Below, piece by piece: positions 1 through 56,763 of a stretch of DNA of 56,763 nucleotides. The DNA lies in NCBI RefSeq assembly GCF_900166665.1, contig NZ_LT800494.1:1265002-1321764 (forward strand), read 5' to 3'. The position numbers and the translations under genes are program-made. The notes beneath the pieces were generated by a model. It did not search any database. It was not told where the DNA came from and worked only from the letters and a program-made list of their open reading frames with translations. The first letter of the stretch is position 1; each line of letters begins with the position of its first letter. The DNA comes from Cytobacillus gottheilii (GTDB lineage: Bacteria; Bacillota; Bacilli; Bacillales; Cytobacillaceae).

Positions 1-45
1 CGTCCGCAGCGCAGGTGGAACGGTCTTGTTTAAATACCTAAAAAC
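1..45 (+). repeat. 3' end of dispersed Bacillaceae hairpin repeat
   Basis: The first bases resemble the right end of the repeat copy at 19887-19925: a shared TCCGCAG-GCA core, then GG-ACGG-CTT and a T/A-rich tail. The rest of the copy lies outside the window. No coding function is seen. Confidence 0.45.
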
Positions 46-175
46 CAAGATAGTGAATATTCGTGTTTTAGAAAGATTAATTTCGTTTTGTCCCAGCCTC
101 TTTTTGTGTTTTTAAGAAAATTTTAATGACATAATTTTTACTTCAACCCGATAAAATTGAAATAAAGGAGAGATA

Positions 176-472
176 TTGTTTATGTGGAAATCATTTTTAA
201 TTGGGCTTGGATTAGGTTTGTCTTTTATTATTGTTGCTTTTGTAACGGATCATTCTTTGATATTTAGCTATGTAACAGGTGGAATTGGTCTCATTGCTCT
301 TCTAATCAGCGGGATCGCATCAAATAATTGGAGCAAGGATAAAAATGATGCAGATACAAAGAATTATGCTTTAAAAGATGCTGATCGATTTAAGAGTCGC
401 AGAAATATGTATCGCCTCGCTTTATTTAGTACTCCTCTTTTAATCACCACACTTTTTCTTTATTTTACTTAA
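176..472 (+). CDS. DUF5316-like small membrane protein
   Basis: A 98-residue protein of unknown function that I place in the DUF5316 family of small Bacillus membrane proteins by its overall pattern. Three hydrophobic segments are visible, at about residues 5-25, 30-48 and 80-97. A charged cytosol-type stretch (WSKDKNDADTKNY onward) lies between the second and third. The start is either TTG at 176 or ATG at 182; GGAG at 167-170 lies 5 or 11 bases upstream, so the choice is open. It stands alone, with no partner gene in sight. The family assignment comes from recall of the sequence pattern. Confidence 0.6.
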   Translation: MFMWKSFLIGLGLGLSFIIVAFVTDHSLIFSYVTGGIGLIALLISGIASNNWSKDKNDADTKNYALKDADRFKSRRNMYRLALFSTPLLITTLFLYFT

Positions 473-588
473 GCTTAAAAAGGCTTTGCGCCAATCCGAG
501 TTGATAAGGATAACGGAGCATGCTCACTTATACGTATGTATACGTCTGAAAGATATTAGCAGAAACTGGCAGAGCGTTGTATAACGTT

Positions 589-620
589 AATTATCATAAA
601 ATATGAATTTTGTGATAATT
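589..620. promoter_or_regulatory. Inverted repeat upstream of ABC transporter operon
   Basis: AATTATCA at 589-596 and TGATAATT at 613-620 form a perfect 8-bp inverted repeat with a 16-base A+T-rich spacer, 68 bases before the substrate-binding protein gene. It could be an operator or a cruciform-prone promoter element. No regulator is identified. Confidence 0.35.
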
Positions 621-687
621 TCGTTTAATTGTTACTGTTAAAGGGTAAGTTTTCTTTGCAGAACAAATAAAGGGGGAGTGAAGTAAA

Positions 688-1470
688 ATGCAGATTTTAA
701 AAAAGGGTGTTTATGGATTACTGCTCGTTATGATTTTGTCAGCATGCGGTGCAGAGGATGCTTCAACTGGCGGAATGACATTAGTAGATGAAGGAAAGTT
801 TACATATGCATCTTCTGGAGAGTTTAATCCATTTTCAGTTACAGAAGCAGATGGAACCATGACAGGATTTGATATTGATGTCGGAATAGCCGTAGCAGAA
901 GAGCTAGGTCTTGATCCGGTTCAGAAGAAAACAAAATTTGGCGGCATTGTGGAAGGTGTAAAGGCTGGACGATATGATGCAGCGGTAGCAAGTCATACCA
1001 TTACAGAGGAACGCTTAAAGGCAGTAGACTTTTCCATTCCATATTATTATTCTGGTCCGCAAATCTTTGTAAGACCAGATAGTTCGGTTGAAACACTTGA
1101 GGATTTAGCTGATTTAGAGGTTGCGGTAGCAAAAGGCACGACATATGCTGAAGAAGTTTTGCCGGTAACTGATAATGTTAAGTATTATGATAGTGATGTT
1201 GTCGCTTTAGAAGCTTTGAGTAAAGGCAAGCATGACGCGGTTGTAACAGACTTTATTACCGGCAAGGAAGCGATCGGATCTGGAATGAATATTGAAGGGC
1301 GCGATCTGCTGGGGGTAGGCGAGCAGGCCATTGCGGTTAGCAAAGACAATCCGGAGCTGCTCGAAAAGATAAACGAAGCTCTTAAGAAACTGCACGAAAA
1401 TGGAACATTGAAGGAAATCAGCGAGAAATATATCGGCGAAGATATTACAGTGGATCCTGATAATGAATAA
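688..1470 (+). CDS. Amino-acid ABC transporter substrate-binding lipoprotein
   Basis: Extracellular solute receptor of a polar amino-acid (PAAT) importer, anchored to the membrane by lipid. The N-terminus has positively charged residues, a hydrophobic stretch and the lipobox LSAC, giving cleavage before Cys20. The remainder is a periplasmic-binding-protein type 2 fold (SBP_bac_3), with the typical segments 'MTGFDIDVGIAVAEELG' and 'RYDAAVASHTITEERLKAVDFS'. At 260 residues it is normal for the family. It is the first gene of a three-gene transporter, followed by permease and ATPase. The ligand cannot be read with confidence; a cystine, glutamine or basic amino acid is possible. Confidence 0.9.
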   Translation: MQILKKGVYGLLLVMILSACGAEDASTGGMTLVDEGKFTYASSGEFNPFSVTEADGTMTGFDIDVGIAVAEELGLDPVQKKTKFGGIVEGVKAGRYDAAVASHTITEERLKAVDFSIPYYYSGPQIFVRPDSSVETLEDLADLEVAVAKGTTYAEEVLPVTDNVKYYDSDVVALEALSKGKHDAVVTDFITGKEAIGSGMNIEGRDLLGVGEQAIAVSKDNPELLEKINEALKKLHENGTLKEISEKYIGEDITVDPDNE

Positions 1471-1477
1471 CCATTTG

Positions 1478-1508
1478 AGGCGGATGTTCGATTGCATTCG
1501 CCTTTTAT
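1478..1508 (+). terminator. Intra-operon hairpin with short T run (attenuator)
   Basis: AGGCGGATG at 1478-1486 pairs with CATTCGCCT at 1495-1503 (one G-U pair) and is followed by TTTT. It lies between the binding-protein gene and the permease. Partial termination here would give more binding protein than membrane components, as is common in such operons. Confidence 0.5.
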
Positions 1509-1534
1509 AATGCATAGAAGGAGGCGTAAAGGAA

Positions 1535-2182
1535 ATGGATTGGTTAACAACGTTTATTGATACAGCACCGATCTTTTTAAAAGGGATGCTGCTCACGTTT
1601 CAGCTGACTGTTGTATCAGTCATTATTGCGATCGCAGTCGGACTGCTGTTTGCATTCTTAAAAATCTCCAAAATAAAAATACTTGAAGTGATTGCGGATA
1701 TATATATATTTGTCGTACGCGGAACACCGCTCGTTGTTCAGATCTTTATTTTCTATTTCGGATTGACTTCCCTTAATATTTCAGATTTCTGGGCTGTTGT
1801 GCTTGGACTGGCCTTTCACAACGGTGCCTATATTGCTGAAATTTTCAGGGGAGCCATCCAATCCATTGACAAAGGGCAAATGGAAGCTGGAAGATCCCTT
1901 GGAATGACAAGAAGCCTGGCTATGAGGAGAATCATTCTACCGCAGGCAAGCAGAAGAGCACTGCCTCCTCTTGGAAACCAGTTTATTATCGCCTTAAAGG
2001 ATTCTTCACTCGCTTCCTTTATAGGAATGTATGAATTATTCAATGTAGCAACAACACAAGGTTCTATTTCCTATGACTATATGACATATCTATTAATTGT
2101 TGCAGTCTATTACCTAGTACTTGTGCTATTCTTCTCTATTATTGTCAGCTTAATTGAAAAAAGAATGTCAATCAGTGATTAA
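1535..2182 (+). CDS. Amino-acid ABC transporter permease
   Basis: Membrane subunit of the polar amino-acid importer (HisM/GlnP family), 215 residues, the usual size. Hydrophobic segments lie at about residues 15-40, 55-80, 85-105, 150-165 and 185-207. The cytosolic EAA loop that docks the ATPase is clear: '[20 protein letters not shown]' around residues 110-130. AAGGAGG at 1518-1524 supports the ATG at 1535. It lies 64 bases after the binding-protein gene, behind a hairpin, and its stop codon is followed at once by the ribosome binding site of the ATPase gene. Confidence 0.92.
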
Positions 2183-2195
2183 GGAGGTGCTCGAT

Positions 2196-2927
2196 GTGAA
2201 TGTAATTGTAGAGGTTGAAAAGCTAAATAAATCTTTTGGTGATCTCCATGTGTTAAAAGATATTGATTTGACGGTTAAGGAAAGCGATGTCGTTTGTCTG
2301 ATTGGGGCGAGCGGATCTGGAAAAAGCACTTTGCTGCGCTGTCTGAACTTCCTCGAAATCAAAGACAGCGGCAATATAAAAATTGAGGGAGAAAAAATCC
2401 ATCAGAATACACATGATTTAAATAAGGTGAGACAAAAAGTAGGAATGGTCTTTCAGCATTTTCATCTCTTTCCGCATAAAACGGTTCTGGAAAATGTGAT
2501 GGAAGCACCATTGCACGTGAAGAAACAGCCAAAAGAGCAAGTGAAGAAAGAGGCACAAGAGCTGTTAAAGAAAGTGGGTCTTTCAGATAAAGAAAATGTA
2601 TATCCGTCGAAGCTTTCAGGCGGTCAAAAACAGCGTGTTGCTATTGCCCGCGCTTTAGCAATGAAGCCTGATATCATGCTTTTTGATGAGCCGACTTCCG
2701 CCCTGGATCCCGAACTGGTCGGTGAGGTATTGACTGCCATGAAAGAGCTGGCAGAGGAGGGGATGACCATGGTTGTGGTCACACATGAAATGGGTTTTGC
2801 CAGGGAAGTTGCAGATTGGGCCGTTTATATGCATGACGGCCGAATTGTGGAGGTTGGGCACCCGGATGAGCTTTTTACAGCTCCCAAAGAAGAAAGAACA
2901 AAAAACTTCTTAGATTCAGTTCTTTAA
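2196..2927 (+). CDS. Amino-acid ABC transporter ATP-binding protein
   Basis: ATPase of the polar amino-acid importer (GlnQ/HisP family). Walker [11 protein letters not shown]-loop in '[18 protein letters not shown]', signature LSGGQKQR, Walker B '[14 protein letters not shown]' and switch His in 'VVTHEM' are all present. The GTG at 2196 was chosen because AAGGAGG (2181-2187) lies 8 bases upstream. An earlier in-frame ATG at 2154 would overlap the permease and adds residues foreign to the family. The chain from GTG is 243 residues, normal for this family. It is the last gene of the operon, before a strong terminator. Confidence 0.93.
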
Positions 2928-2940
2928 CGTGTTTAGATAA

Positions 2941-2982
2941 AAAAGGACGGGGAAAGATAACGTAAACTCCCTGTCCTTTTTC
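2941..2982. terminator. Bidirectional rho-independent terminator
   Basis: AAAAGGACGGGGA at 2941-2953 pairs with TCCCTGTCCTTTT at 2968-2980, with one G-U pair. A and T runs flank it on the two sides, so it can serve both the ABC operon (+) and the convergent membrane protein gene (-). Confidence 0.8.
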
Positions 2983-3039
2983 CATTTGATAGTCTATGAT
3001 TTCTGCAGGTGACCGTGCTGCATGGCGCCATCAATGGAG

Positions 3040-3522
3040 TTATTTCTTTTTCATAAGAAGAAACAGCCCGGCGATTATTAATAGCAGCGGCCAAAACCTC
3101 CATGCAGATGAAACGCTGCTTGGTAAAATGCCAAGCCATCCCAGTATGGTATTGTAAAAAAGCAGAAGAATAGCAAGAATTAAGAACAGCAGCCCTTGAA
3201 AAAGCCCTGCTCCTGTCTTTAAATAGCGCAGCAAAAAGGCTAAAGCAATGATTAAAATAAAGCTGCCAATATGGTCTGGCCAAATATCTAATTTATTGAC
3301 AATATGAAAATGCAAACCAAAACCAGTAAGAATGACTCCTGGGAGAATTGCTTCATAGTCTTTGGCCGCATAGCCTTGGATTAAAAAAGAAATACCGACA
3401 ATGATTAATAATGTTGGCCAGGAGTATATGGGCTGCAATTCAGAGATATTTAATTGCTGCAGAAAAAAGTAGGCACCAAAACCTAGCAGGATCATCCCAG
3501 GGAAGAGACGCTGATTTTTCAT
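3040..3522 (-). CDS. LiaI/LiaF-like integral membrane protein
   Basis: A 160-residue, very hydrophobic protein with two similar halves: 'LFPGMILLGFGAYFFL' near residue 5 and 'AILPGVILTGFGLHFHI' near residue 58. This is the LiaI-LiaF-like transmembrane repeat pattern. About six short membrane segments are visible, ending in a Lys-rich tail (LLMKKK). Its position directly before hemA and its size fit B. subtilis ysxD, but that equivalence is from memory of gene order and is not proven here. The function is unknown; family members occur in envelope-stress modules, yet no two-component genes lie near. Confidence 0.65.
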   Translation of the reverse strand: MKNQRLFPGMILLGFGAYFFLQQLNISELQPIYSWPTLLIIVGISFLIQGYAAKDYEAILPGVILTGFGLHFHIVNKLDIWPDHIGSFILIIALAFLLRYLKTGAGLFQGLLFLILAILLLFYNTILGWLGILPSSVSSAWRFWPLLLIIAGLFLLMKKK

Positions 3523-3779
3523 CTATTTTCACCGCTTTCGATTATGTATACTTGAATATAAGTGTGATATTTGTTACTGTACATAAGGGAGTATTTCGAT
3601 CTATGTCTTACTTAAGCAAGATAATGGCTGGATGACTGGAAGCTAAATGAATTGTTTCCCCTACCATATTATCAGATTTTGCTTCGTTTGCAGTGCAAAT
3701 GTGTAAGAATGCATTTATTTATATTTAAACACGAGTTCATAATCTGTTCACATTTTATGACGGTTCTAAGTCATTGAAA

Positions 3780-3788
3780 TGATATAAT
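3780..3788 (+). promoter_or_regulatory. Extended -10 promoter of the hem operon
   Basis: TG-A-TATAAT at 3780-3788 is a consensus extended -10 element, 42 bases before hemA. No good -35 is seen 17 bases upstream, as is usual for extended -10 promoters. The rest of 3523-3830 holds no gene. Confidence 0.6.
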
Positions 3789-3830
3789 TAGAGTAGCGAA
3801 CTATGTAATTATTCTGGGGGTGTCAATTTC

Positions 3831-5177
3831 ATGCATATTTTAGTTGTTGGTCTAAACTACAGAACTGCCCCTGTAGAAATACGAGAACGTTTAACATTCA
3901 ATCCTGCTCAGCTTGGGGATGCAATGCAGAACTTGCAAAAGAAAAAGAGTATTCTTGAAAACGTTATTATTTCAACATGTAATCGTACGGAAATTTATGC
4001 GGTTGTCGACCAGATTCATACTGGCCGCTACTATATAAAAGAGTTTTTATCAGAATGGTTCCAAATTGAGCAAAGTGAATTCTCTCCGTTCTTATTCATA
4101 TATGAGCAAGAAGGGGCAATGGAACACTTATTTAAAGTAGCCTGCGGACTTAATTCTATGGTTCTTGGCGAAACACAAATTCTTGGACAAGTGCGAACAA
4201 GCTTTTTGCAGGCACAGGATGAGAAAACGACGGGTACGATCTTTAATCAGCTTTTCAAACAGGCTGTGACTCTAGGAAAAAGAGCACATTCTGAAACAGA
4301 TATTGGTGCAAATGCTGTATCTGTCAGCTATGCTGCTGTTGAATTGGCCAAAAAGATCTTTGGCTCTCTTGAAAACAAGCATGTGTTAATCCTTGGCGCC
4401 GGTAAAATGGGTGAGCTTGCCATTCAGAATCTCTATTCAAATGGAGCAAAGAAAGTAACGGTCATCAACAGAACGTTTGAGAAGGCACAGAACTTGGCCA
4501 GCCGTTATGAAGGACAAGCAAAATCATTGCAGGAGCTGCAATGTGCTCTTGTTGAAGCAGATATTTTAATTAGCTCAACTGGTGCTAAAGGTTTCGTCAT
4601 TACGAAAGACTTAATGGAAACAGTTGAAAGAATGCGCAAAGGCCAGCCTCTTTTTATGGTAGACATTGCTGTGCCACGCGACTTGGATCCTTCTTTATCC
4701 GAACTTGATAGTGTCTTTTTATATGATATTGATGATCTCGAAGGTATTGTCCAGGCTAATTTGGCAGAACGGGAAAAAGCTGCAGAGAAGATCCAGCTTA
4801 TGATAGAAGCGGAAATTGTTGATTTTAAACAATGGCTTAATATGCTTGGAGTAGTCCCTGTTATCTCTGCATTAAGAGAAAAAGCATTAACGATTCAAGC
4901 AGAAACAATGATGAGCATTGATAGAAAGATGCCGCATTTGAGTGATCGCGATAGAAAAGTATTGAATAAGCATACAAAAAGCATTATTAATCAGCTATTA
5001 AAAGATCCGATTCTACAGGCAAAAGAATTAGCTGGCCGCAAGGACGCAGAAGAGGCATTAGACCTTTTTGTTAAGATCTTTAATATAGAAGACATTGTTT
5101 CAGCTCATGAAAATGTGAAAACGGAACAGGCTAGTCAAACACGGACTGTGGTTCCGCTGACTTCCTTGCAAGTATAA
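3831..5177 (+). CDS. hemA: Glutamyl-tRNA reductase
   Basis: First committed enzyme of C5-pathway heme synthesis. It reduces glutamyl-tRNA(Glu) with NADPH to glutamate-1-semialdehyde. The N-terminal catalytic domain has the nucleophile Cys50 in 'STCNRTE', the NADPH site is around residues 185-200 ([12 protein letters not shown]), and a helical dimerisation domain forms the C-terminus. At 448 residues it is standard. The GGGGGTG at 3817-3823 supports the start. It heads the operon hemA-hemX-hemC-hemD-hemB-hemL. In B. subtilis HemA level is controlled after translation by HemX, encoded next. Confidence 0.97.
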
Positions 5178-5190
5178 GTGAGGTTCAGAC

Positions 5191-6024
5191 ATGTTTGACA
5201 TCTATATGACGAGGCTGCATGAATTTACGGTTATTCTGTATGCTTTATGTGTACTCTTATATTTTATTGACTTTCTTCATAATAACCGGAAGGCGAACCG
5301 AGCTGCCTTCTGGTTACTTTCGTTTGTATGGGTTTTACAAACACTTTTTTTAATTCTTTATATGTTTGAAACAGGCAGATTTCCTGTGCTGACGATCTTT
5401 GAAGGCTTATATTTTTATGCATGGGTGCTCATTTCGCTGTCACTTGCCATTAATACCTTGCTGCGTGTTGATTTCACTGTGTTTTTTACAAACATTATCG
5501 GTTTTATCTTCATGGCGATTCATACATTTGCACCAGTACAATTTGAATCGAGTGTTCTCGCGGGGAGGTTAATGTCAGAGCTTTTATTTTTTCATATAAC
5601 AGTAGCAATACTATCATATGGAGCATTTGGATTATCATTTGTGTTTTCGCTCCTTTATTTAATTCAATATGATCTCCTGAAAAGAAAAAAGTGGAATTCC
5701 CGCCTCGTCCGGTTATCAGATTTAGCGAAGCTGGAACATATGTCATATGTATTAGCTGTTATCGGAGTGCCGCTATTGATGATTAGCTTAATACTTGGTG
5801 TACAATGGGCATATATGAAGCTTCCCGATATGTCCTGGCTTGATTCGAAAGTAGTAGGTTCTTTTTTAGTGCTAATTTTATATAGCATCTATTTATACCT
5901 TCGAGTAGGCAGAGGGTTCTATGGAAAGAAGCTGGCTTATTGGAATGCTGCCGCTTTTCTAGTCGTATTAATAAACTTTTTCTTATTTGGGAAGTTATCA
6001 TCTTTCCATTTTTGGGATCAATAA
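5191..6024 (+). CDS. hemX: HemX, membrane regulator of HemA (CcsA family)
   Basis: Integral membrane protein of 277 residues with about eight hydrophobic segments, related to the CcsA/CcmC cytochrome c assembly fold. In B. subtilis HemX lowers the cellular amount of glutamyl-tRNA reductase. It begins 13 bases after hemA and ends 36 bases before hemC, clearly inside the operon. Conserved features such as 'FEGLYFYAWVLISLSL' and 'HITVAILSYGAFGLSF' are visible. No heme-binding WWD motif stands out, which fits a regulatory rather than a cytochrome-assembly role. Confidence 0.92.
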   Translation: MFDIYMTRLHEFTVILYALCVLLYFIDFLHNNRKANRAAFWLLSFVWVLQTLFLILYMFETGRFPVLTIFEGLYFYAWVLISLSLAINTLLRVDFTVFFTNIIGFIFMAIHTFAPVQFESSVLAGRLMSELLFFHITVAILSYGAFGLSFVFSLLYLIQYDLLKRKKWNSRLVRLSDLAKLEHMSYVLAVIGVPLLMISLILGVQWAYMKLPDMSWLDSKVVGSFLVLILYSIYLYLRVGRGFYGKKLAYWNAAAFLVVLINFFLFGKLSSFHFWDQ

Positions 6025-6060
6025 AATGTCAAAGCATACTGCAAACATTAGGAGGCCGTC

Positions 6061-6993
6061 ATGAGAAAAATTATCGTGGGTTCAAGAAGAAGCAAACTGG
6101 CGCTTACACAAACCAATTGGGTTATTAATGAATTGAAAAAATTAAATCCCAGCTATGAGTTTGAAGTGAAAGAAATCGTAACAAAAGGAGATAAAATTCT
6201 TGATGTAACCTTATCTAAGGTTGGCGGAAAAGGATTATTTGTAAAAGAAATTGAACAGGCTATGCTTGATAAAGAGATTGATATGGCTGTACATAGTATG
6301 AAAGATATGCCTGCCGTTTTACCTGAAGGGCTGGTCATTGGCTGTATTCCTAAACGTGAAGATCACCGTGACGCCTTAATTTCGAAAGGACATATTAAGC
6401 TTGCAGATTTAAAGCCAGGCTCTGTCATTGGCACGAGCAGTTTGCGCCGCGGAGCACAGCTGTTGGCAAGACGTCCGGATTTAGAAATTAAATGGATTAG
6501 AGGAAATATTGATACACGTCTTGCGAAGCTGGAATCGGAAGACTATGATGCCATTATTTTGGCAGCTGCGGGACTTGCACGCATGGGCTGGTCACAGGAT
6601 GTTGTAACAGAATTCCTTGATCCGGACCTTTGTCTTCCGGCAGTTGGGCAAGGCGCATTATCTATTGAGTGCCGCGAAGAAGATGAGGAATTATTATCAC
6701 TGCTTGAGAAGTTTGCGTGTAAGGAGACAACCAAAACCGTAACGGCAGAAAGAGCATTCCTTCATAAAATGGAAGGCGGCTGCCAAGTGCCGATTGCCGG
6801 CTATGCCACTCTAAAAAACAATGGAGAAGTGGAGTTAACAGGGCTTGTTTGTTCTCCTGATGGCACAACCATGCTGAAAGAAATGTCTTCTGGAACAGAA
6901 GCTGAGAGTGTCGGGATACAAACAGCGGCATCTCTAACTGAAATGGGTGCAAAGGACTTAATTGACGAAGTAAAACGGGAGCTTGGTGAGTAA
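6061..6993 (+). CDS. hemC: Hydroxymethylbilane synthase (porphobilinogen deaminase)
   Basis: Joins four porphobilinogen molecules into hydroxymethylbilane using a covalently bound dipyrromethane cofactor. Cofactor Cys241 lies in '[11 protein letters not shown]'. The N-terminal '[12 protein letters not shown]' and the conserved Arg/Asp segment 'HSMKDMP' are present. Length (310 residues) is typical. AGGAGG about 8 bases upstream supports the start. The stop TAA overlaps the hemD start by one base (TAATG at 6991-6995), suggesting translational coupling. Confidence 0.97.
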
Positions 6994-7775
6994 TGTCCGC
7001 CGCGTCCTCGCTGCTTGGCAAAAGGGTGCTAATTCCAAGGGGCAGGCAGCATGCAAAGCCTGTCGCTGCATTGGTGAGAGATTTAGGAGGAGTTCCAGTG
7101 GAAATTCCTCTTATCTCTTTTAAACCAACTCTTACTCATGATTCTGCTGCTGAATTGAACGAAATCTTACATACATACGACTGGCTTATTTTTACAAGCA
7201 ATGTAACAGTAGAAACGTTTTTAGCTCATGTGAATACAAAAAAGGGATCATTTCCTAAAATTGCTGTGATCGGTGAAAAGACGAAAGAAGTGCTGGAAGC
7301 CAAAGGCATGAAGGTCGATTTTGTTCCATCGCAATATGTTGCAGAAGGGTTTATAGAGGAGTTTTTGCCTCGAATTCAAAAGGGTGAGCAGATTCTCATT
7401 CCGAAAGGAAACCTAGCAAGAGATGCGATTGCGACCGCTTTACTTAAGAAAGAAGTAAAAGTAAAAGAAATCATTGTATATGAAACAACTATGCCGGAAG
7501 AAAGCAAGGCTATATTAAAAGACCAACTGCTGGCACATCAGCTTGATATTGTTCTTTTCACAAGTCCATCCACTGTGGATCACTTTATGGATGTTGTTCT
7601 TGAAAACGATCTGGTCGAACAATCCAAACGATGTCTTATTGCCTGTATTGGACCGGTATCAAAAGCCAGGGCGGAAACACATGGTTTGCATGTTCATGCA
7701 ATCCCGGATCGATATACGGTGAAGGATATGCTGAATGAAATCATTCAGTATTTAAAAGAGATAGAAACAACATAA
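6993..7775 (+). CDS. hemD: Uroporphyrinogen-III synthase
   Basis: Cyclises hydroxymethylbilane with inversion of ring D to give uroporphyrinogen III. It is a 260-residue, two-domain protein; sequence conservation in this family is low. The fold signature 'YDWLIFTSNVTVETF' (about residue 50) and 'DIVLFTSPSTVDHF' (about residue 185) mark the two homologous domains. The start codon overlaps the hemC stop by one base. Position between hemC and hemB supports the call. Confidence 0.94.
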   Translation: MSAASSLLGKRVLIPRGRQHAKPVAALVRDLGGVPVEIPLISFKPTLTHDSAAELNEILHTYDWLIFTSNVTVETFLAHVNTKKGSFPKIAVIGEKTKEVLEAKGMKVDFVPSQYVAEGFIEEFLPRIQKGEQILIPKGNLARDAIATALLKKEVKVKEIIVYETTMPEESKAILKDQLLAHQLDIVLFTSPSTVDHFMDVVLENDLVEQSKRCLIACIGPVSKARAETHGLHVHAIPDRYTVKDMLNEIIQYLKEIETT

Positions 7776-7793
7776 AACAAGGAGGATTCTATT

Positions 7794-8774
7794 ATGGACC
7801 TACAATTCAATCGTCACCGCAGACTTCGTAAGACAGCTAATATGAGAGCGCTTGTAAGAGAAAATAGACTGCATACGGATGACCTTATTTATCCAATCTT
7901 TATTGCAGAAGGTCAAGATATTAAAAGAGAAATAACATCAATGCCAGGTATTTACAACTTATCATTAGATCATCTTCACGCTGAGCTTGAAGAAGTGGTC
8001 TCTTTAGGCATAAAATCGGTTCTGCTATTTGGGATTCCTGAAGAAAAGGATGCTTGCGGCACGCAGGCTTATCACGATCATGGCATTGTACAGGAAGCAA
8101 CAAGATTAATTAAAGAAAGCTTCCCTGAGCTGATTGTTATTGCGGATACTTGCCTATGTGAATTTACAGACCACGGCCATTGCGGTCTTGTGGAAAATGA
8201 AGAAGTTTTAAATGATGAGTCACTTGATTTGCTGGTGCAGACGGCTGTCAGTCAGGCAAAAGCTGGAGCAGATATAATTGCTCCATCCAATATGATGGAT
8301 GGTTTTACAGCAGCGATTCGTGCGGGATTGGATGAGGCAGGATTCGAAAATGTACCGATTATGTCCTATGCTGTTAAATATGCCTCAGCCTTTTATGGTC
8401 CTTTCAGAGAAGCAGCGGATAGCACGCCGCAATTTGGAGACCGCAAAGCCTATCAAATGGATCCGGCGAACCGCCTGGAAGCCATTAGAGAAGCAGAGTC
8501 CGACCTGGTAGAGGGAGCCGATTTCCTTATTGTGAAGCCAGGGATGCCATACTTGGATATTGTCCGGGATGTTAAGAACAATATCAATCTTCCGCTTGTA
8601 ATTTATAATGTGAGCGGAGAATATTCCATGGTCAAAGCAGCCTCTCAAAACGGCTGGATTGACGAAGAGCGAATTGTAATGGAAATGCTGACAGGCATGA
8701 AGAGAGCCGGCTGTGATCTTATCATTACGTATCATGCCAAAGATGCTGCAAGATGGCTGAAGGAACAAAATTAA
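7794..8774 (+). CDS. hemB: Delta-aminolevulinic acid dehydratase (porphobilinogen synthase)
   Basis: Condenses two 5-aminolevulinate molecules to porphobilinogen. The Schiff-base lysines are Lys195 ('SYAVKYAS') and Lys248 ('LIVKPG'). A zinc-type metal site is indicated by Cys120, Cys122 and Cys130 ('[14 protein letters not shown]'), so this is the zinc-dependent rather than the Asp-rich magnesium form. It has 326 residues, normal for the family. An AAGGAGG sits upstream of the ATG. It lies 18 bases after hemD. Confidence 0.97.
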
Positions 8775-8817
8775 GAAAGAAACTAATCTATAACTAAAAA
8801 ACGAAAAGAGGGATCGT

Positions 8818-10104
8818 ATGCGTTCTTATACTAAATCCATTCAAGCGTTTGAAGAAGCGAAAAAACTATTGCCTGGCGGTGTTAACTCCCCTGTCCGTGC
8901 CTTTAAATCTGTTAACATGGATCCGATCTTCATGGAGCGGGGAAAAGGCTCAAAAATTTATGACATTGACGGCAATGACTATATTGACTATGTGCTTTCT
9001 TGGGGACCGCTAATTTTAGGACATAGTAATGATCGAGTGGTAGAAGCAATTAAAAAGGTCGCTGAAAACGGGACAAGCTTTGGCGCACCGACTGAAATTG
9101 AAAATGAACTTGCCAAACTAGTAATTGACCGGGTTCCATCGATTGAAATCGTTCGGATGGTTTCTTCCGGAACAGAGGCAACGATGAGTGCTCTCCGCCT
9201 GGCAAGAGGTTATACAAGCCGAAATATGATTATGAAATTTGAAGGCTGCTACCATGGACATGGTGATTCCTTGCTTATCAAAGCTGGATCTGGTGTAGCT
9301 ACATTAGGACTGCCAGATAGTCCTGGTGTGCCTGAAGGTGTAGCTAAAAATACAATCACAGTTCCTTATAATGATCTTGAGAGCGTGAAGCTGGCGTTTA
9401 ATCAATATGGAGATGATATTGCTGGTGTTATTGTTGAGCCAGTGGCCGGTAATATGGGTGTGGTTCCTCCAATGCCTGGTTTCCTTGAAGGTCTGCGTGA
9501 GATCACTGAGCAAAATGGCACACTACTCATTTTTGATGAGGTTATGACAGGGTTCCGTGTGGATTATCAATGTGCACAAGGATATTATAACGTGACTCCT
9601 GATATAACTTGTTTAGGAAAAGTGATCGGTGGAGGATTACCTGTTGGTGCATACGGCGGTAAAGCAGAAATCATGGAAAGAATTGCACCGAGCGGGCCGA
9701 TCTATCAGGCTGGTACTTTATCAGGAAATCCGCTTGCAATGACAGCTGGTCTTGAAACGTTAAGTCAGCTGACACCTGAAACATATAAAGAATTTGGCCG
9801 TAAAGCAGATATGCTAGAGACAGGCTTAAAAGCTGCGGCTGAAAAATACGGAGTTCCGCATACAGTTAACCGTGCAGGTTCAATGGTTGGTCTCTTTTTC
9901 ACAAACGAAAAAGTAACAAACTATGATCAAGCGAAAACGTCCGATTTGAACCTATTTGCATCCTACTATCGCGAAATGGCTAATGAAGGAGTCTTCCTTC
10001 CGCCATCCCAGTTCGAAGGATTATTCCTCTCAACTGCACACAGTGATGAAGACATTAAAAACACCATAAAAGCAGCAGAAACTGCTTTTTCAAGAATTAT
10101 GTAA
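8818..10104 (+). CDS. hemL: Glutamate-1-semialdehyde 2,1-aminomutase
   Basis: PLP-dependent enzyme that turns glutamate-1-semialdehyde into 5-aminolevulinate, the second step of the pathway. The PLP lysine is Lys268 in '[17 protein letters not shown]', and 'DEVMTGFR' carries the Asp that contacts the PLP ring nitrogen. It has 428 residues, the usual length. It is the last gene of the hem operon and is followed within 10 bases by a terminator hairpin. Confidence 0.97.
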
Positions 10105-10114
10105 TACAGTAGAG

Positions 10115-10145
10115 ACAGCACCGGAATAGCAGGTGCTGTTTTTAA
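10115..10145 (+). terminator. Terminator of the hem operon
   Basis: ACAGCACC (10115-10122) pairs with GGTGCTGT (10132-10139) around a 9-base loop and is followed by a run of T. Confidence 0.85.
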
Positions 10146-10174
10146 TTGCTGTTTTTTTAGAGGGTGTGAGCGAT

Positions 10175-10450
10175 ATATGGTGTCTTGAAAAGGAGGAAAC
10201 ACACCTTGATATTCCAAAAAACTGGGATATAATGTCTTAAAAAAGGAGGAAACACACCTCTGTAATCCATAAATTGGTATATAGTGTCGTGAAAAAGGAG
10301 GAAACACACCTGAATAATCCATAAATTGGTATATAGTGTCGTGAAAAAGGAGAAAACATACCTCGATAATCCAGAAACTGGTATATAGTGTCGCGAAAAA
10401 GGAGGAAACACACCTCTATAATCCATAAAATGGAATATAGTGTCGTGGAA
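10175..10450. repeat. 52-bp tandem repeat array 1
   Basis: The anchor TGTC recurs at 10181, 10233, 10285, 10337, 10389 and 10441, exactly 52 bases apart, giving about five units. Each unit carries an A-rich AAGGAGG-like core followed by AAACACACCT, then an AT-rich half containing ATAATCCA and GGTATATAG. Units differ by a few substitutions. As 52 is not a multiple of 3, the open frames on the minus strand change frame at every unit, so this is not coding. It lies between the hem terminator and the spoVID promoter. The rest of 10450-10690 shows nothing else. Confidence 0.85.
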
Positions 10451-10696
10451 AATAAATTCCAGCAACAACCAAAACTAAAACACGCCACTGAAAGCCAGAA
10501 CTGTCGCTATGCCTCTCTGCCAGAAGTGAAATAGTTGACAATCAAGTAGAATTAACCCCAAAGAGAAGCACAACAGCCCTCTGCAATAAGCCCTCCCTTC
10601 AAAGCAGAAAACAAACCAGCTGCCTATTGCATGTTCTTGATCTCAAAAACTCCTGCACCGAAAGCACTCTTACTAATCTATCCTGCAATTTTTTAC

Positions 10697-10725
10697 TCAT
10701 ATTTAGTATGGTCTATTCATAAATT
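10697..10725 (+). promoter_or_regulatory. Putative sigma-E promoter of spoVID
   Basis: TCATATTT (10697-10704) and CATAAATT (10718-10725) match the sigma-E -35 (ATATT) and -10 (CATA-A-T) elements with a 14-base spacer. It lies about 50 bases before the spoVID start. In B. subtilis spoVID is a sigma-E gene. Confidence 0.5.
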
Positions 10726-10774
10726 GATAATGACATAGTGATTAGACGTGAAAGATATGAAGGGAGGAGTCGCT

Positions 10775-11962
10775 TTGACTCAGGGAAATCCATCGTGCTT
10801 ACGATTTTCTTTAGAAGAATCAGTGTGGTTTCAAAGAGGACAGGAAGTACTGCAGTTAATATCAATCTCACTTGATCCAAACATTACGATCCAAGAAAGT
10901 GAACAATATGTAACCATCCAAGGTGCATTGGAGCTTACAGGAGAATACAACCGCGTAGATGCAGACGAAACAGAGCAGCAAAACGCTGCCTCACAAGCAA
11001 AGTTTGTGCAAAGTGTAGAGGAAAGAGATGAAGGCATTTTTGAGTTCACTCATTTTTTCCCAGTGGATATTACGATTCCAAACAATCGGATTCAAAGCAT
11101 CGAGGACATTGATGTCGAGGTTGAGTCCTTTGATTATGAATTCCCAGAGCGCAGCTGCATGAAGCTTAATGCAAACTTAATGATTTCTGGTTTGTATGGC
11201 GAACAGCGGGAAGAGGCTGCTCAAGCGGTTGTTGAGGAAGCAGAAGAAGTAGAAGAAGTAGAAGAAGTAGAAGAAGCACCTGAACTTGAGGCAGAATTAG
11301 AACCGCTTTATCGCTCATCGATCTTTGAGCCTCCTGTACAAGAAGAACAAGAAGATGATTTTGTTACAGAACTACAATTAGAAAAGACAGAACAGCAAAA
11401 GCAAGCAGAAGAATTGTACCGACCATTTGAAGCCGAGGCAAAAAAACAGCCTGAGGTTTCCGACTTCGAATCACATGAACAAAACACGTCCGCAGCGCCA
11501 GTCCTAAATGAAATTCAGCCGGAACCTCAAGCAGCTGAAGAGCTTAAGGAAGCATTTCCTGAAATTGCTTTTACAGCACAAAGAAGTGAAGCTCCTGCTG
11601 AACCTTTAGTGGAAGCAGTTGAGGAATTCAATCAGGTACCGCTTGAAGAAAGTCCCGTTCAAGAAGTAAAGGTGACGGAACATGCTTATATGGAAGAAGA
11701 ATCATCTTCATCTGAACAGGAAGTAAAGAAAAAGAGTAAATCCAAAAAGAGTATGACATTAACAGAGTTCTTTGCACGCAAAGATGAAAATGAAATGTCT
11801 AAAGTAAAGGTGTGCATCGTTCAGCACGGCGATACACTTGATTTAATCGCTGAAAGATATGAAGTGTCATCTCAGCAGCTGCAGCGGGTTAATAATCTTG
11901 ATATCAATCAAGATGTTTACGAAGGTCAAGTTCTGTATATTCCTGCCGTTGTAACCCGTTAA
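10775..11962 (+). CDS. spoVID: Spore coat morphogenetic protein SpoVID
   Basis: Mother-cell protein that drives encasement of the forespore by the coat and binds SafA. The N-terminal domain ('LRFSLEESVWFQRGQEV', 'SISLDPNI', 'LELTGEYNR') matches the SpoVID family. The middle is very acidic, with repeated EEVEEV. The C-terminus is a LysM domain ('VQHGDTLDLIAERYEVSSQQLQRVN'). The TTG at 10775 is preferred over GTG 10748 or ATG 10757 because GGGAGG lies 7-8 bases before it and family homology begins there. At 395 residues it is clearly shorter than the B. subtilis protein (about 575), the loss being in the acidic linker. Confidence 0.9.
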   Translation: MTQGNPSCLRFSLEESVWFQRGQEVLQLISISLDPNITIQESEQYVTIQGALELTGEYNRVDADETEQQNAASQAKFVQSVEERDEGIFEFTHFFPVDITIPNNRIQSIEDIDVEVESFDYEFPERSCMKLNANLMISGLYGEQREEAAQAVVEEAEEVEEVEEVEEAPELEAELEPLYRSSIFEPPVQEEQEDDFVTELQLEKTEQQKQAEELYRPFEAEAKKQPEVSDFESHEQNTSAAPVLNEIQPEPQAAEELKEAFPEIAFTAQRSEAPAEPLVEAVEEFNQVPLEESPVQEVKVTEHAYMEEESSSSEQEVKKKSKSKKSMTLTEFFARKDENEMSKVKVCIVQHGDTLDLIAERYEVSSQQLQRVNNLDINQDVYEGQVLYIPAVVTR

Positions 11963-11977
11963 TGTATTCCGAGATCA

Positions 11978-12015
11978 ATGAGCAGGTGTTTTATTAGCCT
12001 GCTCATCTGTTTTTC
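11978..12015 (+). terminator. Terminator after spoVID
   Basis: ATGAGCAGG (11978-11986) pairs with CCTGCTCAT (11998-12006) and is followed by CTGTTTTTC. Read-through into ysxE is possible because the T run is interrupted. Confidence 0.65.
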
Positions 12016-12070
12016 ACGCAGAAGCCATAAAGAGTTCTGCGCTGAAATAGGAGGAAGTGAGTGATTTACT

Positions 12071-13138
12071 GTGCAAGAAAAAAATCGATTGAAACAGGTA
12101 GCACCTATTTTAAGACATTATGCTGTAGAAGCTAACTTTGTTGAGGATTTTGGCAGAGTTCAAAAAATTTACAGCAATAAAGGCGTTTTTGCGTTAAAAA
12201 AAATTAAAACCAATCATGGTGCTGATTTTATAAGACATGTCCACTATTTATATCAAAAAGGCTATAACCGGGTTGTGCCAATCTTCCCAACTGCAGATGG
12301 CCGATATGCGGTGCTGCATGATCAGCATTTGTATTATTTAATGCCATGGCTGGCGAACGAAATAAAAGAAGATCGCACGCAGCGGTATCAGCAAATGTTT
12401 CGGGAGCTGGCGAGAATGCACACCCTTTCAGTCAGAGAAGTCAGCGTCCGTACTGAAGAAAGAGAAGAGCATTACGAAAACACGCTGCAGCAGTGGGAAA
12501 AGGAAAAGGAGTTTCTATTAGGCTTTATTGAGCAATGTGAAAAACGGGTGTATATGTCGCCAACAGAGCTGTTGTTTTGCTTGTATTATCATGACATTGT
12601 GCAGGCGATTAAATATGCGGAAGATAAACTGAAGGCATGGTATGAAAAGACAAAAGAAGAAGAGAAATCGAGAACTGTTATTATTCACGGCAAGATTTCG
12701 CCCGAACACTTCCTGTTTGATGAGCGCGGCTACGGCTATTTCTTAAATTTTGAAAAAGCAAAGCTCAGCTCCCCTTTACATGATATGCTCCCTTTTCTGT
12801 CAAGGTCGCTCAAGACATATCCTAAGCGATCAGAGGAAGCTGTCGATTGGTTTTATACGTATTTGAAATATTTTCCCTATAAAGAGGATGAATTGCTGCT
12901 TTTTCAAAGCTATTTCGCCTATCCTGGTCCGGTGATTCGGGCAGCGGAACGATATTATAAAAAAAATAATAGCCGGGGCGAGCGTAAAATGCTGCAATAT
13001 TTACAAAGGCAGTTTTGGCTATTAAAAAATACAGAGTATGTGATTATGAGAATTGAAGAAACGGAAAGACAAAAACAAGAGGCAGCTGCTGCAGCACAAG
13101 CACAAGCCAAGGCAGAACAAGAAGGAGCCCAGAATTAA
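12071..13138 (+). CDS. ysxE: YsxE, CotS-family spore coat protein
   Basis: A 355-residue member of the CotS/YsxE/YutH group of spore coat proteins with an aminoglycoside-phosphotransferase-like (APH) fold. A phosphotransferase-type segment 'VIIHGKISPEHFLFDERG' (about residue 204) is visible, with 'HGKISPEHF' where kinases have HGDLHxxN, so catalytic activity is doubtful. The C-terminus is a Gln/Ala-rich helix. The GTG start at 12071 is forced: a TGA stop lies in frame at 12062. The nearest AGGAGG (12049-12054) is 16 bases away, an unusually long spacing. In B. subtilis it is co-transcribed with spoVID. Confidence 0.88.
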   Translation: MQEKNRLKQVAPILRHYAVEANFVEDFGRVQKIYSNKGVFALKKIKTNHGADFIRHVHYLYQKGYNRVVPIFPTADGRYAVLHDQHLYYLMPWLANEIKEDRTQRYQQMFRELARMHTLSVREVSVRTEEREEHYENTLQQWEKEKEFLLGFIEQCEKRVYMSPTELLFCLYYHDIVQAIKYAEDKLKAWYEKTKEEEKSRTVIIHGKISPEHFLFDERGYGYFLNFEKAKLSSPLHDMLPFLSRSLKTYPKRSEEAVDWFYTYLKYFPYKEDELLLFQSYFAYPGPVIRAAERYYKKNNSRGERKMLQYLQRQFWLLKNTEYVIMRIEETERQKQEAAAAAQAQAKAEQEGAQN

Positions 13139-13152
13139 TTTAAGTTCCGGGC
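13123..13152. terminator. Hairpin between convergent ysxE and small ORF
   Basis: GAGCCC (13123-13128) pairs with GGGCTC (13147-13152), with extra AGAA/TTCC pairing inside. It overlaps the ysxE stop codon and has no clear T run, so termination is uncertain. Confidence 0.35.
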
Positions 13153-13153
13153 T

Positions 13154-13345
13154 CTAGATCATTTCAAATTGAAAGGCAATAATTGCAGCCATCAGCAAGA
13201 TCAGCAATAGCACGTCTAGTATAGAAGGCAGAATCAGTGTTCGAATACCCTGAAAAATACAAATGGGTACAATAAATTGTCCGCATACATTGCGTATGGA
13301 CCTTAGCCAAGGCGGCAGTCCATGCGGGTTATATTTTCTCTTCAT
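13154..13345 (-). CDS. Small membrane-anchored protein, unknown
   Basis: A 63-residue protein that I do not recognise by function. The N-terminus is basic (MKRKYNPHGLPPWLRSIRN), followed by two hydrophobic segments, about residues 22-36 and 41-60. The ATG at 13345 is preferred over TTG at 13351 because AAGGGGG lies 7 bases before ATG but only 2 before TTG. It sits convergently between ysxE and the valS promoter; a small gene of this kind at this place is common in Bacillus. Confidence 0.6.
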   Translation of the reverse strand: MKRKYNPHGLPPWLRSIRNVCGQFIVPICIFQGIRTLILPSILDVLLLILLMAAIIAFQFEMI

Positions 13346-13488
13346 CGTCAATCCCCCTTCTCCTCATTATATGAAACTCATTTAGTGATAGTGCCTAACT
13401 CAATGCTTAATTTGCCGTAACCCATATCAGATTTTCTTGGAACGTTTCATTCTGCCAAGGTATAAAATAAAAAAATAGTGTTACGATA

Positions 13489-13517
13489 TTGACTAGCGAT
13501 ATTGATTTGAGTAGTAT
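13489..13517 (+). promoter_or_regulatory. Sigma-A promoter of valS
   Basis: TTGACT (13489-13494), a 17-base spacer, and TAGTAT (13512-13517). It lies directly upstream of the T-box leader. Confidence 0.6.
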
Positions 13518-13524
13518 AGAGCAT

Positions 13525-13800
13525 ATATATCATGAATAAAAGCCACGATAGGGAAGAGTACAAAGTGAAAAGCCTTAAGAGAGACGAACCATTTGCTGGG
13601 AGGTTTGTCAGGCGGATGCTTTAGAAGGTCGCCCTTGAGCTTCTTTTGCGAACAGCATTATGCTCAGTAGTGAAAGACGGGAAAACCGTTATCTATTTTA
13701 AGAGTCAATATCATGACTGTTTTTTTGGTATTGAAAAAAAGGTGGTACCGCGAAGCAAACTCCATTCGTCCTTTTACGGCGAATGGGGTTTTTTGTTTTT
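13525..13800 (+). promoter_or_regulatory. T-box riboswitch leader of valS
   Basis: The conserved T-box AAGGTGGTACCGCG is at 13739-13752. It is followed by a strong terminator: CTCCATTCGTC (13760-13770) pairing with GGCGAATGGGG (13778-13788), then a T run. The upstream part can form the long stem I. A GTC valine codon at 13628-13630 is a plausible specifier triplet. In this class, uncharged tRNA(Val) pairs with the specifier and the T-box bulge, stabilises the antiterminator and allows valS transcription. Confidence 0.92.
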
Positions 13801-13839
13801 ATAAAAGTATTAGGGTCATTTGAAAGGATGAATATAAAA

Positions 13840-16488
13840 ATGGAAAACAATAATGAACTGACAATGCCGACGAAATACGATCCGGCATCGATTGAGAAAG
13901 GGCGCTACGACTGGTGGCTTTCCGGCAAATATTTTGAATCTGGTGCAGATGAAACAAAAACGCCTTACACCATTGTTATTCCGCCGCCAAACGTAACGGG
14001 AAGACTGCACCTTGGCCATGCATGGGACACAACTCTTCAAGATATTTTAACGCGTATTAAAAGAATGCAAGGCTATGATGTTCTTTGGCTGCCTGGAATG
14101 GACCATGCCGGTATCGCGACACAGGCAAAGGTTGAAGAAAAGCTTCGCAATGAAGGAAAAAGCCGCTACGATTTAGGGCGTGAAAAGTTTGTGGAAGAAA
14201 CATGGAAATGGACAAATGAATACAAAGGCCATATCCGTGAGCAGTGGGGTAAGATCGGACTTGGACTGGACTATACGAAAGAACGCTTCACGCTTGATGA
14301 AGGATTATCAAAAGCTGTAAATAAAGTATTCGTTTCTCTTTATGAGAAAGGTTTAATTTACCGCGGTGAATATATCATCAACTGGGATCCTGCAACAAAA
14401 ACAGCACTATCTGATATCGAAGTTATATATAAGGATGTTCAAGGTGCTTTCTACCATATGAGATACCCATTAACAGATGGAAGCGGCTATATTGAAGTTG
14501 CGACAACTCGTCCGGAAACGATGCTTGGAGATACAGCGGTTGCTGTCCACCCTGAAGATGACCGTTATAAGCATTTAATCGGCAAAACGGTGAAGCTTCC
14601 GATCACTGGAAGAGAAATCCCGATTGTCGGTGATGATTATGTAGATATGGAATTTGGTTCTGGTGCAGTTAAAATTACACCAGCACACGATCCAAATGAC
14701 TTTGAAATCGGCAACCGCCATAATCTTGAGCGTATTCTTGTTATGAACGAAGACGGTACAATGAATGGAAATGCCGGCGAATACAAAGGATTAGATCGTT
14801 TCCAATGCAGAAAACAAATCGTAAAAGACCTTCAGGAAGCAGATGTTCTCTTTAAAATTGAAGAGCATATGCATTCTGTTGGACACTCTGAACGAAGCGG
14901 CGCCGTTGTTGAACCATACCTTTCAACTCAATGGTTTGTTAAAATGCAGCCATTAGCGGATGAAGCCATTGCACTGCAAAGCAAGGACGAGAAAGTGAAC
15001 TTTGTTCCGGCCCGCTTTGAAAATACGTATTTGCGCTGGATGGAAAATATCCGTGACTGGTGTATTTCCCGTCAGTTATGGTGGGGACACCGCATTCCTG
15101 CCTGGTATCACAAGGAAACTGGCGAGCTTTATGTTGGTGAGAATGCTCCTGCTGACCCAGAGAACTGGACACAGGATAACGATGTATTAGATACATGGTT
15201 CAGCTCTGCTCTATGGCCATTTTCAACAATGGGCTGGCCAGATGAAGATTCAGCAGATTTCAAACGCTATTACTCAACAGATGCCCTTGTAACAGGATAT
15301 GACATCATTTTCTTCTGGGTATCTCGTATGATTTTCCAAGGTCTGGAGTTTACGGGTAAGCGTCCATTTAAAGACGTGCTTATTCATGGGCTTGTCCGCG
15401 ATGAGCAAGGCCGCAAAATGAGTAAATCGCTTGGAAATGGTGTCGATCCAATGGATGTTATTGATCAATACGGAGCAGATGCACTAAGATACTTCCTGTC
15501 CACTGGAAGCTCACCTGGTCAGGACCTGCGTTTTAGCATGGAGAAGGTTGAATCGACTTGGAACTTTGCCAATAAAATCTGGAATGCTTCCCGTTTTGCG
15601 TTGATGAATATGGATGGACTGAAATACGAGGAGATCGATTTATCTGGAGAAAAATCCGTTGCGGATAAATGGATTCTGACACGTTTAAATGAAACGATCG
15701 AAACGGTAACAAGATTATCTGATCGCTATGAGTTCGGTGAAGTAGGACGTATTCTTTACAACTTCATCTGGGATGATTTCTGTGACTGGTATATTGAAAT
15801 GGCGAAGCTGCCGTTATATGGCGAAGATGAAGCAGCTAAGAAAACGACACGTTCGATTCTGGCTTATGTTTTAGACAACACGATGAGACTTCTTCATCCA
15901 TTTATGCCATTCATCACAGAAGAAATCTGGCAGAACCTGCCGCATGAAGGGGAGTCTATTACAGTAGCTTCTTGGCCAGAGGTTGTAGAAGAGTACAGCG
16001 ATGAAAAGGCTGCTGCAGAAATGAAGCTTCTTGTTGAAATTATCCGTTCTGTACGAAACAGCAGAGCTGAGGTAAACACACCAATGAGCAAGAAAATCAA
16101 GATGCTGATTAAAGCGAAGGATGAAGAAATCGAAAGCATCCTAGAAAGCAACCGCGCTTATATTGAACGCTTTTGTAATCCGGAAGAATTAACAATTGGT
16201 ATTCATGTTGAGACTCCTGATAAAGCAATGACCGCTGTTATTACAGGTGCTGAAATCATCCTTCCGCTTGAAGGTCTGATTAATATTGATGAAGAAATCG
16301 CGCGCCTTCAAAAAGAGTGGGAGAAGCTGAACAAAGAAGTAGAGCGTGTTCAAAAGAAACTAAGCAACGAAGGCTTTGTTAAAAAAGCTCCGGAAAAAGT
16401 AATTGAAGAAGAAAGAGCGAAGGAGCTTGATTATACGGAAAAACGTTCTGCTGTTGAAGCACGTATGAATGAACTGAAAAACGTGTAA
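13840..16488 (+). CDS. valS: Valyl-tRNA synthetase
   Basis: Class I aminoacyl-tRNA synthetase charging tRNA(Val). The HIGH motif is '[10 protein letters not shown]' (about residue 50), the KMSKS loop is '[11 protein letters not shown]' (about residue 525), and an editing (CP1) domain lies between ('[17 protein letters not shown]'). The C-terminal coiled coil (about 815-880) binds tRNA. The ATG at 13840 is chosen by homology ([15 protein letters not shown]); AAAGGA lies 13 bases upstream, and ATG at 13828 is an alternative. The chain is 882 residues, normal. Expression is set by the T-box leader. Confidence 0.97.
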
Positions 16489-16568
16489 TCTAGTTAAATA
16501 ATGTATGGATCGAAGGCGAGTCCCTCTTATGAAGGATTCGTCTTCCATACTGTAAGGAGGTTTTTATA

Positions 16569-17900
16569 ATTTTTAATTCGTATGAACAAGCATTGGAATG
16601 GATCCACGGCAGATTGCGTTTAGGCATTAAACCAGGATTAAAACGAATGGAATGGATGCTTTCGAAACTCGGAAATCCAGAGAAAAAAATAAAGACCGTA
16701 CATATTGGCGGAACAAATGGAAAGGGCTCGACACTGACGTATTTACGCTGTATTTTACAGGAAGCAGGGTTTACTGTGGGCAGCTTCACTTCTCCATTTT
16801 TTGAACAATTTAATGAGCGGATTTCATACAATGGCAAACCGATTTCCGATAAAGAGATTTTACTGCTTGTGAACCGGATTTTGCCGCTTGCAGAGGAATT
16901 AGAAGAGACAGACCTTGGTGGTCCGACTGAATTTGAGGTCATTACTGTGATGGCATTTGAATATTTTGGTCATGTTCAGCCTGCAGATTTAGCCTTGTTT
17001 GAAGTGGGTCTTGGCGGACGGCTTGACTCCACAAATGTCATAGAACCTCTTCTCTCTATCATAACAAGCATTGGTCTGGATCATACGAGTATCCTTGGAG
17101 AGACTTATGCAGAAATCGCCTATGAAAAAGCCGGGATTATCAAGCAGGATACCCCCCTCATTACAGCTGTAAAAGAAGAAAGCGCGAGAAATGTGATTTT
17201 ACAGACGGCGTCTAAGCAGAAAGCAGAGATTTATCAGCTTGGAAAGAATCTTACTATTCAAGAGCATTCTTCAACCGCAGCGGGTGAGCAATTTAGTCTC
17301 AAGACAACCCAAAACGAGTATAGACAACTTGAAATTACGATGCCAGGAGAGCATCAAGTCGAAAATGCTTCTCTGGCCGTCATGGCTGCTGACCTGCTAA
17401 ACCTAAAAGGGTTTCCTTTAGAGGAACATCATATAAAGCAGGGATTAGCAAGAGCTTATTGGCCAGGACGATTCGAAAAAATCAGTGAGAAGCCTTTAAT
17501 TATAGTGGATGGTGCGCATAACAATGAAGGAATGCAAGCCCTAACAAACGAACTGCAAAAACGATACAATAACTTACAAAAGAGGGTTATATTCGCTGCC
17601 CTTTCTGATAAAAAACTAGACAAAATGATCATGCAACTAGACTCAGTTGCAGATACAATGACATTTGTAGACTTTGACTTCCCGCGTGCAGCAAAAGCTT
17701 CAGAGTTGATTAAACTCAGCTCAACACACAATAAAAAAGAAGAATCAGATTGGGAAAAAGCGATTAGCACCGAAATCCAATCAATGCATGATAATGAGAT
17801 GCTGATTATTACAGGATCATTATACTTTTTATCAGAAGTAAAGCCATTTATCATTAAAAGTTTAAATAGTTTGAATATAGATGTGACAAAAAGCTTTTAA
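16569..17900 (+). CDS. folC: Folylpolyglutamate synthase / dihydrofolate synthase
   Basis: Adds glutamate to dihydropteroate and folates (Mur ligase family). The P-loop is 'GTNGKGST', with 'SFTSPFFEQFNERI' and 'DSTNVI' following, and a C-terminal domain with 'IIVDGAHNNEGM'. The only canonical start in frame near the N-terminus is TTG at 16593, which has no ribosome binding site at a proper distance. AAGGAGG at 16554-16560 is 8 bases before ATT at 16569, and translation from there gives the FNSYEQALEWIHGRL start that matches the family. I therefore propose the rare ATT start. The chain is then 443 residues. Confidence 0.9.
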   Translation: MFNSYEQALEWIHGRLRLGIKPGLKRMEWMLSKLGNPEKKIKTVHIGGTNGKGSTLTYLRCILQEAGFTVGSFTSPFFEQFNERISYNGKPISDKEILLLVNRILPLAEELEETDLGGPTEFEVITVMAFEYFGHVQPADLALFEVGLGGRLDSTNVIEPLLSIITSIGLDHTSILGETYAEIAYEKAGIIKQDTPLITAVKEESARNVILQTASKQKAEIYQLGKNLTIQEHSSTAAGEQFSLKTTQNEYRQLEITMPGEHQVENASLAVMAADLLNLKGFPLEEHHIKQGLARAYWPGRFEKISEKPLIIVDGAHNNEGMQALTNELQKRYNNLQKRVIFAALSDKKLDKMIMQLDSVADTMTFVDFDFPRAAKASELIKLSSTHNKKEESDWEKAISTEIQSMHDNEMLIITGSLYFLSEVKPFIIKSLNSLNIDVTKSF

Positions 17901-17957
17901 TTTGATAAAATATCCACATTATACAACTTTTTACCTATGCATAAAGGGGGGATAAAA

Positions 17958-19676
17958 ATGATAGAAAAATATAAGAAGTTCATTTGGGCTGCTTGGATTA
18001 TTATATTGCCTGCATCACTCTGGGTCGCCTATCATTTTTATCCGCCTCCCGTTGAGGCTATACCGCTTGCTGATTTGGCAGCCTTTTTTTTACTTACTTT
18101 TCTGGTTTCACTCTTGCCAGTGGTCATTAATAACACTCCTGTATTTTTACTGCAATGGGTTTCAATGGCAGTATTTCTTTTATTTGGTCTTTTTGTTGAA
18201 ATACTGCTCGCTCAATTTGCCATCTTTGTACTGCTGGGAAGACTGAATATCATTAAGAATAAGCAGTTGTACCGATTGCCTTTGAATTCTAGCATGTTTC
18301 TCCTTGTTTCGCTGTTCAGCGGTATGCTTTACTATGCAGTTGGAGGCGTTTCAGGTGAAGAGCTGACCTATAGTACAGAGTCATTTTTTATAGCTATTTT
18401 ATATCCAATTTTCTACTATATTTTAAATCTCGTATTCCTCATTTTTATTGATGTAACCATGACTGATAAAAAGAAGTTTATCTTTGGAAAAGATACCGTT
18501 TGGGACATGCTCTCATCGTTAGCATCTTTCCCTGTGGGGTATGTGCTTTTTATCCTCTATAAAGAAATTGGTGTGATTGCGGTTTTATGTGTTGGAATTC
18601 CGTTTGCAAGTCTTTCGCTGATTATGAGTCTCTATTCGTCAAGTGAAAATGTAAATGCTTATTTGCAGAAAGTAGCGGAAATTGGCCATCAGCTGGCAGA
18701 ACGGTTAAAAGTAGATGAAGTGCTCAATTTGTTTATGGAAAAGCTGATCCATATGCTTCCTGCAGAATATGTGTATTTGATGGAAATCACCGAAGATAAG
18801 GAGCTGCAGCTGATCCGCAGCTATGAAAATGGAGAACTAAATGAAGCGGTAATGGAACCGCTGAAAAAAGGTGAAGGAATAAGCGGCTTTGTCTGGGAAC
18901 AGAAGAAGAGCGTTTTATTTAAATCCAAAAAAGAATGGCAGTTATTGATAAAAGGCTATACGCCAGCTAATATTGAAAGCATCGTGTCTGTTCCAGTTGT
19001 CCGCAACAGCGAAGTAACGGGTGTTCTTTTTCTAGCTTCTACAAGGAAAGCTGCCTTTGACAAATCTCTGCTCATGATTGTCGATATCCTTTGTTCACAT
19101 CTTGCAATTGCAGTCGAAAATGCCAATCATTACGAGAAAACGAAAGAAAAAAGTGAACGCTGTGCCCTTACAAAGCTTTACAATTACCGTTACTTGGAGA
19201 AGAGACTTAACGACGAATTTGGAAAACTGGCACGGCAGGAAATGTATACTCTTTCTTTAGTTATTCTTGATCTGGATCATTTTAAATCCATCAATGACAC
19301 ATATGGACACCAAAGCGGCAATGAGATCTTATGTGAACTGGCAGATCGACTGACAACTGCTACTGGAGAGTCTGGCATTGTTGCCCGTTATGGAGGCGAG
19401 GAATTTGTCATCGTACTTCCGGACTACCCCAAAAATGAAGCGATCCAATTTGCTGAAACATTAAGACTCCTGCTGGCCAATAAGCCGTTTCAATTATCAC
19501 AGCATATTGGAGCAGAACAGATTGACTTAGAAATTCAGATTACGGCCTCATTCGGGGTTGCAGCAGCTCCAGAGAATGCCGAAGACCCAATGACTCTTAT
19601 TCGCCATGCTGACAGAGCACTCTATACTGGCGCGAAAAGAGCAGGGAGAAATAAAGTTGCAGAGTATGTGAAGTAA
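17958..19676 (+). CDS. Membrane GAF-GGDEF diguanylate cyclase
   Basis: Predicted to make cyclic di-GMP from two GTP. The N-terminal 220 residues hold about seven hydrophobic segments. A GAF domain follows (about 240-390) and then a GGDEF domain (about 410-570). The active-site loop is 'ARYGGEEF' (GGEEF at 479-483), with 'LDLDHFKSINDTYGH' as metal/GTP site, so catalysis looks intact. The RxxD product-inhibition site is missing: the equivalent positions read GESG. AAAGGGGGG before ATG 17958 supports this start over ATG at 17937. It follows folC by 57 bases and is followed by a strong terminator, next to the pilus locus. Confidence 0.88.
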   Translation: MIEKYKKFIWAAWIIILPASLWVAYHFYPPPVEAIPLADLAAFFLLTFLVSLLPVVINNTPVFLLQWVSMAVFLLFGLFVEILLAQFAIFVLLGRLNIIKNKQLYRLPLNSSMFLLVSLFSGMLYYAVGGVSGEELTYSTESFFIAILYPIFYYILNLVFLIFIDVTMTDKKKFIFGKDTVWDMLSSLASFPVGYVLFILYKEIGVIAVLCVGIPFASLSLIMSLYSSSENVNAYLQKVAEIGHQLAERLKVDEVLNLFMEKLIHMLPAEYVYLMEITEDKELQLIRSYENGELNEAVMEPLKKGEGISGFVWEQKKSVLFKSKKEWQLLIKGYTPANIESIVSVPVVRNSEVTGVLFLASTRKAAFDKSLLMIVDILCSHLAIAVENANHYEKTKEKSERCALTKLYNYRYLEKRLNDEFGKLARQEMYTLSLVILDLDHFKSINDTYGHQSGNEILCELADRLTTATGESGIVARYGGEEFVIVLPDYPKNEAIQFAETLRLLLANKPFQLSQHIGAEQIDLEIQITASFGVAAAPENAEDPMTLIRHADRALYTGAKRAGRNKVAEYVK

Positions 19677-19730
19677 TGCAGTAGAAAATTAGAAAAGGCT
19701 GCGACATATAAATTCCGTTCAGTTGTAATT

Positions 19731-19772
19731 CCGAATGATTGGATATTAATACCCAATCATTCGGTTTTTTTT
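19731..19772 (+). terminator. Terminator after the diguanylate cyclase gene
   Basis: CCGAATGATTGG (19731-19742) pairs perfectly with CCAATCATTCGG (19753-19764) and is followed by eight T. Confidence 0.92.
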
Positions 19773-19801
19773 ATATGAAAAATCTTTACTATGTGTGAAA
19801 T

Positions 19802-19925
19802 GGAGCGGAGGACAATTGAAGAGGAAAAGGTAAGGCCCGCAGAAGCTTTGCTGCAAGGAGGCTCAGCTTCCTCCCCTCGGATAGCGATTGTCCGCAGTGC
19901 AATGGGACGGGCTTATTTTTAAAGC
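19802..19925 (+). repeat. Dispersed Bacillaceae hairpin repeat, copy A
   Basis: This copy shares CCCGCAGA, GAGGCTCA and CGG-AGCGA blocks, in the same order, with the copy at 27859-27978. The outer arms GGACAAT (19810-19816) and ATTGTCC (19887-19893) are perfectly complementary. The rest of 19773-20100 has no gene; a palindrome TATACT-TAT-AGTATA near 20048-20062 lies where a promoter of the next gene is expected. Confidence 0.7.
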
Positions 19926-20114
19926 TTAACCGATCCAATGAACATTCATATTCTGGAATAGGCATTAATCTTTTATCACAGCTTCTCTTCTTTTAAAAAA
20001 TTTTATGATTTCAATAGATTTATCTATTTGTTTTATAGGTAAATTGGTATACTTATAGTATAAAAGATCTGATATTAATCTGAAAAATTCATATATTTGA
20101 AAGGAGTGAAAAAG

Positions 20115-23030
20115 ATGAAGCAAATAAAGAAAGGCTTTCTACTATTATTGATGCTGCCATTGCTATTATCTATTCTTTTTTCTCCAGCGGGAGCGTCTGC
20201 AGCAGCAGATCCTCCGTCGGTAAACTTTTCGGCTAAAGCATCGCAGGAAATAATTGTTAAGCCACAAAACGCCGATGCCATTGGAGGGCTTGATCTTCAC
20301 CTTGTGCCAAAAGGAATGGCAACAAATCCTGAAAGAGATCCGATTGACTTAATCTTCATCTTTGACAAATCTGGTTCGATGAATGAATCGGGTAGAAATC
20401 CGAAAAAGTTTCAGGATGCAAAGGATGCCATTGATGAAGCGGTTGACTATTTTAAAGAGCATGGTCAACCTGGGGATCGTTTTGGGTTAGTTCCGTTTGA
20501 TACAAAAGTATCGGACAAAGTCGTTTATTTCTCAATCGAAGACTTTATATCAAATTTAAAAAAAATTCAATCCACAGTTGAAACACTATCAGCATCTGGC
20601 GGTACCAACTATACACAATCCTTTGAAATGGCACTTGGAATGCTTGGCGGCCAAACAGGAGGTGCAGCAAAGCCTGCTGATAATCAGTATGTTGTTTTCA
20701 TGACGGATGGAGAGCCGACGTTTTCTAATTATCATGAAGATATTACTTACACTAAAAAAGTATTTGTAAGGACTGAAAAAGTTTGTGTAAGCTCATTTTT
20801 AGGTTTTTGTCTTAGATATGAAGATAGGGATATATATGAAGACAGAAAAGTTACAGAAAGTGTACTGGTTTATAATGAAATATGGCAATATACAAATTCT
20901 GGAGTGGAATTTAGTGAAGTATATTACTATCTTAATGGAAGAAAGTATACTATTGACCAGGATGTTAATGAAACAAAACGCAGAATTAAACAGCACGGCT
21001 TAAATCTTGCTCAATCCTTCGCCCAAAAAGATATTAAACTCTATTCAATAGGCTTTGGAAGTAACAGTGAAGTGGATATGGATTATTTGCGTAAGCTTTC
21101 TTCTGTTACCGGCGTAACAGCCCGCCAAGCATCACAGGGGAATATATCAGAAGTTTTCCGGGCAATTTCCGGGGAAATCGATACACCTTCTATCAGCGGG
21201 GAAATTACAGTTGATCTAAACAAATTTAATGGAAAAGTTAAGCTGCAGGACGGTGCAAATGCTACCATTAATAATGGGATTGCAACGATCAAGTTTGATT
21301 TAAAATATCCATTAAACCAAAGTGCTCCGCAGCCAATTGATTTCTCTCTTCCACTAAGCTTTACGGAAGCAGGAGACTATGTATTTGATAATATTAAACT
21401 TTCATATAGGGATATTGATGGCAACGCGGTTGCACCAATCACACATACACCAGTCAAAATTTCTGTAAAAGACGATGCGGCACCAAGTATGTTTGGTGAA
21501 ATGAGTTTAAAGGGTGTCATTAATAATCCTGATAACCTGATTAAAGTTTCTGGTTCAAATGAAAGAACAAATGAATTTAACGTTAATTACTCTTTAACTC
21601 CAAATGGATTATTTAACAGCCAAGTGAACGGGAATCTATCAAATATACAAATTGTTCAGCCACTGCCAAGTGGAGTTTCTCTGATTCCTTCTGATGGAGT
21701 AAAGCTTATTACAGGACAAGATGGACGTCCGGCAGCACAAATTACACTAGGTCAGTCAATTAACTATGCTTCCGGAAAGTTTTCACCAAACAGTTTAGCT
21801 GCCTCCTTAAACCTAAAAGGAGACTATGCGCTAAATAACGTGAAGATGCCAACAGCATATGTTACGTACAAAGACAGTCGTTTTGGTGAACAGCAGGCTT
21901 CCATTGCACCGGCAAATCAGTTTATTAACCTAAGAGTGCGTTTGAACGAAATGGGCGGCAAGGCTTATGATGGCTATGCATCTGGGGTTATTAATAAAGT
22001 TGATTTAAATAACAATAATGCAGTATTGGCCCAAACAGAGTTTCCAAATGATTATGGATTAAAGCCTAAGCCAATTAAGGATATGGAGTTTGTTGGTGAT
22101 CGAAATACAGCTATTAAGATTACGTATTCTGATAATGATGAAGTGACAATCTATTTGACTCCAGACTTTGAAATGACAGGCCAGGATAGCGGCACTGTAT
22201 ACAAGGATGGAGACGTTACAAATGAAAAGGTCAATGTAGATGTTACACAGCTTGTTGCAGGTAAAGGTGTAAAATATTATTACTCTATTGAGAATCCTGC
22301 CGGCAATCTAGGATGGACAGAATTTGACCCTTCAAAATCCATTGTACTCGATGAGATAGGCAAAAATACGATCAGAATAAAAGGAGAAGGCGGATTTGCT
22401 TATAATACGCCTGTTGAAAAGGATATCACGCTTCAAGTTCCGATTGAATCAATCAATGTATCGCCAAATCCGTTGGAAATGGAAGTAGATGAAGTTAAAT
22501 CCTTTACGGTTAACATTTCTCCGCTAAATGCATCTAATAAAGATCTTGATATTTATATCGAAGATCAGAATATAGCTGAATACAAAGGGGATATGAGAAT
22601 TATCGGTAAAGCGGAAGGCGAAACCTATTTAGTAGTCAAAGCGAAAGATGGCTCTGGTATAACAGTCAGGGTGCCGGTAATTGTTAAGGACGCTTATATT
22701 GCATTAAAGGAAATTAAGTTTATCAAGTCTGTGTTCAAAATTGAAGAGGGTGAAGAGATTGCTCTCAGCGATGTGCTAATCTTTAACCCAAATAATGCAA
22801 CAGACAAAGAAATTGAATCTCTGCTGTCTAATCTGCCAGATAAAGTTTCGGTAAGAAAAGAAGGATCAGAATGGTATATAATCGGTGAAGAAATCGGGTA
22901 TTCCACGATTACAGCTGAAGCTGAAAAACAGAGAGATCAATCAAAACCAAAGGCATCTGCTTTATTTGAAGTAGGACCTGAGGGAGAAAACCCTGACAGC
23001 GGCGGCTCAAACGGGGCAGGACGCTGGTAA
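20115..23030 (+). CDS. Secreted VWA-domain protein with Ig-like repeats, putative pilus adhesin
   Basis: A 971-residue exported protein. The signal peptide covers residues 1-31 (Lys-rich, long Leu stretch, AxA-type end at GASAA). A von Willebrand A domain spans about 70-360, with the MIDAS motif D84-K-S-G-S88, 'SGGTNY' and 'MTDGEPTF', so metal-dependent adhesion is plausible. The rest is beta-rich, including a bacterial Ig-like (Big_2) segment from about 778 ('VSPNPLEMEVDEVKSF'). There is no LPXTG anchor and no C-terminal membrane helix. AAGGAG 8 bases before ATG 20115 supports the start. It converges on the minor-pilin genes; VWA proteins act as tip adhesins in several type IV pili, which is the basis for the role proposed. 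Confidence 0.85.
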   Translation: MKQIKKGFLLLLMLPLLLSILFSPAGASAAADPPSVNFSAKASQEIIVKPQNADAIGGLDLHLVPKGMATNPERDPIDLIFIFDKSGSMNESGRNPKKFQDAKDAIDEAVDYFKEHGQPGDRFGLVPFDTKVSDKVVYFSIEDFISNLKKIQSTVETLSASGGTNYTQSFEMALGMLGGQTGGAAKPADNQYVVFMTDGEPTFSNYHEDITYTKKVFVRTEKVCVSSFLGFCLRYEDRDIYEDRKVTESVLVYNEIWQYTNSGVEFSEVYYYLNGRKYTIDQDVNETKRRIKQHGLNLAQSFAQKDIKLYSIGFGSNSEVDMDYLRKLSSVTGVTARQASQGNISEVFRAISGEIDTPSISGEITVDLNKFNGKVKLQDGANATINNGIATIKFDLKYPLNQSAPQPIDFSLPLSFTEAGDYVFDNIKLSYRDIDGNAVAPITHTPVKISVKDDAAPSMFGEMSLKGVINNPDNLIKVSGSNERTNEFNVNYSLTPNGLFNSQVNGNLSNIQIVQPLPSGVSLIPSDGVKLITGQDGRPAAQITLGQSINYASGKFSPNSLAASLNLKGDYALNNVKMPTAYVTYKDSRFGEQQASIAPANQFINLRVRLNEMGGKAYDGYASGVINKVDLNNNNAVLAQTEFPNDYGLKPKPIKDMEFVGDRNTAIKITYSDNDEVTIYLTPDFEMTGQDSGTVYKDGDVTNEKVNVDVTQLVAGKGVKYYYSIENPAGNLGWTEFDPSKSIVLDEIGKNTIRIKGEGGFAYNTPVEKDITLQVPIESINVSPNPLEMEVDEVKSFTVNISPLNASNKDLDIYIEDQNIAEYKGDMRIIGKAEGETYLVVKAKDGSGITVRVPVIVKDAYIALKEIKFIKSVFKIEEGEEIALSDVLIFNPNNATDKEIESLLSNLPDKVSVRKEGSEWYIIGEEIGYSTITAEAEKQRDQSKPKASALFEVGPEGENPDSGGSNGAGRW

Positions 23031-23049
23031 AAAGAGAAGTCAGAACAGT

Positions 23050-23084
23050 AAAAAACGCCTTGCATGATATGCAGGGCGTTTTTT
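23050..23084. terminator. Bidirectional terminator between VWA gene and minor-pilin operon
   Basis: AAAAAACGCC (23050-23059) pairs with GGCGTTTTTT (23075-23084). The loop itself contains TGCAT/ATGCA. It serves both converging units. Confidence 0.9.
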
Positions 23085-23108
23085 GTATTGCTTATATAGC
23101 TAGCTTTT

Positions 23109-25121
23109 TTACTCCACGATCAACTCATCAGAGAATACCTGCAGCTGCTCTACAATTGGCAGTGCTTCAATTCTTTGCAGCAGGACATCTTGATTATAAT
23201 TCACGATAAAACGAGAGTAATAATCTTCCTGATTATTTGGCAACTGTGTTATGGTACTTACTATTCCGCGTATCGCGTTAATGGTTAATGCTTCTTTCGC
23301 AAACAAGCCGCCTTCTATATAAAAGAGTGATCCGACTCCATATAATTCAGCGTCCTTTTCAGTATAGAAAAATCCTTTCAGCGGCTTTACTGTATTGTTT
23401 TCCCTTGGCAAATAAGGAAGTCCTTCTTCTTTTTCTGGTGTGTAATTGTCAAACTCATTAATCCTCGTAATTAACAAATCATCATGTACAAGCAGGACAA
23501 TTTGCTTCGTATTGTTTTCTGCACCAATAATATTAACATTGGATATGCTTGCCTTCTCCCCGGTGTATACGACAGAATCAAACATGACTTGATCATCTTC
23601 TCCGCCTTGATCATTCTCATCTCCAACAATCGTCAAGTTTGCATTACTAATCATATTGCTCTGAATATCAATCGTTGTCGAATAGGGTTTAAGCAAAATA
23701 TCTTCTCCAGACACGATGTCACCAGCTACTTTTAGTCCGCTGTTTTCCACAGAAGATGCGTTATTTTCATAGGACTCTAGCTCAACATTCTTTGCACCGA
23801 TAATATTGCGGTCCGCACGTAACGTTCCAGTCATATTAATGATATGAATATCACCTGTCGCGAGAATGTCACCTTTAAATGTCATATCTTCATAGCTGAC
23901 TAAATATAGGTCACCGTCTACTACAAGCTGCTCACGGAATATAATGGGGTAATTTGTGCTCATAACGACAAGGTCGCCATTCACCTTTAAAGGATCTTCA
24001 AAGTCCATTGCTTGCTCTGCACTTTCAATAATAAAGCTATTATCAAGAGGAGCAGCGGTTTCGCCTACAATTGAAAGGGGATTTGGCTGAACGTCTACTT
24101 TCTCCACATACCCATCACTTCCGACAATTTGTCTGCTTGGCGAAGTGCTCCTGATGGCTGAAGTTAAGCTTTCAGAGAAGTCAGAGTCATTACCCATCCT
24201 AATGGCCGATAATTTACTGTCTGTTAAAATCGAATTGGTGAGTTCGTTCATCGATTTTTGGAACTGAATGTTAATGAATTGACTGTCATGTTTTAAATCT
24301 GGAATTTGTTCTTTATAAAAATTATCTTCTTTTAAGAGAGGCAGCAAATTGGCTGAACTGCTAAAGATATCACCTGTTATCGAAGACATTTCTGTATCCT
24401 GCGTCTTCTCTGTGCCGTCACGCAGTTCAAACTCTGCTTCCTCTTGAATATGAAGATGATTTGCATATACATTTCCGTTGAAATTGGCAGAGCCATTTAA
24501 CTTGAAGCCTTTGGACTCATCCTCAGAGAATGAACCGGCTGCATACTTCAGAAAGCTTGGGAGCGGAGAAAGAATTAATCTTTTTTTAATGGTTCTGGTT
24601 ACTTTTCCTTCTGTTTCAATTGGGTTTTTTGTTACCAGTACAACATCGAGTATTCTAGTAAAATCAAGATCTTTATCAATGTTAAAAGGAGCATCATAGT
24701 TTGTAAGACTGCCTACACATGCGTGACTGTTATCCAGGTACGATGGTGAACCTGTACTGACATCAATTACATTCATACATTCGATGTAATCTGCTGAGCG
24801 ATTGGGTTCAAGAATCTGCTCCACAATGGCGTGTTCTAAGACATCGTCAAATCGCCTTTCTACATATAAGTGATGATTGCTGTCCCAACGTCTGAAATTT
24901 TCCAGGTTCAATTCATCTTCACCAAGCAGCTCTGGAAGTGTACTGGTCATTTCGTTCAGCAATTTCAATGCATCATACGTATAAACAACATCACTTTCCC
25001 TTGTTTCGGTTCTTTTTGCACCCCCAATAGATGCAGAGACAACGGCCATGCCCAAAACAGTAAAAACGAGTGAAACAAGTAACACGATAATTAGGCTATT
25101 GCCTTGTTCGTTTTTAATCAT
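23109..25121 (-). CDS. PilX-like minor pilin with long beta-helix-like body
   Basis: A 670-residue protein. The N-terminus 'NEQGNSLIIVLLVSLVFTVLG' is a PilX-type hydrophobic pilin helix (no Glu at +5, as is usual for PilX). From about residue 365 on there are repeated short strands such as 'VNGDLVVMS', 'VDGDLYLVS', 'FKGDILATGDIHI' and 'LRADRNIIGAKNVEL', the pattern of a beta-solenoid or bactofilin-like fold. PilX proteins are normally around 150-200 residues, so this is a large fusion-type form. AAAGGAGAG before ATG 25121 supports the start. It is the third and last gene of a minus-strand minor-pilin operon. Confidence 0.75.
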   Translation of the reverse strand: MIKNEQGNSLIIVLLVSLVFTVLGMAVVSASIGGAKRTETRESDVVYTYDALKLLNEMTSTLPELLGEDELNLENFRRWDSNHHLYVERRFDDVLEHAIVEQILEPNRSADYIECMNVIDVSTGSPSYLDNSHACVGSLTNYDAPFNIDKDLDFTRILDVVLVTKNPIETEGKVTRTIKKRLILSPLPSFLKYAAGSFSEDESKGFKLNGSANFNGNVYANHLHIQEEAEFELRDGTEKTQDTEMSSITGDIFSSSANLLPLLKEDNFYKEQIPDLKHDSQFINIQFQKSMNELTNSILTDSKLSAIRMGNDSDFSESLTSAIRSTSPSRQIVGSDGYVEKVDVQPNPLSIVGETAAPLDNSFIIESAEQAMDFEDPLKVNGDLVVMSTNYPIIFREQLVVDGDLYLVSYEDMTFKGDILATGDIHIINMTGTLRADRNIIGAKNVELESYENNASSVENSGLKVAGDIVSGEDILLKPYSTTIDIQSNMISNANLTIVGDENDQGGEDDQVMFDSVVYTGEKASISNVNIIGAENNTKQIVLLVHDDLLITRINEFDNYTPEKEEGLPYLPRENNTVKPLKGFFYTEKDAELYGVGSLFYIEGGLFAKEALTINAIRGIVSTITQLPNNQEDYYSRFIVNYNQDVLLQRIEALPIVEQLQVFSDELIVE

Positions 25122-25132
25122 ATTGCTCTCCT

Positions 25133-25693
25133 TTAAAAGCCAAATTGACTATCAAGCTTCAAATTTCCTCCATCAAGCCGTTTATGCGTTAAATCAAAAT
25201 GAAGCTGAATGATTCCGCTATCACAGGGACCATTTTCACAGCCTGTAATGGTTGAGTTCGAAAAATCGGATTGTACATCTAAAGCAGCTCCATCTATTTC
25301 AAACACCTGAATGGTTTTATCGTTTACGGTCTTATCTGCTAATGTAATGACCGTTACCTTCTCTTCATCATAAACACTTGATTGATCGATGCTATAAAAT
25401 GATTGCTGTTCTCCTTTTTCGAGAGCAACAGTGGTATGCTCACTGTCTACAAGTTCGATGCAATTTTCCCCGCAGGAGCGGACATAATCAAAGGGAGTAG
25501 AATAAAAGGTATTCATAATCATGGTAGCCGTATAATCTGCATCATCACGAAGCTGACCTTCAGCATTCACTTTATTGTACAATTTATAGCCTGACGAAAA
25601 GACACCATATATCACCGGCAAGACAATCATTAAAATGACCATTACCGCGAGCAGTTCATAAAGCGTTGCTCCTTTTTCATCTAATATCTTCAC
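25133..25693 (-). CDS. PilW-like minor pilin (prepilin)
   Basis: Type IV prepilin-like protein. From GTG at 25693 the leader is short (MKILDEKG), cleaved before ATLYE, leaving Glu at +5 of the mature protein, followed by the hydrophobic helix 'LLAVMVILMIVLPVIYGVF'. I chose GTG 25693 because GAAGGAG (25703-25709) lies 9 bases upstream; a longer frame to 25741 overlaps the previous gene further. The body is about 175 residues with paired Cys ('SCGENC', 'GCENGPC'). The start overlaps the end of the PilV-like gene by 17 bases. By position and size it corresponds to PilW of type IVa systems. Confidence 0.75.
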   Translation of the reverse strand: MKILDEKGATLYELLAVMVILMIVLPVIYGVFSSGYKLYNKVNAEGQLRDDADYTATMIMNTFYSTPFDYVRSCGENCIELVDSEHTTVALEKGEQQSFYSIDQSSVYDEEKVTVITLADKTVNDKTIQVFEIDGAALDVQSDFSNSTITGCENGPCDSGIIQLHFDLTHKRLDGGNLKLDSQFGF

Positions 25694-26198
25694 TTTGTAT
25701 AGCTCCTTCAACCTCGGTCGATTTTTGAGTATCTCCATCATTCCATGTCACGACTGCCTTAAGCGGAACAAAATAATCCTTTTTGTCTTCCTTATAATCA
25801 CTCGCATAATTTGAGGTAATGCGCACATCATACTCTATATTATTGACCGTGATAGGTGAACAGGCTGTAGACGGCACATCGCCTTTCCAAAACAGTTTAT
25901 ATTGTTCACCTTCATTATTACTGCATATGAAAATACGAACTTCTTCATTTGGATTGGTAGAGTTAGAGGAAGAGAATTTTTCTCTCACTTCTATAAAACT
26001 TTGGTTTTCTATATACATTAAAGCGTTGCGGGCGACATTAATGGCTGCCGTTTTTGTCTCATTTTTGCTGGTATAAGAAAATGCCTGTGTAAAAAAGCTC
26101 ATAATTCCAATTAAAACAATACTCAATATTGTTAATGAGGCTAAAACCTCAATAAGAGTAAGGCCTTTAGTACTAGAAAGGATTTTTTTACAATTCAT
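25677..26198 (-). CDS. PilV-like minor pilin (prepilin)
   Basis: A 173-residue prepilin. The leader MNCKKILSSTKG is cut before LTLIE, with Glu at +5, and is followed by the helix 'VLASLTILSIVLIGIMSFF'. 'LTLIEVLASL' is typical of PilV/GspI-type minor pilins. ATG 26198 is preferred over ATG 26216 because GAAGGG (26205-26210) lies 6 bases before it and the leader then has normal length. It is the first gene of the minus-strand minor-pilin operon, divergent from the acidic membrane protein gene at 26350. Confidence 0.8.
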   Translation of the reverse strand: MNCKKILSSTKGLTLIEVLASLTILSIVLIGIMSFFTQAFSYTSKNETKTAAINVARNALMYIENQSFIEVREKFSSSNSTNPNEEVRIFICSNNEGEQYKLFWKGDVPSTACSPITVNNIEYDVRITSNYASDYKEDKKDYFVPLKAVVTWNDGDTQKSTEVEGAIQSEDIR

Positions 26199-26349
26199 TC
26201 GTTTCCCTTCTTTCATTCTTGATGATTATATTATACAATATTTCTTATGATTTACTGTTTTTTTAGGACAATTTACATTGTTTTCTATTATTTTTCGACA
26301 ATGTTAGCAATATTATGAATCTTTTATCCTATACTAGAGAGGTGAAACG

Positions 26350-27762
26350 ATGATTAGCTTCATTTTAGCTGCAATTTCCCTGATCGTCATCATTCCACTC
26401 GTGTTTTATTTGCCGCTCGGTTTAACGAAAAAAGGAAAAGTGATGATGACTGTTTTATCCTTTTCATTCGCACTTCTAGGCATAGCGGCACAATCGGTGA
26501 TGGAACTATGGAAATTGTTATTATTACTTCTGCTGCTGGTTGTTATGAGTGGATATTTAATGATGAAAAGAAGCGAGCAATTTCTATCCGCAGAAGCAGC
26601 TGCAGACACTTCTTATTCCTTTTACAGTCAGGAAAATCAACAAGAGTATGCACAGCAGGAAACAGAAGAGGTTTTATCTCCAATTAAGGAAGATGAATAC
26701 CCCGCTGAGAATATAGAAGATGATGTCCTGGAAGTATTAGAAACAGAAAGCACACTGCCGGTTTCGGACGTGTTGCTTCCACTGGCAACAGAGTCAGAGG
26801 TAGAAGCAGAACCAGAAACAGAAACAGAGGAAGCGCAGCTTGATGAAATTGATTTCGAACAAATTCGTTTAACGGAAATTGCTGAAGACAACGAGCCGCT
26901 CTCCTTAATCGAACAAGAACCGTCAATTCAATCTGCTGGCCCAGAGCTATCCTATATTGGCGAATTAGAGTCACTCATGTCTGATGAGAATCCTGTAAAG
27001 CCGGTTGAACAGGTGGTACAGGAAGAAACTCCTATTCAGATAGAAGAAAATGAATTTAGTCTTGGACTGCCATTAGAGGATGATGATTATATTATCCCGG
27101 CAGTAGTTGAAAATGAGACAAGCCTATCAGTGGAAGAAGTACAGGCATCTACAGAACTAGAAAGCGATTTGGTGGAAGACGATTCACTGGCTGAACCTTC
27201 ATTAGAAGAGAGGCTAGAGGATATTGATGTCTCTCTTGAAGAAATGAATGAACAGCAAGACTTAGAAGTCATTGATTTTGAAAAAGAAGAAGAAAGTCTG
27301 CCTGCTGAGACCGAAGAAAAGGCTGTTATCGAAAAAGATGAAATTCTCTTAGGTTTTGAAGAAACAACTGAAGAAGAGCCTGTCCTTGAGGAAGATGGTG
27401 CAGAGCCATGGCTTGAAGCGGCAACATCCTCTGATTCCAGTGAAGAGCAGCAAGAACAAGAAGAAAATAGCACACTTCAAAGAGAAATGCTGAAAACCCT
27501 TCTTGAGCAGCTGCAATTGGCTAAAGAAACAACGGAGCCACATATATATGAAAAATGGATTCAGCAATGCATGCAGCAAAAAATGCCTCCAAAAGAGCAT
27601 TACATTTTTGCTAGCCTGCTGATTGAACACTATATCGCACAACAAGAGAACCAAAAACTAGTAACACTGCTAAACGGTCTAAAAAACCAATACGCCGACA
27701 TGCCAATCATCTCAGAACAAATCCAATTTTTACTACTTTCATATTCCAACAAGGAACAGTAA
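26350..27762 (+). CDS. Acidic membrane protein of the pilus locus, unknown
   Basis: A 470-residue protein that I do not recognise. Residues 1-72 contain three hydrophobic segments (about 3-21, 29-47, 52-68). Then comes a long Glu-rich, low-complexity region (about 90-375) that must be largely unstructured and very acidic. The last 85 residues look helical ('LQREMLKTLLEQLQLAKETTE' onward). A similar plan, membrane anchor plus acidic spacer plus terminal domain, occurs in proteins that reach across the envelope. It is divergently placed to the minor-pilin operon, sharing a 151-base promoter region. TATACT at 26330-26335 is a possible -10. Confidence 0.7.
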   Translation: MISFILAAISLIVIIPLVFYLPLGLTKKGKVMMTVLSFSFALLGIAAQSVMELWKLLLLLLLLVVMSGYLMMKRSEQFLSAEAAADTSYSFYSQENQQEYAQQETEEVLSPIKEDEYPAENIEDDVLEVLETESTLPVSDVLLPLATESEVEAEPETETEEAQLDEIDFEQIRLTEIAEDNEPLSLIEQEPSIQSAGPELSYIGELESLMSDENPVKPVEQVVQEETPIQIEENEFSLGLPLEDDDYIIPAVVENETSLSVEEVQASTELESDLVEDDSLAEPSLEERLEDIDVSLEEMNEQQDLEVIDFEKEEESLPAETEEKAVIEKDEILLGFEETTEEEPVLEEDGAEPWLEAATSSDSSEEQQEQEENSTLQREMLKTLLEQLQLAKETTEPHIYEKWIQQCMQQKMPPKEHYIFASLLIEHYIAQQENQKLVTLLNGLKNQYADMPIISEQIQFLLLSYSNKEQ

Positions 27763-27858
27763 TCTATAAGTAGCGGGTTGATATGACTAGTATGTTATAT
27801 ACTTTCTTATAGTTAAATTGTATTTAGAGCGTTGTTAAAAATGATATGACAGTTGATT

Positions 27859-27978
27859 GAAACGGAAGGGTACGAGACTCCTGTGGGAAGAGTGGGAAGG
27901 TGAGACCCCGCAGATGCGTTAGCATTGAGGAGGCTCACCACCCGCCCCGCGGAAAGCGAGTACCCTGAAGTGGAAATC
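27859..27978 (+). repeat. Dispersed Bacillaceae hairpin repeat, copy B
   Basis: G+C-rich element in an A+T-rich gap of 331 bases. The outer arms AGGGTAC (27867-27873) and GTACCCT (27960-27966) pair, and the inner arms GGTGAG (27899-27904) and CTCACC (27934-27939) pair. It is in the same orientation as copy A, and the two bracket the VWA/minor-pilin block. No ORF is supported in 27763-28093. Confidence 0.8.
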
Positions 27979-28093
27979 ACCTCTACTTATTATGTTAGTT
28001 AAAATAGTCTATAAATATTAAAATAATATTCATACTTTTCTCCTGCATGTAAGCAGAAAAGTGATCTCTTAAAGAATAGGTGTGGTGACATAA

Positions 28094-28849
28094 ATGAAAA
28101 ACAGCTCACAAATTACAGGATTGCCAATTATAAGCATTGCCGACGGCCAACAGATCGGTGCCGTAAAAACACTCGTAATCAATCCTGAAAAAGGCACAAT
28201 TGACTTCTTAACCATCGAACACGAAGACTGGCAAGTTAGTGTAAAAGCAATTCCATTCAAAAAAGTAGTTGGAATTGGAGAATATGCGATTACTGTAGAA
28301 ACAGACAACGCCGTCATTGACCTCAACGAAATCCCAATTGCAAACCAACTAGTTAACAAAAAAATAAAAATTAACCAAACCAAAGTAATGACACGAAAAG
28401 GTGCATTGCTTGGTGAAGTCATTGAATTTTATGCAGATGATGAGACAGGACAGATCTTAGGAATGGACCTGCTTGTAGGTGAAAAGCAAGTTACAATGCC
28501 TTCTGAATATGTTCTTACGTATGGTAAAGATATTGTTATTGTTAAAGAAGATGCAGAACAAGGATTCCTTGAAAACCATGAACTTTTAGAAGCGGAAAAG
28601 TCAGTCGAATTGGATACGATTCATCAAGAAGAAGCGGCTGCCAGTGAAGAGCAAAACAACGTCCAGCTTGATGCGTTAAAAAATAAACAAGTTGAGCTGC
28701 TTGTAGGCAAAAAGGTTATTAAAGATATTGTAGGCTTGAATGGACAAGTTTTCATTCCAGCTGGAACGATTCTAACAGAAGACAAAATTCACTCTGCACA
28801 AACGGAAGGACCAGCAGTCCTAATTGAATTGGCAGTGAATGTTGAATAG
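28094..28849 (+). CDS. PRC-barrel domain protein
   Basis: A 251-residue soluble protein with two PRC-barrel-like segments, about residues 1-80 ('ISIADGQQIGAVKTLVINPE') and 85-160 ('MTRKGALLGEVIEFYADDETG'), and a short third beta-rich part at the C-terminus. PRC-barrel proteins (YrrD/YlmC type in Bacillus) bind RNA or partner proteins; the role here is unknown. It lies 26 bases before the next gene and probably belongs to the pilus operon that continues into pilB. Confidence 0.75.
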   Translation: MKNSSQITGLPIISIADGQQIGAVKTLVINPEKGTIDFLTIEHEDWQVSVKAIPFKKVVGIGEYAITVETDNAVIDLNEIPIANQLVNKKIKINQTKVMTRKGALLGEVIEFYADDETGQILGMDLLVGEKQVTMPSEYVLTYGKDIVIVKEDAEQGFLENHELLEAEKSVELDTIHQEEAAASEEQNNVQLDALKNKQVELLVGKKVIKDIVGLNGQVFIPAGTILTEDKIHSAQTEGPAVLIELAVNVE

Positions 28850-28875
28850 GCAGAAAGAGCGGAGCGGATCGGAGC

Positions 28876-30258
28876 ATGAAGAAATCAGATAGTGCTAAAT
28901 TATATATTATCTTACTTGTTAGCACAGCGTTTATTTTTAGTTTTTCATACTTTGGCACTGCTGTTTATGGGAATGTTACGGGAAGTAAGGGTGTTTATAC
29001 AGAGAAGACAATGGTAGGATCCGTTGATATCACGGGTTTAACACGCCAAGAAGCATATGATCAAGTTCTGCAGAGCACCATACTTTGGCAGGAGCAAAGC
29101 ACTCTTACTTTTAACTATAAAGAAAAAGACGAACAAGTGGAATTATCTATTTTTTCTTTTGATGTAGAATCTTCAATGCAGGCCGTTAAGGAAGGCGGAA
29201 GCTATCCTTTGCTTGTAGAAGTAAATGAAGAAGACCTGGCACTTAAGCTTCTAGAAATGTCTCCAGAATTAACCTCTGAAGACTTTCAGGAAGAAAAACT
29301 AAAAACAGAACTGCTTAATGCGGCTTCAGTGCTGCATACTGGCAGCCAGACGATGAAGCTGCAGACATTCTTTGCTCAAACAGAAGAGAATCAAGTCGTA
29401 GCTGAAGCGACTGTATCAGCTGATGGAGTATATGAAAGTTTGGAAAAATGGACACAAGCTGCGAGTCAAATAGAAATTGAGCCCCAATCACAGCTTTCTC
29501 TACTAAAATATGTAGATGAAAACGGGTTAACGTCTTCTTTTAGCAGTGATACATTGAGCTATATTGCGTCTGCCATGTATAAGACGGTGCTGTCAACCAA
29601 TTTCCTTATTTCAGAGCGCCATATTAGCAGACTGCTGCCAGCATATGCAGAAGCAGGCTATGAAGCAAAAGTAGATCCTGCTAAGAATATGGATTTTATT
29701 ATTTCAAATACAAACGATAGCTCTTTTACCCTTGAATTTAAGCTTATAGATAATCATTTTCACGTATCATTGAAAGGCTCGCCATTTTTATATGAATATA
29801 GTCTTTCTCTAGAAGATAAAGAAGTATTTAAGCCAAAAACGATTGTGCAATATGATGCCAAGCTGAGGTTCGGTGAGGAAAAAACGGTTTCCGAAGGCAC
29901 GGATGGTGTCATCATTAAATTGTACCGTGAAGTAAAGGAACCATCGGGCAGCATCCTTCGAAAAGAGTTTATTTCGGATGACTTTTACCCGCCTGTTCAT
30001 AAAGTTATCGTCAAGAGTTTAATAGCGAACACCCAGCCTAATGGTTCGGACAACAATGGTACGGACATCAATTCAGCAGATACATCGATTGAAGACGAAA
30101 CGGGTTCGGAAGAAGATGTAAATGCAGATCCTGCAGATGATCTGAGGGACGAAGAAGAAACAGCAGATTCTGAAACTGGCTCGGATGAAGAAGCTCAGAA
30201 CGCTGGCAAAAAGAATGAAAATGATTTATGGGGTCACGAGAAAGAAGCAGTAAAATAA
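28876..30258 (+). CDS. Membrane-anchored YoaR/PG_binding_4-like protein
   Basis: A 460-residue protein with one N-terminal membrane helix (about residues 8-30) and an extracellular part. 'VGSVDITGLTRQEAYDQVLQ' (about 47-66) resembles the start of PG_binding_4 domains found in YoaR/VanW-type proteins, but no VanW domain follows. The last 70 residues are acidic and low-complexity. It is placed directly before pilB with a 22-base gap, suggesting a role in passing the pilus through the cell wall. That role is inference from position and the weak domain match. Confidence 0.6.
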   Translation: MKKSDSAKLYIILLVSTAFIFSFSYFGTAVYGNVTGSKGVYTEKTMVGSVDITGLTRQEAYDQVLQSTILWQEQSTLTFNYKEKDEQVELSIFSFDVESSMQAVKEGGSYPLLVEVNEEDLALKLLEMSPELTSEDFQEEKLKTELLNAASVLHTGSQTMKLQTFFAQTEENQVVAEATVSADGVYESLEKWTQAASQIEIEPQSQLSLLKYVDENGLTSSFSSDTLSYIASAMYKTVLSTNFLISERHISRLLPAYAEAGYEAKVDPAKNMDFIISNTNDSSFTLEFKLIDNHFHVSLKGSPFLYEYSLSLEDKEVFKPKTIVQYDAKLRFGEEKTVSEGTDGVIIKLYREVKEPSGSILRKEFISDDFYPPVHKVIVKSLIANTQPNGSDNNGTDINSADTSIEDETGSEEDVNADPADDLRDEEETADSETGSDEEAQNAGKKNENDLWGHEKEAVK

Positions 30259-30280
30259 TGAGGTTAAAGCAGGGATATAG

Positions 30281-31945
30281 ATGACTCAAGTGCGTAAAAG
30301 ATTAGGAGACTTGCTCGTCGATGCAGGATTAATAACGGAAGAACAGCTGCAGCTGACGCTAAAGGAAAAGAGCAGCGGTCAAAAGCTTGGAGATGCTCTC
30401 CTGCAGCGCGGTTATGTGACAGAGCAGCAGCTGATCGAAGTCTTGGAGTTTCAGCTTGGCATTCCGCATGTAAGCTTGTACCGCTATCCATTTGATACGA
30501 ATCTATTTAGCATTGTTCCCAAGGATATGGCGAAAAGAAACTTAATTATTCCAATGAAAAAAGATGGAGATAAGTTATATGTAGCAATGGCTGATCCGAT
30601 GGACTTTTATACGATTGATGATCTTCGGCTATCAACAGGCTTTCAAATTGAAACAGCTATTGCGACAAAAGACGATATCCTGCGCGCTGTTAATAAGTAT
30701 TACGATATGGATGAAGGCCTGGAGGAATTATTCGGAACTTCACCTGCACATACAGAAGAAGTAGAACAGGAAAAAATCGTTGACCAGGATTCTCCGATTG
30801 TCCGTCTTGTAAATCAAGTATTAACGAATGCTGCCGTCGTAAAGGCAAGTGACGTGCATATTGATCCGCAGGAGACAAAGGTGGTCATCCGCTATCGTGT
30901 GGATGGCATACTCAGAACGGAACGGGTTCTGCCTAAGCATATGCAAAGTGTCCTTACAGCAAGAATTAAAATTATGGCCAATCTTGATATTACAGAGCAT
31001 CGCATTCCTCAGGACGGCCGTATTAAGATGAACTTGGATTTTCATCCGGTTGACTTGCGTGTATCCACATTGCCCACTGTATATGGTGAAAAAATTGTTA
31101 TGCGTCTTCTTGATCTCGGAAGTACGCTGAATGATATTAATAAACTGGGCTTTAACAAGGTAAACCTGCAGCGCTTTACTGATATGATCGAAAAACCAAC
31201 GGGCATTGTTCTTATTACAGGCCCAACCGGTTCTGGTAAATCGTCTACTTTATATGCTGCTTTAAACAAGCTGAATAGCGAAGAAGTGAACATTATTACA
31301 GTAGAAGATCCTGTTGAGTACCAGCTTGAAGGCATCAATCAAATTCATGTGAATTCAAACGTCGGCATGACCTTTGCAGCTGGACTGCGCGCCATACTCC
31401 GTCAAGATCCGAATATTATCATGGTCGGGGAGATTCGTGATAAGGAAACAGCTGAAGTTGCCATCCGTGCTTCCTTAACAGGACATCTTGTGTTAAGCAC
31501 GCTGCATACAAATGATTCGATAGGCACCATTACGAGATTAGTAGACATGGGTGTCGAGCCTTTCCTTGTAGCATCTTCATTAAGTGGTGTAGTGGCACAG
31601 CGTCTTGTCAGAAGAGTGTGCCGTGACTGTGCGAAAACAATGGAGCCATCGAAACGGGAGATTGAGATTTTTGCCAAAAGAGGCATGAAAATCGAACAGG
31701 TTGTAAAAGGGGCCGGCTGCTCCTCCTGTAATATGACAGGTTATAAAGGCCGTGTCGCTATTCATGAAGTTTTAGTTGTAGATGATGTAATGCGCCGTGT
31801 GATTATGAATGGAGAGTCTCTCTCGAAATTACGAGAAATTGCGATTCGAAATAAAACAATTTTCCTTGTAGATGATGGCTTAATCAAAATCAAACAAGGG
31901 ATCACAACAACAGAAGAGGTGCTAAGAGTAGCACTACCTGATTAG
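30281..31945 (+). CDS. pilB: Type IV pilus assembly ATPase PilB with MshEN N-terminus
   Basis: Hexameric ATPase that powers pilus extension at the inner face of the membrane. The C-terminal half has Walker A 'GPTGSGKSS' (about 313-321), Asp box 'VEDPVEYQ', Walker B 'IIMVGEIRD' and His box 'TLHTND'. A zinc site follows, with two CxxC pairs at about 447/450 and 479/482. The N-terminus has two tandem 24-residue motifs beginning RLGDLL (residue 7) and KLGDAL (residue 35), the MshEN pattern known to bind c-di-GMP in other bacteria. The spacer here is four residues and the first motif ends in Lys rather than Gln, so binding needs testing. It has 554 residues. It is followed by pilT. Confidence 0.94.
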   Translation: MTQVRKRLGDLLVDAGLITEEQLQLTLKEKSSGQKLGDALLQRGYVTEQQLIEVLEFQLGIPHVSLYRYPFDTNLFSIVPKDMAKRNLIIPMKKDGDKLYVAMADPMDFYTIDDLRLSTGFQIETAIATKDDILRAVNKYYDMDEGLEELFGTSPAHTEEVEQEKIVDQDSPIVRLVNQVLTNAAVVKASDVHIDPQETKVVIRYRVDGILRTERVLPKHMQSVLTARIKIMANLDITEHRIPQDGRIKMNLDFHPVDLRVSTLPTVYGEKIVMRLLDLGSTLNDINKLGFNKVNLQRFTDMIEKPTGIVLITGPTGSGKSSTLYAALNKLNSEEVNIITVEDPVEYQLEGINQIHVNSNVGMTFAAGLRAILRQDPNIIMVGEIRDKETAEVAIRASLTGHLVLSTLHTNDSIGTITRLVDMGVEPFLVASSLSGVVAQRLVRRVCRDCAKTMEPSKREIEIFAKRGMKIEQVVKGAGCSSCNMTGYKGRVAIHEVLVVDDVMRRVIMNGESLSKLREIAIRNKTIFLVDDGLIKIKQGITTTEEVLRVALPD

Positions 31946-31957
31946 GAGTAAAACGGT

Positions 31958-32998
31958 ATGGTGAATAAAATTGATTTGCTTCTGAAGGCAGGCTTTGAGC
32001 TAAAGGCATCAGATATTCATCTCACGGTTGGAGTTCCGCCGATCATGAGAATCAATGGAGATTTAAAACGCTACGGACAAGATGCTCTTTTACCGGCAGA
32101 TACGGAAAGCATGGCCCGGACCGTCATTCCGGAACATTTATGGAACACATTTAAACAAAATGGCGAGCTGGATTTCTCGTATGGACTTCATGGCGTTTCG
32201 CGTTTTAGGGTGAACGCATATCATCAGCGATCCTGCGTGGCGCTGGCTGTCCGTGTGGTCCCGACGAAAATTCCTTCAATGGATGATCTTGATTTGCCGT
32301 TAATCCTGAAAGAAATCGCAGCTAAGCCGCAGGGTCTTGTGCTGGTAACAGGACCTACGGGGAGCGGTAAATCAACTACACTTGCTTCCATGATCGATTA
32401 TATGAATCAGACGATGCGCAAGCATGTGATCACATTGGAAGATCCGATTGAATACTTGCATAAGCATGGAAAATGCATCATTGATCAGCGCGAGGTTGGC
32501 TTTGATACGAATAACTTTGCGAATGGGTTAAGAGCCTCTCTTAGACAGGATCCAGATGTCATCCTAGTTGGGGAGATGAGAGATCTTGAAACCATTCAAA
32601 CCGCTATTACTGCAGCTGAGACAGGACATTTAGTGTTTGCAACCTTGCATACATCAAGTGCACCGGCAACCATCAACCGGATTATTGATGTTTTTCCGCC
32701 GGCACAGCAGGACCAGATTCGCATTCAACTTGCATCCGTACTTGTCTCGATTGTGTCGCAGCGTCTATTTCCGCTTGTGAATGGAAATGGAAGAAAGGCG
32801 GCTACTGAAATATTGCTTAATAATGCGGCTGTCGCTAACCTCATTCGCAATGAAAAAATTCATCAGATTGTGAATGTGATGCAAACATCACGGAGTCAGG
32901 GCATGCACACATTGGAGACAAATGTGAAGGAACTCTATCAGGCTGGCCTCATTTCAAAGGAACTCGCCAACCCTTATTTAGTTGAGAAGGTGGAATAG
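31958..32998 (+). CDS. pilT: Type IV pilus retraction ATPase PilT
   Basis: ATPase that depolymerises the pilus for twitching and DNA uptake. Walker A 'GPTGSGKST' (about residue 131), Asp box 'LEDPIEYLH', Walker B 'VILVGEMRD' and His box 'ATLHTSS' are present. A C-terminal segment 'NAAVANLIRNEK' corresponds to the AIRNLIRE retraction motif. With 346 residues it has the usual PilT length and lacks the MshEN and zinc parts of PilB. Its presence argues for a retractile type IVa pilus rather than a com pseudopilus. Confidence 0.95.
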   Translation: MVNKIDLLLKAGFELKASDIHLTVGVPPIMRINGDLKRYGQDALLPADTESMARTVIPEHLWNTFKQNGELDFSYGLHGVSRFRVNAYHQRSCVALAVRVVPTKIPSMDDLDLPLILKEIAAKPQGLVLVTGPTGSGKSTTLASMIDYMNQTMRKHVITLEDPIEYLHKHGKCIIDQREVGFDTNNFANGLRASLRQDPDVILVGEMRDLETIQTAITAAETGHLVFATLHTSSAPATINRIIDVFPPAQQDQIRIQLASVLVSIVSQRLFPLVNGNGRKAATEILLNNAAVANLIRNEKIHQIVNVMQTSRSQGMHTLETNVKELYQAGLISKELANPYLVEKVE

Positions 32999-32999
32999 T

Positions 33000-34205
33000 A
33001 TGCCTCGATTTAAATATAGCGGAAGAGACCGTAAAGGAAATAAGTCAGGTGTTATAACAGCTTCTTCAAAACGTGAGGCAGTGATGCAGCTGAGGGAAAA
33101 TGGCATTCGTGTCATGGACTTTCAGGAATTGCCTGAAACAGTTCTAACGAAGGATATCTCGATAGGCAACCCAGTGAAGCTTGAGGATTTTGTCATCTAT
33201 CTGCGGCAATTTTCGACGTTGCTGAAGGCTGGCGTTTCAGTTGTCGAATCGACCGCCATTCTTGCCGAGCAAACGGAAAGCAAAGCATTAAGGAAGGCTT
33301 TAAAGGTAGTCGAACAGGACCTTCGGGAAGGAAATCCGCTTTCTGATGCAGCGGCTAAGCATAAGAAGATCTTTACAAGTATGTTTATTAATATGATCCG
33401 TGCCGGAGAAGTGGGCGGTAATATGGATGATACACTCGAGCGGCTTGCAGTTCATTATGAAAAGCAGCATTTTACGAAGCAGAAAATTGTCTCAGCGCTC
33501 GCTTACCCAATTGTGGTCGGCATCATTGCTGTTGCGGTTGTCATCTTTTTGCTTGTATCGGTTGTTCCGACCTTTGTCGAGATGTTTGAGGACTTTGGCG
33601 GGGAGCTGCCTGCAATTACTCAGTTTGTCTTGAAATCAAGTGAGCTGATGCAGGTGTATTGGTGGCTTGTTATTCTTCTATTTATCGCATTTGCGGTAGC
33701 AATCGTTTTGATTCGAAATAATAAACAATCAAAATATTATTTAGATTACTTTCTGTTAAGAATGCCAGTGTTCGGTAAGATTTTTCAAAAAGCAGCTTTA
33801 GCACGTATGACGAGAACACTTAGTTCGCTCTTTACATCATCCGTTCCGATTCTGCAGGCAATGACCATTGTCGAAAATATTGTTGAAAATGAAGTCATTG
33901 CAAAAGTCATCCGCCAATCAAGAGATTCATTAGAACAGGGGCGATCATTAACCGAACCAATGCGCAGGCACTGGGTCTTTCCACCTCTTGTCTCGCAAAT
34001 GATTGCAATCGGTGAGGAAACGGGATCCCTTGACGCCATGCTCACGAAAGTAGCCGATTTCTATGAAAAAGAAGTTGAAAGCGCAACAGACCGATTGAAA
34101 TCCCTGATTGAACCAATCATGATTGTCTTCCTTGCAGGAATTGTCGGAACCATCGTTACCTCTATTATGGTGCCAATGTTCGAGATCTTTAACCATGTCG
34201 GATAA
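33000..34205 (+). CDS. pilC: Type IV pilus inner-membrane platform protein PilC
   Basis: Polytopic platform that links the ATPases to the pilins (T2SSF/GspF family). Two homologous T2SSF domains cover about residues 63-190 and 265-390, with membrane helices at about 168-190, 215-237 and 370-392. The conserved 'RQFSTLLKAGVSVVES' and 'MIAIGEETGSLDAML' are visible. The ATG at 33000 is chosen over 32982 because GAGAAGGTGG lies about 8 bases before it and MPRFKYSGRDRKG is the normal PilC start. It has 401 residues. It starts one base after pilT. Confidence 0.94.
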   Translation: MPRFKYSGRDRKGNKSGVITASSKREAVMQLRENGIRVMDFQELPETVLTKDISIGNPVKLEDFVIYLRQFSTLLKAGVSVVESTAILAEQTESKALRKALKVVEQDLREGNPLSDAAAKHKKIFTSMFINMIRAGEVGGNMDDTLERLAVHYEKQHFTKQKIVSALAYPIVVGIIAVAVVIFLLVSVVPTFVEMFEDFGGELPAITQFVLKSSELMQVYWWLVILLFIAFAVAIVLIRNNKQSKYYLDYFLLRMPVFGKIFQKAALARMTRTLSSLFTSSVPILQAMTIVENIVENEVIAKVIRQSRDSLEQGRSLTEPMRRHWVFPPLVSQMIAIGEETGSLDAMLTKVADFYEKEVESATDRLKSLIEPIMIVFLAGIVGTIVTSIMVPMFEIFNHVG

Positions 34206-34261
34206 CTATACAATATTTTTACAATTTCAAACAATTTCCTACTAGCGCAAATCTATGATTC

Positions 34262-34270
34262 TGTTATAAT
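34262..34270 (+). promoter_or_regulatory. Extended -10 promoter of pilA
   Basis: TG-T-TATAAT at 34262-34270, 50 bases before the pilA start, in the 114-base gap after pilC. It would let the major pilin be expressed above the assembly genes. No convincing -35 is seen. Confidence 0.55.
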
Positions 34271-34319
34271 AAGACTAGTAAAAAAGTAACATAAAAATCA
34301 CATTTTAAGGAGAATGAAC

Positions 34320-34775
34320 ATGTTTCAAAAACTAAGAAACACATTAAAAAATCAAAAAGGTCTAACACTTATCGAGCTTCTTGCTGTTATTGTTATTTTA
34401 GGGATTATTGCTGCGATTGCTATACCTAGTATTGGTGGGATTATTCAGGGATCTAAAGAAGATGCTGTTAGAGCGGATGCTATTACAGTATTAAATGCTG
34501 CTAAAATGCATGTTTCTTCAAATGGTGTTAGTGATGGAGCGACTACAACAATTACTAAGGATAATATTCTTGAATTTATTGATAATCCAGGTTCATTTGG
34601 TCAAGATGGATTAGTCTTTTCAGTAGTATATGATGGTACTAACTATGAATTAACTACTACTGGAAACGTGACTGCGGGTAATAAATCAATTAAGTTTACT
34701 GATGCTACAGTAAGTGGAATTGACGATACAGGATCACATACAGAAACAGACGATTTAATTACCATTTCAAATTAA
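34320..34775 (+). CDS. pilA: Major type IV pilin (prepilin)
   Basis: A 151-residue prepilin. The leader of 14 residues ends in NQKG and is cut before LTLIE (Glu at +5), followed by the canonical helix 'LLAVIVILGIIAAIAIPSI'. ATG 34320 lies 7 bases after AAGGAG, while ATG 34314 is only one base after it. The body is rich in Thr, Asp and Gly, with no Cys pair, so no disulfide D-loop. The coding sequence beyond the helix is visibly more A+T-rich than the neighbours, as expected for a fast-changing surface antigen. It has its own promoter and lies between pilC and pilD, which suggests it is the main subunit. Confidence 0.88.
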   Translation: MFQKLRNTLKNQKGLTLIELLAVIVILGIIAAIAIPSIGGIIQGSKEDAVRADAITVLNAAKMHVSSNGVSDGATTTITKDNILEFIDNPGSFGQDGLVFSVVYDGTNYELTTTGNVTAGNKSIKFTDATVSGIDDTGSHTETDDLITISN

Positions 34776-34783
34776 GGCTTCCA

Positions 34784-35527
34784 ATGTTAATAGCTGTATT
34801 CATCTACGGCCTCCTCCTAGGCTCCTTCTACAACGTAGTTGGCCTGCGAGTCCCGAACGGAGAGTCTATTGTAAAGCCGCGGTCACATTGTCCAAAGTGT
34901 GAACATGTTCTGTCCCCGCTTGAGCTTATACCGGTTATATCTTATGTATGTTTACGAGGACGATGCAGGTGCTGTAAGGCACCTGTTTCGCTCGTTTATC
35001 CGCTAATTGAATTGATGACCGGTTTGCTGTTTGTTGCAGCCCCACTCCTTTTGGGATGGAGTGCTGAATTATTGATTGCCTGGACGCTTATCTCGCTTAT
35101 CGTCATCATCTGGATCACCGATATTAAATATATGCTGATTCCAGATAAGATCCTGCTTGTATTTGCAATTATTTTAGTAGTTGAACGTATTTTTATTCCG
35201 CTTACACCATGGTGGGATTCCATTGCAGGTGCTGCAGTTGGCTTTGGTCTGCTGCTTTTCATTGCCGTGATCAGCAAAGGCGGCATGGGAGGCGGAGATA
35301 TTAAGCTTTATGGAGTTCTCGGAATCGCACTTGGCGTTAAGTTTGTCTTATTATCGTTCTTTATCGCAACTTTAATTGGTGCTGTATATGGCGGTTTGGG
35401 TTTGCTTTCAGGCAAGCTGAAAAGAGGAAACCCTATTCCGTTTGGTCCTTTTATTGGGATCGGTGCTTTGACGGCTTATTTTTTTGGCAATGACATTATC
35501 ACCTGGTATTTGCATTCACTATTATAA
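34784..35527 (+). CDS. pilD: Prepilin peptidase / N-methyltransferase
   Basis: Membrane aspartic protease that cuts prepilin leaders and methylates the new N-terminus (A24 family). The N-terminal domain keeps the two zinc CxxC pairs Cys36/39 and Cys61/64. The catalytic aspartates are Asp113 ('WITDIKYMLIPD') and Asp172 ('GGMGGGDIK'). It has 247 residues and several membrane helices. It is the orthologue of B. subtilis comC, which holds the same folC-spoIIB slot, but here it is embedded in a pilus operon. It starts 8 bases after pilA. Confidence 0.93.
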   Translation: MLIAVFIYGLLLGSFYNVVGLRVPNGESIVKPRSHCPKCEHVLSPLELIPVISYVCLRGRCRCCKAPVSLVYPLIELMTGLLFVAAPLLLGWSAELLIAWTLISLIVIIWITDIKYMLIPDKILLVFAIILVVERIFIPLTPWWDSIAGAAVGFGLLLFIAVISKGGMGGGDIKLYGVLGIALGVKFVLLSFFIATLIGAVYGGLGLLSGKLKRGNPIPFGPFIGIGALTAYFFGNDIITWYLHSLL

Positions 35528-35539
35528 GGAGTTTTGAAA

Positions 35540-36532
35540 ATGGCCTTTCGTTTGAAGCTGGGAAAACAATCAAATATTAGCCTGATCATAAAGGATCATG
35601 TTATTCGTTTAGCTGAAGTAAAGTCACATGGAGATCTGCAGATCCAGCGTTTAGAAGAACGATTTATTCCTGGTGGATTGATTAAGGAAGGCAGAATTCA
35701 GGATAGTGAAACACTAATAGCCATCTTAGAAGAATGTGTGAATGAATGGAAGCTGAAAAATAAACAAGTCACATTTTTAGTGCCAGATCCTTTTATTGTC
35801 ATGAGAAAGATCGCTATCCCTGCAGACGTGCATGAAGATGAATTAAAAGGCTACTTATTTATGGAGGTTGGAGCAACCATTCACCTTCCGTTTGAGGACC
35901 CAATATTTGATTATTACTTATTGCCGCAGCAGAACAATGAGCGCAAGGAAGTATTGCTTTTTGCCGCACCAGAGAGTGTGGTTTCTGAGTATACAGACAT
36001 TCTTGAAGAAGTCAAATTGAAGCCGGCAGCTGCCGACTTATCAGCACTATCCATCTATAGGCTGTATCATAAGCTGGATATGGCAAGCTCGGATGAAAAC
36101 TTAATGCTTGTTCAATATGATCTTACAACCGTTAATGTCAGTATATTTGAAAATCATATTCCCATCATTATGCGTCATTTGAAATTAGATCTGGATGCAT
36201 CGCAATGGGATAACGTTAAAGCTGAAAATGGCGGCAGGAAGCTTCATTATTCTGGTTCTGCAAATGATGTCGGCAGTTCTTTAATGGACAGTTATAAAGA
36301 AATCGATCGTGTTCGGGATTATTATCAATTTTCACTAACCCAAGGTAAAAAGAAGATTACGAAGATGGTCGTTGATGGTGATCATCCATACCTTGAAGAT
36401 ATATTTAAAGAAATGAAGGATCGTTATTCTGTTCCTGTTTTTACATTGAAAAACGATGTGATTGATAAAGGACATGCTGCTGACCTCGCTTCGTTTTATT
36501 TGAATATCGGATTAGCTTTAAAAGAGGTGTAG
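35540..36532 (+). CDS. pilM: Type IV pilus actin-like protein PilM
   Basis: Cytosolic actin-fold ATPase that binds the N-terminus of PilN and connects the platform to the ATPases. 'ISLIIKDHVIRLAEVK' near the start and 'VTFLVPDPFIVMRKIAIP' match the SHS2/PilM pattern. The ATG at 35540 is 8 bases after AAGGAG; TTG at 35534 is too near. It has 330 residues. It is three bases from pilN, which has the matching PilM-binding motif. Confidence 0.85.
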   Translation: MAFRLKLGKQSNISLIIKDHVIRLAEVKSHGDLQIQRLEERFIPGGLIKEGRIQDSETLIAILEECVNEWKLKNKQVTFLVPDPFIVMRKIAIPADVHEDELKGYLFMEVGATIHLPFEDPIFDYYLLPQQNNERKEVLLFAAPESVVSEYTDILEEVKLKPAAADLSALSIYRLYHKLDMASSDENLMLVQYDLTTVNVSIFENHIPIIMRHLKLDLDASQWDNVKAENGGRKLHYSGSANDVGSSLMDSYKEIDRVRDYYQFSLTQGKKKITKMVVDGDHPYLEDIFKEMKDRYSVPVFTLKNDVIDKGHAADLASFYLNIGLALKEV

Positions 36533-36535
36533 AAG

Positions 36536-37177
36536 ATGTTAGTCGATATTAATCTGCTTCCGCAAAAAGAGAAAAAAACCAAAGCTTCTTATATCGTCCT
36601 TCTAGCTTCTTTGCTGATTGTACTGCTTATAGCTGCTGTATTCTTTTTCATTATCCAGGATCGTAAGCAGACCATAGCTAATACAGAGCAGCAGCTGGAG
36701 CAAACGACTGAACTGCTTGAGGCAAAACGGGCAAAGCTGGAAAACTATCAGTCTTCCAATTCTGTGACCGACTTGCAGAATGCTATTACCTGGGCAGATC
36801 ACCAGCCTTATGATGTCGTCTATATGCTGCAGGAGCTGACGAAGCTTTTGCCTGAACGCGGATTTATCAGTGACTTCGAAATGGATGGAGACAATGGGGT
36901 CAACCAGCAGGTTCAATTCGATACGAAATCAGAAGCAGCATATTATTTGAACTTGCTGACCTCTGTCGAATGGATTGAGGAAGCAGTGCTTACAGAAGCA
37001 CAAACAGCTGACTTAACTGATGAAGAGAATGAAGCTGCAGCAAGTGATGACATTGTACCAAGGTATATAGCGAATTTCGAGATGAGAATCAATGTGCCCG
37101 CATTGAAGGAGGCCAATCCGTCAGAGAAAGAAGAAGAACTAGAAAGCAGCGAGGATGAAGGAGGCACTTCACCATGA
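36536..37177 (+). CDS. pilN: Type IV pilus assembly protein PilN
   Basis: Bitopic membrane protein of the alignment complex. It begins MLVDINLLPQKEKK, containing the INLLP motif that docks into PilM. One membrane helix follows (about 18-40), then a coiled-coil stretch (about 45-75) and a ferredoxin-like extracellular domain. The C-terminus is acidic. It has 213 residues. The stop overlaps the pilO start (ATGA at 37174-37177). Confidence 0.88.
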   Translation: MLVDINLLPQKEKKTKASYIVLLASLLIVLLIAAVFFFIIQDRKQTIANTEQQLEQTTELLEAKRAKLENYQSSNSVTDLQNAITWADHQPYDVVYMLQELTKLLPERGFISDFEMDGDNGVNQQVQFDTKSEAAYYLNLLTSVEWIEEAVLTEAQTADLTDEENEAAASDDIVPRYIANFEMRINVPALKEANPSEKEEELESSEDEGGTSP

Positions 37178-37968
37178 ATGTACAACTTTCAAAAAAACAG
37201 CTAGGATTTGGTTTTCTGGGAATCGTTGTCATTGGCCTTCTCGTTTTTGCAAGCTACTATTTGTTTATTCTGCCGCTGAATGATCAAATTGACCGAAAAA
37301 CCACTGAATTGGACATGGCGAGACAGGAGCTCGACATCATTGACAATACACTGAGCCAAAGCAGTGAGCAGACCGTTCTGAATACGATGGAGCTGCAAAA
37401 GCAAGTACCTGTTAAGCGTTTGCTCGACCAGCTGCTTCTGAATGTAGAGAAAGCAGAAATCGTGTCGGATGCAACGATTAATGAAATCCAGCTGAATGGC
37501 ACACAGGAAGATGAAAATGTGGATTTAATCAGTGAGGATGGAACGGTACAATATGATCCTGAATCCGAAGATGAGGAAGCTGATCCCGAGGAAATCACTG
37601 AAGAAGATGCTGAATCAGGTGAAACATCTGAAACAGTCACTCCATTGCCAAACGGCATTAAAAGAACATCTCTGACGTTGTTCGGAGAGTCAGATTCTTA
37701 TTTTGAATTAGAAAAGCTGCTGGAGAATCTTTTATCCATGGAGCGCATCATCAAGATTGAGGAGCTGAACTTTACCGGACTTCAAGAAGTCTATTCTGTC
37801 GAACAGGATACAAGCAATGTCGAATTTGAAATTACATTAGCTGCTTATTATTATCCAGCACTTGAAGATTTACAGGCGGAGCTTCCTCCACTGGATGCGC
37901 CAGCTGGGTCGAATAAAAACGATCCGCTCAATCGTTTTTCCAGTGAAGAAGAGGATGGAACACCTTAA
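37174..37968 (+). CDS. pilO: Type IV pilus assembly protein PilO
   Basis: Bitopic partner of PilN. Membrane helix at about residues 10-33, then a coiled coil (about 38-65) and an extracellular domain. The middle (about 110-150) carries an acidic insertion rich in Glu and Asp not seen in standard PilO. It has 264 residues. The assignment rests on position after pilN, topology and the 4-base overlap; the sequence itself is weakly conserved in this family. No PilP or PilQ follows, as expected without an outer membrane. Confidence 0.8.
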   Translation: MNVQLSKKQLGFGFLGIVVIGLLVFASYYLFILPLNDQIDRKTTELDMARQELDIIDNTLSQSSEQTVLNTMELQKQVPVKRLLDQLLLNVEKAEIVSDATINEIQLNGTQEDENVDLISEDGTVQYDPESEDEEADPEEITEEDAESGETSETVTPLPNGIKRTSLTLFGESDSYFELEKLLENLLSMERIIKIEELNFTGLQEVYSVEQDTSNVEFEITLAAYYYPALEDLQAELPPLDAPAGSNKNDPLNRFSSEEEDGTP

Positions 37969-37981
37969 AGATATTTTCTGA

Positions 37982-38016
37982 GAGAGGGGATGTGAAGATC
38001 ATTCATCATCCTCTCC
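37982..38016 (+). other. Hairpin between pilO and second pilin gene
   Basis: An imperfect stem, GAGAGG-GGATG with CATCCTCTC, without a T run. It may be a processing or partial termination site between the pilMNO genes and the last pilin. Confidence 0.3.
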
Positions 38017-38063
38017 ATCGCTATTAGTTAAAAATACTGCTGCTAAAAAAGAGGGGTCTAGTC

Positions 38064-38516
38064 ATGATCAAACTGAATACTAGACTAAATGAAAAGGGAC
38101 TTACATTAATAGAACTGCTTGCAGTGATTGTCATTTTGGGCATTATTGCGGCTATAGCGGTTACGTCTATCATGAATGTCATTCAAAAAGCACGTGATCA
38201 GGCATTTGTGGGCAATGCCATTGCTTTAAAAGAGGCTGCTGACTTTTATATTCGCCATGAATTAACAAGCGGTGGGACACTCCAGGCTACTGTTTCTTAT
38301 AAGATGCTTGAAGAGCAGCGGTTTATTGATGCTTTTAAAGACCCGCACAGCGGCGAGCAGCTTGAGCCATCGGATGATACATATGTTGTGATAACAGGGG
38401 AATCAGCCACAGCCGTATGCTTAAAAGGAACAGAGAAAAACCTTTGCACGTACAAAGGTGCTGAAAATGCAATCCCTATCAGTGATTTAATCACAGCCAA
38501 TATAGTGCCGAATTAA
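38064..38516 (+). CDS. Second type IV pilin (prepilin)
   Basis: A 150-residue prepilin with leader MIKLNTRLNEKG cut before LTLIE. Its helix 'LLAVIVILGIIAAIAV' is nearly identical to that of pilA. The body differs from pilA and contains Cys119 and Cys128 near the C-terminus, a spacing suited to a small disulfide-bonded D-region loop. It could be a minor or alternative major pilin. It closes the pilus operon and is followed by a strong terminator before spoIIB. Confidence 0.85.
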   Translation: MIKLNTRLNEKGLTLIELLAVIVILGIIAAIAVTSIMNVIQKARDQAFVGNAIALKEAADFYIRHELTSGGTLQATVSYKMLEEQRFIDAFKDPHSGEQLEPSDDTYVVITGESATAVCLKGTEKNLCTYKGAENAIPISDLITANIVPN

Positions 38517-38550
38517 ATGTCATTTTAAAAAATTTGACGAAACTCTCCCA

Positions 38551-38586
38551 TAACAAGACGACAAAAGTCTTGTTATTTTTTTTTGC
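38551..38586 (+). terminator. Terminator closing the pilus operon
   Basis: ATAACAAGAC pairs perfectly with GTCTTGTTAT around a short GACAAAA-type loop, followed by a long T run (to about 38585). It lies inside the apparent 5' extension of the spoIIB frame, which supports the downstream GTG as the real spoIIB start. Confidence 0.88.
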
Positions 38587-38638
38587 TGTTGTGTTAGGAT
38601 GTAACCATTCAAAAATCGACAGGATGGGAGGACAAGCA

Positions 38639-39691
38639 GTGGATCATCAAAGAGAAAAAAGGACGATTACCATTAAAATAAATGGAGAAGACCGGCCATT
38701 CCAAGTGAACAAAACAGATAACTCCGAGAATAAAGAAGAAAAAAAGGAGCCAATGGAGAGTTTTGCCAGCTTCCAGACAGCAGCTGCTCAGGAGGCGGAA
38801 ACGGAAGACCAATTTGATTGGATTCTTCCAGAGGAGGAGCCAGAAGAAGAGGTGAAGGAATTTAACATTGCTTCTGCTCCTGAAAAAAAGAAAAACACGA
38901 ACGGATTTAAGGTTTTTAATGCTGGACTAATAAAGAAAGGAAAAAAGAGTTTTGTGCCAACGTTCTTTTTTGCTGTCTTTTTCGCAGTGCTGCTTGGGAC
39001 AAGCTTTGGTTTCATTTTATTAAAGCTCGTGATCGCTGAACCAGATGCAACTGCTTCTCCAGCTGCAACGAATGGTGGACAAAGTGCTGAACAGCCCGAA
39101 CAGCCTGCAGGAACCATTCAGTATGAAGCAGGATCCTTAAACACATTTATCGTGCAAGGAGGAGTCTTTACAACAGAGGAAGCGGTGAAGCAGGAGCAGC
39201 AAAAGAGTTTGGATAAAGGTGTGCCGGCTTCTTATATTCAAGGTGAGGAGAATTTCCCTCTGTTCCTCGCCATATCCGATGATTTGACAAAAGCAAAGGA
39301 TGCAGGAGCTAAACTGAAGGAACAGGGCTTTCAAGTATTTGCGAAAGAAATCACTTTTGGCGGAAATACCCTACAAGGTTTGACAGAAGATGAGAAGCTT
39401 CTTCTTGAGCATATTCCCAATCTGTTTAAAAGCTTGACAGCTAGTGCATCAGCTGCATACAGCGGGATTGAAATTCCTGCAGATACTGCTGAGAATACAG
39501 CAGCAGCAGGGGAAATCCTGTCTTCGATCTCTGATGAAAATATAAAGCAAGAGAAGCTGATCCTTTTAAAACAGGAGCTTAATTCAGCTCTTAGCCAATT
39601 TGAGGCATACGCAAGCAATCCTGATGCTGCTGCTTCAAATAAACTGCAAGGTCATCTGCTGGCTTTTTTAGCCGCATATGATGCTTTATAA
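38639..39691 (+). CDS. spoIIB: Stage II sporulation protein SpoIIB (SPOR domain)
   Basis: Septal-peptidoglycan-binding protein that helps engulfment after polar division. A cytosolic N-terminus with 'TITIKINGEDRPFQV' matches the SpoIIB family. A single membrane helix lies at about 106-131, and a SPOR domain at about 160-240 ('NTFIVQGGVFTTEEAVKQ'). The GTG at 38639 is preferred: GGGAGG lies 6 bases upstream, and the longer frame from 38534 would begin inside the pilus terminator. It has 350 residues. Its position before maf is the same as in B. subtilis. Confidence 0.9.
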   Translation: MDHQREKRTITIKINGEDRPFQVNKTDNSENKEEKKEPMESFASFQTAAAQEAETEDQFDWILPEEEPEEEVKEFNIASAPEKKKNTNGFKVFNAGLIKKGKKSFVPTFFFAVFFAVLLGTSFGFILLKLVIAEPDATASPAATNGGQSAEQPEQPAGTIQYEAGSLNTFIVQGGVFTTEEAVKQEQQKSLDKGVPASYIQGEENFPLFLAISDDLTKAKDAGAKLKEQGFQVFAKEITFGGNTLQGLTEDEKLLLEHIPNLFKSLTASASAAYSGIEIPADTAENTAAAGEILSSISDENIKQEKLILLKQELNSALSQFEAYASNPDAAASNKLQGHLLAFLAAYDAL

Positions 39692-39730
39692 AACTATATC
39701 AGGGAAAAATTTTCCCGGGAAATTTTTTTC

Positions 39731-39768
39731 GAGTCTGTTCGATTGTATGCGACAGGCTCTTTTTTTAT
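39731..39768 (+). terminator. Terminator after spoIIB
   Basis: GAGTCTGT (39731-39738) pairs with ACAGGCTC (39752-39759), one G-U pair, followed by seven T. Confidence 0.8.
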
Positions 39769-39894
39769 GCTATGTGATGAAAATTATAAAGATTTTCAGC
39801 AAAAACTCTATTAAAAATTGTTAGCTTCTGCAAAGTTTGGTACGATTAGAATGTATCTCCATTCTGGTACAATAACATAAGGTCAGGTGATTAC

Positions 39895-40467
39895 ATGCAA
39901 ACCCTCATTTTAGCCTCTTCTTCTCCACGTCGAAAAGAACTACTTGAAATTCTTCAACTACCATTTGAAATCAAAAGCAGTGATGTTGATGAAAGCTTTG
40001 AGCCGGGCACAGAACCTGCCGAGGTTGTCATGGAACTTGCCAAGCGTAAAGCAGATGCCGTTTTCCAGGGAAATAAAGAATCGTATGTGATCGGAGCGGA
40101 TACAGTGGTCGTGTTAGGTGATGACATTTTAGGGAAACCCCGCGACGAAAAGGATGCCTTTCAAATGCTTCGTTCTCTCTCAGGGAAGCAGCATTCTGTT
40201 TTTACCGGTGTTTCGATTGTTTCTTCTCAAGAAACAACGACATTTTTCACAGAAACAAAAGTTACGTTCTGGGAGTTAGCGGATGATGAAATAAATGCCT
40301 ACTTACAAACGGGTGAACCGTTTGATAAGGCAGGAGCATATGGAATTCAAGGTTTTGGTTCCATGCTTGTGAAGGAAATACACGGTGATTATTTTGCCGT
40401 TGTAGGTCTTCCTGTTTCACAAACGGTTCGCAAGTTAAAACAAGCTGGCTTTAAGCTCCCAATGTAA
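39895..40467 (+). CDS. maf: Maf family nucleotide pyrophosphatase
   Basis: Hydrolyses dTTP/UTP and modified nucleotides to monophosphates. Overproduction in B. subtilis blocks septation. The N-terminal 'LILASSSPRRKELLEIL' is the family signature, with 'VIGADTVV' and 'EPFDKAGAYGIQGFGSM' completing the active site. It has 190 residues, typical. It starts a new unit 45 bases before radC. Confidence 0.95.
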   Translation: MQTLILASSSPRRKELLEILQLPFEIKSSDVDESFEPGTEPAEVVMELAKRKADAVFQGNKESYVIGADTVVVLGDDILGKPRDEKDAFQMLRSLSGKQHSVFTGVSIVSSQETTTFFTETKVTFWELADDEINAYLQTGEPFDKAGAYGIQGFGSMLVKEIHGDYFAVVGLPVSQTVRKLKQAGFKLPM

Positions 40468-40511
40468 ACTGCAGCTATTCCATAACTCCTGCCAAAAAAG
40501 GGAGGAATAAG

Positions 40512-41201
40512 ATGGACTCTGAATCCTTATTAATAAAGGATTTCCCCGAAAGTGAGAGGCCAAGGGAACGGTTTGTTCAAAAAGGGCCAGAAAGCCTTTC
40601 TACTCATGAGCTAATCGCCATTTTATTAAGAACAGGTACAAAAGATGAATCCGTTCTGCAATTATCAAATCGGCTGATCAAACATTTTGAAGGCTTGCGC
40701 TTATTAAAGGATGCTACGCTAGACGAAATTACGTCGATTAAAGGCATTGGAACTGCCAAGGCCATTCAAGTCTTAGCAGCAGTGGAAATTGGCAGGCGTA
40801 TTTCTAATCTCACTTATGAGGAACGCTACAGTATCCGCTCTCCTGAGGATGGAGCAAATTATGTGATGCATGATATGCGTTTTTTATCACAGGAGCATTT
40901 TGTATGCTTATATTTGAATACGAAAAATCAGGTGCTGAGTAAACAGACCGTTTTTATCGGAAGCTTAAATGCTTCGATTGTTCATCCGCGCGAGGTGTTC
41001 AAAGAAGCCTTAAAACGTTCTGCCGCTTCTGTGATTTGTGTTCACAATCATCCTTCAGGCGATCCTACTCCTAGCAGAGAAGATATCGAAGTCACAAAGC
41101 GTTTAGGTGAGTGCGGAAAAATAATTGGCATTGAAGTGCTTGATCATCTTATTATCGGGGAAAATAAATTTGTCAGCTTAAAGGAAAAAGGGTATTTATA
41201 G
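40512..41201 (+). CDS. radC: RadC family JAB1/MPN-domain protein
   Basis: DUF2466/RadC protein of 229 residues. An N-terminal helix-hairpin-helix region ('ITSIKGIGTAKAIQVLAAVEIGRR') precedes a JAMM metalloprotease-like domain with 'HNHPSGDPTPSREDIEVT'. Despite the name, a DNA repair function has not held up; the activity is unknown. GGGAGG before ATG 40512 supports the start. Position between maf and mreB is conserved in Bacillus. Confidence 0.95.
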   Translation: MDSESLLIKDFPESERPRERFVQKGPESLSTHELIAILLRTGTKDESVLQLSNRLIKHFEGLRLLKDATLDEITSIKGIGTAKAIQVLAAVEIGRRISNLTYEERYSIRSPEDGANYVMHDMRFLSQEHFVCLYLNTKNQVLSKQTVFIGSLNASIVHPREVFKEALKRSAASVICVHNHPSGDPTPSREDIEVTKRLGECGKIIGIEVLDHLIIGENKFVSLKEKGYL

Positions 41202-41295
41202 CACTAGGTTTTTATTTGACGTTGGGCTATAATATTGTTTATGATTTTTTAGATGCACAGTAATAAAATGATATAATGAGGGATATGAACTTTAA

Positions 41296-42369
<1,074 letters not shown>

Positions 42370-42470
42370 TTAAGGAAAATGTATTGGCATCATTCTATAA
42401 GAGAGCTGATGCCTTTCTTCCTTTCCATATGCTAAGCGAATAAGCGAAAAAATAAATCGAGGTGTTCAAA

Positions 42471-43370
42471 ATGCCACAGTTTTTTTTGAATAAGCGCCTG
42501 ATTATTTTGCTTGTCAGCATTATTGTACTTGTGGCTTTAATTGGTTTTTCCTTGCGTGAACGCGAAAAGGTAACGTGGCCGGAGCAATTCCTTAAAGATA
42601 TGACAGGATTTGTGCAAAATGCTCTTTCAGGCCCAACAAATTATATTGCCGGCTTTATAGAAAATGTGCAGGACTTGCAAAATACATACAGTGAAAATCA
42701 AGAGCTTAAGCCAAGGCTTGACCAGCTAGCCAGTCTTGAAGCGGAAGTGCAGCGGCTGAAAAAAGACAATGCAGAACTGCGTGAAATTGTCGGAAAAGAA
42801 GATTCACTCAGTCAATATGAACCAATACAGGCGACTGTTATTGGACGAAACCCTGACCGTTATCATGAGAATCTGATTATTAACAAAGGGGAAAACGACG
42901 GCATTCAGGCAGATATGGCTGTAATTACTGCAAATGGTTTAATTGGAAAAGTAAAAAATGCGCAAAGCTTTACGTCAACTGTACAGCTCTTAAGTTCTAT
43001 GGATCCAACAAATCGTATTTCAGCAGCAATTCAGGCTGAGGATGATAAGAAGATTTTTGGTTTGATTGAAGGCTATGATAAAGACAAGAAGCTGTTAATG
43101 ATGACAAAAATCCCTTATGATGCCGAAGTGAAGGAAGGTCAAAATGTAATTAGCTCCGGACTTGGCGGTGTCTTTCCTGAAGGGCTGATTATTGGGAAAG
43201 TGCTTGAGGTTGAAAATGCCGAATACGGATTGACGCAAACAGCTTATCTGGAAACGGGCGCAGACTTGTATGATATCAATCATGTCATGGTTGCTAAAAT
43301 TACAAGCATGTCAGCAGAGCTTCAAGAAGAATTACAAAGTGCGATAGAGGAAGAGGAGGAAGAGGAGTGA
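42471..43370 (+). CDS. mreC: Rod-shape determining protein MreC
   Basis: Bitopic scaffold of the elongasome that activates PBP2/RodA. An N-terminal membrane helix (about 8-26) is followed by a coiled coil (about 60-100) and a double beta-barrel domain. The C-terminus is acidic (EEEEEE). ATG 42471 lies after GAGGTG; a GTG at 42462 would start within that site. It has 299 residues. Its TGA overlaps the mreD GTG (GTGA). Confidence 0.95.
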   Translation: MPQFFLNKRLIILLVSIIVLVALIGFSLREREKVTWPEQFLKDMTGFVQNALSGPTNYIAGFIENVQDLQNTYSENQELKPRLDQLASLEAEVQRLKKDNAELREIVGKEDSLSQYEPIQATVIGRNPDRYHENLIINKGENDGIQADMAVITANGLIGKVKNAQSFTSTVQLLSSMDPTNRISAAIQAEDDKKIFGLIEGYDKDKKLLMMTKIPYDAEVKEGQNVISSGLGGVFPEGLIIGKVLEVENAEYGLTQTAYLETGADLYDINHVMVAKITSMSAELQEELQSAIEEEEEEE

Positions 43371-43882
43371 GAAAATATCTTCTTCCATTCTTGTTTCTTT
43401 TTCTGTTTGTTTTTGAAAGTATTTTTGTGCAATACTTGCCGACTGAAATGTTTGGCGGCGATAGAATTACAGTGCCGCGCTTCTTAATCATCAGCATTCT
43501 GTTTTTAACAGTATTCAGCGAGCGTAAATATGGCATCATTTATGGTATTATTTTTGGTTTGCTATTTGATATTGTTTATACCGGAGTTATAGGCATCTAT
43601 TTGTTTTCATTTCCAATCCTGGCCTATTTAATGTCCAAGCTCATGCGCATTCTGCAGAGTAACATCGTCATGGTCAGCTTGGCTTCATTAGTGATGATTG
43701 TCTTGCTTGAAATAAGTGTATATGAAATAAACGTAGTGATTAATCAGACGGAGTTGAACTTTGCGGATTTTGCTTCACTAAGGCTTCTGCCAACAGTGGT
43801 GCTTAACTCTGCCTTTATCATCATTGCTGGGTATCCGTTAAAGCGGCATTTTGAAAAATTTATTGCAAGTTTGTCGGATTAA
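43367..43882 (+). CDS. mreD: Rod-shape determining protein MreD
   Basis: Integral membrane partner of MreC, 171 residues, with about five or six hydrophobic segments and the usual 'FGLLFDIVYTGVIGIYLF' motif. The start is GTG, overlapping the mreC stop by four bases, so translation is coupled. Confidence 0.94.
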   Translation: MRKYLLPFLFLFLFVFESIFVQYLPTEMFGGDRITVPRFLIISILFLTVFSERKYGIIYGIIFGLLFDIVYTGVIGIYLFSFPILAYLMSKLMRILQSNIVMVSLASLVMIVLLEISVYEINVVINQTELNFADFASLRLLPTVVLNSAFIIIAGYPLKRHFEKFIASLSD

Positions 43883-44169
43883 AACAACTATTACAAGCAG
43901 TACATGATACAGAATTATGCATTTTAGGTTCTTTAGGCTGGTTAAAAAAATATCTCATCAGCCTAAGGAATCGTCCAATTGGATAAAGGATTTTCTGAGC
44001 TTTCTGTCGAATATATTTTCACATGGAGAAAATCTGTGAGCTTTTTACATGAGGTAGTAGATTCATATAGAAACAAAAAAGGAAGAAATAGAACATCATA
44101 ACTGGTTCCCTATTCCTTCTGAATATATGATTTTTATGCGGAGAGCTTTTTTGAGGTGAACAACTTGAA

Positions 44170-44847
44170 ATGAAAAAATACCAGAATGTAACGATAAAAG
44201 GAACTAAAGAAGGACTAACATTGCATCTTGATGACACATGTTCCTATAGTGATTTAAAAGAAGAGCTCGATCAGAAGCTTTCTGAAAGCAGCAAGTCTCA
44301 AAGCGATAAATTAATATCGGTTATGGTCCAAGTGGGAAATCGCTATTTAACAGCTGACCAAAAAGAAGAATTGAAAGAATTAATCCGTCAAAAGAAAAAT
44401 CTTGTTGTTGATACAATTAATTCAAATGTAGTAACAAAGCAAGAAGCTGAAGCTGAACGAATTGCACATGAAGTGGTTTCCATTGCGAGAATTGTAAGGT
44501 CAGGACAAGTGCTAGAAGTGGCAGGAGACCTCCTGCTCATTGGCGATGTGAATCCTGGCGGGACCGTGAAAGCCGGAGGGAATATTTACATATTAGGAGC
44601 TTTAAAAGGGATTGCACATGCTGGCTGCAGCGGAAATCGCGACGCAGTCATTGCTGCTTCTGTTATGAAACCTTCACAATTAAGAATTGATGAATGTTTA
44701 AATCGTGCACCCGACTCATATCCGGAAGAAGATGGCCGCGAAATGGAATGTGCTTATATAGATGAAAACAATCAAATTACGATTGATAGATTACAAGCTT
44801 TAATGAATATTCGACCAAATTTATCGAAATTGCAAGGGGGATTCTAG
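44170..44847 (+). CDS. minC: Septum site-determining protein MinC
   Basis: Inhibitor of FtsZ ring formation, delivered to the membrane by MinD. The N-terminal domain (about 1-100) acts on FtsZ; the C-terminal right-handed beta-helix (about 115-220) is recognised by '[21 protein letters not shown]'. It has 225 residues. It lies two bases before minD. The 287-base gap upstream has an 8-bp inverted repeat TTAGGCTG/CAGCCTAA (43933-43966) and no gene. Confidence 0.95.
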
Positions 44848-44848
44848 T

Positions 44849-45652
44849 GTGGGAGAAGCAATAGTCATTACATCCGGTAAGGGTGGTGTCGGAAAAACAA
44901 CGACATCAGCAAATGTTGGTACTGCCTTAGCCTTGCAGGGCAAGAAGGTATGCCTTGTTGATACGGATATCGGCCTCCGCAACCTGGATGTTGTAATGGG
45001 ACTCGAAAACCGCATTATATATGACCTTGTGGACGTCGTCGAAGGCAGATGCAAAATTCATCAGGCGCTAGTGAAAGATAAGCGTTTTGAGGACTTGCTT
45101 TATCTGCTTCCAGCAGCACAAACGAGTGATAAAAACGCTGTATCTCCAGAACAGATGAAAGTGTTAATTGATGAACTGAAACAAGATTATGATTATATCG
45201 TCATCGATTGTCCTGCGGGAATTGAGCAAGGCTACCGAAATGCTGTTGCCGGAGCGGATCATGCAATTGTCGTGACAACACCTGAGGTTAGTGCTGTAAG
45301 AGATGCAGACAGAATTATTGGCTTATTGGAAAAAGAAGAAGGAATCAGCGCTCCGAGACTTATTATCAATCGCATTCGCAATCATCTGATGAAAAATGGA
45401 GACATGCTTGATGTGGATGAAATTACTACACATTTGTCTATCGATTTGATTGGCATCGTTGCAGATGATGATGAGGTCATTAAAGCATCCAATCACGGTG
45501 AACCGATTGCCTTAAATCCGAATAGCAAGGCCTCTATTGCCTACCGCAATATCGCCCGCCGCATACTTGGTGAATCGGTACCTCTGCAATCACTTGAAGA
45601 AGAAAATGCGGGTATGTTTACAAAAATTAAAAAGTTTTTTGGCGTGAAATAA
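44849..45652 (+). CDS. minD: Septum site-determining ATPase MinD
   Basis: ParA-type membrane ATPase that positions MinC. The deviant Walker A is 'SGKGGVGKTT' (about residue 9), and the sequence follows B. subtilis MinD closely ('DTDIGLRNLDVVMGLENR'). The C-terminal amphipathic membrane-targeting helix is 'MFTKIKKFFGVK'. The start is GTG with GGGGG upstream. It has 267 residues. Confidence 0.97.
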   Translation: MGEAIVITSGKGGVGKTTTSANVGTALALQGKKVCLVDTDIGLRNLDVVMGLENRIIYDLVDVVEGRCKIHQALVKDKRFEDLLYLLPAAQTSDKNAVSPEQMKVLIDELKQDYDYIVIDCPAGIEQGYRNAVAGADHAIVVTTPEVSAVRDADRIIGLLEKEEGISAPRLIINRIRNHLMKNGDMLDVDEITTHLSIDLIGIVADDDEVIKASNHGEPIALNPNSKASIAYRNIARRILGESVPLQSLEEENAGMFTKIKKFFGVK

Positions 45653-45681
45653 GAAAGTGCCAGTTTGCAGACGTTAAATTC

Positions 45682-45711
45682 GAAAACCGGGGATTCCCGG
45701 TTTTTTTTTAT
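45682..45711 (+). terminator. Terminator after minCD
   Basis: AAAACCGGG pairs with CCCGGTTTT around a GATT-like loop, followed by a long T run. Confidence 0.9.
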
Positions 45712-45731
45712 ATGGATTGCTTCCATATCAG

Positions 45732-45760
45732 TCATACTCTATTTGGACAACTCATAAAAT
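45732..45760 (+). promoter_or_regulatory. Putative sigma-E promoter of spoIVF operon
   Basis: TCATACT (45732-45738) and CATAAAAT (45753-45760) match the sigma-E -35 and -10 elements closely, with a 14-base spacer. It lies about 35 bases before spoIVFA. The spoIVF operon is sigma-E-dependent in B. subtilis. Confidence 0.65.
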
Positions 45761-45794
45761 GGTAGAAATAAATACCATGATGGTGGTGGGATAT

Positions 45795-46580
45795 ATGAGT
45801 TCAAGAGCTGATGAGATACGGAAGAAGATGGCAAAGAAGAAACGAGAAATGCAAAGATCACCAAATAGAGGTCATAAACCTCTTATGTGGAATGAAGAGG
45901 AACAAGAAACCAGCTACGGTTACAGCACAATCCCGGATTATGATCATCCGCCTCTAAAGGATGATGGACATCCCCTTTTTAAAAAAGAGGCGATCATTTT
46001 TAAAATTCTATTTTCAGCGTGCCTATTTCTTGCTGTGGCAATTATGTTTCGCAGTGAAGCGCCTTCATTGTCGACTGTAAAAACATTTATCACTTCAACA
46101 ATGGAAAAGGATTTTCAGTTTGCGGCGGTCGCCGACTGGTATGAAGACCAATTTGGCAAACCACTTGCTTTATTGCCAGTCAAAGATGATGAAAAGGATG
46201 AAGAATCCGACCAGAATCTTAACAATTATGCTTTGCCTGCTTCTGCTAAAATTGTCGAAGATTTCGATGATAATGGTCAAAGAATGATTTTGGAAACAGA
46301 AAAAGGCGCAAGTGTGGAAGCCATGAGTGAAGGCTATGTGTCCTTTGCGGGATTGAAGGAGGATTTTGGCAATACTGTTGTGATTCAGCATCCAGACCGA
46401 AGCGAGTCGTGGTACGGCAATCTTGAAAGCATTGATGTAAAGCTGTCACAGTATATAAATAAAGGCACCTCTGTAGGAGCAGCTTCAGCGTCAGAAACTG
46501 GTGAAAAGGGATCTTTTTACCTGGCGATTAAAAAGGGGGATAATTTCATCGACCCTATTCAGGTGATTCCTTTTGATTAA
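45795..46580 (+). CDS. spoIVFA: Stage IV sporulation protein FA (regulator of SpoIVFB)
   Basis: Mother-cell membrane protein that holds the protease SpoIVFB inactive in the outer forespore membrane. A cytosolic N-terminus, one membrane helix (about 72-90) and an extracellular M23/LytM-like domain ('GYVSFAGLKEDFGNTVVIQH') are seen; the metal-binding His/Asp set is not complete, as expected of a non-catalytic member. ATG 45795 has GGTGGTGGG upstream and the family start MSSRADEIRKKMAKKK. It has 261 residues. Confidence 0.93.
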   Translation: MSSRADEIRKKMAKKKREMQRSPNRGHKPLMWNEEEQETSYGYSTIPDYDHPPLKDDGHPLFKKEAIIFKILFSACLFLAVAIMFRSEAPSLSTVKTFITSTMEKDFQFAAVADWYEDQFGKPLALLPVKDDEKDEESDQNLNNYALPASAKIVEDFDDNGQRMILETEKGASVEAMSEGYVSFAGLKEDFGNTVVIQHPDRSESWYGNLESIDVKLSQYINKGTSVGAASASETGEKGSFYLAIKKGDNFIDPIQVIPFD

Positions 46581-47439
46581 AATGCTGAGATTGGTAAAAT
46601 ATCTTTATATACATCCGCTCCTATGGCTTGTAATAGGACTGGCAATTGCTACTGGACACTTTAGAGAATTACTGCTGCTGCTTTTCATTATCACTGTCCA
46701 TGAATTTGGTCATGCAGCGGCAGCAGCTCATTTTAATTGGCGCATCAAAAGAATTGCATTGCTTCCATTCGGCGGAGTGGCTGAAATGGATGAGCACGGC
46801 AACCGACCGCTGCGTGAAGAACTTATGGTTGTTTTGGCAGGTCCGATTCAGCATGTTTGGCTGATCGGCGGAGCTGCCATATTACATAGCCTCACATGGA
46901 TGTCAGCAGACGTGTTTCAGCTGTTCGTTCAATATAACTTAATGATCCTGATATTTAACTTGCTGCCCATTTGGCCGCTTGACGGGGGAAAACTTATTTT
47001 TTTATTTTATTCAAGTAAGCTTCCCTTTCCAGCTGCCCATAAAAAGACACTCTATTTGTCGATCAGCAGTCTGTTTGTATTTATGATCTTCTTTTTGTTT
47101 ACTGGGCCTTTTAATTTAAATATATGGATTGTTGCTGCTTTTTTAGCCTTTTCACTATATTATGAATGGAAGCAAACGAGGTATATGTTTATGCGCTTTT
47201 TACTTCAGCGCTATTATGGGAAGCATACAGATATACGGACATTGAAGCCAATCATTGTGGACGAAAAGGATAAATTGATCGATGTGCTCGATCAGTTTCA
47301 GCGAGGCTGCAAGCATCCGATTGTCATTGAGCAGGATGGAGCTGAAAAAGGAACACTGGACGAAAATGAACTGCTTCATGCCTATTTTTCTGAAAAGCTC
47401 GTAACTGCTAAAATAGGAGATATTGTTTATTTGTATTAA
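46573..47439 (+). CDS. spoIVFB: Pro-sigma-K processing site-2 protease SpoIVFB
   Basis: Intramembrane zinc protease (M50) that cuts pro-sigma-K after engulfment. The metal site HExxH is 'VHEFGHAAAA' (about residue 43) and the second ligand lies in 'NLLPIWPLDGGK' (about residue 130). A C-terminal CBS domain ('DKLIDVLDQFQRGCKHPIVI') senses ATP. The TTG at 46573 gives an N-terminus of the same length as the B. subtilis protein and lies 6 bases after AGGTGA; ATG 46582 is the alternative. It overlaps spoIVFA by 8 bases. Confidence 0.94.
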   Translation: MIKMLRLVKYLYIHPLLWLVIGLAIATGHFRELLLLLFIITVHEFGHAAAAAHFNWRIKRIALLPFGGVAEMDEHGNRPLREELMVVLAGPIQHVWLIGGAAILHSLTWMSADVFQLFVQYNLMILIFNLLPIWPLDGGKLIFLFYSSKLPFPAAHKKTLYLSISSLFVFMIFFLFTGPFNLNIWIVAAFLAFSLYYEWKQTRYMFMRFLLQRYYGKHTDIRTLKPIIVDEKDKLIDVLDQFQRGCKHPIVIEQDGAEKGTLDENELLHAYFSEKLVTAKIGDIVYLY

Positions 47440-47461
47440 AGATAAAGCGAGGAACTTAGAG

Positions 47462-48928
47462 TTGGAAAAGCTAATCATTAACAGCAGCACAAGGGAAAAA
47501 CGGTATATCCTGCTAAAAGAAAATAAAGTCGATAAACTTATCATTGAACAGCCGAAGTCGCAGGCTGCAGTAGGCAATATTTATCTTGGACTGACTGAAA
47601 AGGTTCTTCCGGGGTTAAATGCTGCCTTTATAGGTATTGGGCAGGAGAAAAGCGGCTTTCTCCATAAAGAGAAGCTTAGTTCTTATGTGAATGATGAACA
47701 GGAGAAGGCGGCAAAAGAAAGCCGTTCGATCTCAACATTTATTCACCAGGGAGAGAAAATGCTTGTTCAGATTGAAAAAGATGCAGACGGAACAAAGGGA
47801 CCGAGATTAACTGGACTTATCGAATTAGCCGGAGATCATCTTATCTATATGCCAGAAGGACGTTATGTGGCTATTTCAAAAAAAATAGATCAGCCAGCTG
47901 ACAGGCAGCGATTGAGAAGCTTCGGCATGAGAGAAAAAAACGAACGTGAGGGTCTAATCTTCCGAACATCCGCTTTGCTTCAGCCTGAATCTATACTCTT
48001 AGAGGAGCTTAAAAGGCTTAGAGAACAATATGAAGAAATTTCAGCAGCCGCTGCTTCTAAAAAAAAGCCTGGAGTTGTCTACGAAGAAAACCTCTTTTTA
48101 CAAAGCATGATAGAAGAAGTAAAAAAAATGAAGTCAGGCGATATTGTGGTGGATGATCTTTCCCTAAAGGATCTTCTTGTCCGCTATACCTCTTTACCTG
48201 TTACATATTACGCCGATAAGGAAAATATTTTTGCGGCTTATAGCATTGAAGGAGAAATTGAAAAAGCGATCAAACGAATTGTCTGGCTTAATCAGGGAAG
48301 CTATTTAATTTTTGATGAAGCTGAGGCACTTACCGTAATTGACGTGAATACCGGAAAGTTCTCAGGCAAACAAAGTCGCCAGGATACGGTGTACAAAACA
48401 AATGAGCTTGCTGCAAGGGAAGCGGCGAGGCAAATTCGGCTCCGTGATCTCGCTGGCATTATCCTAATTGACTTTATTGATATGGGAAATGAAAACGATA
48501 GAAAAGCAATCTTAAATGTGATGAAAGCAGAGCTCATGAAGGATGAGCGCCAAACTAAGCTAATTGGCTTCACTCCATTAGGAATTCTGCAGCTGACGAG
48601 AAAAAAGACGAAAAATTCTCTTCGCGAAACACTCACCTCTCCATGTGGTGTATGCCATGGAACAGGGCGTGTGTTCAGTGCGGAAAGTATTGCTTTTCGG
48701 TTAGAGCGCGAGCTATGGGAGTATCGAAGCAATGATCATGAAGCAGTGCTGATTGGACTTACCGAAGATGTGAAAGACATATTTACAGGAGAGAATGCTG
48801 CACACCAGTCACGATTAGAAGAGATGCTTGGATTAAAGATCGTGTTGGTGAACACTGAGGACAAAAGCCCTTCGTATGAGATTAAGAAATTTGGTGCATA
48901 TCGTGATTTAAAAAAGAATTTACATTGA
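47462..48928 (+). CDS. rng: RNase E/G family endoribonuclease
   Basis: Single-strand-specific endoribonuclease. An S1 RNA-binding domain lies near the N-terminus ('GNIYLGLTEKVLPGLNAAFI'), then a DNase-I-like catalytic part with 'VIDVNTGKF' and 'IILIDFIDM', and the zinc-link 'CGVCHGTG' near the C-terminus. The TTG at 47462 has GCGAGGA upstream and gives the family start MEKLIINSSTREKR; the frame extends back to 47423. It has 488 residues, the RNase G size. B. subtilis has no such gene, but several other Bacillus carry it here between spoIVFB and rplU. Confidence 0.9.
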   Translation: MEKLIINSSTREKRYILLKENKVDKLIIEQPKSQAAVGNIYLGLTEKVLPGLNAAFIGIGQEKSGFLHKEKLSSYVNDEQEKAAKESRSISTFIHQGEKMLVQIEKDADGTKGPRLTGLIELAGDHLIYMPEGRYVAISKKIDQPADRQRLRSFGMREKNEREGLIFRTSALLQPESILLEELKRLREQYEEISAAAASKKKPGVVYEENLFLQSMIEEVKKMKSGDIVVDDLSLKDLLVRYTSLPVTYYADKENIFAAYSIEGEIEKAIKRIVWLNQGSYLIFDEAEALTVIDVNTGKFSGKQSRQDTVYKTNELAAREAARQIRLRDLAGIILIDFIDMGNENDRKAILNVMKAELMKDERQTKLIGFTPLGILQLTRKKTKNSLRETLTSPCGVCHGTGRVFSAESIAFRLERELWEYRSNDHEAVLIGLTEDVKDIFTGENAAHQSRLEEMLGLKIVLVNTEDKSPSYEIKKFGAYRDLKKNLH

Positions 48929-48954
48929 CACATATCCCAATAATATGATAGTAT
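48925..48954 (+). promoter_or_regulatory. Sigma-A promoter of rplU operon
   Basis: A consensus TTGACA (48925-48930) and TAGTAT (48949-48954) with an 18-base spacer. The -35 overlaps the rng stop codon. Confidence 0.7.
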
Positions 48955-48960
48955 TTTCAT

Positions 48961-49070
48961 GTTATGTTTGTAGCGCACCTGTGCTACAACCGCACAGAAC
49001 AGGTGTTAAGAGGTAGCTACCCGCTTCCCACCTGAAGATGGCGAGTCTTAGTTTATGAGGAGGTGCATTT
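48961..49070 (+). promoter_or_regulatory. L21 leader RNA (ribosomal protein autoregulation)
   Basis: The structured 5' leader of rplU, corresponding in position and type to the L21 leader known in Bacillales. The hairpin GTAGC/GCTAC (48970-48987) overlaps an alternative pairing CACCTGT (48976-48982) with ACAGGTG (48999-49005). A further AGGTG/CACCT pairing reaches 49033. L21 is expected to bind and repress its own operon. Confidence 0.75.
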
Positions 49071-49379
49071 ATGTACGCGATTATTGAAACTGGCGGTAAG
49101 CAAGTACGTGTAGAAGAAGGTCAAGCAATCTACATCGAAAAACTTAACGGCGAAGCAGGCGAAACGGTAACTTTTGATAAGGTTCTTTTTGTAGGTGGAG
49201 ACAGTGTGAAAGTAGGAAGCCCGGTTGTTGAGGGTGCTACTGTAACGGCTAAAGTTGAAAAACAAGGCCGTGCGAAGAAAATCACTGTATTCAAATACAA
49301 AGCGAAAAAGAACTACCGCAAAAAGCAAGGTCATCGTCAGCCTTACACAAAAGTTGTTATTGAAAAGATCAACGCATAA
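49071..49379 (+). CDS. rplU: 50S ribosomal protein L21
   Basis: Ribosomal protein of the large subunit, 102 residues. It begins [18 protein letters not shown] and contains the conserved '[15 protein letters not shown]' rRNA-binding stretch. AGGAGGTG upstream is a strong ribosome binding site. It is the first gene of rplU-prp-rpmA. Confidence 0.98.
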
Positions 49380-49391
49380 GGCGATTCTGAC

Positions 49392-49724
49392 ATGATTGAT
49401 ATTACGATTACTCGTAATCAAACCGGTAATATTCAATCCTTTGCCATCAGCGGCCATGCCTTTTTTGCTGAAAGAGGTCAGGATATTGTGTGTGCAGGTG
49501 TTTCTGCTGTCTCGGTCGGCGCAATTAATGCGGTGCACGAGCTAACAGGTGTTACACCAGATATCACGCATGATCCGGATGGACTGCTTCATTGCACTCT
49601 TCCTGATGACCTGTCAGGAGATGTACTTGATAAAGTTCAGCTTTTGCTACAAGGAATGGTTGTCTCTTTGCAGAGTATTGAAGAAACTTACGGACAGAAT
49701 ATAAGAATTACCTTCAAAAAATAG
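49392..49724 (+). CDS. prp: Ribosomal-processing cysteine protease Prp
   Basis: Cysteine protease (B. subtilis YsxB) that removes the N-terminal extension of L27. The catalytic His is in 'ISGHAFF' and the Cys in 'QDIVCAGVSA'. It has 110 residues. It sits between rplU and rpmA, the usual order in Firmicutes, and the L27 encoded next has a matching cleavage site. Confidence 0.95.
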   Translation: MIDITITRNQTGNIQSFAISGHAFFAERGQDIVCAGVSAVSVGAINAVHELTGVTPDITHDPDGLLHCTLPDDLSGDVLDKVQLLLQGMVVSLQSIEETYGQNIRITFKK

Positions 49725-49736
49725 GAGGTGGAATAA

Positions 49737-50030
49737 ATGCTATTAAAATTAGATCTTCAGTTGTTCGCTTCTAAAAAAGGAGTAGGTTCTACTAAGAACG
49801 GCCGTGATTCAATCTCTAAGCGCCTTGGTGCTAAGCGTGCGGACGGTCAATTCGTAACTGGCGGCTCTATTCTTTACCGTCAGCGCGGCACAAAGATTTA
49901 CCCAGGTGTAAACGTGGGTAAAGGTGGAGATGACACGCTTTTCGCGAAAGTGGACGGTGTTGTTAAATTCGAGCGTCTTGGACGTGACCGCAAGCAAGTG
50001 AGCGTATATCCACAAGCACAAGAAGCATAA
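49737..50030 (+). CDS. rpmA: 50S ribosomal protein L27
   Basis: Large-subunit protein near the peptidyl transferase centre, 97 residues. It carries the Firmicute N-terminal extension [11 protein letters not shown], cut by Prp before SKKG; the mature protein starts with the conserved glycine/lysine-rich tail. AGGAGGTG precedes the start. Confidence 0.97.
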
Positions 50031-50038
50031 GCGATTAG

Positions 50039-50075
50039 GAAAACTCTAACCTTTATGGTTAGAGTTTTCGTTTTA
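50039..50075 (+). terminator. Terminator of the rplU operon
   Basis: AAAACTCTAACC and GGTTAGAGTTTT form a perfect 12-bp stem around TTTAT, followed by CGTTTT. The rest of 50076-50361 contains nothing convincing. Confidence 0.9.
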
Positions 50076-50361
50076 TATAGACCTTAATTACCTTATTGTA
50101 TTTTCAGAAAGAGCGAATGCTAAAGAAATGCGAGGCATCCGCTCATTCAAAAAGAAAATGTAAGTGCAGGTTTGTCTTTGTCTTTCAGAATGGCCATTGT
50201 CCATTTCCTTTATCGCCTGAACGCAAAGATATATGGATAAAATTCATAAAGATGTACTTTATAGTCATGTTATTTTGCTCAAATTAGATTACGACCAGAT
50301 ACTTTTTTGATATACTTACTAAAAGGGATGATATTGTAACTACTTAGTATAGGAGTATCTT

Positions 50362-50922
50362 ATGGATAAAGAATGGGATATGATTGAAGTGCTTCGCCAT
50401 GCTCGTCATGACTGGCTTAATAAACTTCAATTAATCAAAGGAAATCTGGCACTGGATAAAATAGAACGGGCAAAAGAAATTATTGATGAAATTGTGTTGG
50501 AATCGCAGCAAGAGGCGAAGCTTTCAAATCTAAAAATTCCTCTATTTGCATCATTGCTCCTCACCTATAATTGGGAAAATCACTTTTTTCAGCTCGAATA
50601 TGATGTGCTGGAGGTTGATGGAAGCAGCTGTATTAAACAGCTGGATGACAAAGCGCTGGCACAATGGACAAGCGAATTTTTTGAATGTCTCAATGCATCT
50701 GTAAAACCCTATTATGAAAATCACCTATCCGTTTCAATAGAGCCCCAAAACGAAGCAGCGCGATTCTTTTTTGATTTTAGCGGGATGATTGTCGATAAAA
50801 GCATGTTAAATGAATTTTTTACGAACAATCCCAGCTTTTTAATCGTACATCTTCATGAATTTTCAGATATGGAGCTTGGATTGGAAGTTTTCGTGCCTTT
50901 TCGCATCGAAAATAAAAAGTAG
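50362..50922 (+). CDS. spo0B: Sporulation initiation phosphotransferase Spo0B
   Basis: Passes phosphate from Spo0F to Spo0A in the sporulation phosphorelay. The phosphorylated histidine is His16 in 'RHARHDWLNKLQLIKGNL', corresponding to His30 of the longer B. subtilis protein. A degenerate ATPase-like domain follows. It has 186 residues, near normal. It lies 103 bases before obg, as in B. subtilis, where the two are co-transcribed. Confidence 0.93.
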   Translation: MDKEWDMIEVLRHARHDWLNKLQLIKGNLALDKIERAKEIIDEIVLESQQEAKLSNLKIPLFASLLLTYNWENHFFQLEYDVLEVDGSSCIKQLDDKALAQWTSEFFECLNASVKPYYENHLSVSIEPQNEAARFFFDFSGMIVDKSMLNEFFTNNPSFLIVHLHEFSDMELGLEVFVPFRIENKK

Positions 50923-51025
50923 TGATTCTCGTCGAATAGCATTTCATCAAACATGCACAAGCTAAGGCTATAAAGAGCTGGCATATTAGAAGCAGAGTTT
51001 CTGCATGACGGGAGGAAATTAAACA

Positions 51026-52318
51026 ATGTTTGTTGATCAGGTTAAAATATATGTAAAAGGCGGAGATGGCGGCAACGGAATGGTTGCATTCCGCCGTGAG
51101 AAGTATGTACCAAAGGGAGGTCCCGCTGGCGGTGATGGCGGAAAAGGCGCAGATGTTATTTTTGAAGTAGAAGAAGGCTTGCGTACTTTAATGGATTTCC
51201 GCTACCAAAGACACTTTAAAGCAACACGCGGTGAGCACGGGATGTCTAAAAACCAGCATGGCCGCGGCGCAAAAGATATGATTGTAAAGGTTCCGCCTGG
51301 TACGGTGGTGTCGGACGCTGAAACAAGTGAAGTCATTGCTGACTTGACTGAGCATGGTCAAAGAGCGGTTATTGCCAAAGGCGGCAGAGGCGGCAGAGGA
51401 AACTCACGATTTGCTACTCCAGCCAACCCGGCTCCTGAACTTTCAGAGCACGGAGAGCCAGGGCAAGAACGTGATGTTATTCTTGAACTGAAGCTATTGG
51501 CAGATGTAGGCTTAGTTGGATTTCCAAGTGTAGGAAAATCAACATTGCTTTCGGTTGTTTCATCGGCTCGTCCAAAAATTGCTGAATATCATTTCACAAC
51601 GATTGCGCCTAACTTAGGGATGGTCGAAACAGAAGATAGCAGAAGTTTTGTTATGGCTGACCTTCCAGGCTTAATTGAAGGAGCTCATGAAGGAGTCGGT
51701 CTCGGACACCAATTTCTGCGTCATATCGAGAGAACAAGGGTTATTGTTCATGTCATTGATATGGCTGCAACAGAAGGCAGAGATCCATACGAAGATTATG
51801 TGACAATCAACAAGGAATTAAAAGAATATAACCTGCGTTTAACCGAAAGACCGCAAATTATTGTAGCGAACAAAATGGACATGCCTGAAGCTGAAGAAAA
51901 TCTGCAGGTATTTAAAGAAAAGCTGCAAGAAGATTATCCGATTTTTCCAATTTCTGCAGTAACACGCAAAGGCCTTCGTGATTTGCTGTTTGCGGTTGCT
52001 GATAAAATTGAGCAAACACCTGAATTCCCAATTATGGAAGAACAGGAAGAAGAGAATGGCGTCCATCGCGTCCTTTACAAGCATGAAGCACAGCAAACTG
52101 AGTTTGTGATTACCCGTGATTCTGCTGGTGCCTTCATCTTAGAAGGAGATGCTGTTGTCAAACTCTTCAAGATGACCGATTTCAGCCGTGAGGAGTCTGT
52201 ACGCCGTTTTGCTCGTCAGCTTCGCGGAATGGGCATTGATGATGCGCTGCGTGAAAAAGGTGCAAAAGACGGAGATACCGTTAAGCTCATGGAATTTGAA
52301 TTTGATTTTGTTGACTAG
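51026..52318 (+). CDS. obg: Obg family GTPase
   Basis: Essential GTPase acting in 50S ribosome assembly and stress/sporulation control. A glycine-rich Obg fold is at 1-158, and the G domain has 'GFPSVGKST' (G1), 'DLPGLIEGA' (G3) and 'NKMD' (G4). A C-terminal OCT domain ends at about 428. It has 430 residues. GGGAGG before ATG supports the start. Confidence 0.97.
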
Positions 52319-52346
52319 CCTTTTCTGAATGTGACGAGGTGTAAAG

Positions 52347-52802
52347 ATGAAACAAGATAAGTCTGATAAAAAGTTCTTTTTAATAAGAGAAGATGTGCTG
52401 CCTGAAGCGATGAAAAAAACGTTAGAGGCAAAGGAAATGATTGAAAGAGGAAAAGCGGAGTCTGTTTGGGAAGCTGTTCAAAAGGTGGACTTAAGCAGAA
52501 GTGCTTTTTACAAGTACCGCGATACCGTTTTTCCTTTCCATACGGTCGTAAAAGAGCGAATCATCACTTTGTTTTTCCATCTGGAAGACCGTTCAGGCAC
52601 ACTATCGCATTTGCTGAGTGTCGTGGCTTCTTCCGGCTGTAATGTGCTAACGATCCATCAGACGATTCCCTTGTTAGGAAGAGCAAATGTAACTTTATCA
52701 TTAAATGTGGCTGAGTTGGCTACTGAGATTGATGAACTGCTGACAAATTTAAGAAGGCTCGAGTTTGTTGACAAAGTGGAGGTACTCAGTTCAGGTGCGT
52801 GA
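52347..52802 (+). CDS. pheB: ACT-domain protein PheB
   Basis: A 151-residue protein with an N-terminal helical segment and a C-terminal ACT domain ('[20 protein letters not shown]', about 72-145), which usually binds amino acids. In B. subtilis it is the small gene between obg and pheA. The role is not settled; the location suggests aromatic amino-acid regulation. Confidence 0.92.
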
Positions 52803-52890
52803 AGATGCGCGCCTGCCGAGTGCCTGTTTTTTTACATACAGGTTCAAGAAAATACATAGATCATGTTTTTAGAAGTGAGGAGAGGTTTTC

Positions 52891-53751
52891 ATGAAGATCG
52901 GCTTTTTAGGACCACAAGCAACATTTACCGATATTGCGGTAAGAGGTTTGTTTCCATACGGAACAAGAATTCCTCTTCAAACCATACCCGACTGCTTTGA
53001 TGTTTTAAATGAAGGAGAAGTTGACCTGGCTGTGATTCCGATTGAGAATGCATTAGAAGGATCAGTTAATATAACACTCGATTATTTAATTCATGAAGCA
53101 AAGAAACCAATCATCGGAGAAATCACAGCGCCAATTCGGCAGCATTTAATGATTCATCCTCTTCATCAGGACAAATGGGATGAAATAACGGCTGTCTATA
53201 GTCACTCACATGCGATTGCACAGTGTCATAAATTTTTACACTCCCAGTTAAAAGGGATTCCGACAGTAAATACAACTTCTACTGCTGCAGCAGCGTCCTA
53301 TGTTAAAGATCATCCTGAGCTTAAGGTTGCTGCGATTGCAAATGAACTGGCGGCAGAAGTATATGGATTAGCCATCGCCAAATCAGATATTCATGATTTT
53401 GATTACAACCATACGCGTTTTATTGTTGTATCTAAAGAGGAACAAGAACTCAATATCGATACGCCACTCTTTAAAGGCTATAAAACAACCATCATGGTTA
53501 CTCTGCCTTTAGACCGTGCTGGTGCGCTCCATCAAGTTTTATCAGCGTTTGCCTGGAGAAATCTGAATTTATCCAAAATTGAATCGAGGCCGATGAAAAC
53601 GGGACTTGGCAACTATTTCTTTATCATTGATGTGGATATGCAGAAAGATGATGTATTAATTCCAGGTGTAACAGCAGAGTTAGAAGCACTTGGCTGTAAA
53701 GTGAATATATTGGGGAGTTATCCTTACTATAGTTTAGAGAAAAGTAATTAA
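52891..53751 (+). CDS. pheA: Prephenate dehydratase
   Basis: Converts prephenate to phenylpyruvate in phenylalanine synthesis. The catalytic domain (about 1-180) includes 'GFLGPQATFTDIAV' and 'HTRFIVVSKEE' with the conserved TRF motif. The C-terminal ACT domain (about 200-280) has 'GALHQVLSAFAWRNLNLSKIESRP', the ESRP phenylalanine-feedback site. It has 286 residues; there is no fused chorismate mutase. GAGGAGAGG precedes ATG 52891. Confidence 0.97.
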   Translation: MKIGFLGPQATFTDIAVRGLFPYGTRIPLQTIPDCFDVLNEGEVDLAVIPIENALEGSVNITLDYLIHEAKKPIIGEITAPIRQHLMIHPLHQDKWDEITAVYSHSHAIAQCHKFLHSQLKGIPTVNTTSTAAAASYVKDHPELKVAAIANELAAEVYGLAIAKSDIHDFDYNHTRFIVVSKEEQELNIDTPLFKGYKTTIMVTLPLDRAGALHQVLSAFAWRNLNLSKIESRPMKTGLGNYFFIIDVDMQKDDVLIPGVTAELEALGCKVNILGSYPYYSLEKSN

Positions 53752-53771
53752 AAGTTATTTGAAAATGGAGG

Positions 53772-53797
53772 GGCTGTTCCAAAGGAGCAGTCTTTTC
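53772..53797 (+). terminator. Terminator after pheA
   Basis: GGCTGTTCC (53772-53780) pairs with GGAGCAGTC (53784-53792), with two G-U pairs, followed by TTTT. Confidence 0.65.
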
Positions 53798-53914
53798 GCT
53801 TTGGAAAAATAAAAGGAAATTGTGCTTTGGCGAAGTGTTGGCGAGTAAAGGGTGAGTAGATTCTTTTTGTGACGCTGGGAAGATAGACATGAATACTACG
53901 CTGGAAAAAAGACA

Positions 53915-54290
53915 ATGGGTAGAATAGAGGGGAGTGAAGTGCCCTTCCCATCGCGAAAAGAGAGTTGGTGGGGGCTAATGGGGAGGCAGAGTTCCCGTCA
54001 CGTCGCAAAAAGAGAGCCGGCGGGCACTAAGAGGGTACCAAAGTGCCCGCCAAGCCGTGAAAAGAGAGCTGACGGGAACTAAAGTGGTACCAAAGTGCCC
54101 GCCAGGCCGTGAAAAGAGAGCTGACGGGAACTAAGAGGGAAACAAAGTCCCCGCCATGCCGCAAAAAGGGAGTTGGCGGGGACTAAGAGGGAAGTAAAGT
54201 GCCCGCCCCGCCGCAAAAAGAGAGCTGAAGGGAACTAAGGTGGTACCAAAGAGCCCGCCACGCCTCAAAAAAGAGCCGCCCCCCAGCAAA
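53915..54290. repeat. 52-bp tandem repeat array 2
   Basis: The anchor AAAAGAGAG (or a close variant) recurs with its first G at 53960, 54012, 54065, 54117, 54169, 54221 and 54273: steps of 52, once 53. About six full units and partial ends are present. Each unit has an AAAAGAGAG core flanked by G+C-rich arms of type GGCGGG-ACT and AGT-CCCGCC that can pair. Open frames through it are artefacts of the repeat. It lies between the pheA and niaR terminators, where two genes converge. The rest of 53798-54390 has no gene. Confidence 0.88.
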
Positions 54291-54390
54291 AGAGCCGCCA
54301 TCAATCACCCACACCCCAAAAAATAAAGTTGACGGAAAGAAATAGATACTAACCTACCCGCAGCAAGTGATCTTCCTCTCACCAACAACT

Positions 54391-54421
54391 AAAAAGAGGT
54401 AAGGATTAAATCCCTACCTCT
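54391..54421 (-). terminator. Terminator of niaR (minus strand)
   Basis: On the minus strand AGAGGTAGGGAT and ATCCTTACCTCT pair with one mismatch around a TTA loop and are followed by TTTTT. Confidence 0.8.
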
Positions 54422-54435
54422 CCAATCGCTCGTAA

Positions 54436-54969
54436 CTATTCCACCAAAAATCCCGCTTCTCTTAACGCATCAACCGCCTCATCTAAATTTTTTTCTGAGG
54501 GAGCTGAAATGGTATGGATATGGTAGCCATCGGTCAGCTCTGATAAGAAGGATGCTTGTGTGGTTTTAATTTTTTTTATGAATTGATTTACTTCTTTTCT
54601 GCTTGAAACCATAATGGAGGCAGTTAAGTCTCCGTAAACAGGATGTTCAATTTTAACATCTTTCACTGTTACCCCATAATCCACAAATAGGTGCAATTCT
54701 TCTTCGGCGCGCTCGGGTGTGTGACAGCAGGCAATAGTCCGTTCAGCAACGGGAGAAGGAGCGTTGTTCGCTAAATACATATAACCTTGACTTGTGGCAA
54801 TGATTGGCTCGCCTCGTGCTTTTAATAAGGTAATGTCTCCGACAATTACTTGCCTGCTTACATTTGTTTTTGTGGCCAGCTCTCCGCCCGTAATCGGCTG
54901 ACCTCCGCTTTGTAATAATTTAAGCAGCAAGGAGCGTCTCTCTTCACCAAGTATTTTCTTTTCACTCAA
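54436..54969 (-). CDS. niaR: NiaR (YrxA) nicotinate-responsive transcriptional repressor
   Basis: Repressor of NAD synthesis and niacin transport genes. An N-terminal winged helix-turn-helix (HTH_11, about 5-60: 'GGELATKTNVSRQVIVGDI') and a C-terminal 3H domain with conserved histidines ('EHPVYGDL', 'DGYHIHTI') that bind nicotinate are present. The TTG at 54969 lies 8 bases after GGGGGG and gives the family start; the frame runs back to 55005. It has 177 residues. In B. subtilis nifS and nadBCA adjoin this gene; here safA follows directly on the other strand. Confidence 0.92.
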   Translation of the reverse strand: MSEKKILGEERRSLLLKLLQSGGQPITGGELATKTNVSRQVIVGDITLLKARGEPIIATSQGYMYLANNAPSPVAERTIACCHTPERAEEELHLFVDYGVTVKDVKIEHPVYGDLTASIMVSSRKEVNQFIKKIKTTQASFLSELTDGYHIHTISAPSEKNLDEAVDALREAGFLVE

Positions 54970-55147
54970 AATAAGTTCCCCCCAAACGCTCACATATTGT
55001 CCCATTTTACCATAAATTCTAGCTGAATTTAAATGGATGTAGATCAGTCCGCTGCAAGAGAAATAGATGTTTTTTCAGATTAAATCATATTTTCATAAAA
55101 AAAATCATAAGTTTTTGTGTAGATTGTTAGCAATTTGCCCAATCCTT

Positions 55148-55156
55148 CATACACTA
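55148..55156 (+). promoter_or_regulatory. Possible sporulation -10 element upstream of safA
   Basis: CATACACTA fits both the sigma-K -10 (CATA-N3-TA) and the sigma-E -10 pattern. A matching -35 is not clear. It is about 150 bases before safA, which in B. subtilis is under sigma-E and sigma-K control. The rest of the 336-base gap 54970-55305 shows only A+T-rich sequence expected to hold the niaR promoter. Confidence 0.3.
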
Positions 55157-55305
55157 TATGGACTATCGCAGATATTCAGTTTTTAAACTGCTTGCCCACA
55201 GCTGCAGGGAAAAACTGAAAGCCCGATTTGATCAACAATCCGCGTCCCCGTTACAATCAGCGAAGCGGTTCGTGGTATGACTTTACACATAGGAGGGAAA
55301 TCAGA

Positions 55306-56763
55306 GTGAAAATCCATATCGTACAGAAAGGGGATACCCTTTGGAAAATCGCCAAAAAGTACGGAGTCAATTTTGAAGAGCTTAAAAAGATGAATACACA
55401 GCTCAGCAATCCTGATATGATTATGCCCGGCATGAAAATAAAAGTTCCTGCATCAGGCGGCACAATTAAAAAAGAGGCGCCAATAGGTCCGGAAGTTAAT
55501 ATGGGTTCCAAAAAGGAAATGCCAAAGGCTGAGCATCCATTTGTAAAAGAAAAGCCAATCACACAGCCTGTAGCTGAAACACCTAAGGAAATGGTTCAGC
55601 CGCAGAAACCGGCGCCGCTTAAGCAAGAAAAACCTAAAAAACCATATATGCCCAAAATGCCAAAGCCTATGATGCCAGATATTGATATTAACAATTATTA
55701 TTTAATGAATCTTGCTAATATACAACCGCAGCAGCCTGCCCCACAGCCAAAGCCAATGCCGCAGCCAAAGCCAGTTCAGCAAAAGCCTGCTGCACAGCCG
55801 AAGCCGGTACAGCCAAAGCCAGTGGAACAAATAAAGCCTGCAGAACAAATTAAACCTGTAATGCCTAAGGCAACAGAACAGCCAATTGCAGCTCCTGCAA
55901 AACCGAAGCTGCCGCCGAAACCACTAAATTTATTTCCACAGGAGAATCCTGTTGAAATGCATGAGAGTATGAATTTGCCAACAAACCAAGGAGGTTACGA
56001 ACAGCCTATGAATCCTTATCACAATCACAATGCTTTTTTCCCGGGAGCACCTGTCGCACCAGGAGCAGCACAACAAGGTGGATTTCCTCAAGCACAAATG
56101 CCATATCCGCAAGTTCAGGGTGTGCAGTCGCCATATTATGGAATGATGCCAGGTGTTGAAAGTCCTAACTATGAAGAATCTTCACCGTATATGTCACAGC
56201 AGCAATTGCCGCTTTCACCAGCACAAGCGCAAATGCCAGCGCCAGTAATGGGTGTTGAGGATTACGGTCATCAGCTGCCGCATCAGCCGACATACACAGC
56301 TCCTGCCTATCAGCAGCCGTATTATCCATGCCCGCCAACACAGATTTATCCTGTTTCGCCTGTAATGCCGGGGCCAGGGCCAGGCTACTGCCCGCCGCCG
56401 ATGCACTATGGTTATCCGCAATATGCGCCGATGCCGCAAGTGCAAGGGGTAATGGAGGAGCCGAATTATGCTCAGATGCCATTGATGCCAACGGAGAGTC
56501 AAATGCCTTTAAGTCCAGCTCAAAACCAAATGCCATTAATGCCGTCTCAAAGTCAAGTGCCATTAATGCCTACTTCTGTACAAGGAGCAGAAGCTGACTG
56601 TGGATGTGGTGGAGGAACACCAGCACCAACAGGATTTGCACCACAATATCAGCAGCCATTTGCTCCAGCACCTGCATTTCCAGTAGCGGTTCCTTATGGT
56701 CAGCCTTATGGAGCATTTCCACAAGCGCAGATGAATCCATACGGATATGGACCAATGGGCGGA
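55306..56763 (+). CDS. safA: SafA spore coat assembly protein (3' end outside window)
   Basis: Inner-coat organiser that is recruited by SpoVID and attaches to cortex peptidoglycan. An N-terminal LysM domain (about 2-46: 'IHIVQKGDTLWKIAKKYGV') is followed by a long Pro/Gln/Met/Tyr-rich low-complexity region with repeats such as PKPVQ and MPLMP. The start is GTG with AGGAGGG about 9 bases upstream. The frame is open through 486 codons to the last base of the window, so the C-terminus is missing. A Cys/Gly-rich patch (DCGCGGG) lies near residue 430. Confidence 0.93.
   Translation, partial: MKIHIVQKGDTLWKIAKKYGVNFEELKKMNTQLSNPDMIMPGMKIKVPASGGTIKKEAPIGPEVNMGSKKEMPKAEHPFVKEKPITQPVAETPKEMVQPQKPAPLKQEKPKKPYMPKMPKPMMPDIDINNYYLMNLANIQPQQPAPQPKPMPQPKPVQQKPAAQPKPVQPKPVEQIKPAEQIKPVMPKATEQPIAAPAKPKLPPKPLNLFPQENPVEMHESMNLPTNQGGYEQPMNPYHNHNAFFPGAPVAPGAAQQGGFPQAQMPYPQVQGVQSPYYGMMPGVESPNYEESSPYMSQQQLPLSPAQAQMPAPVMGVEDYGHQLPHQPTYTAPAYQQPYYPCPPTQIYPVSPVMPGPGPGYCPPPMHYGYPQYAPMPQVQGVMEEPNYAQMPLMPTESQMPLSPAQNQMPLMPSQSQVPLMPTSVQGAEADCGCGGGTPAPTGFAPQYQQPFAPAPAFPVAVPYGQPYGAFPQAQMNPYGYGPMGG

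Follow-up and report, generated by a model that had tools for sequence, protein, structure and literature searches.

Intact type IVa pilus genes between folC and spoIIB in a genome close to Cytobacillus gottheilii, and comC as their possible remnant

Some relatives, like Bacillus subtilis-like genomes, hold between folC and spoIIB-maf comC alone, a gene probably required for DNA uptake. In a genome close to Cytobacillus gottheilii, the same slot is filled by an intact locus for a type IVa pilus, which raises the question of whether pilus genes were inserted around comC or comC is what remains of them. In the window (the whole stretch of 56,763 nucleotides that was analysed) and its relatives, the evidence makes it likely that the locus encodes an intact pilus machine, that its PilD also serves ComG and Flp, and that pilD is left behind as comC upon loss of the pilus.

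The pilus machine and its occurrence

The preliminary description had placed PilB, PilT, PilC, pilins, PilD, PilMNO, minor pilins and a VWA protein between folC and spoIIB, and all of these pilus genes are open frames in their places (Table 1); the cyclase, acidic membrane, PRC-barrel and VanW/G5 genes were missing from its list. Downstream follow a gene in the position of spoIIB, for which there was no Pfam match, and then maf, radC, and mreB.

Table 1. Features of the pilus locus and its immediate neighbours (positions within the window)
Feature	Position	Strand	Basis
GAF-GGDEF diguanylate cyclase	17958..19676 (open frame from 17937)	+	Pfam GGDEF 140.7 bits, GAF_2; between folC and pilus genes
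VWA/Ig-like secreted protein, predicted pilus-tip adhesin	20115..23030	+	VWA 54 bits, Big_2 23.2 bits; C-terminus ...GAGRW
Terminator-like hairpin	23048..23086	.	18 pairs, with an A-run and a T-run on opposite sides; between two convergent units
PilX/GspK-like minor pilin, 670 aa, predicted beta-solenoid	23109..25121	-	N-terminal sequence, gene order, model
PilW-like minor pilin, 202 aa	25133..25741	-	N-terminal GATLYELL and position; no Pfam match
PilV-like minor pilin, 179 aa	25677..26216	-	N_methyl 23.9 bits; PilV 32 bits (under cut-off of 52.2)
Acidic membrane protein, 470 aa, pilus-associated	26350..27762	+	Locus distribution; no Pfam/NCBIfam match
PRC-barrel protein, 251 aa	28094..28849	+	PRC 45.8 bits
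VanW-like/G5 protein, predicted wall-side pilus component	28876..30258	+	G5 30 bits; VanW 26.5 bits (cut-off 27)
PilB extension ATPase with MshEN	30281..31945	+	T2SSE 449.9 bits, MshEN 78.1 bits
PilT retraction ATPase	31958..32998	+	TIGR01420 478.8 bits (cut-off 319.1); T2SSE 163.6 bits
PilC platform protein	33000..34205	+	T2SSF 220.3 bits
PilA1, probable major pilin, hypervariable from residue 46 on	34314..34775	+	N_methyl 34.5 bits, over cut-off
PilD prepilin peptidase	34784..35527	+	A24_N 114.7 bits, Peptidase_A24 73 bits, over cut-off
PilM	35540..36532	+	PilM_2 70.3 bits, over cut-off
PilN	36536..37177	+	PilN 24 bits, over cut-off of 22.8
PilO	37174..37968	+	19.5 bits, just under cut-off of 22; expected position
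PilA2, second pilin, conserved	38064..38516	+	N_methyl 30.2 bits, over cut-off; 91.3% to C. gottheilii

The locus unites the hallmarks of a type IVa pilus: PilB, PilC, a prepilin peptidase, class III pilins, a dedicated retraction ATPase (PilT), and the alignment proteins PilM and PilN together with PilO, whose score is marginal but whose place is the usual one. The secretin PilQ was not found among the locus genes scanned against family profiles; PilQ is a component of diderms and not expected in a monoderm. From its gene content, the locus is predicted to encode a type IVa pilus machine that extends and retracts a fibre: PilB would extend a surface fibre probably formed by PilA1, PilT would retract it, and PilV, PilW, and a solenoid PilX may prime the fibre and cap its tip. 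The distinction from the com system drawn in the preliminary description is borne out. The window locus is not comG and does not contain the comGA-comGG operon that marks ComM systems, which is complete elsewhere in the genome; the com system is described as devoid of homologs of Pil components such as PilT, PilM, and PilN, all of which are present in the window (available text of PMC3244431).

There are no internal stops in the genes of the locus, and among the 17 genes that run from the cyclase to pilA2, dN/dS in comparison with C. gottheilii is 0.006–0.262 in 16, which shows intact genes under purifying selection; the check for pseudogenes thus did not refute the locus. For pilA1, the value is 0.64. 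From residue 46 onward, PilA1 is only 35% identical to its homolog in C. gottheilii, as against 99.6% for PilB in the same comparison; in all of 12 chosen sister pairs, this part of PilA1 is 34–67% identical, and PilB 86–100%. Divergence of PilA1 past residue 45 would be as for an exposed fibre.

PilT is also far from rare in this group. Used as the marker (TIGR01420, curated cut-off), it occurs in 22 of the 36 genomes of the genus, in 159/193 of the family, and in 170/299 of the class, which rules out the rarity suggested when the locus was called unusual for a sporulating member of Bacillaceae. PilM_2 alone, with matches in 191 of 193 genomes, was dropped as a marker because its weak matches, judging by frame lengths, appear to include other actin-like ATPases. 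Already in 2011, pil operons were reported for Bacillus sp. NRRL B-14911, two Geobacillus species, and Exiguobacterium, and several pil operons of Gram-positive bacteria were noted to include pilT (Imam et al. 2011, PMC3244431). As in the present genome, pil and com co-occur in single Bacillales genomes (Bacillus sp. NRRL B-14911 and Geobacillus), in that of strain NRRL B-14911 together with tad. New here is the reading of the slot; the 2011 account, as far as its available text goes, includes neither the folC-spoIIB slot, nor pil remnants beside comC, nor the VWA/long-PilX cassette. Many spore formers would offer a setting for studying retractile pili without an outer membrane, with the VanW/G5 protein, the acidic membrane protein, and the VWA adhesin as candidate parts.

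Minor pilins and the VWA protein

Neither the 202-aa nor the 670-aa minor pilin matches a pilin family, and the N-terminus of PilX is pilin-like but lacks the usual E5. The structure model of PilX (pLDDT 83.2) has a long helix followed by a beta-helix; its best Foldseek match is the ComZ pilin of Thermus thermophilus (6qvi), a weak one (E 6e-4, TM 0.15) that other beta-helices equal in score. ComZ carries a large beta-solenoid on a pilin and is argued to be located at the tip (PMC6561018), whereas the likeness of PilX is that of a model with a weak fold match, without sequence match to ComZ or, more generally, in the PDB. Repeats in the VWA/PilX cassette comprise only short two-copy pairs.

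The VWA gene of the window is convergent with pilVWX and thus, like the genes of PilC/PilY1 adhesins, encoded with tip minor pilins. Its product (model pLDDT 85.9) begins, by eye, with an ordinary signal peptide-like sequence. A Pfam scan (E 0.01) matched VWA families and Big_2 and nothing else, neither a pilin module nor the beta-propeller of PilY1, and PilY1 was not among the matches listed for the model by VIA-align, an absence to which no weight is given. The metal site (D84, S86, S88, T164, and D198) is invariant in 40 sequences, and a terminal W is present in 49 of 49 near-full-length homologs (P0001-P0049). The VWA protein is found in 24 of the 84 full pil loci and in none of the 28 pil-less loci, and in 24/24 cases it is accompanied by a long PilX (at least 200 bits, a line drawn after the scores were seen). 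Such a PilX occurs without VWA protein in three of the 84 loci: in L145, the stretch ends 696 bases beyond the long PilX; in L048, an Ig protein sits at the place of the VWA protein; and in L130, the 2.2 kb past PilX contain no VWA gene. In a test for independent pairs, one pair lay on branches with firm support, and the association is therefore not put forward as significant.

The closest parallels are found among known tip adhesins. In the type IVa pilus of Streptococcus sanguinis, likewise a monoderm with PilT, the adhesin also has a VWA module and a metal site but is a fusion of this module with a pilin (the PilB type), whereas the protein in the window is separate and secreted (PMC8179133). 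PilC/PilY1 adhesins, to which it may be likened, are non-pilin proteins that are presented by minor pilins and in some members include a VWA domain; they possess a beta-propeller, in place of which the protein described here has an Ig-like stalk and an aromatic C-terminal tail (PMC8179133). The lack of matches to a pilin module or PilY1 propeller, the invariant metal site, the company of long PilX, and the terminal W together make the VWA protein a probable tip adhesin of a new kind. It may dock at the tip, perhaps through its aromatic tail, and would then act as a metal-dependent adhesin. An ordinary secreted or wall protein unconnected with the pilus would be compatible with the signal peptide and the absence of a pilin match, with the 60 of 84 full loci in which no VWA gene was found (12 of which end before folC/valS), and with the situation in L130; nevertheless, it is a rather unlikely explanation of a protein that occurs in none of the 28 pil-less loci and that in all of its 24 loci is accompanied by a long PilX, with three exceptions in the reverse direction.

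PilD and the folC-spoIIB slot

Apart from PilD, no A24 prepilin peptidase was found in the genome (a single PF01478 match genome-wide), and a single A24_N gene is present in 36/36 genomes of the genus and 148/150 of the order. Because the genome also encodes the complete comG run, it is very likely that PilD is common to pilus and competence; the search for comGA-comGG and a second prepilin peptidase, proposed together with this idea in the preliminary description, recovered the former and no instance of the latter. A Tad locus is also present, and PilD likely matures ComG and Flp pilins besides its own. The ComG competence pilus of S. sanguinis similarly depends on one prepilin peptidase, comC, which has been called a distant loner (PMC10790768), and a single peptidase is described for the ComC/ComG competence pilus also in PMC3244431.

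The slot itself is preserved among relatives in both states. In the genus, 13 of the 14 PilT-negative genomes have lost or lack a pil locus but retain pilD, and the fourteenth has a partial one; both slot flanks are visible in 11 of the 13 pil-less loci, and the downstream flank only in L094 and L098. In five of these 13 slots, broken pil scraps (E ≤ 1e-3) lie beside the intact pilD, arranged as in a complete locus; none were detected in the remaining eight comC-only slots of the genus or in the 13 comC-only slots outside it. Reversed slots yielded no scraps (0/26), and a control elsewhere in the same loci gave only distant VanW genes (4/26). Partial loci are L101, L135, and L143. Full loci have folC/valS in the same stretch in 22 families and spoIIB/maf/radC/mreB in 23; five families hold both full and pil-less slots, and many families share the run pilB-pilT-pilC-pilA1-pilD-pilM at this place. 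No slot flank is in view in 5/84 full loci, and pilD lies outside the slot in 2/28 pil-less loci (L126 and L158).

With the pil-less pilD slots, the scraps, and the full loci in the same slot of many families, the best reading of the "loner" comC is that of a stranded pilD, likely left after the rest of the pil locus decayed. The comC-only slot of Bacillus subtilis-like genomes may represent the last stage of this erosion; because scraps are confined to the genus of the window, this extension rests on synteny. The initial comparison with B. subtilis took a slot with nothing but comC for the norm; the relatives point instead to a pilus slot reduced to comC. Lineages losing the pilus likely retain pilD as comC, we propose, because their ComG pilins have no other peptidase. 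If true, this explains the distance of comC from comG and means that competence depends on a peptidase belonging to a motility pilus, either lost or neighbouring, the fates of pilus and competence being linked by one gene. The combined proposal that comC is the stranded pilD of an eroded retractile-pilus locus and that the VWA protein represents a third kind of tip adhesin, docking on a solenoid pilin via its aromatic tail, is tentative and falls somewhat short of an even chance.

It is improbable that the slot ancestrally held comC alone and that many lineages acquired the surrounding pil loci by transfer. Cases of replacement or transfer do exist, since a different pil gene order fills the slot in L074, L081, and L087, and a pil cluster of Paenibacillus is located on a predicted mobile element (PMC9765702). 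The PilD tree is weak (24 of 104 inner branches starred, four label changes forced, and long branches meeting) and does not show whether pil was gained or lost. Insertion, however, does not predict the broken pil genes beside an intact pilD in five of the 13 comC-only genomes of the genus, and both the partial loci L101 and L143 and the recurrence of one gene run in the slot of many families speak against it. Very unlikely is a role of the pilins only in DNA uptake or secretion, without a long surface pilus: pili are predicted here from genes, and PilX is matched best by ComZ, a competence pilin that binds DNA (PMC6561018), but the genome has a separate and complete comG run, PilT is present and highly conserved, PilA1 is hypervariable, and the VWA protein is similar to adhesins of pilus tips.

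The idea that PilD drifts faster once the pilus is lost was not upheld inside the family (median residual 2.3, n = 11, vs 1.4, n = 36; p 0.71). In genomes from outside it, conservation of PilD falls below what is expected from FolC (median residual -5.7, n = 12, vs -0.2, n = 20; p 0.005), which is only a hint of drift, as the statistic ignores kinship.

Cyclase, regulatory elements, and other partners

Homologs of the cyclase occur in 47 of the 84 full loci but also in 10 of the 28 pil-less loci, and the RYGGEEF site is present in 39/43 long homologs from the former and in 9/9 from the latter; the cyclase is a neighbour not strictly tied to the pilus. Its persistence in pil-less loci and the 20 GGDEF matches of the genome (19 over the cut-off) weaken the case for a dedicated c-di-GMP circuit. 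A search of positions 12000-43000 with Rfam (E ≤ 1) found no c-di-GMP riboswitch 5' of the pilus genes and only a T-box before valS. In the MshEN domain of PilB, both copies of the 24-residue motif deviate from the two-copy c-di-GMP motif given in PMC5013675, with a spacer of four instead of five; a relaxed pattern fits one copy in 64 of 82 homologs and both copies in none. Terminator-like sites are not in excess (11 vs a mean of 13.7 in shuffles), and promoter-like sites are uninformative (51 vs 50.5). Among the other partners, the VanW/G5 protein is present in 73/84 full loci, the homolog of the acidic membrane protein in 57/84, and the PRC-barrel protein in 28/84, each of them in 0/28 pil-less loci; the first two may have wall-side or positioning roles.

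The pil locus and its occurrence among relatives

The pil locus of the window is flanked by folC on one side and by a spoIIB-maf-radC-mreB run on the other, the slot that contains comC alone in Bacillus subtilis. It encodes, in this order, a GAF-GGDEF cyclase, a VWA/Ig protein, three minor pilins (opposite strand), an acidic membrane protein, a PRC-barrel protein, a VanW/G5 protein, PilB, PilT, PilC, PilA1, PilD, PilM, PilN, PilO, and PilA2, which bears out the complete type IVa pilus gene set of the preliminary description. The possibility that these are pseudogenes finds no support: internal stops are absent from all genes from the cyclase through PilA2, and of these 17 genes, 16 have dN/dS values relative to C. 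gottheilii between 0.006 (pilB) and 0.262 (acidic protein), with pilA1 (0.64) as the outlier. PilM shares 93% identity with its homolog in C. gottheilii FJAT-2394; locus L072 served as the near relative for comparisons. The source genome (4 contigs, 4.78 Mb) has a completeness of 100 and a contamination of 5.36. The locus probably carries a new kind of tip adhesin. A T-box leader (window 13536-13776; 135.4 bits) is located immediately 5' of valS.

The preliminary description called a retractile pilus unusual in sporulating Bacillaceae, but PilT scores above the curated cut-off in 159 of the 193 family genomes and, in an even draw of 299 genomes from the class, in 170. Imam et al. (2011; PMC3244431) had already reported pil operons in Bacillus sp. 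NRRL B-14911, in two species of Geobacillus, and in Exiguobacterium. The locus is an ordinary one for its family. Bacillus sp. NRRL B-14911 combines tad, pil, and com in one genome (PMC3244431), and deletion of several pil genes lowers the virulence of Paenibacillus thiaminolyticus in mice (PMC9765702).

Probable erosion of the pil locus around pilD

The slot was compared across 115 loci (stretches of up to 20 kb), comprising PilT-centred loci from 26 family genomes outside the genus, 15 genus genomes, and 20 genomes of the order and class; 14 loci from genus genomes without PilT above the cut-off (13 peptidase-centred and that of genome G049); and 40 peptidase-centred loci from the order search, chosen from 149 genomes with a match, mostly one per family plus some additional comC-only cases. 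PilB, PilT, and PilC are all present in 84 loci (full) and all absent from 28 (empty), and three loci are partial, proportions that are not population estimates because the loci were hand-picked. The 40 order loci include 23 full, 2 partial, and 15 empty ones, with slot-flank genes in 22 of the 23 full and 13 of the 15 empty stretches. Full loci have folC or valS in the stretch in 22 families and spoIIB, maf, radC, or mreB in 23; five of the 84 lack any flank gene. In 24 of the 28 empty loci, pilD is surrounded by folC and spoIIB/maf/radC; L094 and L098 have only the downstream flank, and L126 and L158 neither. Both states occur within one family in five families. Among the 24 is L159, whose Maf strongly matches the solved structures 1ex2/4heb, which we take to be from B. 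subtilis; L159 is therefore close to this species.

In the genus, PilT exceeds the cut-off in 22 of 36 genomes, and 13 of the remaining 14 carry pilD but lack a pil locus. The fourteenth (L101, from G049) has kept pilins, PilM, PilN, and PilO, whereas PilB and PilT are missing and PilC is represented by a scrap only. When 26 comC-only slots, with pilD and cyclase masked, were searched against the pil proteins of full loci (E ≤ 1e-3), five slots, all within the genus, yielded scraps, placed in the order of an intact locus around an intact pilD. The minor-pilin and pilT scraps of L095 lie on opposite strands and overlap each other. None of the 26 reversed slots gave a match, and the remainder of the same loci matched only in distant VanW genes (4 of 26).

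Scraps of pil genes in comC-only slots of the genus
Locus	Scraps	Remark
L094	pilC, pilA1, pilO	
L095	minor pilin, pilT, pilC, pilA1	
L097	pilC, pilA1	
L099	pilA2	
L089	pilA2	weak, E 2e-4

We read these slots as pil loci that eroded while pilD was spared. The same threshold gave no scraps in the other eight genus slots or in the 13 slots outside the genus; since scraps are absent there, the case for erosion rests on the common slot. The PilD tree (107 rows) requires 18 label changes, four of them forced by firmly supported branches; it carries a long-branch warning and gives no direction of change. In work on the Com pilus, comC is called a distant loner (PMC10790768), a position that would be explained if comC were a stranded pilD; no such statement was found in the literature searched, which is not proof of its absence. 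With the locus in the window, erosion of the comC slot becomes an account that can be tested.

PilM, PilN, and PilO without a full PilB-PilT-PilC set characterize the partial loci L101, L143, and L135, the last with a 136-aa piece of PilT and no slot flank. Another gene order (pilA-pilD-pilins-pilM-pilN-?-pilB-pilT-pilC) occurs in L074, L081, and L087, in the same folC-spoIIB slot, and in L105, without a slot flank; perhaps a second pilus type has taken over the slot.

PilD as a probable shared prepilin peptidase

PilD is the single Peptidase_A24 match in the genome, which elsewhere encodes comGA to comGG in one unbroken run and a Tad locus. The latter comprises cpaE and cpaF and, assigned by eye, two proteins resembling TadB/C and a small one resembling Flp. 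Given this lone match beside both systems, PilD very likely serves pil, com, and Tad alike, which strengthens the earlier proposal of a role in competence. All 36 genus genomes have a single A24_N domain, as do 148 of the 150 genomes from the order (of the other two, one has two and one none). The A24_N profile would be blind to TadV-type enzymes; the Peptidase_A24 search, which can see them, covered the genome of the window only. Prepilin peptidases common to several such systems are already known (PMC6668835).

Candidate accessory proteins and variable pilins

The VanW/G5 protein (73 of 84 full loci), the acidic protein (57), and the PRC protein (28), counts that are lower bounds because some stretches end early, are absent from all 28 empty loci and are candidate parts of a monoderm pilus. 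The cyclase is not specific to the pilus, since a homolog is retained in 10 of the 28 empty loci; in the pil-less slot L099, it is broken into three frames. PilB has an MshEN domain by profile match, but K stands at the end of its first motif copy and at the start of the second, which also has an internal Y, and the spacer comprises four residues instead of the five in the published motif (PMC5013675); given these deviations, we regard c-di-GMP control of PilB as no more than possible. Equal-scoring pairs of GGDEF matches (G000:C4:2383578-2384051 and 3304183-3304656) and of sub-cut-off T2SSE matches (3235837 and 3238909) in the same genome are perhaps duplications.

Beyond residue 45, PilA1 is only 34-67% identical in all 12 hand-chosen sister pairs (L071 is in two of them) vs. 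86-100% for PilB. It is not always the most divergent protein: in L068/L069 and L077/L082, identity is lower for pilV or pilW, and in L083/L084, it is lower for the acidic protein. PilA1 often shows elevated synonymous change as well, so that rapid evolution and exchange of alleles may be at work together; whichever process acts, the variability would fit a surface-exposed major pilin under phage or environmental pressure. L050, L051, and L086 have two or three minor-pilin cassettes 5' of the pil operon, and pilV/pilW are just 24-40% identical in L068/L069 and L077/L082, as if cassettes were swapped. An ankyrin-like protein (by eye; ~280-305 aa) adjoins the PilX cassette in L107, L108, and L080, and its cut end is present in L145.
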